NCBI GenBank assembly: GCA_017395245.1
Contig: JAFPVR010000071.1
Coordinates: forward strand, 1 to 64,000
Source: Bacteroidales bacterium
Lineage (GTDB): Bacteria; Bacteroidota; Bacteroidia; Bacteroidales; WCHB1-69
Direction of reading: 5' to 3'
Length of the DNA: 64,000 nucleotides
The notes under the pieces are model-generated. The model ran no database searches. It saw nothing but the letters and a program-made list of their open reading frames with translations, and was not told the origin of the DNA. How positions within the stretch are numbered: the stretch's first letter is position 1; every line of letters begins with the position of its first letter. The position numbers were made by a program, and so were the translations under genes. This document shows, piece after piece, positions 1 to 64,000 of the stretch.

Positions 1-132
1 AACGAGTTTTGCTACAAGTTCAACCGAATGTATTTCGGAGACAGGCTGTTTGACAGGTTAATGCTTGCCTCTATTTCATACAAGCCAACGTTCACCCACC
101 GCAGGTATGGGGCTGGGGGTGAATGCGGATAA
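1..132 (+). CDS. IS1595/ISXO2-type transposase, C-terminal end (cut by window edge)
   Basis: Frame 1 is open from the first base to TAA at 130-132 and encodes 43 residues, starting NEFCYKFNRMYFGDRLFDRL. That pattern (hydrophobic-aromatic stretch, F-N-R, then LFDRL) is how DDE transposases of the IS1595/ISXO2 group end. Only the tail is visible, so it is unknown whether the element is intact. No convincing terminal inverted repeat could be paired because the other end lies outside the window. Its presence agrees with the accessory look of the first 8 kb. Confidence 0.7.
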   Translation, partial: NEFCYKFNRMYFGDRLFDRLMLASISYKPTFTHRRYGAGGECG

Positions 133-268
133 TCATTTAATTTATTACTGCCAAATATTCCAAATCCTCACTTTTTTCACTCTTATTTGTACCAGCTCCA
201 AAAAGTTTTTCATGTCGGATTATTTTGTAGTTTCGCGGCGGCAAAATTATGTTGTGAGAATAACACCG

Positions 269-778
269 ATGAAGAAATTCCTGGTCCTTATCGTTCTTTT
301 GTTAACAATCCTTTGGCTATGCATCGGCGGGTTCCCGAAGTTGGCACATCGCACGACCGTGATGTGTTTCCCTGTGGTGCAGGCAGATGAAACCGTAATC
401 AACCCTTTGAAAGACGTTGATATGAACGATGCCAAAGCGTTTTTGATCCTCACCCTCGATGATTGGAGTGAACTTCCGGAAGGAATGCCCGCGCGTCGTG
501 TGTTGGTTTGCACGGATGAGGAAGTATTGCAACAATTGAAGGACAATTTCTCATTTGAAATCAGCGGCGGGGACATGTCCACTGCGGAAAGCGAACTCTG
601 GGTGTACAGTCACGACACCTTGGAGCTGATGACCAACATCGTCATTGAACAAAACCGTATTGGCATCCAGAACGAGCTGACGGGCTGGGCTGAGGCTGTA
701 AACCAAGAACAGCTGTGTCGCCTTTTCACACAGTTCAAACCTTATCGTTGGCCGAGGTTGGACTTAAGGCCGAATTGA
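269..778 (+). CDS. Hypothetical membrane-anchored protein, 169 aa
   Basis: I chose the ATG at 269 because it opens directly into a signal/anchor sequence (MKKFLVLIVLLLTILWLCIGG); the longer reading frame starting at 65 would run through the transposase tail. After the hydrophobic first 20 residues comes a soluble, acidic domain of about 145 residues with no motif I recognise. A single Cys in the exported part (VMCFPV) is not in lipobox position. The gene stands alone behind the transposase and looks less GC-rich than the core genes further right. Function unknown. Confidence 0.6.
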   Translation: MKKFLVLIVLLLTILWLCIGGFPKLAHRTTVMCFPVVQADETVINPLKDVDMNDAKAFLILTLDDWSELPEGMPARRVLVCTDEEVLQQLKDNFSFEISGGDMSTAESELWVYSHDTLELMTNIVIEQNRIGIQNELTGWAEAVNQEQLCRLFTQFKPYRWPRLDLRPN

Positions 779-889
779 TTTGTTCATCGTTTCATGATAT
801 TACAGGGACACACTGGCAGAAATTGCCTGATGCGCTTTTTTTTATATTTCATTCATAATTTGCAATGAATATATAAACAAAAAAAATTA

Positions 890-897
890 TATATTTG
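890..897 (+). promoter_or_regulatory. Bacteroidetes -7 box (TATATTTG)
   Basis: Perfect TAnnTTTG element about 80 bp upstream of the four-helix-bundle gene at 976. The 779-975 gap is AT-rich and holds nothing else that I can support. Confidence 0.55.
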
Positions 898-975
898 CCA
901 TGTTATAATAGATAGCAGATTATTTGTCTATTTAACTGAACACAAATTATTTATAAAACAAAAAAACTAAAACTT

Positions 976-1533
976 ATGAAGACAGAAACAGGATTTATCC
1001 CGTCTCACGGCAACTACACTGAGTTGCTCTCTTACAAGAAATCGCTTATCGTCTATTCCGGCACGGTGCTTTTCTGCGAACGCTTCCTAAACAAGCGCGA
1101 CCGCACCGTTGACCAGATGGTGCAGGCGGCGCGTTCCGGCAAACAAAACATCATTGAAGGCTCAATGGCTTCAGCCACGTCAAAAGAAACCGAAATCAAA
1201 CTGACCAACGTGGCAAGGGCCAGTCAAGAGGAGCTGTTGGAAGATTACAAGGACTACATCCGCAACAACCGGGGTGTCATTTGGAAAAAAGACAGCAAAG
1301 AGGCCTTGTTCGTCAGGCGGTTGGCTTACCGGAAGGACGAGTCGTTCGAAACCTACCGCGAGTTCTTGGAAACGCGGGACGGCATCGTCTGCGCCAACAT
1401 TATGATTTGTCTCGTAAACCAGTGCAACTTCCTCTTGGACAGGCAAATCAGGAGGTTGGAGCGGGATTTCGTCAAGTTTGGTGGGTTGCGTGAAAGGATG
1501 AGTCAAGCAAGGAGGAATTATCGGAAATATTAG
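976..1533 (+). CDS. Four-helix-bundle suffix-domain protein, 185 aa
   Basis: The protein is all-helical. It has the pattern of the four helix bundle / 23S rRNA intervening-sequence protein superfamily with the C-terminal suffix type seen in Bacteroidetes: an N-terminal helix with ERFLNKRDRTVDQMVQAARSGKQNIIEG (residues about 36-63, the R-S-x-K-x-N-I-x-E-G signature), a helix with ETEIKLTNVARAS, and a C-terminal helical pair ending in a basic tail. These proteins usually form pentamers; their role is not known and they are often found in mobile or accessory DNA, as here. It has its own promoter and is followed directly by a strong hairpin. Confidence 0.8.
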   Translation: MKTETGFIPSHGNYTELLSYKKSLIVYSGTVLFCERFLNKRDRTVDQMVQAARSGKQNIIEGSMASATSKETEIKLTNVARASQEELLEDYKDYIRNNRGVIWKKDSKEALFVRRLAYRKDESFETYREFLETRDGIVCANIMICLVNQCNFLLDRQIRRLERDFVKFGGLRERMSQARRNYRKY

Positions 1534-1550
1534 AGGTAAGAGGAGGGTGG

Positions 1551-1585
1551 CCTATAGGTCCTATGGGTCTTATAGGACCTATAGG
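1551..1585. repeat. Perfect 14-bp inverted repeat (hairpin), 7-nt loop
   Basis: CCTATAGGTCCTAT at 1551-1564 pairs exactly with ATAGGACCTATAGG at 1572-1585. It lies 18 bp after the four-helix-bundle gene. There is no T-tract, so it is a REP-like palindrome or mRNA 3'-end stabiliser rather than a classical intrinsic terminator. Confidence 0.75.
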
Positions 1586-1729
1586 ACAACTCCTGAAGGA
1601 TTTACCTACAGGCACTCTGCTGCGGCCTTACGGCCATGCGGTCCCCAAAGACTGATGACATTGTTTCCCTCACCCGCAGCAAATGCACGTTATTTTTATT
1701 AGAATTGCGTTTCACATTACAAAAATGAG

Positions 1730-1737
1730 TATCTTTG
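1730..1737 (+). promoter_or_regulatory. Bacteroidetes -7 box (TATCTTTG)
   Basis: Canonical TATCTTTG 30 bp before the start of the regulator remnant, with a possible TTG -33 element at 1705-1707. It may be left over from a gene whose 5' part has been deleted. Confidence 0.5.
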
Positions 1738-1766
1738 CGGCTGGAATTATCTTTTTGAAATAACAA

Positions 1767-2098
1767 ATGAACCGCATCAAATTATTCCTCAGCAGCGTGC
1801 AAGTGATGTTGTTCAAAGACCGCTTGGAAGTATGGAACCCCGGCAAACTTCCACAAGGAATGACTATCGCGAAATTGAACAAGGAGCACACTTCCAATCC
1901 GGTCAATCCCGTTCTTGCCCATCCCGTTTATCTTTCCGGCTATATAGAACAAATGGGAACAGGCACCACCGATATAATCGACCATTGTTTGGACTATGGA
2001 CTCCGTAAACCGGAATTCCACCAAGATGATGATTTTCGGGTTGTTCTTTGGCGACCAGAAGTACAAGAAAGAGTACAAGAATGCACCGTTTTTCGTCT
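1767..2098 (+). pseudogene. Remnant of AlbA-domain/RecG-like ATP-binding transcriptional regulator
   Basis: The open frame from 1767 encodes SVQVMLFKDRLEVWNPGKLP, then a stretch with NPVLAHPVYLSGYIEQMGTGT and DDDFRVVLWRP. This is the C-terminal HATPase_c_4-like part of the putative DNA-binding (AlbA_2) / RecG-like regulator family, which is normally about 400-500 aa. The N-terminal DNA-binding half is missing. At the 3' end the frame continues without its own stop into the opposite-strand gene that ends at 2099 and closes only at 2141. Truncation at both ends indicates a pseudogene. The 1586-1766 stretch before it holds only the -7 box. Confidence 0.7.
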
Positions 2099-3568
2099 CT
2101 ACTTCCCCCACGTCCTCTTCATGTCGGCGAAACGCTCGTAAATGTCGAGAATGCATTCTTCAGGCCGACCGGCGTGGCGCGGGTCAACAATGAAACGGCA
2201 CACTTCGTCATAATCACCGCAAGACCCGAGGTTAACCAACCCCGTGTCGAACATCTTCTTAATGTCGGGCAACAGCTCACTGGCCTGCAAATCAATCACA
2301 TCATGAAGAATCATGCCTGCAAGAACGTTGTCAAACCATTGCGTGTCTGGCAGTTTCTTGGTGGCGAAGCGAATCACCTCCCGGTACCATTCGACAATTG
2401 TATCACGACGACTTGGCTGGTGCTGTGCGATTTGGGTGACAGCGGGGAACACACGATATTTGGAGAACGTGTCAAGCCCTTCCTCTTTCACAAAGTTCAT
2501 CAATTTGTTCAACCTGTTCTGCCCCAGCAAGTAAATCGTTGGGGTGAAGTATTGATTTCCTGCATCGCCGAAATGATTCACGTAAAAGTCGCTGTCTTGG
2601 CGCAGCAGCTCAAGCACCACGTCAAGACTGCTGTCCGCGTTGCCCACCTCGCCCAGCAGCATAACGGAATTGCCGATAATGCCTGTGAATCCATCTTTTT
2701 CGTAATCATCGGGAATGCCTTCGCAAGTTAACCCGATGTGATATAGGATAATCCGCTCCAAATTTTCGCGCACGAGGTCATACGGCAGCTGCAAAATGCG
2801 GTTCACGAGATTTTCTTTCAGATAGACGCTGTTTTTGGGACTATGCAACTCTTCATAGAACCAATCGGGTGTGGTAAGTTCAAGCTTTTCGGGATATTTC
2901 GGGTGCTGGTAAGTGTACTCGGTATTGGGCCCATACGTTTTGAATAACGGGCTGTCTTCAATATGGGCAAGCCGTTCCATTATCGTCTCCTCATCCAGAT
3001 CGGGCGTGTCGTATTTCCCGTCCTCAATGATATATTTCACATCGTTTCCCAAATTTGCCCTCAGTGTCGGAAGGTAACGGTTGGCCTCTTGCACCGTATG
3101 GCACACCAGAAAGTGCTGCCCGTCTTTGCCGAACTCGTATTCGATAAGCGGGATGTCATCGGTATCCTCCTCCAGCATGTATTGGGTCAACAGGAAGCTC
3201 TTGTCAGGCATTATCCCGCCTTCCTCCGCAAATGCGATAGCACCGTATATCCAATTGTGGGCCTCTTCGTAGCTGCACTCACGCATTTTATGACGATAAA
3301 ACACTAACTCCTGAACCTCCTCTTCTTCCATTCTCAACCGATAGCCAGAGTCTATTACTCCCAAACAGTAGATGTCCACGAGATAGAATCCTATGCTGAC
3401 TTTCCCGCCGGTATGGAGTCTGGTGACGAAAACAGCTCCCTCACCGCACTCTTCGATGTCTTCGGAAATGTAGCACTTGCCGATTTCCAAAGTTCTCGCC
3501 TTCTGTTTCAGATATTGTTCTGGGGATAGGAATTGTTGCCCGCCCTGTTTCTTCTTCTTTTGCGCCAT
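2099..3568 (-). CDS. Conserved Bacteroidetes protein of unknown function, 489 aa
   Basis: The start is placed at the ATG at 3568, giving MAQKKKKQGG, because it sits 25 bp from a perfect -7 box; nine residues further upstream would lie in the promoter. The N-terminus is a lysine tract followed by LSPEQYLKQKARTLEIGKCY and an alpha/beta region (to about residue 160) that resembles a widespread unnamed Bacteroidetes family. The C-terminal half (about 270-480) is helical, with HEAT-like pairs reminiscent of DUF1186 proteins (HFGDAGNQYFTPTIYLLG). No catalytic motif is evident. It is transcribed separately from the helicase operon on the same strand. Confidence 0.75.
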   Translation of the reverse strand: MAQKKKKQGGQQFLSPEQYLKQKARTLEIGKCYISEDIEECGEGAVFVTRLHTGGKVSIGFYLVDIYCLGVIDSGYRLRMEEEEVQELVFYRHKMRECSYEEAHNWIYGAIAFAEEGGIMPDKSFLLTQYMLEEDTDDIPLIEYEFGKDGQHFLVCHTVQEANRYLPTLRANLGNDVKYIIEDGKYDTPDLDEETIMERLAHIEDSPLFKTYGPNTEYTYQHPKYPEKLELTTPDWFYEELHSPKNSVYLKENLVNRILQLPYDLVRENLERIILYHIGLTCEGIPDDYEKDGFTGIIGNSVMLLGEVGNADSSLDVVLELLRQDSDFYVNHFGDAGNQYFTPTIYLLGQNRLNKLMNFVKEEGLDTFSKYRVFPAVTQIAQHQPSRRDTIVEWYREVIRFATKKLPDTQWFDNVLAGMILHDVIDLQASELLPDIKKMFDTGLVNLGSCGDYDEVCRFIVDPRHAGRPEECILDIYERFADMKRTWGK

Positions 3569-3592
3569 AATGATATATTTGGTTTGAAAGTG

Positions 3593-3600
3593 CAAAGGTA
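3593..3600 (-). promoter_or_regulatory. -7 box (TACCTTTG, minus strand)
   Basis: Reverse complement of CAAAGGTA; fits TAnnTTTG and implies a leader of only about 20 nt for the 489-aa gene. Confidence 0.6.
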
Positions 3601-3704
3601 AACAATTATCTCATACCATTATCGTTGTTTTCTTGGGATTCCATACGAATTATCGTATTGCATACACCCTCCCTTATAAATTTTCCTACAATATACCTAT
3701 TGCA

Positions 3705-6700
3705 CTATTCCCGCCTCTCGAAAATCTCGTGCAACTCCGTGTTGCTCAGCTTGCCGATCCAGCTTTCGCCAGTGGCTACGGTTAGCTCCGCCAAGTCCTT
3801 CTTCTGCTGGATCATCGCGTCGATGCGCTCCTCGAAGGTATTGCGGGTGATGAACCGGTGTACCAATACGTTCTGGTGCTGCCCGATACGGTAGGCGCGG
3901 TCGGTGGCCTGCGCCTCCACGGCAGGGTTCCACCACAGGTCGTAATGGATGACATGGCTCGCGGCCGTCAGGTTCAGTCCCGTGCCCGCCGCCTTCAACG
4001 ACAACAGAAAGACGCGGTCGCCCCTGTTGTTCTGGAAACGCTCCACCAGCTCCTTGCGCTCTTTCACGGAACAACCGCCGTGCAGGAAAAGCGGCCTTTC
4101 ACCAATCCGTTTCGTAATCATCGGCACTAACATGTCCCCCATTTCTTTGAATTGTGTGAAAATCAGCACTTTTTGGTTGCTCTCCACAATGCTTTGCAGC
4201 AGGTCAAGCAACAACAGGCTTTTCCCGGAAAGTTCAGGTACGAAATCGCCGTTCTTTAAGAAAAGCGCCGGATGGTTGCAAATCTGTTTGAGCGCGAGAA
4301 TCATCTGCAACACCAACCCTTGCCGTTTGAATAACGAACGATTGTCCGTACTCTCTATCCCCTCGATTTCCTTCATGGCCTCATGCAAGATTTGCTCATA
4401 CAAAGAGGCTTGGCTTTCCGTGAGATACACGTTTTCGTTCTGCTCGATTTTGTCGGGCAGGTCGCTGATGATGCTCTTGTCCGTCTTGAGTCGGCGCATC
4501 AGGAACGGTGCGGTGATTTTGCGGAAGAGGGTCGCCGTTTCCTGGTCGCCGCTGTTCTGGATGGGATGGGAGAAATTCTCCTGGAAATACTTGATGTTGC
4601 CCAGATATCCCTTGTTGGCAAAGTCCATCACCGACCAGAATTCCGACAACCTGTTTTCCACAGGAGTGCCGCTCATGGCGATGTGGGTGGCGGCGGGCAG
4701 ACTGCGGGCTGCCTTGCTCTGCGCCGTCTCGGCATTCTTGATGTTCTGCGCCTCGTCGATGACCACCACTTGCCATTTCCGCTTCTTCAACGTGGCGATG
4801 TCGGAACGCATCACACCGTAAGTGGTGAGCAGGATGTCTTCCTTAAATTGCTTGATGTCACGCTGTTGCCCGTGATAGACAAACACCGACAAATCCGGGG
4901 CGAAACGGGCGACCTCTTCCTGCCAGTTGGTGATGAGGCCGGTGGGGACAATGATGACCGCTGGCTCTTTCTGCGTGAGCAGCCTGTCGTTTTTCAGTTT
5001 CTGCAGCAGCGTGATTACCTGCAACGTTTTTCCCAAACCCATGTCATCGGCGAGGATGCTGCCGAACCCGATGCGCATGTTGCGGTACATCCAGGCGAAC
5101 CCCCGCTCCTGATAAGGCCGCAGCGTCGCACGAATCTCTTTCGGAACAGGCACTTCCATTTGTGCAGTCAGCTCTTGGATCAGTTTCCGCACCTCATCGC
5201 TCAGCTCCACCTTGGCTTTGTCGTAAGTCTCGGAAAGCGCCGCCTGCAGTAGCTGGTTCGCGGGCATTTCGCGCCCGTTGGCGAATGCCTTCTGGAGTTT
5301 TGCTAAATCGCCCTCTTGCACGTAGATGTACTGGTTCTTGAAACGGATGAGGCCGTTGGCGTTGCGCACGAGCTTCAGGAACTCCTTCTCCGACAGCAAA
5401 TGGTCGCCCAATGCCACTTGCCAGTCGAAAGAGAGCAGGTCGTCCAAACGCAGATAGCCTGATGACTCCTTTTTGGAGATTTTCATCGAGACACGCGGAC
5501 GAATCAGTTCCTGCAGTGACTTGGGCAGCACCACACGAACACCCAACAGCCTGACTGCCGGAATGATGTCTGTGAGAAATGGGGCAAAACTGTTCAGCGT
5601 AAACAAGATAGGACTTTTAGCCTTGTCGTTGATGTAATGGTCCAAATCCCTCACAAACGGAGTGAGCAACGACAACTCTTTCAAAGCGGGAAACCTTTCG
5701 GCTTCGTATTTCTTCTGCGACAGGACATTTTGCAGCGGTACGTCTTTGCCGTTGACCGTCACCGTCAGGTCGAGCGAAAAGCCGTCGCCGGTCTCAGAGA
5801 CGATCAGCGTGGGGCGGTATTGCCCTGAGGAGAGGTGCAGACGGTCGAGCCAAGACTTGATGCCGCCAGGGATTTCCGTTTCTCCGACCCCTTGGAAAGT
5901 CTGCTCGCAGTCGGCAAAGAACATCTCCAAGACTTTGTCTCCAAAGCAGTTGTCCGACAACTTGGATACGAGCCACGTGATAGTCCACGACAGAACATGT
6001 TCTGTGGGATTCTCCACGGGGGATTCTTTCTTGCGGTCCGGATGGCGGGCGCACACTATGTCGGCAGGGGTGATGCGGGCGAGGGCATTAACTACTGTTT
6101 TGACCTCGTCGTCTAACAGTGCCGGAAGCCAGCGGACGATGTAGTGGTTTTTCGGGATGGCCACGATTTGCGGGATGACGCAACCGTTGTGCAGCAGGTG
6201 CAGAGCGACCATCAGCGATTGATGCAGGGCGGCCACGGTGGGGTCGAAATCGGCGATATAGTCGGCGGGAATGGCAAGGACGGAGGCCGGGAGATCATCT
6301 TCCTGGATGCAAGCCCTTTCGTCCTGCTCGTCAACGAATGTTAACGTCGGGAGAAGGAGTCCGCTTTCGTCGATTGAAAACCGCACGCTGTCGGTTCGAA
6401 GTAGCGGAAGAGATTGGGTTTGGGTGAGTTCCGGGAGGCTTTTCCGTCCGGCGAGGATGCGCTCTGTTTGCCGGGAAAGTTTCAAGATTTGGTTCAGGTA
6501 GAGCTTCTGGAAGTCGCCCTGAGGGTAAAACGGCGGGTTCGGGGACAGCAATTGGCAAAGCGGTTCGGCAAGACGGCTCAGATGGGAGCAGTCCACTCGT
6601 TGGAACGGACTGTCGGTCTGCGTTTTGGCTTTCTTTCTCGCTTCTTGAAAAAGGGTGCGCCATTCGGGAACGGCGAGGTCGGTTTTCGTATCCACGGTGA

Positions 6701-7211
6701 TGCCCCTGCGTTCAAACTCCTGTTGGAAATTCACACCGTGCAGCTCGAAAATCAGGAAGGGGTTGTTGTCGATTTCGCGGCTCATCATATAGATGACGGC
6801 GGCGAGATGTTTGCAAGGCACCGCCCAGTCGGGGCAGCTGCAACTCATGCCGAGGTCTTTCCACGAGGATGGGAAAATGTGCAAACCGATGGTCTGCGCG
6901 ATAGTCATGATCTGCGGACTCAGCTCGCGGTTCAGCAGTTGTGCCAGCAGCGTGGGGGTTTCCAAAACACTGTCTATCAGCAGGTCTATCTCTTGCTGCT
7001 TGAATTTTGGAACGGTGATGCTGATGTTGTAAGGTTTCTTTCTGCTCCCCTGCACTTTGGCGGCGACGAGGTTGTCTTTCACGTCAATGCGCAGCACAGC
7101 GCCTTTGCGTGCGTATGTAGCGCCGCGTGGCAGCCGGTTGCTGTAGTCAATACGGGAGAGGGCGTTCAGCCACTGTTCTCCCCACCATGTCATTCCGAAT
7201 TTCTGAGCCAT
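3705..7211 (-). CDS. SWIM zinc-finger SNF2-family helicase/ATPase, 1168 aa
   Basis: This is a SWI2/SNF2 DNA translocase. A SWIM finger lies at the N-terminus (C124-x-C126-x6-C133-x-H135, CSCPDWAVPCKH). A long middle region of about 550 residues has no motif I recognise. The two RecA lobes follow: Walker A DDMGLGKT near residue 725, motif II DEAQ near 820 (rather than DEAH), SGTPVENRL, then SLKAAGTGLNLT and ATDRAYRIGQ near 1105. Proteins of this build move on duplex DNA and remodel bound proteins; some members belong to phage-defence systems. It starts 7 bp after the pRiA4b-like gene and is certainly its operon partner. All ATPase motifs look intact. Confidence 0.9.
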   Translation of the reverse strand: MAQKFGMTWWGEQWLNALSRIDYSNRLPRGATYARKGAVLRIDVKDNLVAAKVQGSRKKPYNISITVPKFKQQEIDLLIDSVLETPTLLAQLLNRELSPQIMTIAQTIGLHIFPSSWKDLGMSCSCPDWAVPCKHLAAVIYMMSREIDNNPFLIFELHGVNFQQEFERRGITVDTKTDLAVPEWRTLFQEARKKAKTQTDSPFQRVDCSHLSRLAEPLCQLLSPNPPFYPQGDFQKLYLNQILKLSRQTERILAGRKSLPELTQTQSLPLLRTDSVRFSIDESGLLLPTLTFVDEQDERACIQEDDLPASVLAIPADYIADFDPTVAALHQSLMVALHLLHNGCVIPQIVAIPKNHYIVRWLPALLDDEVKTVVNALARITPADIVCARHPDRKKESPVENPTEHVLSWTITWLVSKLSDNCFGDKVLEMFFADCEQTFQGVGETEIPGGIKSWLDRLHLSSGQYRPTLIVSETGDGFSLDLTVTVNGKDVPLQNVLSQKKYEAERFPALKELSLLTPFVRDLDHYINDKAKSPILFTLNSFAPFLTDIIPAVRLLGVRVVLPKSLQELIRPRVSMKISKKESSGYLRLDDLLSFDWQVALGDHLLSEKEFLKLVRNANGLIRFKNQYIYVQEGDLAKLQKAFANGREMPANQLLQAALSETYDKAKVELSDEVRKLIQELTAQMEVPVPKEIRATLRPYQERGFAWMYRNMRIGFGSILADDMGLGKTLQVITLLQKLKNDRLLTQKEPAVIIVPTGLITNWQEEVARFAPDLSVFVYHGQQRDIKQFKEDILLTTYGVMRSDIATLKKRKWQVVVIDEAQNIKNAETAQSKAARSLPAATHIAMSGTPVENRLSEFWSVMDFANKGYLGNIKYFQENFSHPIQNSGDQETATLFRKITAPFLMRRLKTDKSIISDLPDKIEQNENVYLTESQASLYEQILHEAMKEIEGIESTDNRSLFKRQGLVLQMILALKQICNHPALFLKNGDFVPELSGKSLLLLDLLQSIVESNQKVLIFTQFKEMGDMLVPMITKRIGERPLFLHGGCSVKERKELVERFQNNRGDRVFLLSLKAAGTGLNLTAASHVIHYDLWWNPAVEAQATDRAYRIGQHQNVLVHRFITRNTFEERIDAMIQQKKDLAELTVATGESWIGKLSNTELHEIFERRE

Positions 7212-7218
7212 AGACTCC

Positions 7219-8133
7219 TTATTTCTTTCTCAACGACTCATCCCACTCTTCCGCCGCCTCTTGACAACTTATAACATCGGGATCGTTTGGGTCATAGTTT
7301 TTGTCGATGTCGTACCATTCAAGCTCCTCTTTCTCTTCGGCGCTCTTCCTCTTCTTCTTCGCCATTTCCAACAGGCGCATGTAGCCCGGCACACCGCCGC
7401 AATCCTCCGGCGGACACGCACCTTGGCCGTCCACGAATGTGATGCGGTGCTTTTCCCCTTTCTTGTAGGGACGGATGCTGACCACGCTGATTTCATGCCA
7501 CCAACTGTCGCCGAAATCGTATTCGAATGCCATTTTGTCCTTCTCGGCCTTCAGCAAATCCGAAAGCGTGTAGTCGGAATAGAGTTTCACGTTGCCGCGG
7601 AAACTCATATCCACACTCTCCTCGTCGCTGTAGAACGTCTTGTTGTGCATGAAGTGGAACAGATGTATATCATCCCAGCCCATGATGTCAATCAGGAGAT
7701 GCCCGAGGAAGTCGAGCTCCACGTTGGAGGGAACCTTCAGCTCGCGCCAGATATCGATGCCGATGTCGTTGAGCTTGATGCGAAGATGATACTCCGACAC
7801 GTTCGGCCGCTTGAGGGTCGGTTTCTCGTAGGGAGGATAGTAGTCATCATCATCGTAGTCATCGTCATCATCGTAGTCATCGTCATCGAAGTTGTCATCG
7901 TTGTAATTGCCGCCGTTCGTCAAAGGGGGCAAAAAGGCGAAGTTGTCATCCACAACGTCTCCGTCGGGAAGATTGTCGCACTCTTTCTGCCACTCGTCCA
8001 AGATTTTGTTGGAAAGTATCACGGCGAGCTTATCTCCATTGATTGCCTTTCGGAAGAGGTCAATGAAGCCTAACATAGCGGCTTTTTCATTGGGAAGATT
8101 ATCCAACATTGAGTTTTTTGATTTCTTTGCCAT
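7219..8133 (-). CDS. pRiA4b ORF-3-like domain protein with Asp-rich linker, 304 aa
   Basis: The ATG at 8133 (MAKKSKNSMLDNLPN) is preferred; upstream of it the frame is non-coding in character. An N-terminal helical domain (about 1-75) is followed by an extreme aspartate/tyrosine tract (about 80-105). The plasmid pRiA4b ORF-3-like fold then runs from about 110 to 270, with YHLRIKLNDIGIDIWRELKVP, the HLFHF motif, FEYDFGDSWWHEI and CPPEDCGGVPGY, all diagnostic of this family. The molecular function of the family is unknown; it is often found with mobile or defence genes. It is the first gene of the operon with the SNF2 helicase. Confidence 0.88.
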   Translation of the reverse strand: MAKKSKNSMLDNLPNEKAAMLGFIDLFRKAINGDKLAVILSNKILDEWQKECDNLPDGDVVDDNFAFLPPLTNGGNYNDDNFDDDDYDDDDDYDDDDYYPPYEKPTLKRPNVSEYHLRIKLNDIGIDIWRELKVPSNVELDFLGHLLIDIMGWDDIHLFHFMHNKTFYSDEESVDMSFRGNVKLYSDYTLSDLLKAEKDKMAFEYDFGDSWWHEISVVSIRPYKKGEKHRITFVDGQGACPPEDCGGVPGYMRLLEMAKKKRKSAEEKEELEWYDIDKNYDPNDPDVISCQEAAEEWDESLRKK

Positions 8134-8284
8134 AACTATTGCTGTTGATAAAACGGAGGCGCGAAAATACAGAAAATTCGCCGGAAAATGATAGTTGTGC
8201 AAAAAAAAATGCACATAGCCCGTAAAAAAACAATTCCTCATGCAAATCTGAAATGCAATAGGATCAACGTATTCGGAATTTGTG

Positions 8285-8292
8285 TACATTTG
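8285..8292 (+). promoter_or_regulatory. -7 box (TACATTTG)
   Basis: Located 23 bp before the S41 protease start, in the divergent gap 8134-8314. A weaker minus-strand candidate for the pRiA4b/SNF2 operon (TATTTTCG, 8162-8169) lies in the same gap. Confidence 0.55.
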
Positions 8293-8314
8293 CGGCCTTT
8301 TAGATTTTTGAACG

Positions 8315-9907
8315 ATGAATGAGAATAGACGCAACGGATGCCTTGTAATTCTGTGGATTCTGGTCGCTTTTTTGGCTGGATTCTCGCTCGCATTGCATAT
8401 AAGCCCCAATCGTTTGAGCAAGAAGGGGAAGACCCAGCTCAACAAGATGAGCGAGGTGATGAGCTATATCGACCAATACTATGTGGATTCCGTCAATGTG
8501 GATTCCATTTACGGGCTGGCCATCAACGCGATGCTGCAAGGGCTGGATCCGCACTCCACCTACTCCACCGCCGAGGACAACAAAGCACTGATGGAGACGC
8601 TGGAGGGTTCGTTCGAGGGCATCGGCATCCAGTTCAACATTATGAACGATACGCTGATGGTGGTCTCGGTCATCTCCGGCGGCCCCTCCGAGAAAGCCGG
8701 TCTGATGGCGGGCGACCGCATGGTGGAAGTGGATGGGAAATCCATTATCGGCATCAAGAACGATCAGGCTTACAAACTGTTGCGTGGCAAAAAAGGCACA
8801 AAAGTGAAAGTCGGCATCCTGCGTCCGGGGTTCAAAGACAAATACACGTATGAGATCACGCGCGGGGTAATCCCGACCTATACGGTGGACGTGGCCTACA
8901 TGATGGACGGCACCACTGGCTATATCAAACTCAATGAGTTCGGCAGCACCACCGCCAAGGAGTTCAACGACGCCATCCTGAAGCTGAAACGGCAAGGCAT
9001 GACCTCCCTGATTGTCGATCTGCGCTCCAACACCGGAGGATTTTTAGATGCCGCCATTAGTGTTTGCGACGAGTTTCTGCCCAAAAACCGCGAAATCGTC
9101 TCTATCGAAGGGGCAAAAGTGCGCCCCGAGGTGGTTTACGCCTCCAAAAAAGGTGACTTCGAGGAGGGCAAGGTGGTCATCCTGATTGACGATTTCAGCG
9201 CATCGGCAAGCGAGATTGTGGCGGGTGCAGTGCAGGACAACGACCGAGGCATTATCGTGGGTCGGCGTTCCTTCGGCAAAGGACTGGTACAGCGACAGTT
9301 CGACCTTTCCGACCAATCGTCCATCCGGCTGACAACCTCGCGCTATCACACGCCCAGCGGCCGTTGCATCCAGCGCGAATACACCCACGGCACCGACGCC
9401 TATTACGAGGATCTGTACAACCGCTTGCTCAACGGCGAAATGGATAGCGCGGACAGCATCCACCTCGACTCCACGAAGGTGTATCACACGCTGAAAGGAC
9501 GCACGGTTTATGGCGGCGGCGGCATTATGCCCGACTACTTCGTGCCCATCGACCGCGGCGAGGACATGGATGCCTATTACGACATCGCCAACTCCCCCTC
9601 TCTCATCCAATTCGCCTTCCACTACGCCAACGACAACAAATCCGCGTTGAAAAAGCAGTTCCCGGATGCTAAATCCTACGTCGCAGGCATGACCGTCACG
9701 GACGCGATGATCCAGCAGCTGGTCGCCTATTACGAGAAAAACAACAAGAAAAAAGTCTCGAATATGACCGCCAACGCCTCCAAGGAGCTGAAAGTCTGGC
9801 TGAAGGCACTCATTGGCCGCAACCTCTACGGCGACGAAGCCTTCTATCCGGTCATCAACAAGACGGATAAAGTGGTACTCAAAGCGCGGGAGGTACTAAA
9901 CAACTGA
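8315..9907 (+). CDS. S41 family C-terminal processing peptidase, 530 aa
   Basis: A Tsp/CtpA-type serine protease acting in the periplasm. One N-terminal membrane anchor (about residues 9-28) is followed by a PDZ domain (about 100-185, VISGGPSEKAGLMAGDRMVEVDG) and the tail-specific protease core. The catalytic serine is in FSASASEIVAGA (near residue 295) and the general-base lysine in RRSFGKGLVQ (near 322), both intact. It trims or degrades proteins recognised by their C-terminal residues. It is monocistronic. Its TGA stop opens a short heptamer element shared with the convergent aroG gene. Confidence 0.92.
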   Translation: MNENRRNGCLVILWILVAFLAGFSLALHISPNRLSKKGKTQLNKMSEVMSYIDQYYVDSVNVDSIYGLAINAMLQGLDPHSTYSTAEDNKALMETLEGSFEGIGIQFNIMNDTLMVVSVISGGPSEKAGLMAGDRMVEVDGKSIIGIKNDQAYKLLRGKKGTKVKVGILRPGFKDKYTYEITRGVIPTYTVDVAYMMDGTTGYIKLNEFGSTTAKEFNDAILKLKRQGMTSLIVDLRSNTGGFLDAAISVCDEFLPKNREIVSIEGAKVRPEVVYASKKGDFEEGKVVILIDDFSASASEIVAGAVQDNDRGIIVGRRSFGKGLVQRQFDLSDQSSIRLTTSRYHTPSGRCIQREYTHGTDAYYEDLYNRLLNGEMDSADSIHLDSTKVYHTLKGRTVYGGGGIMPDYFVPIDRGEDMDAYYDIANSPSLIQFAFHYANDNKSALKKQFPDAKSYVAGMTVTDAMIQQLVAYYEKNNKKKVSNMTANASKELKVWLKALIGRNLYGDEAFYPVINKTDKVVLKAREVLNN

Positions 9908-9939
9908 CCTTCCCGTCAAAGGTCAAAGGTCAAAGGTCA
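9905..9939. repeat. Heptamer array joining two convergent stop codons (TGACCTT)
   Basis: On the minus strand TGACCTT is repeated three times (9939 to 9919) followed by TGACGGG; the first TGA is the aroG stop. On the plus strand the S41 stop starts another TGACCTT (9905-9911). Both convergent genes therefore end with the same heptamer. Confidence 0.8.
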
Positions 9940-10956
9940 CCTCTGCCGCTCAATGGATGTTTGGTGCAGCAACTCCAGAAACTTTTCCAAAAACTCCTGA
10001 TACGCAACGTCTTCCGGATGCGTCTGGTAACGTTTCACCACCTGCTGCCACTGCTGCGGCTGAACCACGGCAATGTGGTTTTTCCGCTTTATGTCCGCGA
10101 TTTCGTCCGTAATCATCATTCGCTGGTATAGGAGCTCACTAAGCTGGTTGTCAATGTTTTCCAACTTTGCCCGTTGCTTGACAAGCGACAGATCTGGAGT
10201 GTCGTTGCGCAGGTCCAGATGGGTAACCAACTCGACCCACTGCGCCGGTGTCATCTGCTGGTCGGCATCGGAAAGGGCTTGCGAAGGGTTGAGATGACAC
10301 TCGGTCATCAAACCGTTAAATCCATAGTTCATAGCCAGTTGTGCCACCTGCGGTATCCATTTTACATTTCCGCAAAGATGCGACGGGTCACAGAGAATCG
10401 GCAATTCTGGCATCCGCACCTTCAGTTCAATGGGAATCTGCCAAACGGGCGCATTGCGGTAGACGTTCTCCTGTGCATCGGTAAAGCCCCGGTGCACGGC
10501 CATCACCCGACGGATGTCCGCCTTCAGAAACCGCTCGATATTGCCCATCCACAACTTGAGGTCGGGAATGATCGGATTCTTGACCATCACGATGAAATCC
10601 GCGCCAGAGACTGCATCCGCAATCTGCTGCACTTCCGTCGGATTGACACCGGTTCGCGCGCCAACCCATACAGCGCGGATACCGTGCTTCGCGCACAGTT
10701 CCACCTGCCGGGCATTCATCACCTCCACACAGACGGGCACATCGTATGTTTCCTGCACCTCGCACAACCACGGCAAAGCCTCTTCGCCCGCGCCGCAGAA
10801 GCTGTCAGGATTACTGCGGACCTTCCACGCGCCGGCCCGGAAATAATCCAGCCGAAAGCCTGCACTCGCCGACTTTTCGACCAGTTCCGCTGCCGTCGCC
10901 AACAACTGCTCACGACTTTCCGCCGCACAAGGACCCGCTATCCAAATCCGTTCCAT
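9937..10956 (-). CDS. aroG: Bifunctional DAHP synthase / chorismate mutase, 339 aa
   Basis: The N-terminal part (about 1-240) is a type-I-beta DAHP synthase, with GPCAAESREQL, the FRAGAWKVRSNPDSFCG region, WVGARTGVNP, VMVKNP and the C-terminal DPSHLCGN motif. It condenses phosphoenolpyruvate with erythrose 4-phosphate. The C-terminal 90 residues are a chorismate mutase type II helical domain (KLENIDNQLSELLYQRMMITDEIA). This fusion is usual in Bacteroidetes and lets prephenate or chorismate control pathway entry. The ATG at 10956 shares its A with the TGA of the upstream gene (TGATG) and is preceded by GGAGGAG, an unusually good ribosome-binding site for this genome, so the two genes are translationally coupled. 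Confidence 0.92.
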   Translation of the reverse strand: MERIWIAGPCAAESREQLLATAAELVEKSASAGFRLDYFRAGAWKVRSNPDSFCGAGEEALPWLCEVQETYDVPVCVEVMNARQVELCAKHGIRAVWVGARTGVNPTEVQQIADAVSGADFIVMVKNPIIPDLKLWMGNIERFLKADIRRVMAVHRGFTDAQENVYRNAPVWQIPIELKVRMPELPILCDPSHLCGNVKWIPQVAQLAMNYGFNGLMTECHLNPSQALSDADQQMTPAQWVELVTHLDLRNDTPDLSLVKQRAKLENIDNQLSELLYQRMMITDEIADIKRKNHIAVVQPQQWQQVVKRYQTHPEDVAYQEFLEKFLELLHQTSIERQR

Positions 10957-13900
10957 CACTCCTCCGATTCTTCCTCAATATCAGTAAAATAGTTCTTCAC
11001 AAACTTGTTCTTCAAACTCCGGTTGCCCAACTTATAAGTGAACGACGGCAAACCCTTGGCCTTGTCAGGTTCCTGGAAACGGTTCTTCGGCTTCACGCTG
11101 GTAATGGCATCGTTGAAAGCCTTGTCGGAGGAATACGCCGACACCGCGTTGTTGTCAAACTGGAAATAGTAGAACTGGTTATCGAACTCAAAGTAGAGAT
11201 AGAGACGGTTGCGAGAGCCGCGTTTCTCAATGACGATGCGGCCGGGCACAATCTTGTAAACCTGCTTCGCGCCGCAAATCATCAACGGCAGTTTGGTCTG
11301 CGACTTGAACGTGGACTGCGACTTGTCCCACTCGAAGTCGATGTTGGAGAAGAGGAACTTGACCTGCAAGGCGTTAGGCAGACGACGGTACTCGCCCATG
11401 GAGGCGTTGCGCTGGAAACGATCGTATTCAGCCTTGCCCAAAATGTTGTAAAGTGCCTGGTCGTACGCTTCGTCGCCCGACACATCCACGAAATCCAACG
11501 AAGCTTTCTCCAACGCCTTGTTCATCAAGTCCATGGATTTGTCGTTGAAGAAGAAGTCGATGGAGGTGGTGAGGTGCATCTCGGCCGAATCGGCAAGCAT
11601 GTAGTTCACGATGGTGCCGTTGGTGACGAAATCGACACGTCCGAGTTTCGCGCCCATGTCAATGGTGCCGGTACCCGTCGCTTCACAATTGTCGGTGTTC
11701 AGAATAATGATATTGCCGGGCACACTCGGATCCATCAGCTTCTCCTTGGAGGCCGCCTTGAACTCGCGGGTTTCCTTGTCGTAAGTGATGTAACCGAACA
11801 CGTTGATATACTCGGCATCATTAAATTCGTCCTTGGCCACGCCGAATGCGGTATAAATCCGGCCAGTCTTGTTGCTCGACGCGATAGCCACCACCACTTT
11901 GCGCTCGTCCATATCCTTGGTGCGGTCATGCACCTGAATCATAATGTTGTTCGGGTCAACCTGTTGCAGGATTTTCATACGGGCGTGCTTGAGCGTGTCG
12001 CAGCCGTGGATAATCTCCACACCGCCAAAGTAGGAGAGGAACGGGTTAGTGCTGTGCAATTCGGCCCGCCCGTCGAAGGCAAACTGGTCGCTGAAGTGGA
12101 AGTCTTTCTCTCTCGGAATCTTCGCCTCGCCGAAGGTCTCCTTCATGAAATAGACGGTGTCGAAATAGAGGGTCTGCACGCGCTCCTCGGCATCAACGTA
12201 GTCGTAGTAGCCATTGGCATAGAATCTTGTTGCACTCTGGATGCGAGCGTGGCAGTTGTACAGCTCGTGATATTTGTTCTCGCGCCCAGCCAAAATCCGC
12301 GCCTTTTCCAAAATGTCCATAGCGGCATGCTTGCGGATGGTCACGTCGCCATGCTGGGGCGTGATAGCCGCGTCACCCACATTGATGTAGCGCACCCCGT
12401 GGGCGTTGATGATGTTCTTCGCAAAGTCGAACTCCGCATTCACCGCCGTAAACTGATAGTTAACCTCTGGCGCAACGGCATACAGCTCATTGCCAACACT
12501 TTGCATATCCACCAAATCCTTGATGGGCGTATTGTCGATGTCGGTGTCCTTATACGGGTCGTCCCACTTGAAGCGCAGCATTGTGGAGTCAATCGGGTCC
12601 CACTCAAACTCGGAAGACTTGGCCTTGACCTCGTTTTGCACGAAATAGACCACGGACGCATCGCCATTGGCCAAGAATCTACCCTTCCGGGTCTTGAAAT
12701 CGATATGAGAGTTGTAGTTGTCGGTGGAAAAAGCGACATCTTTGCCGCCGCTGATGTCGTAAATCCGCAGGTCGGCGGTATCGGCCAAGAGTTCATGGTG
12801 TTTGAACTGGAAGAGCCGCGAGGAGATGTCGGCGCGGTTGAACTTCACAAGGCCGGTGCCAAACATGCCGTTTGGCGTAATCTTCGAATTACCAGTAAGT
12901 TGCGTCTCCCTAAAGATATCCATCGGCTGCTGCAGCGTGTGGATGAACATCTGATCCTGGTAGGGTTCCCAGTGCAGGTAAGCTTCCTCCACAGAGGCCG
13001 GCGGGAATTCCGTACCCGCCATCTGCTCGTCCACAATGTGACGGTTGGCGCTGCCGTTGGTGGAATCAAGGTAGAAGACCAAGCTGTCGGAGATGGTATG
13101 CGAGGTGATGTAGTCGATAGTACCCTTACCGCGCAAGCCCCTGTTGCTTAAGCTGATACGTCCCTGATAGCCACCCTTGGTACCGTACATCGGCAAACCG
13201 GACGTATTATGCACGAAACCCAATGAAAAGTCGGACTGTACCTTCAATGGCTCGGCAATGTCAGGGAAGATGCCGCCAGAAACCAAGGCCCCGCTGAACT
13301 TCATGGAATCAATGACGAAGTTGTCCAAATTGACGATACGGAACTGGTTCACAGCGTAATAGAATCGATTACGGTCATACACGCCACCCAAGACGTAGGG
13401 CTGGTCGTAGAAAACCTTGCCGCCTTTTCGCGCCTCGAAAATGGGATAGTCGGGATAATCGACCATGCCGCACTTGTTGCCCGGCACATCAACGTAGAGC
13501 ACGCCGGAGAGTTCCTCAATCTGGCTGCGCACACGCTGCAGTTTGTAGTCGCCGTACATGTCCATCGGCCCGTTTTTGTCCTCCACGTACATAATCAGCG
13601 TGTCGATAATGTCCATGTCCACAAGGAAACGGTCATAGTCGAAGTGGCAGTTGTGGGTCACAAAATCGAACAAGCCACCGATAACGCGGCCGGAGAAGAC
13701 CATGTTTCGGTTCTTTTTGACCGTAACCAGCTCATCCATGGGATAGACGTTGACAATCTGCGGGTCGCTAAGCACGAAAAACTCACAACCGGTGATTTTC
13801 AGGTCGTTTGTCGCCAAATCCAACGAAGCGTAGTGCGTCTTCGACTCCAACTTGATGTAATCGTAGTCTTTCTTCTTCAACTGATTATTAAGGTATTGCG

Positions 13901-15425
13901 CTATCTTGCTACGATAGCGGATATGGTTGTTGTTGATATCATATTCAATAAAACCACGGGCAGCGAAGTCAATCATCATCGCTTTGATGTCCAACGGCGG
14001 TTTGTTGAACCAACGGATGACATCTTCGATGGTAAGATCCTCATAACCAGCACTATTGAAGAGTTGCCAGAGGGTGTAAAGCGGATTCTGGGTGTTGATA
14101 CCGGCAATCTCGTGCATCACAGCCTCCTCATAGTAGTTCTGCGACTCAAAGTAGGCCTGCTGGTCGCTGGAATTGCCCACAATCGGCTTTAACTCAATGC
14201 GTTTCTCGGTCGTAACCCATTGAATGGATTCCACATACATATCAAGCTTATGGTAGGAATTGAAGAACGGGGAGCGACCCACGCCCTGCTTCGGACGCGA
14301 GATGAGCAAACTTTTCTTCTCGTTATCGTACTTGAAGTTGGCGGCCGGATGGTAAATTGAATCGGTCTCGATGTATATGGAGACTTTGGCGTCCTCCGAA
14401 AGCAGGTTGGTCGGGCGGATGAGGAAGCTGCGCGACTGGGCCGTGATGATGACCTCGCCTTCATTATAGATAGTCACCTTGGCAAGCGTATCGCCTTGAC
14501 CGGTACCGAAAATGGAGGCACCGTGCATGGCAAAACCGCCCACATAATCTACGTCTTTGTAGAGGTTTTTCACCGGCAAGGTAGCCTCAAGACTGGTGAA
14601 ACGCGGGTAGGTGGCCTTTTCTTCGGAGGTGGGCAATACCGCCTTATCCTCCACGCGCCCAAGCATCGGCTGCGGAAAAAGCTTGGGGTTGTGGAACAGG
14701 GCGTTGTTATCTACCACACGCGGGAACCTCAGGTCAATATCATAGTTACTCAACTTGGCATAGACACTCGGATCCAACCCCGCACGATCCCAAGAGATTG
14801 TGCCACCTTTGGCCTTAAACTGCAGTTTATCAGGGAAATAGCGACCGTCCACCCCGCTTACCACTAAACTGTCTTTGGCGGAATAACCCCAGAGGTCGAT
14901 GTCGCGAAAGTCGAAAAACGGTTCGGTGTCAAAGCCTAAATGGTCGGCGAAGCCCATGGCCACCCACTTCACATTGTCGCCCTGATTCAGGATATTGTCC
15001 TGGAAAAAATGCGCGTAAAGTCCCATTTTTTCCTGAAAGAAGGTGGAACTTTTCCCGATGTGGTAGTCGAGAATCTTCTGCCAGGTCTCGGACTCGCCTG
15101 CATATTGGCTCTGCAGAAAGATGTCGTAAGTGCGGATAAGGCTCTGGAGATGCGGAATGGGACGGTATTTCTTCTTCACCATCTTGCTAGCCTCGGCGAT
15201 GAAAACCGCTTGGTTGTCGGCGTCCATCCTAGTGGTCCACATCTGCTCGAACTGCTCGAGAATCTCCTTGGCCTCCTTCTGCCGGTCTTTGGGCACGGAA
15301 GCGTAAAACTCCTTCATCTCCTCCACCGTTTTAGCGGGGTCGTTTGAAAAGGAAGTGAATCGCTGTGCGTATGTTAACATACTTATACACAGCAATATAC
15401 TGCATATCAAAATCTTTTTCATCAT
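10956..15425 (-). CDS. Large exported protein of unknown function, 1489 aa
   Basis: I start at 15425 (MMKKILICS); the reading frame further upstream crosses the promoter and a palindromic repeat. A clear signal peptide (MMKKILICSILLCISMLTYA, cut after YAQ) leads into a very long, beta-rich protein without membrane segments. Near residues 500-570 a helical insert resembles a winged-helix fold (WFNKPPLDIKAMMIDFAARGFIEY). After it come many short strands reminiscent of LptA/OstA-like or translocation-type beta scaffolds (for example GTGTIDMGAKLGRVDF), but I cannot assign a family. The end is acidic (DIEEESEE). It is probably periplasmic. The coupling to aroG makes no obvious metabolic sense. Confidence 0.75.
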   Translation of the reverse strand: MMKKILICSILLCISMLTYAQRFTSFSNDPAKTVEEMKEFYASVPKDRQKEAKEILEQFEQMWTTRMDADNQAVFIAEASKMVKKKYRPIPHLQSLIRTYDIFLQSQYAGESETWQKILDYHIGKSSTFFQEKMGLYAHFFQDNILNQGDNVKWVAMGFADHLGFDTEPFFDFRDIDLWGYSAKDSLVVSGVDGRYFPDKLQFKAKGGTISWDRAGLDPSVYAKLSNYDIDLRFPRVVDNNALFHNPKLFPQPMLGRVEDKAVLPTSEEKATYPRFTSLEATLPVKNLYKDVDYVGGFAMHGASIFGTGQGDTLAKVTIYNEGEVIITAQSRSFLIRPTNLLSEDAKVSIYIETDSIYHPAANFKYDNEKKSLLISRPKQGVGRSPFFNSYHKLDMYVESIQWVTTEKRIELKPIVGNSSDQQAYFESQNYYEEAVMHEIAGINTQNPLYTLWQLFNSAGYEDLTIEDVIRWFNKPPLDIKAMMIDFAARGFIEYDINNNHIRYRSKIAQYLNNQLKKKDYDYIKLESKTHYASLDLATNDLKITGCEFFVLSDPQIVNVYPMDELVTVKKNRNMVFSGRVIGGLFDFVTHNCHFDYDRFLVDMDIIDTLIMYVEDKNGPMDMYGDYKLQRVRSQIEELSGVLYVDVPGNKCGMVDYPDYPIFEARKGGKVFYDQPYVLGGVYDRNRFYYAVNQFRIVNLDNFVIDSMKFSGALVSGGIFPDIAEPLKVQSDFSLGFVHNTSGLPMYGTKGGYQGRISLSNRGLRGKGTIDYITSHTISDSLVFYLDSTNGSANRHIVDEQMAGTEFPPASVEEAYLHWEPYQDQMFIHTLQQPMDIFRETQLTGNSKITPNGMFGTGLVKFNRADISSRLFQFKHHELLADTADLRIYDISGGKDVAFSTDNYNSHIDFKTRKGRFLANGDASVVYFVQNEVKAKSSEFEWDPIDSTMLRFKWDDPYKDTDIDNTPIKDLVDMQSVGNELYAVAPEVNYQFTAVNAEFDFAKNIINAHGVRYINVGDAAITPQHGDVTIRKHAAMDILEKARILAGRENKYHELYNCHARIQSATRFYANGYYDYVDAEERVQTLYFDTVYFMKETFGEAKIPREKDFHFSDQFAFDGRAELHSTNPFLSYFGGVEIIHGCDTLKHARMKILQQVDPNNIMIQVHDRTKDMDERKVVVAIASSNKTGRIYTAFGVAKDEFNDAEYINVFGYITYDKETREFKAASKEKLMDPSVPGNIIILNTDNCEATGTGTIDMGAKLGRVDFVTNGTIVNYMLADSAEMHLTTSIDFFFNDKSMDLMNKALEKASLDFVDVSGDEAYDQALYNILGKAEYDRFQRNASMGEYRRLPNALQVKFLFSNIDFEWDKSQSTFKSQTKLPLMICGAKQVYKIVPGRIVIEKRGSRNRLYLYFEFDNQFYYFQFDNNAVSAYSSDKAFNDAITSVKPKNRFQEPDKAKGLPSFTYKLGNRSLKNKFVKNYFTDIEEESEE

Positions 15426-15443
15426 CTTACAAAAAATGGTCTG

Positions 15444-15451
15444 CAAATCTA
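15444..15451 (-). promoter_or_regulatory. -7 box (TAGATTTG, minus strand)
   Basis: Reverse complement of CAAATCTA, 19 bp before the start of the 1489-aa gene and presumably also driving aroG. Confidence 0.55.
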
Positions 15452-15488
15452 CACAAATTCCGAATACGCACCGACAGGGATGTTCCCA

Positions 15489-15547
15489 TTGTAGAGCCGC
15501 GCTGCAGCACGGCTCTACAACGGACAAGACACAGGCGTACGTCTCTA
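15489..15547. repeat. TAGAGACG-type palindromic repeat plus half copy
   Basis: TTGTAGAGCCG (15489-15499) pairs with CGGCTCTACAA (15510-15520) around GCTGCAGC. A half copy ACGTCTCTAC follows and overlaps the TAG stop of the helicase gene on the minus strand (TAGAGACGTACG). Member of the dispersed palindrome family described at 36544, 37801 and 37904. Confidence 0.8.
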
Positions 15548-17674
15548 CGAACCGACATAATCCTGCACAATGGAAATAATCTCCTCGCCGTATTGGGAGA
15601 CGCGCTTCGGTCCCATGCCCTCCACCGCCTTGAGCTCGCGAAGGGTGACCGGCTCGGCGCTGGCAATTTTCTTCAGGGTCTTGTTGGGCACGATGCTGTA
15701 GGTCACAGCATCTTCTTCATCAGCTTTCTCGTCGCGCCAGGCTTTCAACGCCTCATACAGCGTGCTCTTTCCCATGGTGTCGTCCTTGATGGCGGGCGGA
15801 CGGTTCTCCTTCTTCTCCGACTTCATCGTGGCGGCGGACTTGGCACGCAGGTAGGCTGCGGCATCGAAACCCTCCTTGCACGCCTCCAAGCACTCCCGCT
15901 TGACGAGCACACTCGCATATAACGCCGTCAGTGTTTCCGTAAGCTGCTCATTCACAGCTTTGTTATCGGTCTTATACGGCAATTCGAAGATGCCGTTGGT
16001 AATTTCATCGAGATGGTCGTGAAAATAGACAGCCGCACGCTTCAGACGCACTTGCAAGGGCTGGTTTTCCGGCGTTACCGGATTTTCCGCCTGGTTTGCC
16101 TTCAAGATGCGCGTGAACTTCGCCCCCACGTCGCACAACTCATGCTGCACACGCTCCATCCGTCCCATCAAATCCTGAATCAGTGCGGCCTCAAACAGTC
16201 TCTTGTACGCGACCACGAGTCCCGCAAGTTTTCCGATGCCTCGGTAAATTTCCTGAAAATTGATAAGTTCGGATAGATTTTCCAACTCGTACTGCTGTTT
16301 CAGCAAATCCACTTTCTCTTTCGAAGGTTCGCGTTCCGGCATCGCCTCCACGAAATGGTCCACCCGGTAATCGTTGACGAGCGCCTGCTGCGAAATCTGC
16401 GTCTTCAGCACCAACCCCTCGAGCGACGTGCAGCGGCTGAGCGCGACATAGACTTGTCCGTGGGCGAAAGCCTGCCCTGCATCCACAATCAGCTTGTCAA
16501 AGGTCAAACCCTGGCTTTTGTGGATGGTCACCGCCCATGCCAACCGCAGAGGCACCTGCGTAAAACTGCCGATAACCGTCTCCTCCACGTCCTGAGTCTC
16601 CTCATTCAGCTGGAAATCCATGTTGGTCCATTCGATTGTGGAGACGGTAACGCGCTCATCGCCACAGGTCACCTCCAGCATCCCCGTCTTCTCGTCATAG
16701 TCGGTCAGTTTGCCGATTTTTCCATTATAGTACGTTTTTTCAGGGTTCGGGTCGTTTTTGATGAACATCACCTGTGCCCCGATTTTGAGCTCCAGTGTCT
16801 CGCGCGTGGGATACATGCTTTCCGGGAAAATGCCCTCAATGTCAGCTTCGAAAACCAGCTTTTTGCCGGGAAGTGCCTCCAACTTCCGGTTGTTAATGTC
16901 GTCTGCCTGGTAGTTGTGGGTGGTAAGCGTGATGTAGCCGTCGTCATCCTTTGGTGTGAAACCGGGCAAGTAGCGGGCGTTCAGCATCCGGACACATTCA
17001 GCATCCATCTGATTGTGTCTCACCTTGTTAAGCAGACTGACAAAATCCGCATCGTGCTGACGATAGATGTGATCGAGTTCCACACAGAGGTAAGGAGTCT
17101 GGCGCAGGACGTGGCTGCCGAAAAAGTAAGTGGTGTCGTAATAGGGGGCGAGAATCTCCCATTCGTCGGGTTTGGCCACGGGAGCGAGCTGGTGGACGTC
17201 GCCGATCATGAGCAACTGCACGCCGCCGAAAGGGCGTGTGCTTCGGCGGGCGCGCCGCAAGACAGCATCCACCGCATCGAGCACATCGGCGCGCACCATG
17301 CTGATTTCATCGATGATGAGCAGGTCGAGGGCGCGCATAAGCTGCAACTTCGGCTTCCGGATTTTCTGGAACTGCGAGGCCAACGTCTGCGACTTCCATT
17401 CGTCCCGGCCTACCGAAGGACGCGCGTCCTCAGGAATCTGCGGCCCGAACGGCAGCTGAAAAAAGGAGTGGATGGTCTGCCCGCCGGCGTTGATGGCCGC
17501 GACGCCCGTAGGGGCCACCACCGCCATCCGTTTTGCGGTCTTCATCGGCAAACTCCGCAGGAAAGTGGTCTTGCCCGTGCCCGCCTTCCCCGTCAGGAAG
17601 ATGTGCGCATCGGTATGGAGGACTATCTCCTCTACAAATTTAAGCTTCTGATTGACAAAGTTTTGATTCGTCAT
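15545..17674 (-). CDS. PIF1/RecD-like helicase with C-terminal HRDC domain, 709 aa
   Basis: A superfamily 1 helicase. It has Walker A GKAGTGKTT (residues 29-37), VVAPTGVAAINAGGQTIHSFF (PIF1/RecD-type motif Ia), Walker B IIDEISMVRADVLDAVD, a C-terminal UvrD_C_2-like block WAVTIHKSQGLTFDK, and VALSRCTSLEGLVLKT. The last 75 residues form an HRDC domain (TLRELKAVEGMGPKRVSQYGEEI), known from RecQ and RNase D as a nucleic-acid-binding helical bundle. The combination is common in Bacteroidetes, probably for replication-fork or repair work. Its TAG stop falls inside a repeated TAGAGACG motif. Confidence 0.88.
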   Translation of the reverse strand: MTNQNFVNQKLKFVEEIVLHTDAHIFLTGKAGTGKTTFLRSLPMKTAKRMAVVAPTGVAAINAGGQTIHSFFQLPFGPQIPEDARPSVGRDEWKSQTLASQFQKIRKPKLQLMRALDLLIIDEISMVRADVLDAVDAVLRRARRSTRPFGGVQLLMIGDVHQLAPVAKPDEWEILAPYYDTTYFFGSHVLRQTPYLCVELDHIYRQHDADFVSLLNKVRHNQMDAECVRMLNARYLPGFTPKDDDGYITLTTHNYQADDINNRKLEALPGKKLVFEADIEGIFPESMYPTRETLELKIGAQVMFIKNDPNPEKTYYNGKIGKLTDYDEKTGMLEVTCGDERVTVSTIEWTNMDFQLNEETQDVEETVIGSFTQVPLRLAWAVTIHKSQGLTFDKLIVDAGQAFAHGQVYVALSRCTSLEGLVLKTQISQQALVNDYRVDHFVEAMPEREPSKEKVDLLKQQYELENLSELINFQEIYRGIGKLAGLVVAYKRLFEAALIQDLMGRMERVQHELCDVGAKFTRILKANQAENPVTPENQPLQVRLKRAAVYFHDHLDEITNGIFELPYKTDNKAVNEQLTETLTALYASVLVKRECLEACKEGFDAAAYLRAKSAATMKSEKKENRPPAIKDDTMGKSTLYEALKAWRDEKADEEDAVTYSIVPNKTLKKIASAEPVTLRELKAVEGMGPKRVSQYGEEIISIVQDYVGS

Positions 17675-17719
17675 GGTTCTTTTTTTTGGTGATTAATTAT
17701 TCTTTTTTCAATCGGTTGG

Positions 17720-17727
17720 CAAAGATA
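17720..17727 (-). promoter_or_regulatory. -7 box (TATCTTTG, minus strand)
   Basis: CAAAGATA on the plus strand, 46 bp before the HRDC helicase start; one of a divergent promoter pair. Confidence 0.65.
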
Positions 17728-17750
17728 CAAATTTTTCTAAACAAAAAATG

Positions 17751-17758
17751 TATCTTTG
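17751..17758 (+). promoter_or_regulatory. -7 box (TATCTTTG)
   Basis: Promoter for the DUF1015 gene 64 bp downstream. The context AAAAAATGTATCTTTGCCG recurs before the cyclophilin gene (53617) and, in similar form, typA (37965), suggesting an extended consensus in this organism. Confidence 0.7.
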
Positions 17759-17821
17759 CCGTCTGGTTTCCATATTGGAATTTATAACTTAATCAATTGT
17801 TTATCCATAAATTAAAAAGAC

Positions 17822-19087
17822 ATGTCAGTAATCAAACCCTTTAGAGGATTCCGTCCTCCGAAAGAAATCGTTGAAAAGTTAGCCTCACGTCCGTACGACG
17901 TGCTGAACTCCGAAGAGGCCCGCAAGGAGTGCGAAGGCAACCCCTACAGCCTGCTGCACGTCACCAAGGCCGAAATCGACCTGCCCGTCGGCACCGACGA
18001 GCATTCCCTGGAAGTTTATCTCCAGGTGGTGAAGAACTACAACAGCTTCAAGGATTACGGCTGGTTGGTTCAGGACAAAGAGGAGAAACTCTACATCTAT
18101 GCCCAGAGCATGAACCCCACCGCCGCCGACGCCCACTGGCAGTACGGCATCGTGGCCTGCGCCTGGAGCGAGGACTACGTCAACAAAATCATCAAGAAAC
18201 ACGAGCTCACCCGTAAGGACAAGGAAGAAGACCGCATGAAACACGTGCGCATCACCAACGCCAACGTGGAGCCGGTGTTTTTCGCCTACCCCGCCGTGGC
18301 CCGCATCGACGAGATTGTGGCTTCCGTGACTGCCAAGGCCCCCATCTATGACTTCATCGCCAAGGAAGACGGCTTCGGCCACCGTTTCTGGGTCATCGAC
18401 GACCGCGCCCTCATCGACGAATTAGTGGAACTGTTCGCCACCAAGGTGCCCGCCATGTACATCGCCGACGGCCATCACCGCAGCGCCGCCGCCGCCCTCG
18501 TGGGCCAGGAGAAGAAGGAGCATAACCCCAACCACACCGGCAAGGAGGAGTACAACTACTTCATGACTGTCATCTTCCCTGACAACCAACTCAACATCAT
18601 CGACTACAACCGTGTGGTGAAAGACCTCAACGGCCTGAGCAAGGAGCAATTCCTCAACGCCGTCAGCGAGACGTACGAGGTGGAAGACATGGGCACGGAA
18701 ATCTACAAGCCCAGCAAGCTGCATGAATTCAGCATGTACCTCGACGGCCACTGGTACAAGATGAACGCCAAACCCGGCACCTTCAACGACAGTGACCCCA
18801 TCGGCGTTTTGGATGTCACCATCCTCAGCAACCTGGTGCTCGACAAGATTCTGGACATCAAGGATCTGCGTACCGACAAGCGCATCGATTTCGTGGGCGG
18901 TATCCGTGGCCTCGGCGAACTCAAACGCCGTGTTGACAATGGTGAAATGAAGGTGGCCTTCGCGCTCTACCCCGTTTCAATGAAGCAGATTATCGACATC
19001 GCCGACACCGGCAACATCATGCCCCCCAAGACCACCTGGTTCGAGCCGAAACTTCGCTCCGGCCTTGTGATCCACGAACTGGCTTAA
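17822..19087 (+). CDS. DUF1015 family protein, 421 aa
   Basis: Full-length DUF1015 protein: N-terminal IKPFRGFRPPKEIVEKLASRPYDVLN, the central IADGHHRSAAA motif (near residue 219) and the C-terminal GGIRGLGELKRRVDNGEMKVAF block. In other genomes the family often lies beside serA/serC and has been linked to serine metabolism; those neighbours are absent here, so I do not assign a reaction. The H-H-R motif is the best candidate for an active site. The next gene starts 3 bp after its stop, so the two are probably co-transcribed. Confidence 0.88.
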   Translation: MSVIKPFRGFRPPKEIVEKLASRPYDVLNSEEARKECEGNPYSLLHVTKAEIDLPVGTDEHSLEVYLQVVKNYNSFKDYGWLVQDKEEKLYIYAQSMNPTAADAHWQYGIVACAWSEDYVNKIIKKHELTRKDKEEDRMKHVRITNANVEPVFFAYPAVARIDEIVASVTAKAPIYDFIAKEDGFGHRFWVIDDRALIDELVELFATKVPAMYIADGHHRSAAAALVGQEKKEHNPNHTGKEEYNYFMTVIFPDNQLNIIDYNRVVKDLNGLSKEQFLNAVSETYEVEDMGTEIYKPSKLHEFSMYLDGHWYKMNAKPGTFNDSDPIGVLDVTILSNLVLDKILDIKDLRTDKRIDFVGGIRGLGELKRRVDNGEMKVAFALYPVSMKQIIDIADTGNIMPPKTTWFEPKLRSGLVIHELA

Positions 19088-19090
19088 TCA

Positions 19091-20023
19091 ATGTACAAGG
19101 TACCCGTTTTACTCGTATTGTACAACCGGATAGAGGAGGCGCACGACGTGTTCCAAGTGTTGCGCACAGTGCAGCCCACCCAGTTGTACGTGGCTGGCGA
19201 CGCGCCCAAGCCCGGTTCCGTCCTCGACAGGATGCGCACCTACCAGACCCGCGCCGTCATCCAGCCCGAGTGGCCGTGCCAACTTCACACCTTATGGCAG
19301 GACAATCATCTGGGCAAGTCCCGGATGATTGCCACCGCCATTAAGTGGTTCTTCGAGCACGAGGACGAAGGGGTCATCCTCTTCGAGGACACCGTACCCG
19401 GTTACGACTTCTTCCCCTACTGCGAACAGCTGTTGGAGAAATACCGCAACGACAAGCGGATTTACAGCATCGGCGGCTTCTACTGGCGCCACCGCAGCCG
19501 TAAACGCTACAAAAAGCGCATGAAGCACGGCGAATCGTCCTACTTTTTCTCCGCCTATGCCTCCACATGGGGTTTCGCCACTTGGAAGAACCGCATGTCG
19601 GATTTCACCCTCTCGATGGATTCTTACGACAAGGAAGGTTTCGAGAAGATGATTGAACCGTACATGAAAAAACGGAAACAGAAAAACTATTGGATGAACC
19701 GCTTCAGCGTGCTCAAGAAGTACAACGCCACCTACTGGGACTACCAGTATAATTTCCATGTGTGGGCTCACCAGGGCCTCTGCATCACCCCATACCTGAA
19801 CCTGGTGTCGAACGTGGGCTTCCGCAAGCAGGCCAAGCGCAAGATCCGCCGGATGAAGCGCAACGCCTACCCCATCATGCCGCTCGTCCATCCCGAAGGG
19901 GAAATTCAACAGGACTTTTCCGAGGACCGCTACATGTTCCGGCACATCTTCAAGCGCGCGTTCGTCTCGTTGTTCCACCGCTGGCTCGACGAATTGGAAA
20001 CCGACACACTCAACAAAATTTAA
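19091..20023 (+). CDS. HlpA-like GT-A glycosyltransferase family protein, 310 aa
   Basis: The sequence follows the nucleotide-diphospho-sugar transferase family once called hemolytic protein HlpA: an N-terminal VLLVLYNRIEEAHDVFQVLR strand-helix, then LYVAGDAPKPG, EGVILFEDTVPGYDFFPYCEQLLEKY, SYFFSAYASTWGFATWKNR, and LNLVSNVGF near the end. In relatives I recall, the acidic motif reads EDD; here it is EDT, so one metal-ligand candidate is changed. Probably cytoplasmic and acting on a surface glycan. It sits between the DUF1015 and YitT genes. Confidence 0.72.
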   Translation: MYKVPVLLVLYNRIEEAHDVFQVLRTVQPTQLYVAGDAPKPGSVLDRMRTYQTRAVIQPEWPCQLHTLWQDNHLGKSRMIATAIKWFFEHEDEGVILFEDTVPGYDFFPYCEQLLEKYRNDKRIYSIGGFYWRHRSRKRYKKRMKHGESSYFFSAYASTWGFATWKNRMSDFTLSMDSYDKEGFEKMIEPYMKKRKQKNYWMNRFSVLKKYNATYWDYQYNFHVWAHQGLCITPYLNLVSNVGFRKQAKRKIRRMKRNAYPIMPLVHPEGEIQQDFSEDRYMFRHIFKRAFVSLFHRWLDELETDTLNKI

Positions 20024-20032
20024 CCAACCGAT

Positions 20033-20905
20033 ATGGGCAACAAGCTGACAGCCAAGAAAGTATTTGAGGAGATTAAGAGTTACTTCTTCATCTTCTTAGG
20101 GCTTGCGCTGTTCACGTTCGGATGGTCGGCGTTCCTGACGCCCTACGAGGTTTCGGGCGGCGGTGTGGCGGGCGCGGCCTCCATCCTCTACTTCGCCACC
20201 AAATTCCCCATCGGCATCACCACGTTCGTACTCAACGCCATCCTCATCGCCATCGCATGGAAGGTGTTGGGCACGAAATTTTGCGTCAACTCGCTGATTT
20301 GCACGGTGGTGATGAGCGGTTTCTTCGCCTTGTTCCAGCCAATGTTCCCCCAACCGATTGTGGATGACATGTTCATGAGCGTCATCATCGGCTCGGCCCT
20401 CGCGGCCTGCGGCATCGGCATGACCATCAACTGGGGCGGCAACACCGGCGGCATCGACATCATCGCGCTCATGATTGGCAAGTACCGCAACATCTCCTAC
20501 GGCCGTGTGAGCCTTTTCGCCAATATCGTCATCGTGGGCAGCTCCTATTTTGTGCTCCACGACGTGCAGAAACTGGTTTACAGCTTTGTGGTGCTCATCG
20601 TCTCCATCATCGTCTCCGACCTAGTCATCGACGGCTACCGGCAGACCTACCAGTTCATGGTTTTCTCGCAAAAGAGCCACGAAATCGCACAGAACATCAA
20701 CACCAAGCTGCACCGCGGAGCCACTTTCCTCAAAGGCTACGGCTCCTACAACCAACAGGAGAGCGACGTGCTGCTCATTGTGGCACACCGGACTGACAAG
20801 GGCGACATCACCCGAATAATCAAGGAGATAGACCCGACAGCGTTCATCACCATCTCCAAGACTGCCAGCGTATTCGGCAAGAACTTCGACAATATTAAAA
20901 TATGA
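20033..20905 (+). CDS. YitT family membrane protein (DUF161 + DUF2179), 290 aa
   Basis: Five or six hydrophobic helices in residues 15-200 include the family signature FLTPYEVSGGGVAGAASIL and the GNTGGIDIIALMIGKY repeat. A cytosolic DUF2179 domain of about 80 residues follows (HRGATFLKGYGSYNQQESDVLLIVAHR), ending KTASVFGKNFDNIKI. It may be a small-molecule transporter; the substrate is unknown. Its stop overlaps the start of ispE by 4 bp (ATGA). Confidence 0.9.
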   Translation: MGNKLTAKKVFEEIKSYFFIFLGLALFTFGWSAFLTPYEVSGGGVAGAASILYFATKFPIGITTFVLNAILIAIAWKVLGTKFCVNSLICTVVMSGFFALFQPMFPQPIVDDMFMSVIIGSALAACGIGMTINWGGNTGGIDIIALMIGKYRNISYGRVSLFANIVIVGSSYFVLHDVQKLVYSFVVLIVSIIVSDLVIDGYRQTYQFMVFSQKSHEIAQNINTKLHRGATFLKGYGSYNQQESDVLLIVAHRTDKGDITRIIKEIDPTAFITISKTASVFGKNFDNIKI

Positions 20906-21687
20906 AGAAGGATTTCCCTACCTTAAATGCGTTTATAACCGCCAAAATCAACCTTGGCTTGCAAATTGTACGCAAACGCAAGGATGGTTACCACGATCTT
21001 CAAACGGTATTTTACCCGACAAGCTTCTATCACGACATCATGACCCTCACGCCTTGCTCGGCAGAATTCGAATTCGAGTTGGAGAGTGGGGAAGATTTGG
21101 GACCGTCCGATAACAATCTGTGTGTAAAGGCGTTTCGCTTGCTTCAGCAAGATTATGGCATTGAAGGCGTGCATTTGTATCTGGACAAAGGCATTCCCAC
21201 AGGCGCAGGTTTAGGCGGCGGCTCCGCCGATGCAGCCTTCACTCTCAAATTGTTGGTCGACGCCTTTCAGCTGCCCGTCACGGAGGAACAAATGCTGCAT
21301 TACGCCCTGCAATTGGGCAGCGACGTGCCGTTTTTTCTGTACAATCAGCCGATGTATGCCACCGGCCGCGGCGAGGTGATGACCCCCGTTGACTTGGACC
21401 TCTCCGCATATCAGTTAAAAATCGTTAAACCTGACATTCACGTCTCCACGAAGGAGGCTTACGCCGGCATCACCCCGAAAGAATCCAACATATTCTTGCC
21501 CAATGTTTTGCAAATGGATGTATCAACCTGGAAAGACGTGGTTGTCAATGATTTCGAGGAATCGGTGTTTGCAAAGCACCCGAAATTAAGGGAAATTAAG
21601 GAGGCTTTCTACCGCGACGGCGCCCTCTACGCCAGCATGTCGGGCAGCGGATCTGCCGTTTTCGGGATATTTCCTGTAACCAAATAA
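20902..21687 (+). CDS. ispE: 4-diphosphocytidyl-2-C-methyl-D-erythritol kinase, 261 aa
   Basis: GHMP kinase of the MEP isoprenoid pathway; phosphorylates CDP-methylerythritol at the 2-hydroxyl. The N-terminus has AKINLGLQIVRKRKDGYHDLQTVF; the ATP-binding loop PTGAGLGGGSADAAF is near residues 96-110; the C-terminal motif is MSGSGSAVFGIF. Slightly short for the family (typically 270-290), with a compact C-terminus. It supplies the same pathway that feeds uppS and uppP elsewhere in the window. Confidence 0.94.
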   Translation: MKKDFPTLNAFITAKINLGLQIVRKRKDGYHDLQTVFYPTSFYHDIMTLTPCSAEFEFELESGEDLGPSDNNLCVKAFRLLQQDYGIEGVHLYLDKGIPTGAGLGGGSADAAFTLKLLVDAFQLPVTEEQMLHYALQLGSDVPFFLYNQPMYATGRGEVMTPVDLDLSAYQLKIVKPDIHVSTKEAYAGITPKESNIFLPNVLQMDVSTWKDVVVNDFEESVFAKHPKLREIKEAFYRDGALYASMSGSGSAVFGIFPVTK

Positions 21688-21800
21688 TTTTGCCCTACCG
21701 AGCTCTTGCCCCTCCGGGATTTTGCTCTACCGAGCTCTTGCCCCTCCGGGGCCGCTCAAGGAAATTATTTGTCTTTTGACCTTTGACCCTACATAACCAA
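21688..21800. repeat. GAGCTCTTGCCCCT-type intergenic repeat, 1.5 copies plus TGACCTT heptamers
   Basis: TACCGAGCTCTTGCCCCTCC occurs twice (from about 21699 and from about 21731). The second copy continues into GGGGCCGCTCAAGGAAA, then TGTCTTTTGACCTTTGACCC. The same element occurs inverted at 49385-49465 after the RND permease gene. Confidence 0.75.
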
Positions 21801-21808
21801 TAATTTTG

Positions 21809-21816
21809 TACTTTTG
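21809..21816 (+). promoter_or_regulatory. -7 box (TACTTTTG)
   Basis: Located 18 bp before ftsX, with a TTTG at 21782-21785 as a possible -33 element. Promoter of the ftsX-DUF3098-uppP-truB operon. Confidence 0.6.
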
Positions 21817-21833
21817 CGGCCAAAATTCCGATA

Positions 21834-22721
21834 ATGGCAAACAACTATCCAGACACCATTGACAGCATTACGAAAGCGCGGCTCCGGCTGTCAACTTTCG
21901 GCTCCATATTCAGCATCGCGCTCACCATGTTCTTCATCGGGGCGCTTGCCTTTTTTGCCTTTTTCTCAATGAGATACCTCCAAAATCTATCCCAAAAGAT
22001 TGAGATGGAGGTCCTTTTCTACTCCGACATCAAGGAGGCCGACATCGATGCCTTGGAGAAGCAAATCAAGCTGAAACCTTACATTGAAAACTCGCGGGTT
22101 TCGTCACGGGAAGAGAACACACGCACCGCGCAGCAGATTATCGGCAGCAACTACACCGAGGTCATCTCCAACCCCATCAACGCCTCCATCATCATCAATG
22201 TGAAACCGGAATACGCCAACTCCGACTCCCTTAACATGATTTCCAAGGAGCTGAAACGCAATCCGATTGTCCAAGACGTTGATTATCCGGACTTTATCGT
22301 AAAATCCATCAGCAACAACTTCAAGAAGATACAGTGGGTAATTCTGGCCATTTGCCTTGTCTTCATGGTGATTTCCATGCTGTTGGTGGCCAATTGCATC
22401 CGGCTGAACATATTCGACAAACGGTTCAACATCAAGAGTATGCTGTTGGTCGGCGCAACCCCGAAATTCGTGCGCAGGCCGTTCGTCACCAAGGGAATGC
22501 TGCAAGGCGTATGGGGCGGCATCATCGCCGTAGTCCTGCTCGCACTGCTGCTGCTCTACGGCAACAACATGGCCCCCGATTTCGTCGATTTCTCGGCCAT
22601 GCTCTATATCGTCATCATCCTCGCCGCCGTGCTGCTTTTCAGCATGCTGTTCACCATGGTCATCTCGGCCATCTCCGTTAACCGCTACATCCGCATCAAT
22701 GACGAGCGACTTTATCTGTAA
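21834..22721 (+). CDS. ftsX: Cell-division protein FtsX, 295 aa
   Basis: FtsX is the membrane half of the FtsEX complex, which activates peptidoglycan hydrolases at the septum. One N-terminal TM (about 22-46) is followed by a periplasmic domain (about 47-165) and three C-terminal TMs with the family motif RLNIFDKRFNIKSMLLVGATPKFVRRPFVTKGMLQG. The length is normal. FtsE is not in this window. It is the first gene of a cluster conserved in Bacteroidetes (ftsX-DUF3098-uppP-truB). Confidence 0.93.
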   Translation: MANNYPDTIDSITKARLRLSTFGSIFSIALTMFFIGALAFFAFFSMRYLQNLSQKIEMEVLFYSDIKEADIDALEKQIKLKPYIENSRVSSREENTRTAQQIIGSNYTEVISNPINASIIINVKPEYANSDSLNMISKELKRNPIVQDVDYPDFIVKSISNNFKKIQWVILAICLVFMVISMLLVANCIRLNIFDKRFNIKSMLLVGATPKFVRRPFVTKGMLQGVWGGIIAVVLLALLLLYGNNMAPDFVDFSAMLYIVIILAAVLLFSMLFTMVISAISVNRYIRINDERLYL

Positions 22722-22742
22722 ATTAATAACATTCAAAACAAT

Positions 22743-23027
22743 ATGAGTACAAATTCCAACAATACCGAAAAGATGGAAAACGTGAAAGGCAACCGTCCGC
22801 CGTTGTTTCGCAAAATGAACTACATCCTGATGGGAGTCGGTGCACTGCTGCTGCTCATCGGCTACATCTGCCTTAGTGGCGGCAAAGTCCCGGACGAGGT
22901 CTTCGACGGCGAAATCTTCAACACGCGCCGCATTGTGGTCGCCCCTATCCTGATTTTCCTCGGACTGGCCACTGAAATCGTAGCCATCATGTGGCATCCC
23001 AAAGCCCCGAAAACCGACAACGAATAA
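22743..23027 (+). CDS. DUF3098 small membrane protein, 94 aa
   Basis: Two predicted TM helices (about 25-43 and 62-80) separated by GGKVPDEVFDGEIFNTRRIVVAP, the DUF3098 signature. The N-terminus is polar. Function unknown, but it is almost always encoded between ftsX and uppP in Bacteroidetes, suggesting a role near cell-wall synthesis or division. Confidence 0.88.
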   Translation: MSTNSNNTEKMENVKGNRPPLFRKMNYILMGVGALLLLIGYICLSGGKVPDEVFDGEIFNTRRIVVAPILIFLGLATEIVAIMWHPKAPKTDNE

Positions 23028-23036
23028 GCCTTCAAT

Positions 23037-23861
23037 ATGAGCTGGTTAGAAGCCTTAATCCTTGGTATCGTTCAAGGATTGACTGAATTTCTGCCCGTAA
23101 GCAGTAGCGGGCATCTCACTATTTTGTCCAACCTCTTCGGGCTGGAAGGCGAATCCAACCTGACGATGATTGTCGCGCTGCACGTGGCTACCGTGCTCAG
23201 CACGCTGGTTATCCTGTGGAAGGAAGTCGTCTGGATTTTCAAGGATTTGTTCACCAAACAGTCGTGGAAAAGTTACTCCGGACTGAACGAGGGCACCCGT
23301 TTTGCCATCAACATCCTGATTTCCATGATTCCCATCGGCATTGTGGGTGTTTTCTTTAAGGACACCGTGGAGGAAATCTTCGGCTCCGGGCTGCTGATTG
23401 TCGGCATTATGCTGTTGGTCACGGCAGCATTGCTGGCTTTCTCCTATTTCGCCAAACCTCGCCAGCGTGAGGAGATTTCCCCACTGCACGCCTTCATCAT
23501 CGGTATCGGGCAGGCGGTGGCCGTGCTGCCGGGTCTGTCGCGTTCGGGAACCACCATCGCCACAGGTCTGCTCCTCGGCAACAAGAAGGAGCGGATGGCG
23601 CAGTTCTCCTTCCTGATGGTCATCCCGCCGGTCTTGGGCGAAGCCCTTTTGGACGTAATGGACATCGCCGATAAAGGCTTTAGCACCGCCATGGACGGCA
23701 TCTCGCCGGCGGCGCTCATCATCGGTTTCCTCGCCGCGTTCATCACGGGATGTGCCGCCTGCAAATGGATGATCAACATCGTGAAGAAGGGCAAACTCAT
23801 CTGGTTCGCCGTTTACTGCGTGATTATCGGCATCCTGGCCATCGTTCTCAGCCAATTATGA
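23037..23861 (+). CDS. uppP: Undecaprenyl-diphosphatase, 274 aa
   Basis: BacA/UppP integral membrane phosphatase that recycles undecaprenyl diphosphate to the monophosphate carrier. Both conserved motifs are intact: [15 protein letters not shown] near residues 13-27 and [15 protein letters not shown] near 165. About eight TM helices. It overlaps truB by 4 bp (ATGA). Confidence 0.95.
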
Positions 23862-24610
23862 GAGAGAACCAGAAGTTCCAACATGTCTCCTTCGATTTGC
23901 CCGGGTTAGACATCAACCCGGAGGGCGACCTTTTGCTGATTGACAAGCCTTACAACTGCACGTCGTTCGATGTGGTGGGCAAGGTGCGCAAGATGGCGAC
24001 GAAAATCGCTGGACACCACGTAAAGGTAGGCCACGCCGGCACACTTGACCCCTTAGCCACCGGGCTGCTGATCATCTGCGTTGGCAAGATGACCAAGCAA
24101 GTGGACACGTTGCAGACGCAGGAGAAGACTTATACGGGCACGTTCCGCATGGGCGCGACAACCCCGAGTTTCGATATGGAGAAGCCCATCGATGCCACCT
24201 ACCCCTACGAACACATCACCCGCGAGATGGCCGAGGAAGCCGTCCGCGCTCTCACGGGTGACATCCAGCAGATTCCGCCGGTGTTCTCCGCCGTGAAACA
24301 CCAGGGCGAACGCGCCTACCTTATCGCCCGTCGCGGCGACGAGGCACAACTCACCGCCAAGAATATCACCATTTACGAGTTCGAAATCACCCGTTTCGAG
24401 CTGCCGGACATCGACTTCCGTGTCCGCTGCTCCAAAGGCACCTACATCCGCGCCCTCGCCCGCGACTTCGGCACCGCGCTCAACAGCGGAGCTCACCTCA
24501 CCGCACTGCGGAGGACCCGCATTGGCAGCCTCTGCGTGGAAGACGCAATAGTGCCGGTGATCAAGGAGCGGGACGGGGAAACGGTCCCGCCAACGCCGGT
24601 ACGGGAATGA
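23858..24610 (+). CDS. truB: tRNA pseudouridine-55 synthase TruB, 250 aa
   Basis: The ATG at 23858 overlaps the uppP stop and gives MRENQKF; the frame continues 36 codons upstream inside uppP but not as TruB sequence. The catalytic Asp is in [12 protein letters not shown] (near residue 55), with [15 protein letters not shown] and [15 protein letters not shown] further on. It modifies U55 in the T-loop of tRNAs. The last residues (TPVRE) and the TGA stop are encoded by the first units of the 22-bp tandem array that follows, so the natural C-terminus may have been replaced by repeat sequence. Confidence 0.94.
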
Positions 24611-24781
24611 GCAAACGCCGGTGCGGGAATGAGCAAACGCCGGTGCGGGAATGAGCAAACGCCCATGCAGGAATGAGCAAACTCCCGTGCAGGAATGAGC
24701 CGACGAACATGGGTTTATAGGCAAATGAACCTATGTTCATAAGCTAACGAACCTATGTTCATGGGCCGACAAAACCATGTG
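24584..24781. repeat. 22-bp tandem array, nine progressively diverged units
   Basis: Units start at 24584, 24606, 24628, 24650, 24672, 24694, 24716, 24738 and 24760. Units 2 and 3 are identical (AATGAGCAAACGCCGGTGCG plus GG); later units drift to CATAAGCTAACGAACCTATG plus TT but keep a common skeleton nATnnGCnnAC. The first unit lies inside truB and the truB stop is in the second. There are no spacers, so it is not CRISPR. Confidence 0.85.
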
Positions 24782-24791
24782 ATTCGCTAAA

Positions 24792-24831
24792 CAAAAAAAG
24801 TGAGACATCGGCATTCATGCCAACGTCTCAC
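24792..24831 (-). terminator. Intrinsic terminator of atpDC (minus strand)
   Basis: GTGAGAC (24800-24806) pairs with GTCTCAC (24825-24831) with an inner GGCAT/ATGCC stem. On the minus strand the hairpin is followed by seven T residues (24793-24799). It lies beyond the 30-bp repeats, so these would be transcribed as part of the atpDC 3' UTR. Confidence 0.7.
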
Positions 24832-24839
24832 ATCTTACG

Positions 24840-24965
24840 TCTTTACGTCGTTCGGCAGGAATGCCGAACCTCCTAAAACGTTCGGGAGGAATGCCGAACC
24901 TCCTAAAACGTTCGGGAGGAATGCCGCTTCTCCTAAAACGTTCGGCAGGAATGCCGAAACTCCTA
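24840..24965. repeat. 30-bp tandem array of small hairpins (four units)
   Basis: Units of about 30 bp share AAAACGTTCGG, AGGAATGCCG and a CTCCT end. The two units reading GTTCGGCA ggaa TGCCGAA(C) form self-complementary hairpins; the GGGAGG units pair less well. The period is ten codons, so a plus-strand frame reads FGRNAEPPKT repeatedly, but I do not consider it a gene. The array abuts the 3' end of atpC. Confidence 0.8.
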
Positions 24966-25199
24966 TTCCGCTAGCAGCAACACCTTGTCGTGGCTGACTT
25001 CCACCACGCCGCCGCGGATGTCGAAGAACTGCGGCTGACCCTGCTCGTCCTCAACCTTCACGCGGCCCTCTTTCAGGGCGGAGACCAGCGGGGCATGCGA
25101 CTTCAGAATCTCGAACAAGCCATCGATGCCGGGGAGCTGCACCAGCGCGACATCGCCGGCAAACAGCGTGCTTGTAGGGGTGATGATTTCCAGTCTCAT
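24963..25199 (-). CDS. atpC: ATP synthase F1 epsilon subunit (short form), 78 aa
   Basis: Beta-sandwich domain only: MRLEIITPTSTLFAGDVALVQLPG, GLFEILKSHAPLVSALKEG, then GGVVEVSHDKVLLLAE. The C-terminal inhibitory helical hairpin of typical epsilon (about 130 aa) is absent, as is usual for Bacteroidetes. It lies 6 bp after atpD in the same operon. The stop is at the edge of the 30-bp hairpin array. Confidence 0.93.
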   Translation of the reverse strand: MRLEIITPTSTLFAGDVALVQLPGIDGLFEILKSHAPLVSALKEGRVKVEDEQGQPQFFDIRGGVVEVSHDKVLLLAE

Positions 25200-25205
25200 A
25201 GCGCG

Positions 25206-26855
<1,650 letters not shown>

Positions 26856-26867
26856 TCAAAAAAAGTG

Positions 26868-26875
26868 TATTTTTG
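26868..26875 (+). promoter_or_regulatory. -7 box (TATTTTTG)
   Basis: Fits TAnnTTTG and ends 16 bp before the tRNA-Gly 5' end, a suitable distance for a tRNA promoter. Confidence 0.6.
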
Positions 26876-26891
26876 CCGCCGATTTCAACCA

Positions 26892-26964
<73 letters not shown>

Positions 26965-26967
26965 CTC

Positions 26968-27025
26968 TGTAGAGACGTCACATTGTGGCGTCTCTACGTG
27001 TTTTAAACCCTGCCGCGCGTCTCTA
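26968..27025. repeat. TAGAGACG palindrome behind tRNA-Gly, plus half copy
   Basis: GTAGAGACG (26969-26977) pairs with CGTCTCTAC (26989-26997), 4 bp after the tRNA, followed by GTGTTTT. It may act as the tRNA terminator. A half copy GCGCGTCTCTACA follows from about 27014. Confidence 0.75.
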
Positions 27026-27032
27026 CAACACC

Positions 27033-27067
27033 AAAAAAAACGAAAGGGTGCCCGTGCGGACGCCCTT
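27033..27067 (-). terminator. Intrinsic terminator of infC-rpmI-rplT (minus strand)
   Basis: AAGGGTG (27044-27050) pairs with CGCCCTT (27061-27067) with one wobble. On the minus strand it is followed after 3 nt by eight T residues (27033-27040). Confidence 0.65.
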
Positions 27068-27115
27068 CCTATATGCAAACACTTGTTGACTGATAAAAAC
27101 TTCGGCACTGTCGGC

Positions 27116-27460
27116 TTACTTCACTAAATCGACAATGGCCTTGAATGCCTCAGGATTATTCATCGCGAGGTCGGCGAGAGCCTTGCGGTTGAGCGCAACG
27201 TTCTTCTTTGCCAAATTGCCCATCAGGACAGAGTAGGACATTCCATACTCGCGGGCACCGGCGTTGATACGGGTGATCCACAAGCTGCGGAAGTTTCTCT
27301 TTTTAGCCTTTCTGTCGCGGTAGGCGTATTGCTGGCCTTTCTCCCACGAGTTCACCGCTACGGTCCAGACGTTTTTGCGTTTTCCGAAATAACCGCGGGT
27401 GCGTTTTAAGATTTTCTTTCTTCTTGCTCTTGAAGCAACATGATTGACTGATCTTGACAT
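27116..27460 (-). CDS. rplT: Ribosomal protein bL20, 114 aa
   Basis: Typical bL20: [32 protein letters not shown] at the N-terminus and the [27 protein letters not shown] core, ending [10 protein letters not shown]. Binds 23S rRNA early in 50S assembly and, in other bacteria, represses its own operon. Last gene of infC-rpmI-rplT. Confidence 0.97.
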
Positions 27461-27543
27461 AATCTTTTCTCCTTTCCGTTTACGTCAGTGGCGTTGAAGC
27501 ACTTCGGGAACTGCGCGTAAACATTATTTGTTAATAACTTAAA

Positions 27544-27741
27544 TTAGTACAGTCCCAGCATTTGCTTGACGGTACGATCCAGATTTTGTTCGACAATAGC
27601 GCTGTAAGCCAAGTTACGTTTTCTCTTTTTGGACTTTTTGGTGAGAATGTGGCTATGGTAAGCGTGATGTCTCTTGATTTTGCCGGTGCCGGTAAGGGTG
27701 AATCTCTTCTTGGCAGCGGACTTTGTTTTAATTTTCGGCAT
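27544..27741 (-). CDS. rpmI: Ribosomal protein bL35, 65 aa
   Basis: Small basic protein [20 protein letters not shown] with [24 protein letters not shown], the bL35 pattern, at full length. It lies between infC and rplT, the conserved order. Confidence 0.97.
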
Positions 27742-27788
27742 TTCTGATAATTTTTAAAGGTTCGTGTATTTAGTGTTTACATATATTT

Positions 27789-27819
27789 CTATTGCCTTTT
27801 GCCTTTTGCCTTTTGCCTA
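27789..27819 (-). repeat. Heptamer array starting at the infC stop (TAGGCAA/AAGGCAA)
   Basis: Reading the minus strand from the infC TAG: TAGGCAA, then AAGGCAA three times, then TAG. The stop codon is the first triplet of unit 1. Confidence 0.8.
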
Positions 27820-28383
27820 CTTCTTGGTTTTGGGAACCATGAGGAGGGACATGTTGCGGCCGGTGAGCACGGGCATTTGGTCAACCTTGCCGTAGTCCTG
27901 GAGGCGTTCGGCGAATTTGAGCAGTTCGAGCTCGCCGTTATCCTTGTAGATGATGCTGCGACCCCGGAAAGTCATAATCACCTTGACCTTGTAGCCGTCT
28001 TGCAGGAAACGGATGGCATGGTTGCACTTGAATTCCACATCGTGCTCGCTGATCTGCGGGCTGAGGCGAATCTCCTTGACCTCCGTCTTGGCACTGTTGG
28101 CTTTGATCTCCTTAAGTTTCTTCTTCTGTTCGTACAGGTACTTCTGGTAGTCCATCACCTTGCATACGGGCGGGTTCGCCTGCGGGGATATTTCCACCAG
28201 GTCGACGCCGCGCGCGTCAGCAATAGACAGGGCTTCACGCAAGGAGACAATGCGGGGCTCGATGTCGTCCCCCACCACGCGCACGACCTGTGCCGTGATG
28301 TGTTCGTTGATTCTGTGTTGGGCCTCTTTTTTCGTTCTAGGCCCGAAAGGCTTGTTAGGCCGGTTGTTCTGAGCGATGATCAA
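27817..28383 (-). CDS. infC: Translation initiation factor IF-3, 188 aa, non-ATG start
   Basis: RINEHI near residue 24 and the N-domain LREALSIADARGVDLVEISPQANPPVCKVMDYQKY, then the C-domain RLSPQISEHDVEFKCNHAIRFLQDGYKVKVIMTFRGR, establish IF-3. It prevents subunit joining and checks the start codon. There is no ATG between an in-frame TAA upstream and the conserved N-terminus. The possible starts are TTG at 28381-28383 or the adjacent ATC codons, 4-7 nt behind AAAGGA. E. coli infC uses AUU for autoregulation, so a rare start here is probably also regulatory. Confidence 0.95.
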   Translation of the reverse strand: MIIAQNNRPNKPFGPRTKKEAQHRINEHITAQVVRVVGDDIEPRIVSLREALSIADARGVDLVEISPQANPPVCKVMDYQKYLYEQKKKLKEIKANSAKTEVKEIRLSPQISEHDVEFKCNHAIRFLQDGYKVKVIMTFRGRSIIYKDNGELELLKFAERLQDYGKVDQMPVLTGRNMSLLMVPKTKK

Positions 28384-28431
28384 ATCCTTTCTTTTTAGGT
28401 GTAATAACTTTACTTATAAAATTTTGGGCGG

Positions 28432-28439
28432 CAAAAATA
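28432..28439 (-). promoter_or_regulatory. -7 box (TATTTTTG, minus strand)
   Basis: CAAAAATA on the plus strand, about 50 bp before infC. No thrS precedes it, so the infC operon begins here. Confidence 0.6.
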
Positions 28440-28478
28440 CACAATTTTTAATTGTAGAAATCGTTTACGCATTTTTTT

Positions 28479-28486
28479 TATTTTTG
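28479..28486 (+). promoter_or_regulatory. -7 box (TATTTTTG)
   Basis: Located 22 bp before the DUF6089 gene; divergent from the infC promoter. Confidence 0.6.
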
Positions 28487-28508
28487 CAGCCTTTTAATAT
28501 TGTATAAG

Positions 28509-29375
28509 ATGAAGAAGATAATTCTCGGAATATGGGTGTTTTGTGTGGCATTGTTCGTGCCCGTCAAGACCGTCTTTGCGCAAAATTCGGAGATTGGCGC
28601 GTGCGTGGGCACCACCTTCTACATGGGCGAGCTCAACCCCACGAAGCTGTTCGCGCAACCCGGACTGGCGGCGGGCCTCGTCTACCGCTACAACCTCTCA
28701 CCCCGCTGGGCACTGAAGGCCGACTTCCTGTTCGGCAAAGTCTCCGGCAGCGATGCAACGACAAACGGCGGCTACGAGCGCAACCTCAGCTTCACCTCGC
28801 CTATCACGGAATTCTCCGCCGTGGCCGAACTCAACTTCCTAAAGCTCTACAACACCGTGGGTCAGAACCACTTCGCCCCCTACATCTTCGCCGGCCTCAC
28901 CGTATTCTCCTTCAATCCGAAGGCCACCTACACCGATGGCACCGTCTATGAGCTGCAGAGCCTCGGCACCGAAGGACAAGGACTGGAAGGCATGCCGAAG
29001 AAGTATTCACTGACCAGCGTCGCCATCCCGTTCGGCATCGGACTGCGCGTCAACATCGGCAGATACGTCTGTATCGGCGCAGAGTGGGGCTTCCGCTACA
29101 CTTTCACAGACTACCTTGACGACGTGGGCGGCCGTTATTACGACAACGACCTCCTGCGTGAGCAACGCGGCGACATCATCGCCAATATGGCCGACCGGAC
29201 GCCGGAGCTCATTGATCCCGCCACCGGCACAGCACTTCCCCGGCATCAGGAGGGCGAACAGCGCGGCAATTCCACCACCCACGACCTCTACTCTTTTGCC
29301 GGCGCCACTGTCACTGTGAAGTTCGGCAACTCCGACCACACCTGCGACTTGAAAAAACCGAGAAAAAGACATTAA
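28509..29375 (+). CDS. DUF6089-type outer-membrane beta-barrel protein, 288 aa
   Basis: The ATG at 28509 gives MKKIILGIWVFCVALFVPVKTVFAQ, a clean signal peptide; an earlier TTG is less likely. The mature protein starts EIGACVGTTFYMGELNPTKLF and alternates short strands with aromatic ends (AGLVYRYNLSPRWALKADFL, APYIFAGLTVFSFNP, FGIGLRVNIGRYVCIGAEWGFRYTFTDYLDDV), the pattern of an eight-stranded OmpA-like barrel of the DUF6089 type. It sits directly before uppS-bamA, where this family commonly occurs. The C-terminus ends in a basic tail (KKPRKRH) rather than an aromatic residue, which is unusual for a barrel. Confidence 0.82.
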   Translation: MKKIILGIWVFCVALFVPVKTVFAQNSEIGACVGTTFYMGELNPTKLFAQPGLAAGLVYRYNLSPRWALKADFLFGKVSGSDATTNGGYERNLSFTSPITEFSAVAELNFLKLYNTVGQNHFAPYIFAGLTVFSFNPKATYTDGTVYELQSLGTEGQGLEGMPKKYSLTSVAIPFGIGLRVNIGRYVCIGAEWGFRYTFTDYLDDVGGRYYDNDLLREQRGDIIANMADRTPELIDPATGTALPRHQEGEQRGNSTTHDLYSFAGATVTVKFGNSDHTCDLKKPRKRH

Positions 29376-29430
29376 TTGGCAAGGGCGTATCGCATACGCC
29401 CACAAAAAGGAAATACATCATTCTCAAACA

Positions 29431-30159
29431 ATGGATAACGATAAGAAAATCAAACATATAGCCATCATTATGGATGGCAATGGGCGTTGGGCCCAGCAAC
29501 ACGGACATGAGCGCTTTTTCGGGCACGAACACGGGGTGGAAACCGTCCGCCGTGTGGTGGAAGAGACCACCGCGTTGGGCATCCCCTACCTCACCCTCTA
29601 CACTTTCTCCACGGAAAACTGGAACCGTCCCAAAGAGGAGGTCGATATGCTGATGCGGCTGCTCACTTCGGCCATCGCCAAGGAGGTGGATGACCTGCAC
29701 GCGAACGGCGTGCGGCTCCTGACCACCGGACGCCTGCAAAACCTTCCCGAAGACTGCCAAAAGTCACTCCGGGCGGCCATGGACAAAACCGCCGGCAACA
29801 CACGCCTCACCCTGATTCTGGCCCTCAGCTACAGCGGTCGCGCAGAAATCACCGACATGGCAAAAGCCATCGCCCGCGAGGCCGTTGCTAGACAACTTAA
29901 CCCCGACACAATCGACGAAACCACCATACAACAGCATCTTTACAACCCCGAGATTCCCGACGTGGACCTTATGATTCGCACCGGCGGCGACTTGCGTATC
30001 AGCAACTTCCTGCTTTGGCAGGTTGCCTACGCGGAACTCTTCTTCACGCCCGTGCTTTGGCCCGATTTCAGCAAGGAGGACCTCCGCGAGATCGTGGCCC
30101 AATTTGGCTCCCGGGAACGCCGTTTCGGAAAAACGGGAGAGCAAGTCCGCGCACATTGA
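29431..30159 (+). CDS. uppS: Isoprenyl (undecaprenyl-diphosphate) transferase, 242 aa
   Basis: Cis-prenyltransferase: HIAIIMDGNGRWAQQHG near residue 10 with the catalytic Asp and the GNGRWA motif, YTFSTENWNRP near 70, and DLMIRTGGDLRISNFLLWQVAYAELFF near 188. Makes C55 undecaprenyl diphosphate, the carrier recycled by UppP. It is followed by bamA within the usual Bacteroidetes uppS-bamA-skp cluster. Confidence 0.96.
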   Translation: MDNDKKIKHIAIIMDGNGRWAQQHGHERFFGHEHGVETVRRVVEETTALGIPYLTLYTFSTENWNRPKEEVDMLMRLLTSAIAKEVDDLHANGVRLLTTGRLQNLPEDCQKSLRAAMDKTAGNTRLTLILALSYSGRAEITDMAKAIAREAVARQLNPDTIDETTIQQHLYNPEIPDVDLMIRTGGDLRISNFLLWQVAYAELFFTPVLWPDFSKEDLREIVAQFGSRERRFGKTGEQVRAH

Positions 30160-30168
30160 AATTTTCAC

Positions 30169-30176
30169 TATCTTTG
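30169..30176 (+). promoter_or_regulatory. -7 box (TATCTTTG)
   Basis: Located 18 bp before bamA and just after the uppS stop, so bamA has its own promoter besides any read-through. Confidence 0.65.
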
Positions 30177-30194
30177 CCGACTTTTTTTGAGAGA

Positions 30195-32810
30195 ATGCAG
30201 TTGATACGAAACTTGGCTCTATTAGTAGTGTTTTGCCTCGGCATAACGCTGTGCCGCGCCCAGATTATTTTGGGTGGCGACTCCATTCGCGAACCTGTGA
30301 AGATCGACTACACCTCCCCGAAAACCTACGAAATCGGCGGCATCACCTCCTCCGGCACCGCGACCCTTGACCAACGACTGCTGCCGTTCCATGTAGGCGA
30401 CATCATCGAGGTTCCCGGCGACAAAATCTCCAAAGCCATCAAAAGCCTTTGGAACACAGGGCTTTACGAAGACGTGGAAATCACCGCCACCCGCGTGCAG
30501 GGTAACCTCATCTTCCTCGACATCCGCCTCGAAGACCGCGACCGACTGGTTGCCTTCGGTTTCAAAGGCACCACCAAGAGCGAAGAGAACGACCTCCGCG
30601 AGAAATTAGGCATCTCCCAAGGCAACATCGTCAACGACAACCTGAAAATCACCTGCCAAAACATCATCCGCAAGTACTACATTGACAAAGGATTCTACAG
30701 CTGCCAGGTTGATGTGCAGGAAATCCCCGACGAAAAGGTGAAAAACGCCGTCAACCTGCTGTTCGACATCAAGAAATCCAAGAAAGTCAAGATTCAAAAA
30801 ATCAGCATCAACGGCAACAAAGGAGTCACCGATGCAGTCCTGCTCCGTTCCATGAAGGAGACCAAGGAGTGCTTCCGCTTCATGCCTTTCTACAAGGCTG
30901 ACACCGCCATCGCCTACCTCTTCAAACATCCCGGCTACTATCAATCCAAGGATATTAAGGACCACCTCGACAACTATTTCGCCGACCGTGTGAAACTCCG
31001 TATCTTCAAACCGTCGAAGTTCATCAAGGAAAACTACGAGAAAGACAAGGTGAACCTCATCAACCGCTATAATGAACTCGGTTACCGCGACGCCGTGATC
31101 ACACACGACACCTTCTACGTGAAAAACAACAGAATGTACATCGACATTGATGTCAACGAGGGGCGGCAGTACTACTTCCGCAATATCGAATTCGTCGGCA
31201 ACACCATCTACCCGACCTCGCTGCTCAAACAGCTGCTCGGCATCAACAAGGGCGATGTCTACAACCAGACATTGCTGACCAAAAACCTGACGATGAAGGA
31301 GGACGGCGAAGACCTCGCGTCGCTGTACATGAACAACGGTTACCTCTTCTTCAGCGCGAATCCGGTGGAGGTGGCCATCGACGGCGACTCCATCGACATT
31401 GAAATCCGTATCCGCGAAGGCAAGAAGGCCACCTACAGACGTATTGACATTGTGGGTAACACCAAAACCAGCGACAGGGTGATCATCCGCGAGCTGACCA
31501 CCATCCCCGGCCAGCTGTTCAACCGTGCCGATATCATCCGCTCGCAGCAGGTGCTTATGTCGATGGGGTATTTCAACCAGGAGAAGATGGACGTGCAGCC
31601 GAAGCCGAACGAGGCCGACGGCACGGTGGATATCACGTATGTGGTGGAAGAGACAAGCTCCGACCAACTTTCCCTGTCGGCAGGTTACGGCGCCACGGGC
31701 TTCATGCTCACCGCCGGCATCACCTTCAACAACTTCTCCACGAGAAAGCTCTTCAAGAAAGATGCTTGGAGCCCCATCCCAGGTGGTGACGGCCAGCGCA
31801 TCTCCCTGCAGGCATCCGTCAGTACCAAATACTACCAGTACTACAGTTTCTCGTTCACCGAACCGTGGCTTGGCGGCAAGCGGCCCAACGCACTCACGCT
31901 CGGTGCCTACTACCAGCGGCAAAACAACGCCTACTCTAAGAAAGACAGCCTCTACGCTTACACGAGCATCGCCGGTACCTCGCTCTCCTTAGCCAACAAA
32001 CTCCGCTGGCCCGACGACTACTTCCACATGTCGCACACCTTCGCTTACGAATACTACAAAGTGAAAAACTGGAGCGGGTTTATCTTTTCGAACGGCTACG
32101 CCCACAGTATCAGCTATATATTCACATTGTCGAGAAACTCTATCAACGCGCCGATTTACCCGCGCGAGGGTTCCGACATCTCCTTCTCCGTGCAGCTCAC
32201 CCCGCCGTATTCCATCATTGGGCACAAAGACTATACCGGCGCAACGGACCAGGAGAAGTATAAGTTCTTGGAATTCCACAAGTGGAAGTTCAACGTGTCA
32301 TGGTTCACGCGCATTGTGGACAACTTAGTGCTCAACGTGCGTTTAAAGATGGGCTTCATGGGCTGCTACAACCAGACCATCGGCATCTCGCCGTTCGGAC
32401 GATTCTACCTCGGCGGCGACGGCATGACCAACTGGTCGTATGACGGCCGCGAGGTTATCGGTATGCGCGGTTACGAGGACGCCGCGCTGACTCCCAATGT
32501 CAACGGGCAGGTCGTCGGTGCATCCATCTTCCATAAGTTCACAGCTGAATTACGATACCCCATCACGCTGAACCCGTCGGCCACCGTCTATGTGCTGGCA
32601 TTCGCGGAAGCTGGCAAGGGCTGGATTGACAAGCGGCAGTACAACCCGTTCGACCTCTACAAGTCGATGGGCGTGGGTGTGCGTGTCTACCTGCCGATGT
32701 TCGGTTTGCTTGGCTTCGACTGGGGCTACGGCTTCGATCCCGTCCCGGGTCTGTCGGCAAGCGCCTCCGGCAGCCACTTCCACATCTCCATCAATCAATC
32801 CATCGATTAA
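30195..32810 (+). CDS. bamA: Outer-membrane protein assembly factor BamA, 871 aa
   Basis: The ATG at 30195 opens a signal peptide (MQLIRNLALLVVFCLGITLCRAQ); codons further upstream overlap uppS. Five POTRA-like domains (about 45-480) include FKGTTKSEENDLREKLG, IDVNEGRQYYFRNIEFVGNTIY and RRIDIVGNTKTSDRVIIREL. The 16-stranded barrel follows (about 500-871) with LGGDGMTNW, GMRGYEDAALTP and a C-terminus GFDWGYGFDP...FHISINQSID. It inserts beta-barrel proteins into the outer membrane. Chaperone genes for its substrates follow directly. Confidence 0.95.
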   Translation: MQLIRNLALLVVFCLGITLCRAQIILGGDSIREPVKIDYTSPKTYEIGGITSSGTATLDQRLLPFHVGDIIEVPGDKISKAIKSLWNTGLYEDVEITATRVQGNLIFLDIRLEDRDRLVAFGFKGTTKSEENDLREKLGISQGNIVNDNLKITCQNIIRKYYIDKGFYSCQVDVQEIPDEKVKNAVNLLFDIKKSKKVKIQKISINGNKGVTDAVLLRSMKETKECFRFMPFYKADTAIAYLFKHPGYYQSKDIKDHLDNYFADRVKLRIFKPSKFIKENYEKDKVNLINRYNELGYRDAVITHDTFYVKNNRMYIDIDVNEGRQYYFRNIEFVGNTIYPTSLLKQLLGINKGDVYNQTLLTKNLTMKEDGEDLASLYMNNGYLFFSANPVEVAIDGDSIDIEIRIREGKKATYRRIDIVGNTKTSDRVIIRELTTIPGQLFNRADIIRSQQVLMSMGYFNQEKMDVQPKPNEADGTVDITYVVEETSSDQLSLSAGYGATGFMLTAGITFNNFSTRKLFKKDAWSPIPGGDGQRISLQASVSTKYYQYYSFSFTEPWLGGKRPNALTLGAYYQRQNNAYSKKDSLYAYTSIAGTSLSLANKLRWPDDYFHMSHTFAYEYYKVKNWSGFIFSNGYAHSISYIFTLSRNSINAPIYPREGSDISFSVQLTPPYSIIGHKDYTGATDQEKYKFLEFHKWKFNVSWFTRIVDNLVLNVRLKMGFMGCYNQTIGISPFGRFYLGGDGMTNWSYDGREVIGMRGYEDAALTPNVNGQVVGASIFHKFTAELRYPITLNPSATVYVLAFAEAGKGWIDKRQYNPFDLYKSMGVGVRVYLPMFGLLGFDWGYGFDPVPGLSASASGSHFHISINQSID

Positions 32811-32860
32811 ACTTATTTCAAAACAGAAGTCAAACCTACGTCATTTAAAAATATAGCAAA

Positions 32861-33394
32861 ATGAAAAAACAACTCCTAATCACCGGATTATTCACCTTGA
32901 TGATGTTCTTCGGTTTCGCGCAGAAATACGCATACATCAACTCCGAATACCTCCTCTCGCAGATTCCCGAATACAAGGAAGCGCAAGCCGAGCTCGACCG
33001 CGTGGCCGTGCAGTGGCAGAAGGAAATCGAAGCCAAGTTTGCCACCATCGACTCCATGTACAAACGCTATCAGGTGGAGTCCATCACCCTGCCCGAACAG
33101 ATCAAGAAGAGCCGCGAAGATGCCATCATCGCACAGGAGAAAGCAGCTAAAGACCTGCAAAAGAAGCGTTTCGGCCAGAACGGTGACCTTTTCAAGAAAC
33201 GTGAGGAATTGGTGAAGCCCATCCAGGATCGCGTCATCAACGCCGTTAACGACTATGCCAAGGAACGCGGTTTCGCCTTCGTGTTTGACACCGCCGGCGA
33301 CCTCACCATCATCTACGCCGACCCGAAATGGGACATCAACGAGCAGGTGCTCCAGAAAATGGGCATCTCCGCCAGCAGAGATTTGGACGATTAA
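32861..33394 (+). CDS. OmpH/Skp family periplasmic chaperone 1, 177 aa
   Basis: Signal peptide MKKQLLITGLFTLMMFFGFAQ, then YAYINSEYLLSQIPEYKEAQAELDRVA, a long coiled-coil arm (about 45-125) and the closing FAFVFDTAGDLTIIYADPKWDINEQVL. This is the Skp architecture: a trimer that holds unfolded outer-membrane proteins for BamA. The most diverged of the three copies here, with an extra C-terminal SASRDLDD. Confidence 0.9.
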   Translation: MKKQLLITGLFTLMMFFGFAQKYAYINSEYLLSQIPEYKEAQAELDRVAVQWQKEIEAKFATIDSMYKRYQVESITLPEQIKKSREDAIIAQEKAAKDLQKKRFGQNGDLFKKREELVKPIQDRVINAVNDYAKERGFAFVFDTAGDLTIIYADPKWDINEQVLQKMGISASRDLDD

Positions 33395-33424
33395 TTTAGT
33401 ACGAACATAAAGTAAAGAAAGTCA

Positions 33425-33922
33425 ATGAAAAAGATTGTTTTGATTCTGGCCATCGCCGGACTTTTCTCCGTCCAGGCCGCGCAAGCACAGAAGTACGGCC
33501 ACGTGAACTCAGGTGAAATCCTCGAAGTGATGCCCGGCATCGACTCCCTGCAAATCAAGCTGCAAGCCTTCCAATTGGAACTTCAAAGCATGTATGAGAG
33601 CATGATGACGGAATACCAGACCAAGAAGGACAAATTCGACCGTGAGGTGGGCACGATGTCATCCTCCGTGCGCCAGCTGCGCGAGAAAGAGTTGGCTGAC
33701 CTCGCCAACCGTATCCAGGAGTTCCAGGCCGGTGCGCAGGAAGATCTGGAAGACAAGCAGTATGAACTGGCCAAACCGTTTCAGGATGCTATCCAAGCCG
33801 CCATCGACAAGGTGGCCAAAGCCAACGGATATGCCTACATTTTCGACACGAAAACGCTGCTCTACTACAGTGCCAGCGATGACATCACGCCTTTGGTGAA
33901 GAAAGAACTGGGCATTAAATAA
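33425..33922 (+). CDS. OmpH/Skp family periplasmic chaperone 2, 165 aa
   Basis: Signal peptide MKKIVLILAIAGLFSVQAAQA, then KYGHVNSGEILEVMPGIDSLQ, the coiled-coil segment MMTEYQTKKDKFDREVGTMS and the end GYAYIFDTKTLLYYSASDDITPLVKKELGIK. Closely similar to copy 3 in length, the VMPGID motif and the ELGIK end, so these two are the more recent duplicates. 30 bp behind copy 1. Confidence 0.9.
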   Translation: MKKIVLILAIAGLFSVQAAQAQKYGHVNSGEILEVMPGIDSLQIKLQAFQLELQSMYESMMTEYQTKKDKFDREVGTMSSSVRQLREKELADLANRIQEFQAGAQEDLEDKQYELAKPFQDAIQAAIDKVAKANGYAYIFDTKTLLYYSASDDITPLVKKELGIK

Positions 33923-33930
33923 TTACGGAA

Positions 33931-34434
33931 ATGAGAAAGTTACTGACCATTATATGCGTTGCACTTCTTTGTGTGACAACGGGTTACGCCCAAAAGGCCA
34001 AATTCGGTCATGTGGACTATGGCACCGTCATGAAGGAAATGCCCGGCATTGACACCGCGCAACAGGCCTTGCTGACCTACCAACAGGAACTGGAAGCCGT
34101 AGGACAACAGATGGCCGATGAGTTCAAGACCAAGCAGGCTGAATACACCAATCTGGCCAACACCACCACTTCATCCGCCATTCTCAAAGTCAAAGAAGAC
34201 GAGCTGATGAAACTCTACAAGCGGCTTCAGGATTTCGTCTCTTCCAGCGAACAGGAACTGCAAACCAAGCAGATGGAGCTCCTCAAACCGTTCCAGGAGA
34301 GATTGCTCGCCGCCATCAAAACCGTGGCCGAACGCGAGAAATACACCTACGTGTTCGACATCACGATGTGTGCCTTCCATAACGAGGCCGACGACCTCAC
34401 CGCCGCCGTCCGCACCGAATTGGGAATCAAATAA
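33931..34434 (+). CDS. OmpH/Skp family periplasmic chaperone 3, 167 aa
   Basis: Signal peptide MRKLLTIICVALLCVTTGYAQ, then KFGHVDYGTVMKEMPGIDTAQ, a coiled-coil arm rich in Q/E/K and the end YTYVFDITMCAFHNEADDLTAAVRTELGIK. Starts 8 bp after copy 2 in the same operon. A cysteine in the C-terminal strand (TMCAF) distinguishes it from its sisters. Confidence 0.9.
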   Translation: MRKLLTIICVALLCVTTGYAQKAKFGHVDYGTVMKEMPGIDTAQQALLTYQQELEAVGQQMADEFKTKQAEYTNLANTTTSSAILKVKEDELMKLYKRLQDFVSSSEQELQTKQMELLKPFQERLLAAIKTVAEREKYTYVFDITMCAFHNEADDLTAAVRTELGIK

Positions 34435-34468
34435 TTTTAATGTATATATATAACATTGTGTATTCCCC

Positions 34469-34498
34469 TGTAGAGACGTTGCACGCAACGTCTCTACA
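34469..34498. repeat. TAGAGACG palindrome, 14-bp perfect arms
   Basis: TGTAGAGACGTTGC (34469-34482) and its exact reverse complement (34485-34498) are separated by 2 bp. Located between the third Skp gene and the M3 peptidase gene. Confidence 0.85.
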
Positions 34499-34517
34499 TC
34501 GTTTAAACCATTAAGAG

Positions 34518-36548
34518 ATGAATCCTTTACTGAAACAATGGACCACCCCGTGGGGAACCCCACCGTTCAATGAAATCAAAATCGAGCACTGGCTGCCGGC
34601 TTTTGAAGAGGCCGTGGCAGAAGCGAAACAGGAGATCGAAGCCATCGCAGACAACCCTGCCACAGCCGATTTCGAAAACACCATCGTCGCGCTCGACCGT
34701 GCGGGCGACCGGCTCAGCACAGTCGCCGACCTCTTTTTCAACCTGCTCGAATGCAACGGCGACGATGAAATGAACGCTATTGCCGAGCAAGTGCAACCGC
34801 TGTTGGTAGCGCACGAGAACGAAGTATACCAGCACCCTGCGCTCTTCGCCCGCGTGAAGGCTGTCTATGACCGGCAAAAGACCGACAAAGCACTGTCTGG
34901 CGCTGATAAGATCCTGTTAGACAAGACGTACGACGCTTTTGTGGCAGGTGGTGCCAATCTCCCCGAGAAGGAAAAGGCACGTTACCGCGAACTGTCGTTG
35001 GAGTTGGCCAACCTGCAACTCGACTTCGGACAACGTGCGCTGAAGGCCACCTACGCCTGGTCCGCGCATTTGGAGAAAGATTCGCCCCGGTTGTCCGGAA
35101 TCCCCGATAGCGCCCGTGCCATCGCCGCGAAAAAAGCCGCTGACAAGGGGCTCGACGACTACATCTTCGACCTCTCCGCCCCTGACGTGAACGTTGTGCT
35201 CACCCATGCCGACGACCGTACCCTGCGCGAGGAGGTCTATCAACATTCCAGCAAGAAAGCTTTCGGCGGAGAATTTGACAACTGCGACAATATCAAAGCC
35301 ATCTTGAAATGCCGGGAAGAAATCGCACATCTACTTGGCTATCAACATTATGCCGACTACGCGCTTCGCAACCGCATGGCCAAAGACCTGAAACTCGTAT
35401 ACCAACTTCTGGATGATTTGAAGGCCGCTGCCCTGCCCGCCGCCCGCCGTGAAATCGAAGAGCTGAAGCAATTCGCTAAAAGTCAAGGCTTCGAGGGCGA
35501 ATTTCAACGCTGGGACCTCAGCTACTATATGGAGAAACTGCGACAGGAGAAGTTCAGCCTCGATATGGAGAAACTGAAGGTCTACTTCCCGCTCCATCAA
35601 GTGATTGACGGCGTGTTCGGATTGGCCACAACCCTTTACGGGCTGCGCTTCGAGAGGTCGGAGACGATACAGCCCTATCATCCCGACGTGCAGGTGTATG
35701 AGGTCTGGCGCGGCGAGCAGTTTATGGCCGTACTCTACCTCGACTTCCATCCGCGCAGCACCAAACGCAGTGGCGCGTGGATGACCGAGTTCCGTGACCA
35801 GTACATCGCCGCCGACGGCCATGACGTGCGCCCGTGGGTAAGCCTCGTCATGAACTTTACCCCGCCGACCCCCGACCAGCCTTCCCTGCTGACCGTCGAT
35901 GAGGTGAACACGTTTCTGCACGAGTTCGGCCACGCGCTCAACGGCATGCTGTCGGAAGTGAAATACGCCACATTGTCCGGCACGCATTCGCCTCGCGATT
36001 TTGTGGAACTGCCCTCCCAACTGAACGAAAACTGGCTCACCGAACCCGAATTTCTGAACACCTTCGCCTGCCACTACCAAACCGGCGAACCTATTCCGGA
36101 AGAATACGTCACACAGCTGAAGAACCTGAACAAATTCATGGCCGGATACCTTTGCGTGCGACAGCTCTCGTTCGGCTACCTCGACATGATGTGGCACACC
36201 ATGTCCGCCGCCAATGTGGACGATGTCCTGCGCTTAGAGCGTTCCATTTTCGACACGGTCGAGGTGCTGCCGGTAGTGCCGGGCGCATGCATGAGCACTT
36301 CGTTCGGGCATCTTTTCTCCGGAGGTTACGCAGCAGGCTATTACGGCTACAAATGGGCCGAAATGCTCGAAGCCGACGCCTTTTCGCTTTTCAAGGAGAC
36401 TGGCGTGATGAACAAAGAGACGGCACAACGTTATTTGGAAACCATCCTCTCCAAAGGCGGTTCTGTGGACGCGATGGAGATGTTCGTCAATTTCCGGGGA
36501 CGTGAACCGAAAATCAACGCCTTGTTGGAGCGCGACGGCCTCCTGTAG
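34518..36548 (+). CDS. M3 family zinc metallopeptidase (Dcp/oligopeptidase A type), 676 aa
   Basis: MNPLLKQWTTPWGTPPFNEIKIEHWLPAFEEA is the typical Dcp/OpdA N-terminus, and the zinc motif HEFGHALNGML is near residue 472, with the distal ligand in the ELPSQLNENW region. FGHLFSGGYAAGYYGYKWAEML near 595 is the conserved C-terminal block. There is no signal peptide, so it is cytosolic and degrades short peptides. The length matches E. coli Dcp and OpdA, and I cannot decide between them. Its TAG stop is part of the TAGAGACG repeat cluster that follows. Confidence 0.92.
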   Translation: MNPLLKQWTTPWGTPPFNEIKIEHWLPAFEEAVAEAKQEIEAIADNPATADFENTIVALDRAGDRLSTVADLFFNLLECNGDDEMNAIAEQVQPLLVAHENEVYQHPALFARVKAVYDRQKTDKALSGADKILLDKTYDAFVAGGANLPEKEKARYRELSLELANLQLDFGQRALKATYAWSAHLEKDSPRLSGIPDSARAIAAKKAADKGLDDYIFDLSAPDVNVVLTHADDRTLREEVYQHSSKKAFGGEFDNCDNIKAILKCREEIAHLLGYQHYADYALRNRMAKDLKLVYQLLDDLKAAALPAARREIEELKQFAKSQGFEGEFQRWDLSYYMEKLRQEKFSLDMEKLKVYFPLHQVIDGVFGLATTLYGLRFERSETIQPYHPDVQVYEVWRGEQFMAVLYLDFHPRSTKRSGAWMTEFRDQYIAADGHDVRPWVSLVMNFTPPTPDQPSLLTVDEVNTFLHEFGHALNGMLSEVKYATLSGTHSPRDFVELPSQLNENWLTEPEFLNTFACHYQTGEPIPEEYVTQLKNLNKFMAGYLCVRQLSFGYLDMMWHTMSAANVDDVLRLERSIFDTVEVLPVVPGACMSTSFGHLFSGGYAAGYYGYKWAEMLEADAFSLFKETGVMNKETAQRYLETILSKGGSVDAMEMFVNFRGREPKINALLERDGLL

Positions 36549-36643
36549 AGACGCGCCATGGCACGTCTCTACAAATGCGCCATGGCACGTCTCTACAGAT
36601 GCGGTGCACACGTCTCTACAAACGTGCCATGACGCGTCTCTAC
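36544..36643. repeat. Cluster of TAGAGACG palindromes (one full, three further arms)
   Basis: TGTAGAGACG (36544-36553) pairs with CGTCTCTACA (36564-36573). More CGTCTCTACA arms end near 36597, 36619 and 36642, separated by GCGCCATGGCA-like linkers. The M3 peptidase stop codon (36546-36548) is inside the first arm. Confidence 0.85.
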
Positions 36644-36671
36644 AATATGTCGGATGAACGGGAAAATTGTG

Positions 36672-36679
36672 TACCTTTG
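36672..36679 (+). promoter_or_regulatory. -7 box (TACCTTTG)
   Basis: Located 29 bp before azlC; promoter of the azlCD operon. Confidence 0.6.
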
Positions 36680-36708
36680 CAGCGGTTAATCAAAATCGTT
36701 AACTGTTT

Positions 36709-37449
36709 ATGAATGAATTTGTTAGAGGTATAAAACGCGGGTTTCCCATCTGTTTGGGCTACATTCCCGTGTCGTTCACCTTCGGATTGATAGCGGTCAA
36801 GATGGGATTTACACCGGCGCAGGCAACCCTCATCTCGCTGACCAACATGGCCTCCGCCGGACAGTTCGCAGGCATCCGTCTTATTGAGGGTGGAGCACCG
36901 TATATTGAACTGATAATCACCACGTTCGTCATCAATCTGCGTTACTTCCTGATGTCGCTTTCGCTATCGCAGAAGGTAGACCCGGAGATGCCGTTCTACA
37001 AACGCGCCGTCATGGCCTACTGCATCACGGACGAAGTCTTCGCCTTGGCATCGATGGAGCCAGACGACGTGTCGTTCCCATTTTTCGGCGGACTGATGCT
37101 GACGCCCATATTAGGCTGGACATCAGGCACTTTGTTAGGGGCCATCGCCTCCAACCTGCTTTCCCCGATGATGCAAGGCTGCATGGGCATCGCGCTCTAC
37201 TGCATGTTCATCGCCATCATCATCCCGCCGGCGCGCAAGAGTCGTAAAGTGGCCTTGGCCGTGGTGGTTGCCGCCGCCTTGTCCTGCATCTTCAAGTACG
37301 TACCCGGTATCAACATGCTGTCGAAAGTCGGAGGCGGCGGTTGGGCCATCATCACGGCAGCCATCCTCGGCGCCGCCATCTGTGCGAGCATCAAAGAGGT
37401 GAAACGCCGCCGCAAAGCCGCTTTGGCGGCAGAAAGGAGTGCACAATGA
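36709..37449 (+). CDS. azlC: AzlC family branched-chain amino-acid exporter subunit, 246 aa
   Basis: About eight hydrophobic helices with the AzlC signature: GYIPVSFTFGLIAVKMGFTPAQATLISLTNMASAGQFAG near residues 18-56 and INLRYFLMSLSLSQK near 82-96. The C-terminus is basic. AzlCD-type pairs export branched-chain amino acids or analogues. It overlaps azlD by 4 bp. Confidence 0.9.
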   Translation: MNEFVRGIKRGFPICLGYIPVSFTFGLIAVKMGFTPAQATLISLTNMASAGQFAGIRLIEGGAPYIELIITTFVINLRYFLMSLSLSQKVDPEMPFYKRAVMAYCITDEVFALASMEPDDVSFPFFGGLMLTPILGWTSGTLLGAIASNLLSPMMQGCMGIALYCMFIAIIIPPARKSRKVALAVVVAAALSCIFKYVPGINMLSKVGGGGWAIITAAILGAAICASIKEVKRRRKAALAAERSAQ

Positions 37450-37781
37450 ACTACCTGTATATCTGCATGTTCCTAATGTTCCTGACCACCTACCTCATCC
37501 GGGTGATCCCCATCGGATTTGTCCGGAAAAAGATGGAGAACCTCTGGATTCAGGATTTCATCTACTACATCCCGTTCTGCGTGCTGTCGGCGATGACGTT
37601 CCCGGACGTTTTCTACTCGACCACCGCCACGGGCGTGGAACCGCACATTTCAGTCTCCGCCGTCGTAGCCACCGCCGTGGCCCTCCTGATGGCCTGGAAA
37701 AACCAAGGCCTGGTGCGCGTGGCCCTCGTCGCCGTGCTGGTCGCCATTGCCGTGGAATTGGTCATGCCAATGCTGTTCTAA
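37446..37781 (+). CDS. azlD: AzlD family transporter small subunit, 111 aa
   Basis: The ATG at 37446 overlaps the azlC stop; the longer frame upstream runs through azlC. Four TM helices, with LMFLTTYLIRVIPIGFVRKKM near the N-terminus and YIPFCVLSAMTFPDVFYST, typical of AzlD. It forms the exporter with AzlC. Confidence 0.9.
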   Translation: MNYLYICMFLMFLTTYLIRVIPIGFVRKKMENLWIQDFIYYIPFCVLSAMTFPDVFYSTTATGVEPHISVSAVVATAVALLMAWKNQGLVRVALVAVLVAIAVELVMPMLF

Positions 37782-37800
37782 CATTTTTCCGATGTCTCCC

Positions 37801-37830
37801 CGTAGAGACGCACGGCCGTGCGTCTCTACG
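37801..37830. repeat. TAGAGACG palindrome, perfect 30 bp
   Basis: CGTAGAGACGCACGG is followed immediately by its exact reverse complement. Located 20 bp after azlD; could act as a transcript 3' end. Confidence 0.85.
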
Positions 37831-37903
37831 GTCGTGCATTCCTGTTGCCGTGCGTCCATACTAATAACCTTGTAACCTAAAAAATGTATCTTTCCTCTGT
37901 TAT

Positions 37904-37935
37904 TTGTAGAGACGTTGCGCGCAACGTCTCTACAA
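37904..37935. repeat. TAGAGACG palindrome, perfect 32 bp
   Basis: TTGTAGAGACGTTGCG followed immediately by its exact reverse complement. The core sequence is nearly identical to the copy at 34469. Confidence 0.88.
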
Positions 37936-37964
37936 TTCCCCTAACCATGTAACCTAAAAAATTG

Positions 37965-37972
37965 TATCTTTG
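37965..37972 (+). promoter_or_regulatory. -7 box (TATCTTTG)
   Basis: Located 25 bp before typA; the intact member of the duplicated promoter pair. Confidence 0.65.
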
Positions 37973-37997
37973 CGCTTTTATTCTAAAAAGAGTTAAG

Positions 37998-39812
37998 ATG
38001 CAGAATATCAGGAATATCGCCATTATCGCGCACGTTGACCACGGCAAAACCACGCTCGTGGACAGAATTTTATACCAATCGCACCTCTTCCGTGAAAACC
38101 AGCAGGTGCAGGATTTAGTGTTGGACAACAATGATTTGGAGCGCGAACGTGGTATCACTATCCTTTCCAAAAACGTTTCCGTAAGATACAAGGGTGTCAA
38201 AATCAACGTGATAGACACTCCCGGCCACAGTGACTTCGGCGGCGAGGTGGAGCGCGTGCTCAATATGGCCGACGGCGTGCTCCTTGTGGTGGACGCCTTT
38301 GAAGGTCCCATGCCGCAGACCCGCTTCGTGACGCAGAAGGCCATCGAACTGGGCCTCAAACCCATCGTGGTCATCAACAAAGTCGACAAACCCAACTGCC
38401 ATCCCGATTTGGCACAGGAAGCTGTCTTCGAACTGATGTTCAACCTCGGCGCCAGCGACGAGCAGCTGGATTTCCCCACCGTTTACGGCTCTGCCAAGAA
38501 CGGCTGGATGGGTCCCGACTGGAATAACCCCACTACCGACATTTCCTACCTCCTCGACACCATCATCGAGCATATCCCCGCCCCGAAAGTGGAGCCCGGC
38601 AACCTGCAGATGATGATTTCCTCCCTCGACTACTCCTCCTACGTGGGACGTATCGCCGTGGGTCGTGTCAAACGCGGTACCGTGCAATGGGGCCAGACTG
38701 TCTCCCTCGTAAAGCGCGACGGCACAGTGCAGACCTCCAAAATCAAGGAACTGTATGTGTTCGAAGGACTTGGCAAGGAGAAGTACAAAGAGCCCGTGGA
38801 GGCTGGCGAAATATGCGCCCTGCTCGGCCTTGACGATTTCGAAATCGGCGACACCGTGGCCGACGCGGAGAATCCCGAACAGCTCACCCCCATCAAGGTG
38901 GATGAGCCGACCATGAGCATGCTCTTCACTATCAACAACTCCCCGTTCTTCGGGAAAGAGGGCAAGTACGTCACCTCCAGACACTTACGTGACCGTCTTT
39001 TCGCCGAGTTGGAGAAAAACCTGGCCATGCGCATCGAAGAGACCGACTCCCCCGACCGGATGAACGTCTTCGGACGCGGCATCCTGCATCTCTCCATCCT
39101 CATCGAGACCATGCGCCGTGAAGGTTATGAACTGCAAGTAGGTCAGCCCCAGGTGATTATCAAAGAGATTGACGGACAGAAATGCGAGCCCGTGGAGCAA
39201 CTTACCGTATTAGTGCCCGAAGAGATGTCGAGCCGCGTCATCGACTACGTGTCGCGGAAGAAGGGCGAGCTCATGTCAATGGATACCGTCAACGACCGCG
39301 TGCACCTCAACTTCACGATTCCTTCCCGAGGTCTCATCGGGCTGACTAACCAGCTGCTGACGGCGACCGAAGGCGAGGCCATCATCTCACACCGCTTCAT
39401 CGAGTTCCAGCCGTGGAAGGGTGAGATTGCGGGTCGTCATGCCGGTTCGCTCATCGCCATGGAGACCGGCCAAGCCTACGCCTACTCCCTCAACAAGCTG
39501 CAGGACCGCGGTCGCTTCTTCATCGAGCCCAACGACCCGGTATACGCCGGTCAAGTCATCGGTGAGCACATCCGCCAGAGCGACCTTGTGGTCAACGTCT
39601 GCAAATCCAAGAAGCTGTCCAACATGCGTGCCGCCGGTTCCGACGAGAAGCTCATTCTCGCTCCCGCCATCAAATACTCGCTGGAGCAGTACATGGAGTT
39701 CATCGCCAAGGACGAATATCTGGAAATCACACCGCAGAACCTGCGCGTGCGCAAGATCATCCTCGACGAAACCGAACGCAAGCGTGCCGAAAAACGCTCT
39801 TCCAACGACTAA
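37998..39812 (+). CDS. typA: Translational GTPase TypA/BipA, 604 aa
   Basis: The ATG at 37998 (MQNIRNIAIIAHVDHGKTTLVDRIL) matches the family start. G1 AHVDHGKTT, G2 RERGITI, G3 DTPGHSDFGGEV, G4 NKVDKPN and the later EF-G-like domains (SLDYSSYVGRIAVGRV, GRGILHLSILIETMRREGYEL) and the C-terminal TypA domain (LRVRKIILDETERKR) are intact. It is a ribosome-binding GTPase important for 50S assembly under stress or cold. It reads from the duplicated promoter. Confidence 0.97.
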   Translation: MQNIRNIAIIAHVDHGKTTLVDRILYQSHLFRENQQVQDLVLDNNDLERERGITILSKNVSVRYKGVKINVIDTPGHSDFGGEVERVLNMADGVLLVVDAFEGPMPQTRFVTQKAIELGLKPIVVINKVDKPNCHPDLAQEAVFELMFNLGASDEQLDFPTVYGSAKNGWMGPDWNNPTTDISYLLDTIIEHIPAPKVEPGNLQMMISSLDYSSYVGRIAVGRVKRGTVQWGQTVSLVKRDGTVQTSKIKELYVFEGLGKEKYKEPVEAGEICALLGLDDFEIGDTVADAENPEQLTPIKVDEPTMSMLFTINNSPFFGKEGKYVTSRHLRDRLFAELEKNLAMRIEETDSPDRMNVFGRGILHLSILIETMRREGYELQVGQPQVIIKEIDGQKCEPVEQLTVLVPEEMSSRVIDYVSRKKGELMSMDTVNDRVHLNFTIPSRGLIGLTNQLLTATEGEAIISHRFIEFQPWKGEIAGRHAGSLIAMETGQAYAYSLNKLQDRGRFFIEPNDPVYAGQVIGEHIRQSDLVVNVCKSKKLSNMRAAGSDEKLILAPAIKYSLEQYMEFIAKDEYLEITPQNLRVRKIILDETERKRAEKRSSND

Positions 39813-39824
39813 TCCCCATATCGT

Positions 39825-40643
39825 ATGCAGCCAGAGGTCTTCTACGAGCATCTTTGCGAGGAGCTGCGACAAAACCGCGGCCTCTATCCGTACTACAAGC
39901 TCACGGACGGCTCGCCTGCGCAGCAGCAGTTCCGCAAGGCCTACTTCCTGCAACGTCTCGAATACATCGACCGCCATATCGACCTCAGCAAGCACCCGAA
40001 AATCTGGGACTGCGGCTGCGGCTACGGCACCACGGGCCTCTTCTTCGCCATGAAGGGGCAGCCCGTATATGGCACCACATTGGAATACTACCCCGAACAG
40101 TGGGAAAAACGCCGCCAGTTCTGGAGCCAATACGGCGACACTTCGCTGCTCACCTGCGAATATGCCAACCTTTTCGACCAGCAAATTGAGGAAGGCAGCT
40201 ACGACTACATCATCCTGCAAGACACGCTGCACCACATCGAGCCGCTCGACGAGGCCCTGCCCATCTTCCGCCACGCACTGAAGCCCGACGGCAAACTCCT
40301 CCTCATCGAGGAAAACGGCGGCGGCTGGATCAAGAGCGCCATGCTGTTCGCCCAGCGCGGCACCAAACGAATCATCACCGTCCACGACGACGTGTTGGGG
40401 AAGGATGTCCTGATGGGCAACGAAAACATCCGACCGGAGAAAGTCTGGCGCAAGCACTTCGAAAAGGCCGGCTTCCGGATGGACGAAGAGAGCCTCCAAT
40501 ACGTCCGTTTCCTGCCCTCCTGGCGTTTCAACGAAGAAAATCTAACGAAAAACGTAGAAAAAGAGCAAGAAATATGGAAGAAAAATGCATTTTTGCGGCA
40601 TCATTTCTTCTGGGGAATAAATATGACGTGGGGCAAGAGATGA
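39825..40643 (+). CDS. Class I SAM-dependent methyltransferase, 272 aa
   Basis: Rossmann methyltransferase motif I IWDCGCGYGTTGLFFAMKG near residues 62-80, an acidic residue after strand 2 (TTLEYYPEQWEKRR), motif IV SYDYIILQDTLHHIEPLDEALP near 125-146, then LLLIEENGGG. An N-terminal helical extension of about 55 residues and a C-terminal helix pair are not diagnostic. The substrate is unknown. It starts 12 bp after typA and is probably co-transcribed. Confidence 0.82.
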   Translation: MQPEVFYEHLCEELRQNRGLYPYYKLTDGSPAQQQFRKAYFLQRLEYIDRHIDLSKHPKIWDCGCGYGTTGLFFAMKGQPVYGTTLEYYPEQWEKRRQFWSQYGDTSLLTCEYANLFDQQIEEGSYDYIILQDTLHHIEPLDEALPIFRHALKPDGKLLLIEENGGGWIKSAMLFAQRGTKRIITVHDDVLGKDVLMGNENIRPEKVWRKHFEKAGFRMDEESLQYVRFLPSWRFNEENLTKNVEKEQEIWKKNAFLRHHFFWGINMTWGKR

Positions 40644-40669
40644 GTAGCCTCAAACGAAGCAGGTTAAAC

Positions 40670-40707
40670 ACCCCCCTTTAGGGGGGATGCCCGAAGGGCA
40701 GGGGGGT
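40670..40707. repeat. G/C-tract hairpin element
   Basis: CCCCCC TTTA GGGGGG (40671-40686), then ATGCCC GAA GGGCA, then GGGGGGT. Two G-tracts can compete for the single C-tract. Not a canonical terminator; looks like a dispersed intergenic repeat. Confidence 0.7.
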
Positions 40708-40754
40708 ATGGAACTCGCAATAGTGCGTTAGTGACGAAATAAACACTTTATATT

Positions 40755-42572
40755 ATGAACGAAAATATACAACCGCAACAACAACACAACCAGCCTGAGA
40801 CCCGCTCGCGCAAGTTCTGGCGCGTGGTCCTCGGCTCCATGGTGGGCTTCGTACTCGCCAACATCATCGTGGGCATCCTCGGACTGCTCATGTTCCTCGG
40901 CATGATCGCTTCCATCGAAAAGATGGGCAACAGTTCGTCGTCGACCTCGGTGAAGGACAACAGCGTCTTAGTGATGGACCTCTCCGCCTCCATCGAGGAG
41001 CGCGCCACGGACATCCCCTTCAACTTCGGCCCCTACAAGTATGAAAACTTGGGGTTGGACAACATCCTGGACGCCATCGAATATGCGGCTTCGGATCCGA
41101 AAATCAAAGGTATCTACCTGAAATCCAAGACCGTTGGCGGATCTCCTGCCACCAACAAAGCCATCCGCGATGCGCTGACGGAGTTCAAGAAATCCTCCGG
41201 GAAATTCATCTATGCCTATAGCGATGTCTACACCCAAAACGGTTACTACATGGCTTCTGTGGCGGACAAAGTCCTCCTGAACCCGTCCGGAGACCTCACC
41301 CTGAGAGGTTACGCCTTCCAGGTCATGTTCTACAAAAACCTGCTCGACAAACTGGACATCGATGTGCAGATTTTCCGTCACGGACAGTTCAAAAGTGCTG
41401 TGGAGCCCTACTTCCTAGACAAAATGAGCGATGCCAACCGCGAACAGATGTCCACCTTGGCCAACTCCCTCTGGACCGTCTTCCTGCAGGATGTTTCCAA
41501 ATCCCGGAAAATCCCGGCTGAAAAGCTGAACAACATCGCTGACAGCCTGCTCTGCTCCTCACCGAAAGAGGCCCTTAACCTGAAACTGGTCGACAAATTA
41601 GCCTATGCCGATGAGATGGAACAGATGATCAAAACGAAACTGAATTTGGGCAATGACGAAAAACCCAACTACGTTTCCCTCGGCAATTACGTCAAAAGCA
41701 TCGACAAGAAAGACAATAACGGCGCCAAAGTGGCCGTCTTCTACGCTTTCGGTGAAATCAAAGACGGTAAAAACGACAGCGACATCTATTCGGAAACCTT
41801 CATCAAGGAATTCCGCAAAGTGTACAAAAACAAGGATGTGAAAGCCATTGTGTTGCGCGTCAACTCCCCTGGCGGCAGCGCCCTGGCCTCCGAAAATATC
41901 TGGCACGAGATTGAGAACGCCAAGAAGGAAGGCAAGAAAATCGTGGTTTCCATGGGCGACTATGCCGCTTCGGGCGGTTACTACATCTCCTGCAACGCCG
42001 ACTACATCATCGCAGAGCCCAACACTATCACCGGCTCCATCGGTGTCTTCGGGATGGTGCCCTCCGCCCAGAAATTCCTCAAAAACAAGGTGGGTATCAC
42101 GCTCGACCAAGTCGAATCCAACCAACATTCCGCTCCCGGCGGTGGCTACACGCCAATGGATGAGCTGGAAAGCGAGCGGATGCAGGCTTCTGTGGAGGAG
42201 ATTTACGGCACTTTCACGAAACGCGTGGCTGACGGCCGTCATCTCACGGTAAGCTATGTGGACAGCATCGGTCAGGGCCGCGTCTGGGCCGGCAGCGACG
42301 CCCTCAAGCTCGGTCTGGTCGATGAACTCGGCTCCCTCAACAAAGCTATTGAGAAAGCGGCTGAACTGGCGCAACTTAGCGACTACACGGTTAGCCGTTA
42401 TCCCGCCCAAAAGGATTGGTTCTCCACGCTCTTCTCCCTGAAGGACGATGCGGTGGACGAGGCTGTCCGCCAAAAACTGGGCCTCTATTACGACATTTTC
42501 AACGACATGCAGCAGGTGCTGGAGTGTGAAGGGGTGCAGGCGCGCATGCCGATGACCTTCATCATCCAATAA
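40755..42572 (+). CDS. sppA: Signal peptide peptidase SppA, 67-kDa type, 605 aa
   Basis: One N-terminal TM (about 28-52), then tandem SppA domains. The first carries the lysine region IKGIYLKSKTVGGSPATNKAIRDAL and YSDVYTQNGYYMASVADKVLLNPSG. The second carries the serine nucleophile in GDYAASGGYYISCNADYIIAEPNTITGSIGVFG near residues 395-430. It digests signal peptides left in the membrane after cleavage. Both halves look intact. The C-terminal LFSLKDDAVDEAVRQKLGLYYDIF tail is usual for the Bacteroidetes form. Confidence 0.94.
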   Translation: MNENIQPQQQHNQPETRSRKFWRVVLGSMVGFVLANIIVGILGLLMFLGMIASIEKMGNSSSSTSVKDNSVLVMDLSASIEERATDIPFNFGPYKYENLGLDNILDAIEYAASDPKIKGIYLKSKTVGGSPATNKAIRDALTEFKKSSGKFIYAYSDVYTQNGYYMASVADKVLLNPSGDLTLRGYAFQVMFYKNLLDKLDIDVQIFRHGQFKSAVEPYFLDKMSDANREQMSTLANSLWTVFLQDVSKSRKIPAEKLNNIADSLLCSSPKEALNLKLVDKLAYADEMEQMIKTKLNLGNDEKPNYVSLGNYVKSIDKKDNNGAKVAVFYAFGEIKDGKNDSDIYSETFIKEFRKVYKNKDVKAIVLRVNSPGGSALASENIWHEIENAKKEGKKIVVSMGDYAASGGYYISCNADYIIAEPNTITGSIGVFGMVPSAQKFLKNKVGITLDQVESNQHSAPGGGYTPMDELESERMQASVEEIYGTFTKRVADGRHLTVSYVDSIGQGRVWAGSDALKLGLVDELGSLNKAIEKAAELAQLSDYTVSRYPAQKDWFSTLFSLKDDAVDEAVRQKLGLYYDIFNDMQQVLECEGVQARMPMTFIIQ

Positions 42573-42593
42573 ACCACCTCAAGCACAACTGTC

Positions 42594-43403
42594 ATGGATG
42601 CCTCTTTCCTAAGCACAGCCTTTAACATCTACCTTTGGGTGATGATAGGCATCGCGCTGGTGGTCTTCATCGCGCTCTACCATGTCGAAGCCGGCTACGG
42701 AATGTTCACTTCCAAGAAATGGGGGTTGAGCATCAACAACAAAGTGGCGTGGTTCTTGATGGAATTCCCCATCTTCGCGGCCATGATTGTCATCTGGCTG
42801 CTTTCGCCGCATCGCTTCGACATCGTGCCGCTCGTCTTCCTGATCATCTTCGAAATCCACTACTTCCAACGCGCTATCATCTTCCCCTGGCTGATGAAAG
42901 GAAAGAAGAGCCAGATGCCGCTTTCCGTCATGTTCATGGGCATCGCCTTCAACATCTTGAATGCCCTGATGCAAGGCTATTGGTTTTTCTTCGAGTCGTT
43001 CAACCGCGACTACCACGCTTTCGGATTGTCCTACTCGGATGTCGCATGGCTTTGGTCGCCGCATTTCATCATCGGAGTCGTCATCTTCTTCCTCGGTTTC
43101 TACGTCAACCTGCGTTCGGACTACATCATCCGGCATCTGCGCAAAGACGACGAAGACACGAAGCATTATTTGCCGGAAGGCTTTATGTTCGAGTACGTTA
43201 CGAGTGCCAACTATTTGGGCGAGCTAATGGAGTGGTTAGGATTCGCCATCCTCACCTGGTCGATGTCCGGGTTGGTGTTCTTCATCTGGACCTTCGCGAA
43301 CCTTGTGCCGCGCGCCAACGCCATCTACAAGCACTACAAGGTAGAGTTTGGGGAGATTATGGAGCGGAAAAAGCTGAAGAGGGTGTTTCCGTTTATTTAT
43401 TAG
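42594..43403 (+). CDS. Steroid 5-alpha-reductase family membrane protein, 269 aa
   Basis: Six or seven TM helices. The C-terminal half carries the SRD5A signature ANYLGELMEWLGFAILTWS (residues about 200-218), a preceding PEGFMFEYVTSANY segment, and WTFANLVPRANAIYKHYKVEF ahead of a basic end KRVFPFIY. The N-terminal half has EIHYFQRAIIFPWLMKGKKSQMPL, also family-like. Members reduce the delta-4 bond of 3-oxo steroids with NADPH; bacterial homologues may use host steroids or other enones. The substrate here is not shown by the sequence. Confidence 0.82.
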   Translation: MDASFLSTAFNIYLWVMIGIALVVFIALYHVEAGYGMFTSKKWGLSINNKVAWFLMEFPIFAAMIVIWLLSPHRFDIVPLVFLIIFEIHYFQRAIIFPWLMKGKKSQMPLSVMFMGIAFNILNALMQGYWFFFESFNRDYHAFGLSYSDVAWLWSPHFIIGVVIFFLGFYVNLRSDYIIRHLRKDDEDTKHYLPEGFMFEYVTSANYLGELMEWLGFAILTWSMSGLVFFIWTFANLVPRANAIYKHYKVEFGEIMERKKLKRVFPFIY

Positions 43404-43430
43404 TGAGTAGTGAACTGTGAACAGTGATTA
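43401..43430 (+). repeat. Heptamer array at the 5-alpha-reductase stop (TGAnnnG)
   Basis: Directly at the TAG stop: TAG, then TGAGTAG, TGAACTG, TGAACAG, TGATTAG. Every unit begins with TGA and three of the five elements end in TAG. Confidence 0.75.
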
Positions 43431-43473
43431 GATTAAAAAGAGATGTATTTGTTATAATGCAAGGACAATAGTC

Positions 43474-45042
43474 ATGGGAATGTATATTAACAAAGGCAAC
43501 AACGGTTTCCGGATGATAAGGAACAGCGAATACGTCGATAAGTCGGGACTTATCAACGTCATTAACCGTACGTTATTCACAGAATGGCGTTTCAGTTGCA
43601 TAACACGTTGCCGAAGGTTTGGCAAATCCATGGCTGCAAAGATGCTGGCCGCATATTACGACTGCACCTGTGATTCGCGGGAACTGTTTGCTGATCTTGA
43701 AATCGCCAAGGATCCATCGTTCGAAAAACATCTCAACAAATACAGGGTCATCTACCTGGACATGACGGACTTCATTACCAAGTTCAAGGACGGAAGCATT
43801 GTCCGCCACATTGATGAGGAGCTGAAAAAAGAGGTCTGCAACACCTATTCTGAGATGACATTTGAGGAATCCTACGATCTGATGGACTGCCTGATGCGGA
43901 TTGCCATGGCAACTAACGACCGCTTTTTCTTCATTATCGACGAATGGGACGCTATCTGCCGGGAATTTGATCCCGGCACCGAGGCAATGGAATCCTACTT
44001 GAACTGGCTGCGTCGATTGTTCAAGTCTGTAAATGCCATGGATGTGTTTGCCGGTGCGTATATGACGGGAATCCTTCCGGTCAAAAAGTACAAAACACAG
44101 TCGGCTATGAACAACTTCATCGAATATTCGATGGTGACACCTCGTAATATGGCTCGTTACTTCGGATTTACAAAAGACGAAGTGAAATCGTTAGCGTCTA
44201 AATTCGGCATGGATTTTGACGAGTTGGTGAAATGGTACGACGGTTACCAAATTGGCGGGGAACAGTCCATGTTCAACCCCAATTCGGTCATACAGGCCCT
44301 CTACAGCGACTGGTGCGAGAGCTATTGGGGCAAAACAGGTGCCTACGACACCGTATCAACCTATATCTGCATGAACTTCGATGGCTTGAAAGATGACATT
44401 ATCTATATGCTTTCGGGAGGAAGATGCAAGGTGAACCCCACCGGTTTCCAAAACGACATGTCCATCATCCGGACCAAAGACGATGCACTGACCGTACTGA
44501 TACACTTAGGCTACCTGGCATACGACCGCCGGACAATGGAATGCTACGTTCCCAACTACGAGGTGGCTGGTGAACTGACTCATGCTGTAGAGACAACAAA
44601 CTGGACCCCGGTTATCCGCGCCTTGAAGCAGTCGGAAGATTTGCTGAATGCCACCTTGGAGGGCGACGAAGAGGCCGTAGCTAAAGGGATAGAAGCCGCC
44701 CACGACGAGAATACCAGTATCCTCTCTTACAACAACGAGAACTCCTTGGCCTGCGTGCTCAGCATCGCCTACTACGCCGCCCGCAACAACTACATTGTTC
44801 ATCGTGAATTGGCAAGCGGCAAAGGCTTTGCCGACATCGTGATGATTCCGCGCAAGAATGTGGACTCCCCCGCCCTTCTCGTGGAGCTGAAATACAACCG
44901 TGATGCCGATGCCGCCATCGACCAGATTCATCGGAAACAGTATCCGGCCAAACTGGAAGAATACGAAGGAAATCTCCTGCTCGTGGGTGTGAACTATGAC
45001 AAAGAAACAAAGACTCACAGTTGCAAAATTGAAAAACATTGA
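43474..45042 (+). CDS. AAA-ATPase-like / PD-(D/E)XK nuclease protein (DUF1703 type), 522 aa
   Basis: N-terminal AAA-ATPase-like domain with YVDKSGLINVINR, a P-loop of the family form RCRRFGKSMAAKML (near residue 46-59) and Walker B FFIIDEWDAICRE. The C-terminal PD-(D/E)XK-like nuclease fold has GKGFADIVMIPRKN then ALLVELKYNRDADAAIDQI and YPAKL. The family is multi-copy in gut Bacteroidales and its role is unknown; a link to mobile DNA is often suggested. ATG codons at 43474 and 43480 are both possible. It is followed 23 bp later by the efflux operon, without a clear promoter between. Confidence 0.88.
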   Translation: MGMYINKGNNGFRMIRNSEYVDKSGLINVINRTLFTEWRFSCITRCRRFGKSMAAKMLAAYYDCTCDSRELFADLEIAKDPSFEKHLNKYRVIYLDMTDFITKFKDGSIVRHIDEELKKEVCNTYSEMTFEESYDLMDCLMRIAMATNDRFFFIIDEWDAICREFDPGTEAMESYLNWLRRLFKSVNAMDVFAGAYMTGILPVKKYKTQSAMNNFIEYSMVTPRNMARYFGFTKDEVKSLASKFGMDFDELVKWYDGYQIGGEQSMFNPNSVIQALYSDWCESYWGKTGAYDTVSTYICMNFDGLKDDIIYMLSGGRCKVNPTGFQNDMSIIRTKDDALTVLIHLGYLAYDRRTMECYVPNYEVAGELTHAVETTNWTPVIRALKQSEDLLNATLEGDEEAVAKGIEAAHDENTSILSYNNENSLACVLSIAYYAARNNYIVHRELASGKGFADIVMIPRKNVDSPALLVELKYNRDADAAIDQIHRKQYPAKLEEYEGNLLLVGVNYDKETKTHSCKIEKH

Positions 45043-45065
45043 ATCGAATTAAATCAATAACAAAT

Positions 45066-46196
45066 ATGAATAAGTCACATTTAATCATTGGTCTGGCAAC
45101 GATAATGGCCGCCTGCATGTTGTTTTCCTGCGGCAAGAAGAAAAACACCCAAATGCCACAGGTCAAATACGAGACAAAAGTGCTACAATCTGAGTCCCGC
45201 ACCTACAACATGACCTTCCCCGCCACGTTATCGGGCACGAGCGAAGTGAAGGTCTATCCGCAGGTGGAGGGCATCATCAAGAAGAAAAACTACACCAGCG
45301 GCACCCACGTGCGCAAAGGGCAGGTGCTCTTCATCATTGACCCGACGCAATACCGATTGAGTGTTCAGTCGGCGGAAGCCAACTTGAGTGCCGCCAAAGC
45401 GCAGATGGAGACCACCAAGCTGCAATACGAGTCCAATCAGGAGCTGTATGCCAAGAAGGTCATCAGCGACTATGTGCTCAAGACCAGCCTCAACGCTTAC
45501 AACGCCGCGAAATCCGCTGTTCAGCAGGCGGAAGCGCAGCTCAACATCGCGAAGACGAACCTCGGCTATTGCACGATCACCTCGCCGTTTGACGGGGTCA
45601 TCGGCAACAACGGTTTCGACGAGGGCGACATGGCCGTCCGTGGAAACTACCTCTGCGAGGTCAGCGACAACAGCGAAATCGACGCCGATTTCTCCCTGAA
45701 CGAAACGCAGCTGCTGCATACCATCAAGGAGTACAATCTGAAGGTGACGGAAAACGGACTGGCAGGGCCTCAAGGCAAGCTGCTCCGCGATGCCATGCCC
45801 GCCATCAAACTGCAATTGAAGGACGGCTCTATCTACGACCACGACGGAAATGTGACCCGAATTGACGCCATCTTGAACCAAGGGACCGGTACGGTGACCT
45901 GCGTGGCATCGTTTACCAACCCCGACGGTGTGCTTCGTTCCGGTTTGACGGCCATGGTCATCATGCCGATTAAAATGGACAGCGTTCTCTGTGTGCCGCA
46001 AACCGCTGCCGTGCGCTTGCAAGACCAGCTGATGTTCTATCGTGTGAAGAAAGACGGTACGGTGGAAGGTGTTATCTGTCAAGCTTTCCCGTCAAACGAC
46101 GGCAAGGAATACTATATCACCGAAGGCTTGGAGCCCGGCGATGAAGTGGTCACCAATGGTGTGCGCAAACTCTCTAATGGCATGAAAATCCGGTAG
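45066..46196 (+). CDS. RND efflux periplasmic adaptor lipoprotein, 376 aa
   Basis: The ATG at 45066 (MNKSHLIIGLATIMAACMLFSCGKKK) gives a lipoprotein signal with the lipidated Cys near residue 22; the upstream ATG at 45039 would bury it. The membrane-fusion architecture is clear: lipoyl half KVYPQVEGIIKKKNYTSGTHVRKGQVLF, alpha-hairpin SAEANLSAAKAQMETTKLQYES...AEAQLNIAKTNLGY, second lipoyl half CTITSPFDGVIGNNGFDEGDM, then beta-barrel and membrane-proximal domains. It bridges the pump and the outer-membrane channel encoded behind it. Confidence 0.93.
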   Translation: MNKSHLIIGLATIMAACMLFSCGKKKNTQMPQVKYETKVLQSESRTYNMTFPATLSGTSEVKVYPQVEGIIKKKNYTSGTHVRKGQVLFIIDPTQYRLSVQSAEANLSAAKAQMETTKLQYESNQELYAKKVISDYVLKTSLNAYNAAKSAVQQAEAQLNIAKTNLGYCTITSPFDGVIGNNGFDEGDMAVRGNYLCEVSDNSEIDADFSLNETQLLHTIKEYNLKVTENGLAGPQGKLLRDAMPAIKLQLKDGSIYDHDGNVTRIDAILNQGTGTVTCVASFTNPDGVLRSGLTAMVIMPIKMDSVLCVPQTAAVRLQDQLMFYRVKKDGTVEGVICQAFPSNDGKEYYITEGLEPGDEVVTNGVRKLSNGMKIR

Positions 46197-46198
46197 CG

Positions 46199-49100
46199 AT
46201 GGAAGAGAAAGTCAAGAAAACCAAATTCTTCGTGGAGCACTGGGTGGCGGCATTGGCTGTCGGCATCCTGCTCTGTCTCGTCGGCTTGGTGAGCATCGTC
46301 TCCCTGCCGGTCGAGCAATACCCCAACATCGCCCCGCCCATGGTGATTATCACGGCCAACTACAGCGGCGCGGACGCCAGTGCGGTGCAGAAGTCCGTCA
46401 TCATGCCCATCGAAGAGCAGGTGAACGGTGTGGAAGACATGATGTACATGACCTCCACGGCCCGCTCGAACGGCAGCGCGGAAATCGACGTCTATTTCAA
46501 ACAGGGAACCGACGCCGACCAAGCCACCGTGAATGTGCAGAACCGCGTGAACCAAGCGTTGGGGCTGCTGCCTTCGGAAGTGACCACCCAAGGCGTCACT
46601 GTCACCAAGAGTGTGAACTCCATCCTCCAGATTTTGTCTTTGGAGAGCACCGATGATAAATTCGACCAGAAGTTCATCTCAAACTATCTGGACATCAATG
46701 TCGTGCCGGCCATCAGCCGTGTCACGGGCGTGGGCCGCACCCAGATGCTCGGCGACAAGTACGGCGTGCGTATCTGGCTCAAACCCGACATCATGGGCGC
46801 TTATGGAGTCTCTCCCGACGAGATTATCTCTTCCATCAACGAACAGAATATCGTCGCCCCTATCGGCAGTTTTGAAAGCTCCATCAACAAGATTGACGTC
46901 GAATTCAATGGACTGCTCAACGACATGAGCGAGTTCGAAAACATCGTCATCCGTTCCAGCTCGGACGGAAGGGTGCTGCGTTTGGCCGATGTGGCCGATG
47001 TGGAACTCGGCACCAAAGCATACGACTACCGCACCGACATCGACGGGCATCCCGGCGTGCTGTTCATCATCAACCAGGCCCCTGGCGCCAACGCCACCCA
47101 GGTGAACGCCGAAATCAACAAGAACCTCGAGAAAATCTCGAAGACGCTGCCCGCTGGTCTGGAATTCAAACAGCTGGAAACATCCGACGACTTCCTTCAC
47201 GCTTCTATGCACAGTGTGTTGGAAACGCTCATCATCGCCATCATCCTGGTGATTTTGATCGTGTATATCTTCCTGCAGAACTTGAAGGCCACCATCGTGC
47301 CTTCCGTCTCCATCATCGTCTCCTTGATCGGCACCTTCGCCATCGTCAAAGTGGTGGGTTTCTCCCTCAACCTGTTGACACTCTTCGCCTTGGTGCTGGC
47401 CATCGGTACGGTCGTGGATGACGCCATCGTGGTCGTGGAGGCCGTGATGGCCAAGCTGGAGGCAGGTTACAAGAGCACCCGCACCGCTGTCAACGACGCA
47501 CTCAGCGAAGTAACCGCCGCCTGTATCTCCACCGCATTGGTCTTCATGGCGGTGTTCATCCCCGTGACCTTCATGTCGGGCACTTCCGGCACTTTCTTCA
47601 AACAATTCGGCACCATCATGGCGGCTTCCGTGGCCTTGTCGGCCGTATCGGCCTTGACCATCTGTCCCGCCCTGTGTGCCCTGCTGTTCAAACCGAAAAA
47701 GGAAGGCGAAACCGAGAAAAAGAACCTGAACTACTACATGCGCACCGCCTATAACGCGGCCTATAACGCTGTAGAGAAGAAATATATGAGCGGCGTCACC
47801 AAATTCATCAAGAAGCCCGCATTTGCGTGGATTCTGCTGGCCGCCTTCACCGGTGGAATGGTCTGGCTGATGACGACAGCACAGAAAGACCTCGTGCCGC
47901 AGGAGGACCAAGGCTTCCTGCTGGTGGATGTCACCATGGCACCGGGCACCTACCTCAACGAAACGGAAACAACCCTCCACCAGCTGGAGAACTACGTGCG
48001 CACTCTTGACGATGCCGAGCTGGTGGGCGGCATCACCGGTTATTCGATGATGAACGGCGGTGCCGGTACCAACTACGCCACCATGATGGTGCGGCTGAAA
48101 AACTGGGAAGAACGTTCGTTCTACAGCATCGCCGACATGCAGAAGAGCATTTACGTCTGGGCGATGGTGAACCTGCCGCAAGCGACCGTCACCCCATTCC
48201 AGATGCCGCAAATCCCCGGATACGGTACAGGTTCCATGATGGAACTTGACCTGCAAGACCGCTCCGGAAGCGGCGACAACCAGGCCTTCATCGACCTGAG
48301 CAACGAGTTTGCCAAAAAACTGCAAGCTCGCCCGGAGGTCTCCACGGCATCGGCATCCTACTCCCAAGACTATCCCAAATACCGACTGGAGATTGACGCG
48401 GCGGCTTGCAAACGCAAAGGCATCTCCCCGAAGACGGTTGTCAACACCATCGGCACGAACCTCGCCGGCAAGTATATCGGCAACTACATCCAATACGGCA
48501 AGGTCTATCAAGTGCTGGTGGAGGCCAACGACTCCTACCGCATGGAACCGAGCACGCTGAACAAGATTTTCGTCCAGACGAGCGGCGGCATGGCTCCCGC
48601 ATCAGAGTTTGTCACCCTGAAGCAGGGATTGGGCTCCTCCCAAGAACGCCGTTTCAACCTTTTCCCGTGCTACAACATGTCAGTCAGCCCGGCCAGCGGC
48701 TACACTTCCGCCCACGTGCGCACGGCCGTCGACGAGGTGATGGCCGAGGTCTTCCCCGATGACTACGGATACGAATACGGCGGCATGGCCCGTGAAGAGG
48801 CCGAAAGCGCCGGCTCCAACGACACCATCATCATCTACGGTATCGCCATCCTGATCATCTACCTCATCCTGGCCTGCCTCTACAACTCCGTCTTCATCCC
48901 CTTCGCCGTCCTCTTCTCCATCCCGTTCGGATTGTTCGGAGCCTACCTGACCATCCGTCCGCTGGAGTCACTGATGGGCGTCGGCGCAAACATCTACGTG
49001 CAAACCGGTGTCATCATGTTGATGGGTTTGGTGGCGAAGACCGCCATCCTCATCACGGAGTTCGCCATCCAGAAGCGCGAGGATGGAATGCCCATCTTCG

Positions 49101-49378
49101 ATGCGGCCATCGGGGCCTGTAAAGACCGTCTACGTCCCATCCTGATGACCGTCTCCACCATGGTCATCGGTATGATTCCGTTGGCCGTGGAAGGCGGCGC
49201 CGGTGCCGTGGGCAACAAATCCCTGTCCCTCACCGTGATCGGCGGTATGATCGTCGGCATCATCGCCATCCTGTTCGTCACCCCGGCCTTCTACATGGTC
49301 TTCCAGAAGCTTCACGAAAAGCTGACGCCGGGCGAGAAGGAGGAGGAAATGGTTGAAGAGGCAATTGATAATAATTAA
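46199..49378 (+). CDS. RND multidrug efflux permease (HAE1/AcrB type), 1059 aa
   Basis: Starts 2 bp after the adaptor stop. Twelve TM helices in the HAE1 layout: N-terminal TM1 at about 15-33, the large periplasmic loop with SGADASAVQKSVIMPIEEQVNGV, then TM2-6 including ALVLAIGTVVDDAIVVVEAVMA with the proton-relay Asp pair, the second periplasmic loop, and TM7-12 with GANIYVQTGVIMLMGLVAKTAILITEFA. A proton-driven exporter of hydrophobic or amphiphilic compounds. The end is acidic (EEEMVEEAIDNN). Confidence 0.95.
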   Translation: MEEKVKKTKFFVEHWVAALAVGILLCLVGLVSIVSLPVEQYPNIAPPMVIITANYSGADASAVQKSVIMPIEEQVNGVEDMMYMTSTARSNGSAEIDVYFKQGTDADQATVNVQNRVNQALGLLPSEVTTQGVTVTKSVNSILQILSLESTDDKFDQKFISNYLDINVVPAISRVTGVGRTQMLGDKYGVRIWLKPDIMGAYGVSPDEIISSINEQNIVAPIGSFESSINKIDVEFNGLLNDMSEFENIVIRSSSDGRVLRLADVADVELGTKAYDYRTDIDGHPGVLFIINQAPGANATQVNAEINKNLEKISKTLPAGLEFKQLETSDDFLHASMHSVLETLIIAIILVILIVYIFLQNLKATIVPSVSIIVSLIGTFAIVKVVGFSLNLLTLFALVLAIGTVVDDAIVVVEAVMAKLEAGYKSTRTAVNDALSEVTAACISTALVFMAVFIPVTFMSGTSGTFFKQFGTIMAASVALSAVSALTICPALCALLFKPKKEGETEKKNLNYYMRTAYNAAYNAVEKKYMSGVTKFIKKPAFAWILLAAFTGGMVWLMTTAQKDLVPQEDQGFLLVDVTMAPGTYLNETETTLHQLENYVRTLDDAELVGGITGYSMMNGGAGTNYATMMVRLKNWEERSFYSIADMQKSIYVWAMVNLPQATVTPFQMPQIPGYGTGSMMELDLQDRSGSGDNQAFIDLSNEFAKKLQARPEVSTASASYSQDYPKYRLEIDAAACKRKGISPKTVVNTIGTNLAGKYIGNYIQYGKVYQVLVEANDSYRMEPSTLNKIFVQTSGGMAPASEFVTLKQGLGSSQERRFNLFPCYNMSVSPASGYTSAHVRTAVDEVMAEVFPDDYGYEYGGMAREEAESAGSNDTIIIYGIAILIIYLILACLYNSVFIPFAVLFSIPFGLFGAYLTIRPLESLMGVGANIYVQTGVIMLMGLVAKTAILITEFAIQKREDGMPIFDAAIGACKDRLRPILMTVSTMVIGMIPLAVEGGAGAVGNKSLSLTVIGGMIVGIIAILFVTPAFYMVFQKLHEKLTPGEKEEEMVEEAIDNN

Positions 49379-49384
49379 AATGTT

Positions 49385-49465
49385 TTCCTTGAGCAGCCCC
49401 GTAGGGGCAAGAGCTCGGTAACCCAGGGTAAGGCCGCAGGCCGCAGCCCTGGGGTCAAAAGACAA
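49385..49465. repeat. Inverted copy of the GAGCTCTTGCCCCT intergenic repeat
   Basis: TCCTTGAGCAGCCCCGTAGG...GCAAGAGCTCGGTAACCC is the reverse complement of the element at 21731-21770, followed by AGGGT-AAGGCCGCAGGCCGC-AGCCCTGGGGTC, which forms its own hairpin. It lies between permease and outer-membrane factor genes of one operon. Confidence 0.75.
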
Positions 49466-49470
49466 AAAAT

Positions 49471-50826
49471 ATGAACAACAAACGCATATATATATTGGTA
49501 TTAGCCGGAATGATATTGTTTTCCAGCTGCAACCTCTATCGCAAATACACCTCCGACGCCACCGTCCGCAGCGACGTGATGGGCGATGTGGTGAACCCGC
49601 AGGACACTGTTTCCATGGGCGACATGGACTGGCGCACCGTTTTCACGGATCCGTTGCTGCAGAATCTTATCGAGACCGCATTGGCCAACAATACCGACAT
49701 GCGCTCGGCAAAGCTCTCCATCGAGCAGGCCCAAAACAACGTGAAATCCGCGAAATGGGGTTATGCCCCCACCCTGTACTTCTCGCCAAGCGCCACTTAC
49801 GCCTATCAGGGGGGAAGTTCTTTCTCTGCCAGAATCCCCATCAATGCCAGTTGGCAGTTGGGCATTTTCGGACAGACCACCACGGGGGTTCGCAAAGCGA
49901 AAGCCCAAGTGGCATACGAGGAGGATTACAAGCAGGCCGTACAAGTCAGCTTAGCCGCCAATGTCGCGAACCTTTACTACACTTTGGTGATGCTCGACCG
50001 CGAGCTGGAGATCGAGTTGCAAACGCAAGGGTTATGGGAGGAATCGTTAGAATCGACCCGCGCTTTGTATGACGCAGGTATCTACGAAAGTCCCGCCGTC
50101 TATCAGATGGAAGCATCGGTGGCGGGGGTGAAAACGGAAATCATCGATCTGCGCAACACCATCCTCACCACGGAAGCCTCACTCTGCAACCTGCTTGCCG
50201 AACCGCCTCATCACATTGAGCGCGCCTCTTTCGGGTCGTTCCAGATGCCGGAGCAGCTGCATTTGGGACTTCCCATCCGTCTCCTTGACGCGCGTCCCGA
50301 CGTGCGCATGGCCGAGCGAAACATGGAATTGGCCTACTACGGCACACAATCGGCCCGTCAGGATTTCTATCCCACGATAAACATTGAAGGGCTCTTCGGA
50401 GCGGCCTTCAGTCCCGCCCAGCTGATCGGACAGGCGGTAGCCTCGCTCACGCAGCCCATCTTCGCCGCCGGTAAGCTCACCGCCCAACTCAAGAATGCGA
50501 AATTAAATCAAGAGAAAGCGAGAATAGAGTTCGAGCAATCCTTGTTGGATGCTGGCAAAGAGGTTTACACCTATCTCCACGACTGCCAGACGGCTGAACA
50601 GAAAGCCGGATTTATTGACACACGCGTCAATGCGCTCCAACAGGCGTATGATGCCACGTCTTCGTTGATGCAGCACGGTTCCACCACCTATTTGGAAGTC
50701 CTTACCGCGCAAGAATCCCTCTTGACGGCACAACTCTTACAAGTGCAAAACCAATACGAAGCCATTGAGGCACTCATCAACCTCTACAGCGCGTTAGGCG
50801 GTTTCGGAACGAAAACAGAGAAATAG
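49471..50826 (+). CDS. TolC-like outer-membrane efflux lipoprotein (NodT family), 451 aa
   Basis: Lipoprotein signal MNNKRIYILVLAGMILFSSC with Cys20. Two outer-membrane efflux repeats follow: DWRTVFTDPLLQNLIETALANNTDMRSAKLSIEQAQNNVKSAKWG and the structurally equivalent LGLPIRLLDARPDVRMAERNMELAYYGTQSARQDFYPTINIEG, ending in LTAQESLLTAQLLQVQNQYEAIEALINLYSALGG. It completes the tripartite pump with the two preceding genes. The TAG stop is the first base-paired triplet of a folded repeat element. Confidence 0.93.
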   Translation: MNNKRIYILVLAGMILFSSCNLYRKYTSDATVRSDVMGDVVNPQDTVSMGDMDWRTVFTDPLLQNLIETALANNTDMRSAKLSIEQAQNNVKSAKWGYAPTLYFSPSATYAYQGGSSFSARIPINASWQLGIFGQTTTGVRKAKAQVAYEEDYKQAVQVSLAANVANLYYTLVMLDRELEIELQTQGLWEESLESTRALYDAGIYESPAVYQMEASVAGVKTEIIDLRNTILTTEASLCNLLAEPPHHIERASFGSFQMPEQLHLGLPIRLLDARPDVRMAERNMELAYYGTQSARQDFYPTINIEGLFGAAFSPAQLIGQAVASLTQPIFAAGKLTAQLKNAKLNQEKARIEFEQSLLDAGKEVYTYLHDCQTAEQKAGFIDTRVNALQQAYDATSSLMQHGSTTYLEVLTAQESLLTAQLLQVQNQYEAIEALINLYSALGGFGTKTEK

Positions 50827-50879
50827 GAGCATCGCCATCCTTGGCGATGTTTTCCGCAGCAAGGATGCTGCGGCTCCTA
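50824..50879. repeat. Three-way-junction element with complementary loops
   Basis: Outer stem TAGGAGC (50824-50830) / GCTCCTA (50873-50879). Inside are hairpin 1 CATCGCC-ATCCTT-GGCGATG (50830-50849) and hairpin 2 CCGCAGC-AAGGAT-GCTGCGG (50854-50873). The two loops, ATCCTT and AAGGAT, are exact reverse complements. The efflux gene stop TAG begins the element. Confidence 0.8.
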
Positions 50880-50891
50880 TACCGCTGCTAA

Positions 50892-52031
50892 CTATCGAAA
50901 CTTCGCCGCCATTTTCTCGTCATCTAACGGGAGTCGTTGCGGACCGACGGAGTAGTCCTTGCCGGTCGCTTTCCACGCCAAGTAGCAGTCGCGGATTTCG
51001 TTGCGCCAGCCCTTGCGGATGAAAAACTGGCCGGTGCGGTCCCAAAAGTCGTTGACCTCAATCACCACCGGGCCTTCGTCGGTAATGGCAATATCCCAGC
51101 CCGCAACCTTGCAGTAGGGAAATGCCTGCTGGAAGCGAATGACCTCCGCCTTGATGCCCTCCCATTTCTCGATGACAACCCCGTTCAACGGGTTGCCGCT
51201 GTCGGGATGGTTATCGATATCCTGCACGTGCCGCCAGCCGTCGAACTGGATGGCGTGGCGAATCTCGCCCGTCGCCACATCCACGCAGACATCCACATTC
51301 CCGCCGCCGCCCGCATTATCGACACAGCGGCCGTCCCGTCCAATCTTCATGAACGTGGCAATCACCTTCGCAGAGCCATCCGGGTAGAGCGCGGTCATAA
51401 AGCGCACCGTATTGACGGAAGAGGCGTTGAAAGCGGCAAACTGAGCCGTTTGGTGCACTACGCTTTCGAAAATCAGTGCCTCATCGCCCAAAACGGACGA
51501 AAGCGTCAACTGTTGACCGTCAAAGCGGGTCAATATCGCGTCATTATCTTGATAGTCAATGCTTTTGATCACCCACACATTGTCACCATGGGAGCTCTCC
51601 GTCGTCTTGATGACGCAGGATTGCACCCCTTTGGCCTTCAGGATGCGCAACACCGCGGCAAGGTCGCCGGCACACTCCAAATTCTCGGCATAGTGAGCCT
51701 CAGGCTGGTAATAACCATACAGCTCCGAAGTCCGCACCCCCGTGTTCTCCAACATCCGATGTGTAACAAATTTGTTACGCGCCAACGAGAGATACTTCAG
51801 CGGATTGAGCAGCTCCAAATAGTAACGTTGCTCGTCCAATCCCAAGAAATCCCGCCGGAATTCCTCGCTGCGCTTCTCGAATTCGAACTCGTAATACTCC
51901 TCCGGCCGCAGCCCTTTGGCCCGATAGAGCGCGATATAGTCGCGCATCACCCTCATCCGCAGCGAAGCAGGATACTTTCCAGCCAACTGCATGGCATGAT
52001 AAACAGCTGATATGTTGCTTCTTATAGACAT
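50892..52031 (-). CDS. Sugar-transfer-associated ATP-grasp protein, 379 aa
   Basis: The pattern of the ATP-grasp family next to polysaccharide transferases is seen: SLARNKFVTHRMLENTGVRTSELYGYY, the nucleotide-binding QSCVIKTTESSHGDNVWVIKSI with glycine-poor loop, DEALIFESVVHQTAQFAAFNASSVNTVRFMTAL, GGGGNVDVCVDVATGEI, and the metal ligands in VAGWDIAITDEGPVVIEVNDFWD near residues 320-340. Members probably ligate an amino acid or acid to a sugar of a surface glycan. It is downstream of the hexapeptide transferase on the same strand, with a heptamer array between. Confidence 0.85.
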   Translation of the reverse strand: MSIRSNISAVYHAMQLAGKYPASLRMRVMRDYIALYRAKGLRPEEYYEFEFEKRSEEFRRDFLGLDEQRYYLELLNPLKYLSLARNKFVTHRMLENTGVRTSELYGYYQPEAHYAENLECAGDLAAVLRILKAKGVQSCVIKTTESSHGDNVWVIKSIDYQDNDAILTRFDGQQLTLSSVLGDEALIFESVVHQTAQFAAFNASSVNTVRFMTALYPDGSAKVIATFMKIGRDGRCVDNAGGGGNVDVCVDVATGEIRHAIQFDGWRHVQDIDNHPDSGNPLNGVVIEKWEGIKAEVIRFQQAFPYCKVAGWDIAITDEGPVVIEVNDFWDRTGQFFIRKGWRNEIRDCYLAWKATGKDYSVGPQRLPLDDEKMAAKFR

Positions 52032-52034
52032 CTA

Positions 52035-52103
52035 ATCCAACAAATCACTAATCACAAATCACTAATCACAACTCACTAATCACAAATCACTAATCACAAA
52101 TCA
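52035..52103 (-). repeat. Heptamer array at the acyltransferase stop (TGATTTG/TGATTAG)
   Basis: Reading the minus strand from the stop: TGATTTG, TGATTAG, TGATTTG, TGATTAG, TGAGTTG, TGATTAG, TGATTTG, TGATTAG, TGATTTG. The gene's own TGA is the first triplet. The array fills almost the whole gap to the ATP-grasp gene. Confidence 0.88.
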
Positions 52104-52838
52104 CAAATGAGTACGAACATAATGATACTTCTCATCCATCTCGCGCTGAATCTCCAGGTCGAAAATACGTTTCATCCCCGTCGCCTTCACGGAAGCCGGC
52201 ATCCCCGCCAAGAGCGTATACGGCTCTATGTTGGAGAAATCCTTGTTCACCAGACTATTGGATGCAATAATCGTCTTGCTCGGCACCACGGCGCCTTTGG
52301 TGAAGGTGGTGCGGTTGCCGACCCAGATGTCCTCGCCGAGGATGATGGGCTTGGTCAAGGGCCCGATTTCCCCGTCCTTGTTGAGGTTCTGCACGTAGTG
52401 GAAGGTCGTGTCCATGAACTGGCAGTCCCAGGCGGCCCGCACATTGCTGCCGATGACGATCCGGTCGAAGCAGAAAATCTTGAGGTTGGTGCCGAAATAG
52501 GATTCCCTTTCGCCGAACTCCAACGTCGCGTTGTCGGAAATCACCACGTAGGAGCCGTGGCCGAAGATGACAGGTCCGTTGAAGATGAGCGTTCCCCGCA
52601 CGTTCCAGATGCACTGTTGGATGGCGGTATCGACATAATGGTCGTTTTTCCCGATTCTGATCATCCCGGAGGTAATCGGCCCGTTGATGACGATTTTCCC
52701 CGCGAGACTGCGGAAGGTCACCTTCCCGTACAGCCACACCGGCAGCTTCTTCGCCACCGCGAAGGGGAAGACCTTGAAGTTGAACCAGAGGGTCTTGATG
52801 ACGTTGATGGTTCGGATGATGTAGAGTAGTCGTCGCAT
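52101..52838 (-). CDS. Left-handed beta-helix (hexapeptide) acyltransferase, 245 aa
   Basis: The ATG at 52838 (MRRLLYIIRTINVIKTLWFNFK) is preferred; an alternative TTG six codons upstream lies inside the heptamer array. An N-terminal amphipathic helix is followed by irregular hexapeptide turns (KIVINGPI, GTLIFNGPVIFGHGSYVVISDNATLEFGE, RIVIGSNVRAAWDCQFMDTTFHY) and the classical IILGEDIWVGNRTTFTKGAVVPSKTIIASNSLVNKDF, then AGMPASVKATG. It resembles O-acetyltransferases of capsule/LPS loci. It works with the neighbouring ATP-grasp gene in a surface-glycan pathway (inference). Confidence 0.85.
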   Translation of the reverse strand: MRRLLYIIRTINVIKTLWFNFKVFPFAVAKKLPVWLYGKVTFRSLAGKIVINGPITSGMIRIGKNDHYVDTAIQQCIWNVRGTLIFNGPVIFGHGSYVVISDNATLEFGERESYFGTNLKIFCFDRIVIGSNVRAAWDCQFMDTTFHYVQNLNKDGEIGPLTKPIILGEDIWVGNRTTFTKGAVVPSKTIIASNSLVNKDFSNIEPYTLLAGMPASVKATGMKRIFDLEIQREMDEKYHYVRTHL

Positions 52839-52841
52839 GTT

Positions 52842-52966
52842 GGTTTCAGGTTTCAAGATTCAAGATTCAGGATTCAGGTTTCAAGTTCCAAGTCTCAAGT
52901 CCTAAGTCCTAAGTCTCAAGTCTTAAATCTCAAGTCCTAAGTCCCAAGTCCCAAGTCTCAAGTCTA
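52842..52966 (-). repeat. Heptamer array at the gmhA stop, about 18 units (TGAGACT family)
   Basis: From the gmhA TAG on the minus strand: TAGACT, then TGAGACT, TGGGACT twice, TAGGACT, TGAGATT, TAAGACT, TGAGACT, TAGGACT twice, TGAGACT, TGGAACT, TGAAACC, TGAATCC, TGAATCT twice and TGAAACC twice. The array reaches to within 3 bp of the next start codon and fills the whole intergenic space. Confidence 0.9.
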
Positions 52967-53542
52967 TCGCCCAAACATCTCCGTCTCCACCAGTTCGCAG
53001 ACAATATGCCCGATCATAATGTGGCTCTCCTGGATGCGGGGGGTGTCGGTGGAGGGCACGTTGAGGAGGATGTCAGCGGAATCCTTCATCTTGCCACCTG
53101 TTTCGCCGGTCATGGCGACAATCTTCACGCCCAGTTCCTTGGCCACCTCGAAAGCGTTGAGGATGTTCTTGGAGTTGCCCGACGTGGAGATGCCCACGAT
53201 GACATCGCCGGCCTTGGCCGAGCCTCGCAGCAGGCGCGAGAAGATGAGGTCGTAGCCGTAGTCGTTGCCCACGGCGGTGAGGTAGGAGGTGTTGCAGTGG
53301 AGGGCCTCGGCGTTGAGCGGCGGCCGGTCGAAGTAAAAACGACCTGAAAGCTCAGCGGCGAGGTGTTGCGCGTCGGCCGCGCTGCCGCCATTGCCGCAGA
53401 AGTGGATCTTGCCGCCGTTGCGCAAGGATTCGGTGATGGTCGCCGCAGCCGTCTCTATGCGGCCCAGAAATGCCTGGTCGTTCAATATCGCCTGTTTCGC
53501 GGCGACGCTCTCCTCTATGGATTTTGAAATTCTTGAGTTCAT
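52964..53542 (-). CDS. gmhA: Sedoheptulose-7-phosphate isomerase, 192 aa
   Basis: SIS-domain protein with FCGNGGSAADAQHLAAELSGRF near residues 48-69, GISTSGNSKNILNAFE near 117, and TPRIQESHIMIGHIVCELVE near 170 containing the conserved E/H active-site residues. Converts sedoheptulose 7-phosphate to glycero-manno-heptose 7-phosphate for heptose-containing surface glycans. The other heptose genes (hldE, gmhB) are not in the window. First gene of the minus-strand glycan group. Confidence 0.92.
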   Translation of the reverse strand: MNSRISKSIEESVAAKQAILNDQAFLGRIETAAATITESLRNGGKIHFCGNGGSAADAQHLAAELSGRFYFDRPPLNAEALHCNTSYLTAVGNDYGYDLIFSRLLRGSAKAGDVIVGISTSGNSKNILNAFEVAKELGVKIVAMTGETGGKMKDSADILLNVPSTDTPRIQESHIMIGHIVCELVETEMFGR

Positions 53543-53577
53543 TTTATATATTTTGAAAGGGTGTTTGAAAAACGGCG

Positions 53578-53585
53578 CGAAGATA
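53578..53585 (-). promoter_or_regulatory. Variant -7 box (TATCTTCG, minus strand)
   Basis: One mismatch from TATCTTTG, 36 bp before gmhA; divergent from the cyclophilin promoter. Confidence 0.45.
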
Positions 53586-53616
53586 CGGATTTTTCGGAAA
53601 CAAACCTAAAAAAATG

Positions 53617-53624
53617 TATCTTTG
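53617..53624 (+). promoter_or_regulatory. -7 box (TATCTTTG)
   Basis: Located 32 bp before the cyclophilin gene, in the context AACCTAAAAAAATGTATCTT, matching the typA promoter region. Confidence 0.68.
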
Positions 53625-53656
53625 CCGCTTGTTTGTAAATTGACGAGAAAAAGAAT

Positions 53657-54385
53657 ATGAAAAGAACCGTAATCACCTGTATTGCATTGGTTTCCATACT
53701 GTTAACAGCTTGTTCTTCTGTGAAGACCAAAGAGGAACCCGCCAACACCATGGCCACCGGGCAGACATCCCAAAACAAAGATAACGAAAAGATGACCCAA
53801 GTCTTACTGAAAACCACCTTCGGCGACATTGTGATCGCCCTTTACAACGACACGCCCCAACACAAGGCCAATTTCGAGAAATTGGTGAACGAAAAGTTCT
53901 ACGACGGCGTGCTGTTCCACCGCATCATCAAGGGGTTCATGATCCAGGGCGGCGACCCTGACTCCAAGACCGCGAAAGCCGGCCAGCGTTTAGGCTCCGG
54001 CGATGTGGGCTACACCATCCCCGCCGAGTTCGTGCCCGCGCACATCCATAAGCGCGGCGCCGTGGCCGCAGCCCGCATGGGCGACAACGTCAACCCGCAG
54101 AAGGCCTCCTCCGGCTGCCAGTTCTACATCGTCGACGGCACCGTCTACGACAACGACAAGCTGAATATGATTGCCATGCGCACCGGCAAGACCTTCACCC
54201 CCGAGCAGGTCAAGGCCTACACCACCGACGGCGGCGCCCCCTTCCTTGACGGCGACTACACCGTCTTCGGCGAAGTCGTGAAAGGCATGACCGTGGTCGA
54301 CAAAATCGCCGCCCAACAGAAAGACGCCGCCGACCGCCCCCTGGAAGACATCAAGATCATCAGCGCCACCATCCTCAATAATTGA
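53657..54385 (+). CDS. Cyclophilin-type peptidyl-prolyl isomerase, lipoprotein, 242 aa
   Basis: Lipobox LLTACSS with Cys19, a short linker, then the cyclophilin fold from about residue 50: TTFGDIVIALYNDTPQHKANFEKLV, FHRIIKGFMIQGGDP with the catalytic Arg, and DGDYTVFGEVVKGMTVVDKI. Compared with other family members it has a loop insert (GSGDVGYTIPAEFVPAHIHKRGAVAAAR), usual in Bacteroidetes. It isomerises X-Pro bonds in periplasmic proteins. The TGA stop opens an 11-unit heptamer array that reaches to pheS. Confidence 0.93.
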   Translation: MKRTVITCIALVSILLTACSSVKTKEEPANTMATGQTSQNKDNEKMTQVLLKTTFGDIVIALYNDTPQHKANFEKLVNEKFYDGVLFHRIIKGFMIQGGDPDSKTAKAGQRLGSGDVGYTIPAEFVPAHIHKRGAVAAARMGDNVNPQKASSGCQFYIVDGTVYDNDKLNMIAMRTGKTFTPEQVKAYTTDGGAPFLDGDYTVFGEVVKGMTVVDKIAAQQKDAADRPLEDIKIISATILNN

Positions 54386-54459
54386 GACTTGAGACTTAAG
54401 ACTTGAAACCTGAATCTTGAATCTTGAAACCTGAATCCTGAAACTTGAATCCTGAATCT
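54383..54459 (+). repeat. Heptamer array at the cyclophilin stop, 11 units (TGAGACT/TGAATCT)
   Basis: Exactly 77 bp: TGAGACT twice, TAAGACT, TGAAACC, TGAATCT twice, TGAAACC, TGAATCC, TGAAACT, TGAATCC, TGAATCT. The gene's TGA is the first triplet, and every unit starts with TGA or TAA. The same unit vocabulary occurs on the other strand at 52842-52966. Confidence 0.92.
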
Positions 54460-54466
54460 AACGATT

Positions 54467-55492
54467 ATGAAAAGCATAGACGAAATCAGAGCAGAAATCG
54501 AAAGCTACCAGATCGAAAGCGCGGAAAGCCTCGAGCAGTTCCGCCTCCAGTTCCTGAGCAAGAAGAGCGAAATCCAGGCCTTGTTCGGCGAAATCAAGAA
54601 CATGGCCCAGGAGAACCGCAAGGAGTTCGGGCAGTTGGTGAACGACCTCCGCGACATGGCCCAGGAGCACTATAACGAGTTCAAGGGCCGCTTGGAGGCC
54701 GCCACCGACAAGAAGGCCGACCTCATCCCCGACATCACACGCCCCGCCGCGCGTCAGCAAGTGGGCTCCATGCACCCCATCTCCCTGATGATGGCCGAGG
54801 TGCGCCGCATCTTCGAAGACATCGGTTTCTCCGCCGTGGAGGGTCCCGACATTGAGGACGACTGGCATGTGTTCACCGCCCTCAACTTCGCCGAGGAGCA
54901 CCCTGCCCGCGACATGCAGGACACCTTCTTCATCGAGCTGCACCCCGACGTGCTGTTGCGCACGCATACCTCGTCGCTCCAGGTGCGCACCATGGAGAAG
55001 CAGCAGCCCCCCATCCGTGTGATCTGCCCGGGCCGCGTCTTCCGCAACGAGGCCATCACCTCCCGCGCCCACTGCATCTTCCACCAGGTGGAAGGCCTGT
55101 ATGTGGCTGAGAAAGTGTCGTTTGCAGACATGAAGCAGACCCTGCTCTATTTCGCCCAGCGCATGTTCGGCGACGAGGTCCGCATCCGCCTGCGCCCCTC
55201 CTACTTCCCGTTCACCGAGCCGTCGGCCGAGATGGACGTCTCCTGCAACATCTGCGGCGGCGCCGGCTGCAACCTCTGCAAGCACACCGGCTGGGTCGAA
55301 ATCCTCGGCTGCGGCATGGTCGACCCCAACGTCCTCGAGAACTGCGGCATCGACAGCACCAAATACAGCGGCTTCGCCTTCGGCCTCGGCATCGAGCGCA
55401 TGACCATGCTCAAGTACCGCACCAACGACATCCGCCTCTACTTCGAAAACGACCTCCGCTTCCTCCAACAATTCAAAGCCGCGACGCGGTAA
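54467..55492 (+). CDS. pheS: Phenylalanine--tRNA ligase alpha subunit, 341 aa
   Basis: N-terminal coiled-coil arm (about 1-90), then the class II catalytic core: HPISLMMAEVRRIFEDIGF, DMQDTFFI, LLRTHTSSLQVRTM (motif 2 region), GRVFRNEAITSRAHCIFHQVEGL, and motif 3 GFAFGLGIERMTMLKY. A four-Cys cluster CNICGGAGCNLCKHTGW near residue 262 is typical of this family branch. It charges tRNA-Phe with PheT, whose gene is not adjacent. Confidence 0.96.
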   Translation: MKSIDEIRAEIESYQIESAESLEQFRLQFLSKKSEIQALFGEIKNMAQENRKEFGQLVNDLRDMAQEHYNEFKGRLEAATDKKADLIPDITRPAARQQVGSMHPISLMMAEVRRIFEDIGFSAVEGPDIEDDWHVFTALNFAEEHPARDMQDTFFIELHPDVLLRTHTSSLQVRTMEKQQPPIRVICPGRVFRNEAITSRAHCIFHQVEGLYVAEKVSFADMKQTLLYFAQRMFGDEVRIRLRPSYFPFTEPSAEMDVSCNICGGAGCNLCKHTGWVEILGCGMVDPNVLENCGIDSTKYSGFAFGLGIERMTMLKYRTNDIRLYFENDLRFLQQFKAATR

Positions 55493-55533
55493 AGGCAGTA
55501 GGCAGTAGGCAATAGGCAGTAGGCAGTAGACCG
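55490..55533 (+). repeat. Heptamer array at the pheS stop (TAGGCAG)
   Basis: After the TAA stop: AAGGCAG-like start, then TAGGCAG, TAGGCAA, TAGGCAG, TAGGCAG, TAGACCG. Every unit begins with TAG. Confidence 0.82.
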
Positions 55534-55570
55534 AACGAACATTATGATATATTATAACATATTCCAAGAG

Positions 55571-55670
55571 GGCTGCAAGCCCGACACGTGTCAACCTAGG
55601 GTGAACGAAGTGAGCCCTAGGGCTGCAAGCCCGACCTATGCTAACCTAGGGTGAACGAAGTGAGCCCTAG
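55571..55670. repeat. Two tandem 50-bp repeats with internal palindrome
   Basis: GGCTGCAAGCCCGAC, a variable 7-bp core (ACGTGTC or CTATGCT), then AACCTAGGGTGAACGAAGTG and AGCCCTAG. The second copy begins exactly 50 bp after the first. Each has CTAGGG...CCCTAG arms and GGCTTGC/GCAAGCC-like symmetry. Located just before the DUF2723 gene. Confidence 0.82.
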
Positions 55671-55704
55671 GGATTAGAACGATAATTAACTAACACCTGT
55701 AATA

Positions 55705-58700
55705 ATGACAAAAACCCAAAAAAGGATCAACAACCTCATCGGCCTGATCATCGGTATAGTGGCCTCCGCCGTCTATATCATGACTGCCGAGCCCACCGTC
55801 TCGTGGTGGGACTGCGGTGAATACATCGCAACGACCTCGAAAATGCTCATCGGGCACCCGCCTGGAGCACCCACCTTCCAGATTCTCGGACGCATCGCCA
55901 CGCTCTTCGCCGGCGGCGACGTCACCAAGATGGCCTTCTGCGTCAACTGCCTCTCGGCAATCTGCAGCGGCATGACCATCATGCTGCTCTACTTCAGCCT
56001 CGTGCGGCTGGCCCGCAAGCTCGTGGCCAAGTGGGGCGAACTCAACACCCCGCGCTTCATCGCCATCCTCGGCACAGCCTTGGTTGGCGCATTAACGTAC
56101 ACGTTCTCAGACACCTTCTGGTTCTCCGCTGTGGAGGGCGAGGTCTATGCCATGTCGTCGTTCTTCACCGCCCTGGTCTTCTGGTGCATCTTGAAGTGGG
56201 ACGAGGAGTACGAACACCCGAAGCCCAACGTGAACCCCAACCGCTGGATTGTGCTAATCGCCTATTTAGTAGGTCTTTCCATCGGTGTTCACCTGTTGAA
56301 CTTGCTGACCTTGCCGGCCATCGGGCTCATCATCTACTACCGCCTCAATCCCAAGGCCACCCACTGGGGCGCAGTGCTCGCCTTCGCCCTCATCGCGTTT
56401 GCGTTCAGCATCTTCTGCTCGCCGCTGTGGATGATCCTTATCTGGGTCTTCATCTCCATCCCGTTGCTTATTCTCTGCGGCAAACACGGTGCGCTCACCT
56501 CTAAAGCAGAATGGGGTGTCACCCTGTCGCTGCTTGTGTCAGTTGCGCTACTCGGCATTATCCTTTGGGGCATTGTGCCGCAGGTCGTCAACCTCTCCGG
56601 CAAATTCGACCTCTTCTTCGTCAATACCCTGCATTTGCCGTTCAACTCAGGCGTGATCTTCTTCTTCCTGCTGATCGCCGCCATCATCGGCTGGGGCATC
56701 TGGTACGGCTACAAGCGCAACAAGCCGGTTTACTCCATCAGCGCCTTCTCGTTGATGATGCTCATCATCGGCTACTCCACCTTCATGACCCTGGTGATCC
56801 GCTCCAACGCCAACCCGACCATCGACGAGAACAGCCCCGAAGACGCTGTCTCGCTCCTCTCCTACCTCAACCGCGAGCAATACGGCTCCAACCCGCTGCT
56901 CTACGGACAATACTACAACACCCGTGTCGTGGACATGAAGGACGGCAACCCCGTCTATTTCCGCAACGAGGAGACCAAACGCTACGAGGTCTCCAACCCG
57001 AGGAAGGGCGACGTGCCCGTCTATGACCCCAAAGGCTGCGGTTTCTTCCCGCGCATGTGGTCGTCCGAAAAACAGTCCCAGTATATTGACTGGCTGAACA
57101 ACCGCTATAACTCGGACAGTCCGTCGGATAAAGACAACCGTCGGGCTTTGGCGCGCGGCGGAAGACCCACCTGGCAGCAGAACATCAAGTTCTTCCACTC
57201 CTATCAGTTAGGCTATATGTACTGGCGCTACTTTATGTGGAACTTTGCCGGCCGCCAGAACGACCTCCAAGGTCACGGCGACTACCAAAACGGCAACTGG
57301 ATTTCCGGCATCGGCGCCATCGACAACCCGATGGTCGGCAACCTGAAGGACATGCCCGCCGCAGTAGAACGTCCGGCGCACAACAAATACTACCTGCTCC
57401 CGCTGATTCTCGGCCTTGTCGGACTGGCATTCCAAACCAAGAACGACAGCAAGCACTCCTTCGTGGTGTTCATGCTTTTCATCATGACGGGCCTTGCCAT
57501 CGCCATCTACCTGAACATGTACGCCTTCCAGCCGCGTGAGCGTGACTATGCCTTCGCCGCCTCCTTCTACGCTTTTGCGATGTGGGTAGGCTTCGGTGTA
57601 TTAGGCATTTACCGCTTGTTCGAGAAACTGCAGAGCAAGAGCGTGCAGACCGCCGGCGCATTGCTCACCACCCTGGTCTGCTTTGGCGCAGTGCCCTGCG
57701 TGATGGCCAAGGAAAACTGGCACGACCACGACCGTTCCGACCGCTACACCGCTTTGGCTGTAGCCAAGAACTACCTCGACTCGTGCGAGCCCAACGCCAT
57801 CCTCTTCACCCTCGGCGACAACGACACCTTCCCGCTTTGGTACGCCCAAGAGGTGGAAGGCTACCGTACCGACGTACGTGTCTGTAACCTTATGTTGTTG
57901 AGTACCAGCTGGTATGTGGACCAGATGAAGCGCAAAGCCTACGAGTCGGATCCACTGCCCATCTCCATGACTTGGGAGCAATACCGTGATGGCACGCGCG
58001 ACGTGCTCTACTTAGAGGCCGCCAACAACCAATTTTTGGACTTGAGCGCCCTGATGGACTACGTAAAATCGCCGAACTTTGACAATGTAAGCCGCATCTT
58101 CCTGCTGAAGCCGAATGCCGGCTACCGCAGCAACGGCCGCGCCATCCCCGCCAGCTTCTCGCTGCCCGTCGACAAGGCGAAAGTGCTGGCCAACGGTACC
58201 GTCGCGGCGAAAGACTCCGCTCTCGTGGTGGACCGCCTGATGTGGAATATGAAGACCAACGGCGTAAATCCGCTCACCAAGGCCTACATCGTGATGATGG
58301 ACATCCTGGCCAACAACAACTGGGAGCGCCCGATTTACTACGCCGCCACCGCCGGTTCCGAGGCCTACCTCGGCTTAGAGGACTACTTCCAGTTGGAAGG
58401 CTTCGCCTACCGCTTGGTGCCCATCCGTTCCCAGTCGCGCTCCTACGGCGAAACCGGCCGCATCAACAGCGATGTGCTGTACCACAACCTGATGACCGTC
58501 TTCGACGACCACAGCCGTCTGGACCAAGTCAAGAACCCTGGTGCGAAACACGAGGCCTATCCGTACGCCTGGGGCGGCTTCAATGACCCGAAGGTCTACC
58601 ACAGCGAGGACAACACGCGCTTGGTGCCGCTCATGCGCCGTCTCTATGCCCGCCTCGCTGAACAGCTCATGGCTGAGGGCGACAAAGACAAGGCCCTCGA

Positions 58701-59349
58701 AGTGCTGGTGCGCGGCAACGAGGTGATGCCCGACTTCAACTTCCCGTACGTGTCGGTGATGTCCTACATCTACGGCTACACCCACAGCTGTATCACCTAC
58801 ATGGAGGACTTCTTCCGCATCGGTTCGGACGCCGCCAACAAGAAAGGCATGGAGATGGCCAACCAGATCTGGGACGACCAGGTCGCCCTCTTCAACTGGT
58901 ACAACAACTGCGACGAGCGCACGCTCGACTACCGCAGCAGCGACATCCACTACGACTTCCTGTTCCTCCACTACATGATGAACAACGTCCGCTATCCGGA
59001 CAACAGCCTGACCCAGCGTTACAAAGAGCTGAAGATCGACAATGTTGCGATGAACTATGCCAAATCGCTGCAGGCCAGCATTGGGGCGCAGATGCGCAAG
59101 GCTGAACTCGACCAGCAGTCCGTGGCCGGCTCCTTCCAGGAACTGCACCAGCTGCAGGAGATTGCCAAAATGATCGGCGACAACGCCACCGCCCAGAAGA
59201 TCGAGGGCATGGCCGCCTCGCAGCTCGACATGATGACCAGCCTCTCCCCCGAACTTGCCGCCGCCTTCCGCCAATTCTACCACAGCATGGACCGCCAGGA
59301 GCAGCCCGTGGTTGAGGAGGAAGAAGAGGTTGCGGATAACGAAAAATAA
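55705..59349 (+). CDS. DUF2723 family membrane protein (O-mannosyltransferase-like), 1214 aa
   Basis: The first about 420 residues have some ten TM helices, beginning with EPTVSWWDCGEYIATTSKMLIGHPPGAPTF, the DUF2723 signature that resembles the luminal Asp of GT-C protein O-mannosyltransferases. More TMs follow near residues 560-690, then a long soluble C-terminal part (ALFTLGDNDTFPLWYAQEVEGYRTDVRVCN; helical repeats to the end) and an acidic tail EEEEEVADNEK. It probably transfers a sugar from a lipid carrier to exported proteins, in line with O-glycosylation in Bacteroidetes, but this is inference. Monocistronic and closed by a good terminator. Confidence 0.88.
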   Translation: MTKTQKRINNLIGLIIGIVASAVYIMTAEPTVSWWDCGEYIATTSKMLIGHPPGAPTFQILGRIATLFAGGDVTKMAFCVNCLSAICSGMTIMLLYFSLVRLARKLVAKWGELNTPRFIAILGTALVGALTYTFSDTFWFSAVEGEVYAMSSFFTALVFWCILKWDEEYEHPKPNVNPNRWIVLIAYLVGLSIGVHLLNLLTLPAIGLIIYYRLNPKATHWGAVLAFALIAFAFSIFCSPLWMILIWVFISIPLLILCGKHGALTSKAEWGVTLSLLVSVALLGIILWGIVPQVVNLSGKFDLFFVNTLHLPFNSGVIFFFLLIAAIIGWGIWYGYKRNKPVYSISAFSLMMLIIGYSTFMTLVIRSNANPTIDENSPEDAVSLLSYLNREQYGSNPLLYGQYYNTRVVDMKDGNPVYFRNEETKRYEVSNPRKGDVPVYDPKGCGFFPRMWSSEKQSQYIDWLNNRYNSDSPSDKDNRRALARGGRPTWQQNIKFFHSYQLGYMYWRYFMWNFAGRQNDLQGHGDYQNGNWISGIGAIDNPMVGNLKDMPAAVERPAHNKYYLLPLILGLVGLAFQTKNDSKHSFVVFMLFIMTGLAIAIYLNMYAFQPRERDYAFAASFYAFAMWVGFGVLGIYRLFEKLQSKSVQTAGALLTTLVCFGAVPCVMAKENWHDHDRSDRYTALAVAKNYLDSCEPNAILFTLGDNDTFPLWYAQEVEGYRTDVRVCNLMLLSTSWYVDQMKRKAYESDPLPISMTWEQYRDGTRDVLYLEAANNQFLDLSALMDYVKSPNFDNVSRIFLLKPNAGYRSNGRAIPASFSLPVDKAKVLANGTVAAKDSALVVDRLMWNMKTNGVNPLTKAYIVMMDILANNNWERPIYYAATAGSEAYLGLEDYFQLEGFAYRLVPIRSQSRSYGETGRINSDVLYHNLMTVFDDHSRLDQVKNPGAKHEAYPYAWGGFNDPKVYHSEDNTRLVPLMRRLYARLAEQLMAEGDKDKALEVLVRGNEVMPDFNFPYVSVMSYIYGYTHSCITYMEDFFRIGSDAANKKGMEMANQIWDDQVALFNWYNNCDERTLDYRSSDIHYDFLFLHYMMNNVRYPDNSLTQRYKELKIDNVAMNYAKSLQASIGAQMRKAELDQQSVAGSFQELHQLQEIAKMIGDNATAQKIEGMAASQLDMMTSLSPELAAAFRQFYHSMDRQEQPVVEEEEEVADNEK

Positions 59350-59369
59350 CCAACAAACGATAACCCTGT

Positions 59370-59400
59370 AGAGACGCGCCACGGCGCGTCTCTTTTTTTT
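59370..59400 (+). terminator. Intrinsic terminator made from the TAGAGACG palindrome
   Basis: AGAGACGCGCC (59370-59380) pairs with GGCGCGTCTCT (59383-59393), followed by seven T residues. It ends the DUF2723 transcript and shows a repeat-family member recruited as a terminator. Confidence 0.82.
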
Positions 59401-59401
59401 A

Positions 59402-59593
59402 GGAGGTTCCGCTCGCTCACTGCGTTCGCTTGCGGAATGGTGCACGCCGCCAGGAGAGGGAGAGGGAAAAGATGGGCGGCGGGGGGAGTTGCTCCGTTGC
59501 CGGAGACTGCATCTTCGCCGCCCATCTTTTCCCTTTTTTACCCCGCGTGCGGCGCACCATTCCGCGAGACGCGAAGCGTCGAGCGGAACCTCC
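59402..59593. repeat. 192-bp imperfect palindrome (MITE-like element)
   Basis: Three nested perfect arm pairs: GGAGGTTCCGCTCG (59402-59415) with its complement at 59580-59593; GCGGAATGGTGC (59432-59443) with 59554-59565; an 18-bp arm GGGAAAAGATGGGCGGCG (59464-59481) with 59516-59533. The centre has CTCCG/CGGAG. A further GAGCGGAACCTCC copy lies at about 59620. No gene is supported in 59350-59683. Confidence 0.8.
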
Positions 59594-59649
59594 AACGAAC
59601 AACCACTCTTACAGTTGGTGAGCGGAACCTCCATAACCAAAAAAAATGT

Positions 59650-59657
59650 TACTTTTG
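59650..59657 (+). promoter_or_regulatory. -7 box (TACTTTTG)
   Basis: Located 26 bp before elbB, preceded by the AAAAAAATGT context common to other promoters here. Confidence 0.62.
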
Positions 59658-59683
59658 CACCGTTAAATCAAACATAAGCCATT

Positions 59684-60331
59684 ATGAAAAACTTCGCAGT
59701 AATATTGTGCGGCTGCGGCACATTGGACGGCAGCGAAATCCATGAATCGGTGATGACCCTCTTAGCCATCGACCGCAACGGCGGCGAATACCAGATTTTC
59801 GCCCCAAACGACTGGCAATACCACGTCGTGAACCACGTCACGGGACAACCGATGGACGAAAAGCGCAACATGCTCTTGGAGGCGGCGCGCATCGCCCGCG
59901 GCAACGTGAAACCCATCAGCGAGTGCCGCGTGGAGGACTTCGACGCGGTGGTCTTCCCCGGCGGCAACGGTTCCGCCAAAAACCTCTTCACCTACGCCAT
60001 CGAGGGTGCGAACTGCTCGGTGCGTGAGGACGTTGCGGCCGTCATCCGTGCCTTCCACAAAGCCGGCAAGCCCGTGGGCGCCCTCTGTATCGCCCCCGTC
60101 ATGATTGCCAAGGTCTTGGGTGACGTCACCATCACTGTCGGCAGCGACCCCGGCACCATCCGCAACGTGGAAAGTTTCGGCACGAAGCACGAGGTCACCG
60201 TCCAGAAGGGCGTCTGCTGCGACACGGCCAACAAGGTCTTCACCACCCCCTGCTACATGCTCCCCGCCCGCATCTCCGATATTGCCGACTGCGCGGATAA
60301 CCTCGTAAAGGCCATGTTGCAGGTGATGTGA
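59684..60331 (+). CDS. elbB: ElbB-type glyoxalase / DJ-1 superfamily protein, 215 aa
   Basis: Class I glutamine-amidotransferase-like fold: AVILCGCGTLDGSEIHESVMTLLAIDR at the start, PGGNGSAKNLFTYAIEG near residue 90, and the nucleophile elbow GALCIAPVMIAKVLG near 130 with the Cys intact. E. coli ElbB (GlxIII-like, SCRP-27A) has glyoxalase activity and was named for an isoprenoid link. The TGA stop opens a heptamer array. Confidence 0.93.
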   Translation: MKNFAVILCGCGTLDGSEIHESVMTLLAIDRNGGEYQIFAPNDWQYHVVNHVTGQPMDEKRNMLLEAARIARGNVKPISECRVEDFDAVVFPGGNGSAKNLFTYAIEGANCSVREDVAAVIRAFHKAGKPVGALCIAPVMIAKVLGDVTITVGSDPGTIRNVESFGTKHEVTVQKGVCCDTANKVFTTPCYMLPARISDIADCADNLVKAMLQVM

Positions 60332-60377
60332 GACTTAGGACTTAAGACTTAAGACTTAAGACTTAGGACTTAAGACG
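60329..60377 (+). repeat. Heptamer array at the elbB stop, 7 units (TAAGACT)
   Basis: TGAGACT, TAGGACT, TAAGACT three times, TAGGACT, TAAGACG. The elbB TGA is the first triplet and every unit starts with a stop codon. Confidence 0.92.
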
Positions 60378-60396
60378 TTGGTTAGTACATACCAGG

Positions 60397-60479
60397 TCTA
60401 AAGTCTCAGGTCTAAAGTCTCAGGTCTAAAGTCTAAAGTCATAGGTCTAAAGTCTAAAGTCTCAGGTCTAAAGTCTAAA
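60397..60479 (-). repeat. Inverted heptamer array abutting aroK (TAGACTT family)
   Basis: On the plus strand AGGTCTA and AAGTCTA/AAGTCTC alternate about 12 times, ending 2 bp or less before the aroK ATG. On the minus strand the units read TAGACTT, TAGACCT and GAGACTT, the same vocabulary as the elbB array but in opposite orientation. Confidence 0.85.
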
Positions 60480-60989
60480 ATGAACAACATCGTCCTCGTC
60501 GGATTTCCGGGTGCCGGAAAGAGCACCGTCGGCAGGCGGCTGGCCGACAAGCTCGGTATGGCCTTCATCGACCTGGACCTCTACATCGAAGAAAAATATC
60601 ACACGGCGGTTCCCCTGCTGTTCCAACGGTACGGGGAACCGGCGTTTCGGATGTTGGAGTATGCGGCGCTGAAAGAGGTTTTGGAGGCTGACAATGCGGT
60701 TATCGCCACGGGTGGCGGCACGCCGTGCCATCACGATGCCATGACCCTCATCAACTCCCGCGCCCACAGCATCTATCTGAAATTCAGCGAGGAGCAGTTA
60801 GTGGAGCATCTGTTGCATTCCAAGAAGAAGCGCCCTCTCACCCAGCACCTCTCCGAACCCGAATTGCGCGCGTACGTGCACGAGACGCTCGCGAAACGCG
60901 AACGCTATTACCTGCGGGCCACAACGGTTTGGACCCCGACACAGGCCAACGAATTGCCGTTCGTATCGCGTGTACCCTCACTATCCTGA
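60480..60989 (+). CDS. aroK: Shikimate kinase, 169 aa
   Basis: P-loop GFPGAGKSTVGRRLADKLG (residues 8-26), DLDLYIEEKYHTAVPLLFQRYGEPAFRMLEYAAL (shikimate-binding Asp and Arg), ATGGGTPC near residue 80 and RPLTQHLSEPELRAYVHETLAKRERYYLRAT (lid Arg). Phosphorylates shikimate at the 3-OH; shares the pathway with the aroG fusion at 9937. Its start codon directly follows the inverted heptamer array, and I see no promoter box. Confidence 0.95.
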   Translation: MNNIVLVGFPGAGKSTVGRRLADKLGMAFIDLDLYIEEKYHTAVPLLFQRYGEPAFRMLEYAALKEVLEADNAVIATGGGTPCHHDAMTLINSRAHSIYLKFSEEQLVEHLLHSKKKRPLTQHLSEPELRAYVHETLAKRERYYLRATTVWTPTQANELPFVSRVPSLS

Positions 60990-61017
60990 GCACCTCATAG
61001 AACGGCAGGATTTTTTT
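60983..61017 (+). terminator. Possible terminator after aroK
   Basis: ATCCTG (60983-60988, overlapping the stop) can pair with CAGGAT (61006-61011), followed by T7. The stem is only 6 bp with a 17-nt loop, so support is moderate. Confidence 0.4.
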
Positions 61018-61072
61018 CAACTTGTATGGTTGGAAACAGGCTGTTTAATGAAGGTTTGCTGTTAAACGGAGG

Positions 61073-61111
61073 AGATTCCGCAAGGCACGAAGTGCCGAAG
61101 CGGAATCTCCA
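61073..61111. repeat. Palindromic element GGAGATTCCGC/GCGGAATCTCC
   Basis: Eleven-bp arms surround an inner GGCAC-GAA-GTGCC hairpin. Related in sequence to the arms of the 192-bp palindrome at 59402. No T-tract follows. Confidence 0.72.
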
Positions 61112-61187
61112 CCGTTTTCTTAACCGTACAGGTCGATTTTTTTCTCGATTTTTTTTTGTGAAAAACGACCCGACTTTGTAATTTTTG

Positions 61188-61195
61188 TATATTTG
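61188..61195 (+). promoter_or_regulatory. -7 box (TATATTTG) of the polysaccharide export operon
   Basis: Perfect TAnnTTTG, giving an untranslated leader of about 200 nt before the Wza-like gene at 61401. Confidence 0.62.
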
Positions 61196-61203
61196 CCGCG
61201 CGG

Positions 61204-61400
61204 AAAATCTGCAACGTTTTCTGCGGGAGGGCGGCTACATGCCACTGGAATCAGATGGCTACCCGGATTCCAGAACCCTTGTGAAATCTTGGAATCACCT
61301 CCTTTTCGACCTCCTTGCCAAGCGAGGGGGAATGGGGGATTTTGCCTCTCCCGAAAACAACAATCCATTTCATTTCGAATTTAATTAAAATCAACCTATT
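61204..61400 (+). promoter_or_regulatory. Long 5' leader with alternative hairpins, capsule/EPS operon
   Basis: GATTCCA at 61266-61272 can pair with TGGAATC upstream (61246-61252, extendable to 8 bp) or with TGGAATC downstream (61290-61296); the two hairpins exclude each other. A C-rich tract (CCTCCTT) and G-tracts (GAGGGGG, GGGGG) follow at about 61298-61340. A 49-codon frame from ATG 61239 to 61388 (MPLESDGYPDSRTLVKSWNH...) could be a leader peptide, but coding potential is unproven. Together this looks like an attenuator region. Confidence 0.4.
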
Positions 61401-62219
61401 ATGAGAAAGAAACTCATTCCATTCATTGCGGTGCTTCTGCTCATGGCCTCCTGTTCCATGAACAAGAAAATCACCTATTTTCAGGATGTCATCGTGTCGT
61501 CCGACTCGACGGTCACTGAAAAATTACCTCCGGAAATCACTCTCCGCCCGGAAGACAAGGTTTCCATTGTCGTCAACAGCAAAGATCCGGAACTCTCTAA
61601 CCTTTTCAACCTTCCATACATCACGCGAACGATTGGCTCCAGCTCAGAGGATGGGTCAGTTCGCGGTGTGTCAAATTATGTTGTGAGGCGAGACGGCACT
61701 ATTGACTTCCCTGTACTCGGGAGTGTCAAGGTGGCCGGTCTGACCCGCGATGAGGTGGCCGCTCATATCAAGAACCAACTCATTTCGCAGAATTTGGTCA
61801 ATGATCCGGTGGTGACTGTCGAGTTTGTGAATCTCCAATACTCCGTCATGGGAGAGGTAAGGGCCCCCGGCAACTACAAGATCACCCGCGACCGCATCAC
61901 CCTGCTCGAGGCCATCTCCCAAGCCGGCGACCTGAACATCAGTGGTAAGCGTGACAACGTGCTCGTGATTCGCGCCGACTCCACGGGCAAGCTCTACGCC
62001 TACCAAGTCGATATGCGCTCCTTTGAGAACGTGGTCAACTCCCCCGTCTATTACATCCATCAGAACGACTACATCTACGTGGAGCCCAACAAGAAACGGG
62101 CCAACGAATCCACCGTGAATGCCAACACCGTGAGTTCCGCCTCCTTCTGGATCTCCATCTCCTCTCTGTTAGCCTCCCTCGCCTCCACCGCCACCCTGAT
62201 TTTTGTTCGACTCAGATAG
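61401..62219 (+). CDS. Wza-like polysaccharide export lipoprotein, 272 aa
   Basis: Lipobox LLMASCSMNKK with Cys near residue 17. The polysaccharide-export domain follows (ITLRPEDKVSIVVNSKDPELSNLFN; YVVRRDGTIDFPVLGSVKVAGLTRDEVAAHIKNQL), then an SLBB domain (YSVMGEVRAPGNYKITRDRITLLEAISQAGDLNISGKRDNVLVIR) and a C-terminal TM (FWISISSLLASLASTATLIFV). It forms the outer-membrane channel for exopolysaccharide or capsule export with the Wzc-like protein behind it. First gene of the operon. Confidence 0.93.
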   Translation: MRKKLIPFIAVLLLMASCSMNKKITYFQDVIVSSDSTVTEKLPPEITLRPEDKVSIVVNSKDPELSNLFNLPYITRTIGSSSEDGSVRGVSNYVVRRDGTIDFPVLGSVKVAGLTRDEVAAHIKNQLISQNLVNDPVVTVEFVNLQYSVMGEVRAPGNYKITRDRITLLEAISQAGDLNISGKRDNVLVIRADSTGKLYAYQVDMRSFENVVNSPVYYIHQNDYIYVEPNKKRANESTVNANTVSSASFWISISSLLASLASTATLIFVRLR

Positions 62220-62255
62220 ATTAGTTAATTTCTCCAACTATAGAAAGAAATTATT

Positions 62256-64000
62256 ATGCAAGAAAATACAAACAATGCAGAACAGACTGTCGGCTCTGCT
62301 CAAATCAAGAGCCTGTTTTACCAATGCTTGGCCAAATGGTATTGGTTTGTCATTTCCGTGGGCATAGTGCTCATCTGTGCGGTTTTCTATTTGCTGAAGA
62401 CCACCCCTGTCTATACCCGCAGTGCCAAATTATTGGTCAAGTCCGACAGCAAAGGCCATTCAACAGCCGATATCGGGGATTTCTCTGACCTCGGTCTTGT
62501 CGGTTCAAGTGTAAAAATCAATAACGAACTGATTACCATTCAATCGCTTGATGTGATGTCGGAAGTGGTGCGTCGCCTGCACTTGGAGATGAATTACCAG
62601 CAGGATGGCCTGTTCCGGCCTGTGGTGCTCTATGACAAGACCCTCCCCGTGACCGCTACCATCGTTGACACACCCGAAAATCTCAGTGCCTCATTCGACC
62701 TCGAGTTAGACAAGGGCACCGTCACGCTAACCAACTTTGTCCAAGGAGAAAACAAGTCGAGCGGTAAGGTCAAGGCACGGCTCGGCGACACCGTCTCTAC
62801 TCCCATCGGTTTAATCTGTGTTAACAAGACCGATTACTACAAGGACAAGAAATACGAGACAATCCATGTTAGACGTGGATCCATAAATGGAACAGCGCGT
62901 AGTTACTCTTCCCGGGTTAAGGTTGGGCTCGTGGGCAAAAACACCGATGTGCTTTCCCTCTCCGTGGAAGATATCAACAAGAGCCGAGGCGATGATATCC
63001 TCAATATGCTCGTCGCGGTCTACAACGGCAACTGGCTCAAAGACAAGAACCAGATCACCGTCAGCACCTCTATGTTCATCAATGATCGTCTCCAAGTTAT
63101 TGAACAAGAGTTGGGCAATGTCGATAGCGACATCTCCTCCTACAAGAGCGAAAACCTCCTGCCCGATGTGGGTGCGGTATCCAATATGTACCTCAGCCAA
63201 AACCGAGAGGCCTATACCCGCATCAACGAACTCAACAACCAAATATCCATTACGCGTTACGTCCGCAACTACTTGACCAATGAGACGGATAACAACCAAC
63301 TCCTGCCTGTCAATACGGGTATCAATAACGGTCATATCGAGAGTCAGATTTCTACCTACAACACCATGATGCTCCGTCGGAATGGCTTGGTGGCCAACAG
63401 CAGTGAGCAGAATCCCCTCGTGCTCGATTTGGATGAGAAACTGAAGGCCATGCGTCACGCCATCCTCACCTCCATCGACAACCAGTTGGCAACCCTCAAC
63501 ACGCAGTTGGCTAACTTCCAGGGTACGGAGCGGATGATCAATGCTCGTCTGGCCGCCAACCCCAAGCAGGCCAACTACCTGCTCTCCGTGGAACGTCAGC
63601 AGAAGGTCAAGGAGTCGCTGTATCTTTTCCTGCTGCAGAAGCGTGAGGAGAACGAACTCTCGCAGGCCTTCACCGCCTACAACACCCGTATGATTGAGCA
63701 TCCCAACGGCAGTAATGCGCCCACCAAGCCGCGCAAGTCTATGATCCTGTTGGCCGCCCTCATCGTCGGTATCGCCATCCCCATCGTCATCATCGTCCTC
63801 AAGGAATACCTCAACACGACGGTGCGCGGCCGGAAAGACCTGGAGAAGCTCACCATGCCGTTCGTCGGCGAGATTCCGCTCTCCATCAGCGCCGAGGAGG
63901 AGAAGAAGAAGCTCAGGGAGAAACGCCGGATGTTCCTCCGCAGCAAGCGCAAAGGCAAGGAGCCGGAACAGCAGCAGGGCTTCGGCGGCGTCATCGTCGT
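62256..64000 (+). CDS. Wzc-like polysaccharide co-polymerase / tyrosine kinase, N-terminal 581 aa (runs off the window)
   Basis: Open from ATG 62256 (MQENTNNAEQTVGSAQIKSLFYQCLAKWYWF) to the window end without a stop. TM1 is at about residues 29-47, a Wzz domain follows (YTRSAKLLVKSD...NNELITIQSLDVMSEVV), then a long periplasmic coiled-coil region with the GNVD motif (GNRVT-like), and TM2 at about 493-512 (SMILLAALIVGIAIPIVIIV) after the PTKPRKS motif. The frame continues TTVRGRKDLEKLTMPFVGEIPL into the expected cytosolic BY-kinase domain, whose Walker motifs would lie beyond the edge. It sets chain length and exports polysaccharide with the Wza-like protein. Confidence 0.92.
   Translation, partial: MQENTNNAEQTVGSAQIKSLFYQCLAKWYWFVISVGIVLICAVFYLLKTTPVYTRSAKLLVKSDSKGHSTADIGDFSDLGLVGSSVKINNELITIQSLDVMSEVVRRLHLEMNYQQDGLFRPVVLYDKTLPVTATIVDTPENLSASFDLELDKGTVTLTNFVQGENKSSGKVKARLGDTVSTPIGLICVNKTDYYKDKKYETIHVRRGSINGTARSYSSRVKVGLVGKNTDVLSLSVEDINKSRGDDILNMLVAVYNGNWLKDKNQITVSTSMFINDRLQVIEQELGNVDSDISSYKSENLLPDVGAVSNMYLSQNREAYTRINELNNQISITRYVRNYLTNETDNNQLLPVNTGINNGHIESQISTYNTMMLRRNGLVANSSEQNPLVLDLDEKLKAMRHAILTSIDNQLATLNTQLANFQGTERMINARLAANPKQANYLLSVERQQKVKESLYLFLLQKREENELSQAFTAYNTRMIEHPNGSNAPTKPRKSMILLAALIVGIAIPIVIIVLKEYLNTTVRGRKDLEKLTMPFVGEIPLSISAEEEKKKLREKRRMFLRSKRKGKEPEQQQGFGGVIV

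What the first reader, a model, noticed from the sequence alone, without database searches (positions are those of the whole stretch)
9905..60377. Intergenic heptamer arrays begin exactly at stop codons
At least eight separate 7-bp tandem arrays occur (9905, 27789, 43401, 52035, 52842, 54383, 55490, 60329). In each the array starts at the stop codon of the flanking gene, and in most the stop triplet is the first three bases of unit 1. The unit sequences differ between loci (TGACCTT, TAGGCAA, TGATTTG, TGAGACT, TAGGCAG, TAAGACT) but nearly all begin with TGA, TAG or TAA. Since 7 is 1 modulo 3, three units put a stop in every frame. Short heptanucleotide arrays (STRR) are known from cyanobacteria, but I know of no report of stop-codon anchoring. 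Possible meanings: arrays growing out of the stop codon by slippage, selection against read-through in all frames, or a protein or RNA device marking ORF ends.
Basis: seen in the sequence. Interest (0 to 1): 0.78.

Follow-up and report, generated by a model that had tools for sequence, protein, structure and literature searches.

The report
Repeat arrays that become stop codons
In one genus of gut bacteria from ruminants, short 7- or 8-letter DNA repeats lie between genes and begin at the stop codon far more often than random placement gives; they differ from species to species at the same gene, and they likely arrive behind genes and then take over the job of the lost original stop codon.

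Summary
All eight window arrays touch a stop codon (edges -5 to +3 nt). In a 0.85 Mb sample of the same genome there are 103 period-7 segments, against 0 in a Markov control. Of 74 stop-facing edges, 42 lie within 7 nt of the stop (13.5 expected by random placement in the same gaps); start-facing edges do not (15 of 70, 12.3 expected). Arrays are frequent in this ruminant Bacteroidales genus (25 per 373 kb) and rare in other families sampled (1 per 339 kb). Unit families are dispersed and species-specific, and sister species carry different arrays at the same stop.

Best account: arrays arrive just behind stops in short gaps, the spacer erodes, and a stop-bearing array replaces the old stop, because 7 and 8 are not multiples of 3. 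The orientation split and the states seen at one SIS-domain gene fit this. Short ancestral gaps explain much of the anchoring (20 of 32 observed, 12.8 expected); exact in-register starts stay about threefold above a random-arrival model.

Stop-proximal heptamers are in print (Xanthomonas/Nostoc; Beggiatoaceae). This is a new variant with species-by-species turnover and apparent stop replacement. How arrays spread is unknown.

The parts
9915..9939 (-). 3.6-copy TGACCTT array whose first triplet (9939-9937) is the TGA stop of the minus gene 9937-10956 (DAHP synthase/chorismate mutase by Pfam)
27792..27818 (-). AAGGCAA array after the TAG stop (27819-27817) of the translation initiation factor IF-3 gene; the first unit reads TAGGCAA
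43401..43431 (+). degenerate TAGTGAG/TAGTGAA/CTGTGAA/CAGTGAT array starting with the TAG stop of gene 42594-43403
   Evidence: sequence; in register
52043..52108 (-). TGATTTG/TGATTAG array that runs 5 nt into the end of minus gene 52101-52838 and supplies its TGA stop; orthologs read in relatives end in TAA
52842..52965 (-). array of about 17 units (GACTTGA grading into GAATCCT) filling the gap between SIS-domain gene 52964-53542 (TAG stop) and the start of gene 52101-52838
54382..54458 (+). TGAGACT array starting at the TGA stop of cyclophilin gene 53720-54385
55493..55529 (+). AGGCAGT array directly behind the TAA stop of the class II (F) tRNA synthetase core gene (PF01409) 54467-55492; out of register
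60332..60376 (+). TGAGACT/TAAGACT array in register with the TGA stop (60329-60331) of gene 59684-60331
60396..60479 (-). second array of the same family in inverted orientation (two called pieces, 60396-60440 and 60445-60479), ending at the ATG (60480) of the shikimate kinase gene

Best explanation
Arrays of a species-specific 7- or 8-base unit often sit directly behind stop codons, differ between sister species at the same gene, and likely became anchored because they arrive just behind a stop and then replace it as the spacer and the old stop are deleted (a stop-capture ratchet). Shown: stop anchoring, species-specific dispersed families, different arrays at orthologous stops, the orientation split, and an excess of stops in register with the unit. 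Inferred: (1) arrays arrive as ready-made pieces copied from elsewhere in the genome; (2) they are tolerated in the few free bases behind a stop, since array-free orthologous gaps are mostly short; (3) small deletions then remove the spacer. An array with a stop triplet on its sense strand can survive loss of the old stop, because a unit length of 7 or 8 puts a stop in every frame within three units. An array in the other orientation cannot, so it stays parked behind the old stop. Later slippage changes copy number.
For: Dispersal: pattern matches in 40 genomes of the genus are GACTTRA own 334, G007 105, G016 100, G019 7, G012 0; TGATTTG/TGACTTG G019 210, own 31; octamer TAACCSTS G012 107, own 0, G019 0; overlapping matches within one array count separately. 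Turnover at fixed sites: the cyclophilin-gene stop is followed by TGAGACT units (own), GATTTGT (G019), TAACTCC (G009), TAATTGA (G002), and no scored array in G016 and G031; the 54467-gene stop is at the same codon in the 30 loci cut out (own and 29 others) with different arrays or none behind it. Orientation split: at d<=2, 30 of 32 own arrays bear stops on the sense strand; at d 3-7, 9 of 17 (Fisher p=0.0016). Genus loci, partly chosen for having arrays: 53 of 62 at d<=2 against 14 of 27 at d 3-20 (p=0.0013). Exact in-register starts: 52 of 93 in-register stops have at most 2 array bases before the stop; a random-arrival model gives 15.4 in total (own 16 of 28 against 5.1). Candidate intermediate: the SIS-gene end reads AAA-TAA-A-TAGACTTGAGACTT in G007 and CGA-TAGACTTGAGACTT in own; G020 and G006 have TAA-AA-TAGACC. 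Stop usage at d<=2 in own shifts away from TAA (8 of 32 against 305 of 646; p=0.017). Array-free orthologous gaps where another species has an array (minimum per gap set, 12 sets): -4, 1, 18, 18, 19, 54, 65, 69, 75, 83, 96, 370 bp.
Against: No before/after pair is polarised by a tree; the SIS-gene series is one locus and could run the other way. With arrays placed uniformly in the shortest array-free orthologous gap, 12.8 of 32 would lie within 7 nt and 20 do, so compact gaps explain much of the anchoring without a ratchet. In the genus set 5 of 39 arrays overlapping ORF ends fall below my stop-bearing cut, which the ratchet does not predict. In L162-L181 start edges are also raised (9 of 17 within 7 nt against 5.7, maximum 10 of 1000). 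In-register stops differ from array-free orthologs only a little more often than array-free pairs do among themselves (identical 36 of 77 against 124 of 210; pairs not independent). Two-copy heptamer runs are about twice as dense at 0..14 nt behind stops as further out, which favours local duplication at some loci. The arrival was not seen and no enzyme was sought.
Confidence: 0.48

Rival explanations
1. Arrays are born in place: 7 bases starting at the stop codon are duplicated by slippage and expand, so stop register and position follow from the birth site.
For: G013 shows TAATGCATAATGCATAATTG at the 54467-gene stop where G010, G020 and G006 have a single TAATGCATATC; two-copy heptamer runs number 24 at 0..14 nt behind stops, 1.3-1.6 per 1000 positions against 0.5-0.9 beyond 15 nt; the own AGGCAGT array has a single AGGCAAT at the same place in G009.
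Against: One unit family at many loci in one species and nearly absent in sisters. Arrays without sense-strand stops also abut stops. In-place duplication that includes the stop would give 0-4 coding bases in the first unit about evenly (my expectation), but 12 of 28 own cases have 0 and 4 have 1.
Confidence: 0.2
2. Position is only a by-product: arrays insert anywhere between genes, ancestral gaps were so short that any insertion lies near the stop, and the in-frame stop of the array is used when it overlaps the ORF end. No ratchet and no targeting.
For: Array-free orthologous gaps are short (median 49 bp over 55 species-gap cases) and the ortholog-based expectation is 12.8 of 32. Own arrays that overlap ORFs are spread over 1-20 nt (judged by eye).
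Against: 20 of 32 observed; 52 of 93 in-register starts against 15.4; 17 own arrays at +3..+7 but 4 at +8..+20; start edges of own not enriched.
Confidence: 0.17
3. Selection keeps arrays at stops because stops in all three frames end read-through and frameshifted translation.
For: Forward orientation prevails at d<=2 (30 of 32); 7 and 8 are both non-multiples of 3.
Against: At +3..+7 the orientation is even (9 to 8). Ho and Hurst 2019 (PMC6764699, abstract) find no selection for additional stops in eubacteria. In own 53 stop-adjacent arrays stand against 646 stops examined, so most genes do without.
Confidence: 0.08
4. Arrays are binding sites of a species-specific RNA- or DNA-binding protein that marks transcript 3' ends.
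For: Species-specific unit families and a place behind the ORF.
Against: Both orientations occur; 31 of 74 stop edges are more than 10 nt from the stop; units drift within one array (52842-52965). No candidate protein was sought.
Confidence: 0.05

Closest known systems
TAACTGA direct repeats of Beggiatoaceae, Cyanobacteria and five Bacteroidetes (MacGregor 2015, PMC4679880; abstract, sections 9, 12, 15 and passages read)
   Same: Intergenic tandem heptamers, sporadic by lineage, forward units with stops in all three frames, some overlapping the stop of the upstream gene (13 sets), in some cases absent from close relatives at the same gap. The author already suggests that mobile repeats could be fixed at gene ends because of their stops.
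   Different: There one unit was studied, most sets within several nt upstream of START codons. Here many units, an octamer in one species, anchoring at STOP codons, no start enrichment in own, and different arrays at the same stop in sister species.
GGGAATC / GGGGA(T/C)T heptamer repeats of Xanthomonas and Nostoc (Rehm et al. 2015, PMC4692102; section 13 and passages read)
   Same: Period 7, intergenic, strong bias to lie within 50 bp of or overlapping the stop on the coding strand; repeats of similar length not at the same genes in two related species. They find few between divergent genes; here 8 of 72 divergent gaps hold arrays against 56 of 338 tandem and 11 of 68 convergent ones (gaps of 20 bp or more).
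   Different: G-rich quadruplex-forming unit, distances binned at 50 bp. Here units are not of that type, the stop is often in register with the unit, and the stop codon can differ with the array.
Cyanobacterial STRR heptanucleotide repeats (recalled; seen here only as mentions in papers found)
   Same: Short tandem heptanucleotides.
   Different: Not compared here; I recall no report of stop register.

Membership tests
MacGregor-type TAACTGA heptamer sets | unit TAACTGA | tested here: not met
   Units in own are GACTTRA, TGAATCC, TAGTGAT, TAGGCAA, TAACCAA, TAACTGC and others (read from the printed arrays); TAACTGC comes close.
MacGregor-type TAACTGA heptamer sets | most sets a few nt upstream of a start codon | tested here: not met
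   Start edges within 7 nt in own: 15 of 70 against 12.3 expected. In the smaller genus sample 9 of 17 against 5.7.
MacGregor-type TAACTGA heptamer sets | forward units give stops in three frames and may overlap upstream ORF ends | tested here: met
   19 of 53 stop-adjacent own arrays overlap an ORF end, all 19 stop-bearing.
Rehm-type G-rich heptamers | unit GGGAATC or GGGGAYT, quadruplex-forming | tested here: not met
   I saw that unit in none of the 101 arrays as printed (first 50 bases each, by eye); quadruplex formation not tested.
Rehm-type G-rich heptamers | close to or overlapping the stop, with strand bias | tested here: met
   42 of 74 stop edges within 7 nt; 30 of 32 stop-bearing on the sense strand at d<=2.
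Cyanobacterial STRR | STRR unit sequences | not tested
   Unit sequences not fetched.

The most novel reading that the evidence does not exclude
A copying process disperses ready-made heptamer or octamer arrays in trans through these genomes and joins them by the bases of the stop triplet itself, so that TAA-units tend to land on TAA stops and TGA-units on TGA stops: stop codons act as landing sites for a mobile tandem repeat.
Probability: 0.12. Interest if true: 0.85.

Novelty: new variant of a known kind. Interest (0 to 1): 0.52.

Why it matters
Heptamers are described as the most abundant class of longer simple repeats in many bacterial genomes, with little detailed study (earlier work as cited in the two 2015 papers read). 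Here the arrays turn over fast enough that orthologous stops in sister species carry different units. That makes two questions testable by comparing strains: how such arrays reach new loci, and how a gene end is rewritten when a repeat supplies a new stop. It also bears on gene calling and on comparisons of protein tails, since some C-termini in this genus are set by repeats.

Tried and rejected
Rejected: assembly artefact. Rejected: wrong gene strand at 52035 and 52842; the minus-strand genes are conserved at 84-97% in relatives, and Pfam supports the SIS gene; gene 52101-52838 has no Pfam match. Rejected: a general rule for every intergenic element; TTCCTTRAGCAGYC and GGGCTG elements do not pile up at stops (1 of 15 and 0 of 8 within -20..+7), while TAGAGACG palindromes show a spike at exactly 0 (5 of 44 at one end, 9 of 47 at the other; within 7 nt 9 of 44 against 5.5 expected).

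Weak points: home-made gene caller and start calls. The first null (placement in today's gap) overstates the effect; the ortholog null lowers it. The own sample includes the window, which was picked for its arrays. L162-L181 were cut around orthologs of genes that flank an array in own (54467 in 19, 8315 in 1); the other-family stretches mostly likewise. L182-L221 are orthologous to array-rich stretches, and L222-L321 were fetched because they hold arrays or their patterns. In-register counts (93) were de-duplicated within sets only. Confidences changed slightly on re-check (best account 0.5 to 0.48, by-product 0.15 to 0.17) because the genus start edges and the 5 of 39 overlapping arrays below the cut are now counted against it.

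Led nowhere: Rfam on the window found one tRNA; STRR and tandem-stop paper searches gave little beyond the Ho and Hurst paper.
Full report
WHAT WAS CHECKED. The window is a stretch of contig C54 of a 3.78 Mb draft genome. The nearest named relatives of the protein tried are uncultured Bacteroidales, several with ruminant names in their record titles. Reading the eight places and a lag-7 scan shows every array touching a stop, at edges -5 to +3 nt. The 9905 array belongs to the convergent minus-strand gene, not to the plus-strand stop at 9905. The 43401 array is degenerate and below my cut. A second, inverted array at 60396-60479 ends at a start codon. Flanking genes are ordinary: S41 peptidase, DAHP synthase, IF-3, SIS domain, cyclophilin, a class II (F) tRNA synthetase, shikimate kinase.

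IS IT MORE THAN CHANCE. I sampled 61 pieces of the same genome, 847,729 bp including the window. Period 7 stands alone: 103 segments against 0 in an order-3 Markov control, while periods 4-6 and 8-13 give 0-8. Multiples of 7 (14, 21, 28) are also high, as expected from the same arrays, and period 22 gives 19. Of 101 merged arrays 3 lie inside called genes although 87% of the sample is coding. In 72 array-bearing gaps of 30 bp or more, 42 of 74 stop-facing edges lie within 7 nt of the stop, against 13.5 +- 2.6 when arrays are placed at random in the same gaps (maximum 21 of 2000); start-facing edges give 15 of 70 against 12.3. In gaps of at least 150 bp the figures are 25 of 44 against 5.0 for stops and 6 of 40 against 3.6 for starts.

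WHO HAS IT. In stretches from 20 same-genus genomes (L162-L181, cut around orthologs of genes 54467 or 8315) there are 25 period-7 segments in 373 kb; 11 of 17 stop edges are within 7 nt (6.1 expected, maximum 10 of 1000) and 9 of 17 start edges (5.7 expected, maximum 10). Twenty stretches from other families of the order have 1 segment in 339 kb, and three Flammeovirga loci none in 64 kb.

UNIT FAMILIES ARE DISPERSED AND SPECIES-SPECIFIC. Over 40 genomes of the genus, GACTTRA gives 334 pattern matches in own, 105 in G007, 100 in G016, 7 in G019, 0 in G012 (20 of 40 genomes have any). TGATTTG/TGACTTG gives 210 in G019 and 31 in own (16 of 40). The octamer TAACCSTS gives 107 in G012, 0 in own, 0 in G019 (10 of 40). 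Overlapping matches in one array are counted separately. Patterns read backwards gave no match for the last two and 7 forward plus 3 reverse in all for GACTTRA.

SAME STOP, DIFFERENT ARRAYS. For gene 54467-55492, the 30 loci cut out (own and 29 others; 54 of 60 genomes searched had a match) have the stop at the same codon; behind it lies a short leader or one of several arrays. At the cyclophilin stop, own has TGAGACT units, G019 GATTTGT, G009 TAACTCC, G002 TAATTGA; G016 and G031 have no scored array. At L079 11955 five genomes share a TAGTTAG/CAGTTAG array with changed copy number. In G012, 13 of 16 forward arrays found near a stop have the TAA stop as the unit's own TAA (one stop is listed twice, so 12 distinct); 12 of 48 lay near an opposite-strand stop and 20 of 48 near no called stop. 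In G019, 8 of 11 have TGA in register; 4 of 25 lay near an opposite-strand stop and 10 of 25 near none, one place being listed twice.

THREE COMPONENTS OF ANCHORING. (a) Arrays that run into the ORF end and supply its stop: 19 of 53 own stop-adjacent arrays, all stop-bearing; in the genus set 34 of 39. (b) Arrays starting 3-7 nt behind the stop in either orientation (own 9 with, 8 without enough sense-strand stops), with only 4 at 8-20 nt; in the genus set 16 and 11. (c) Arrays starting exactly with the stop in register: of 93 in-register stops over all sets, 52 have 0-2 array bases before the stop, 26 fall in unit 2, 12 in unit 3, 3 later. A model with random phase and frame expects 5.1 of 28 in own, where 16 are seen (maximum 12 of 1000); 6.4 of 38 in L162-L221 (21 seen), 2.3 of 14 in G019 (8 seen), 1.6 of 13 in G012 (7 seen).

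CORRECTION OF THE NULL. Orthologous gaps without arrays are mostly short: minima -4, 1, 18, 18, 19, 54, 65, 69, 75, 83, 96, 370 bp over 12 gap sets. If arrays had landed uniformly in the shortest array-free ortholog, 12.8 of 32 would be within 7 nt; 20 are. So compact gaps explain a good part. The register peak and the orientation split remain.

MECHANISM. The account that I find fits best is arrival behind the stop followed by erosion and capture. A deletion that removes the spacer and the old stop is tolerated only if the array supplies another stop, which a 7- or 8-base unit with a stop triplet does in every frame within three units. This predicts the orientation split, the pile-up at +3..+7 for arrays that cannot capture, and the in-register peak (deletions between the old stop and the first like triplet of the array). 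The SIS-domain gene shows the states side by side: TAA followed by A and TAGACTTGAGACTT in G007, TAA-AA-TAGACC in G020 and G006, and own with TAGACTTGAGACTT directly after the last codon. At 52101 the 4 array-free relatives end in TAA while own ends in the array's TGA. Arrival by copying, the deletions and the direction of change are inferred, not shown. Against: 5 of 39 overlapping arrays in the genus set fall below the stop-bearing cut; stop identity changes only a little more with in-register arrays than without (36 of 77 against 124 of 210 identical), protein length somewhat more (41 of 77 against 155 of 210 equal). A local birth at the stop remains likely at some loci (G013 at gene 54467).

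WHAT IS KNOWN. Searches of the open full-text library found two close precedents. MacGregor 2015 describes TAACTGA arrays, notes stops in three frames, and suggests that mobile repeats would be fixed at gene ends. Rehm et al. 2015 describe heptamers near or overlapping stops with strand bias. In the listings of these searches I saw no paper that reports replacement of arrays at one stop from species to species, or array-derived stop codons in register; most subscription papers are not held. A 2025 survey of short tandem repeats reports weak enrichment upstream and downstream of bacterial genes (PMC12699852, passages). Hence: new variant of a known kind.

Noticed in passing
own sample and genus loci: Short palindromes TAGAGACG..CGTCTCTA (79 gap copies) begin exactly with the TAG stop in 5 of 44 cases at one end and 9 of 47 at the other, with one copy each at 1-4 nt, as if they too can supply stops.
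   Followed up: partly
G012 (loci L252-L301): One species of the genus carries an octamer family TAACC[CG]T[CG] at many loci (107 pattern matches), while the GACTTRA heptamer pattern has none there.
   Followed up: partly
window 24592-24965: Arrays of 22-bp and 30-bp units in one gap, beginning near the end of gene 23858-24610.
   Followed up: no
window 55569-55672: Two copies of a 50-bp element (GGGCTGCAAGCCC type) that recurs in other genomes of the genus and lies behind the 55493 array.
   Followed up: partly
window 36553-36645: 24-bp unit repeated about four times directly behind gene 34518-36548.
   Followed up: no
window 60332-60479: Two arrays of one family in opposite orientation in one gap might form a long imperfect hairpin in RNA; not folded.
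   Followed up: no
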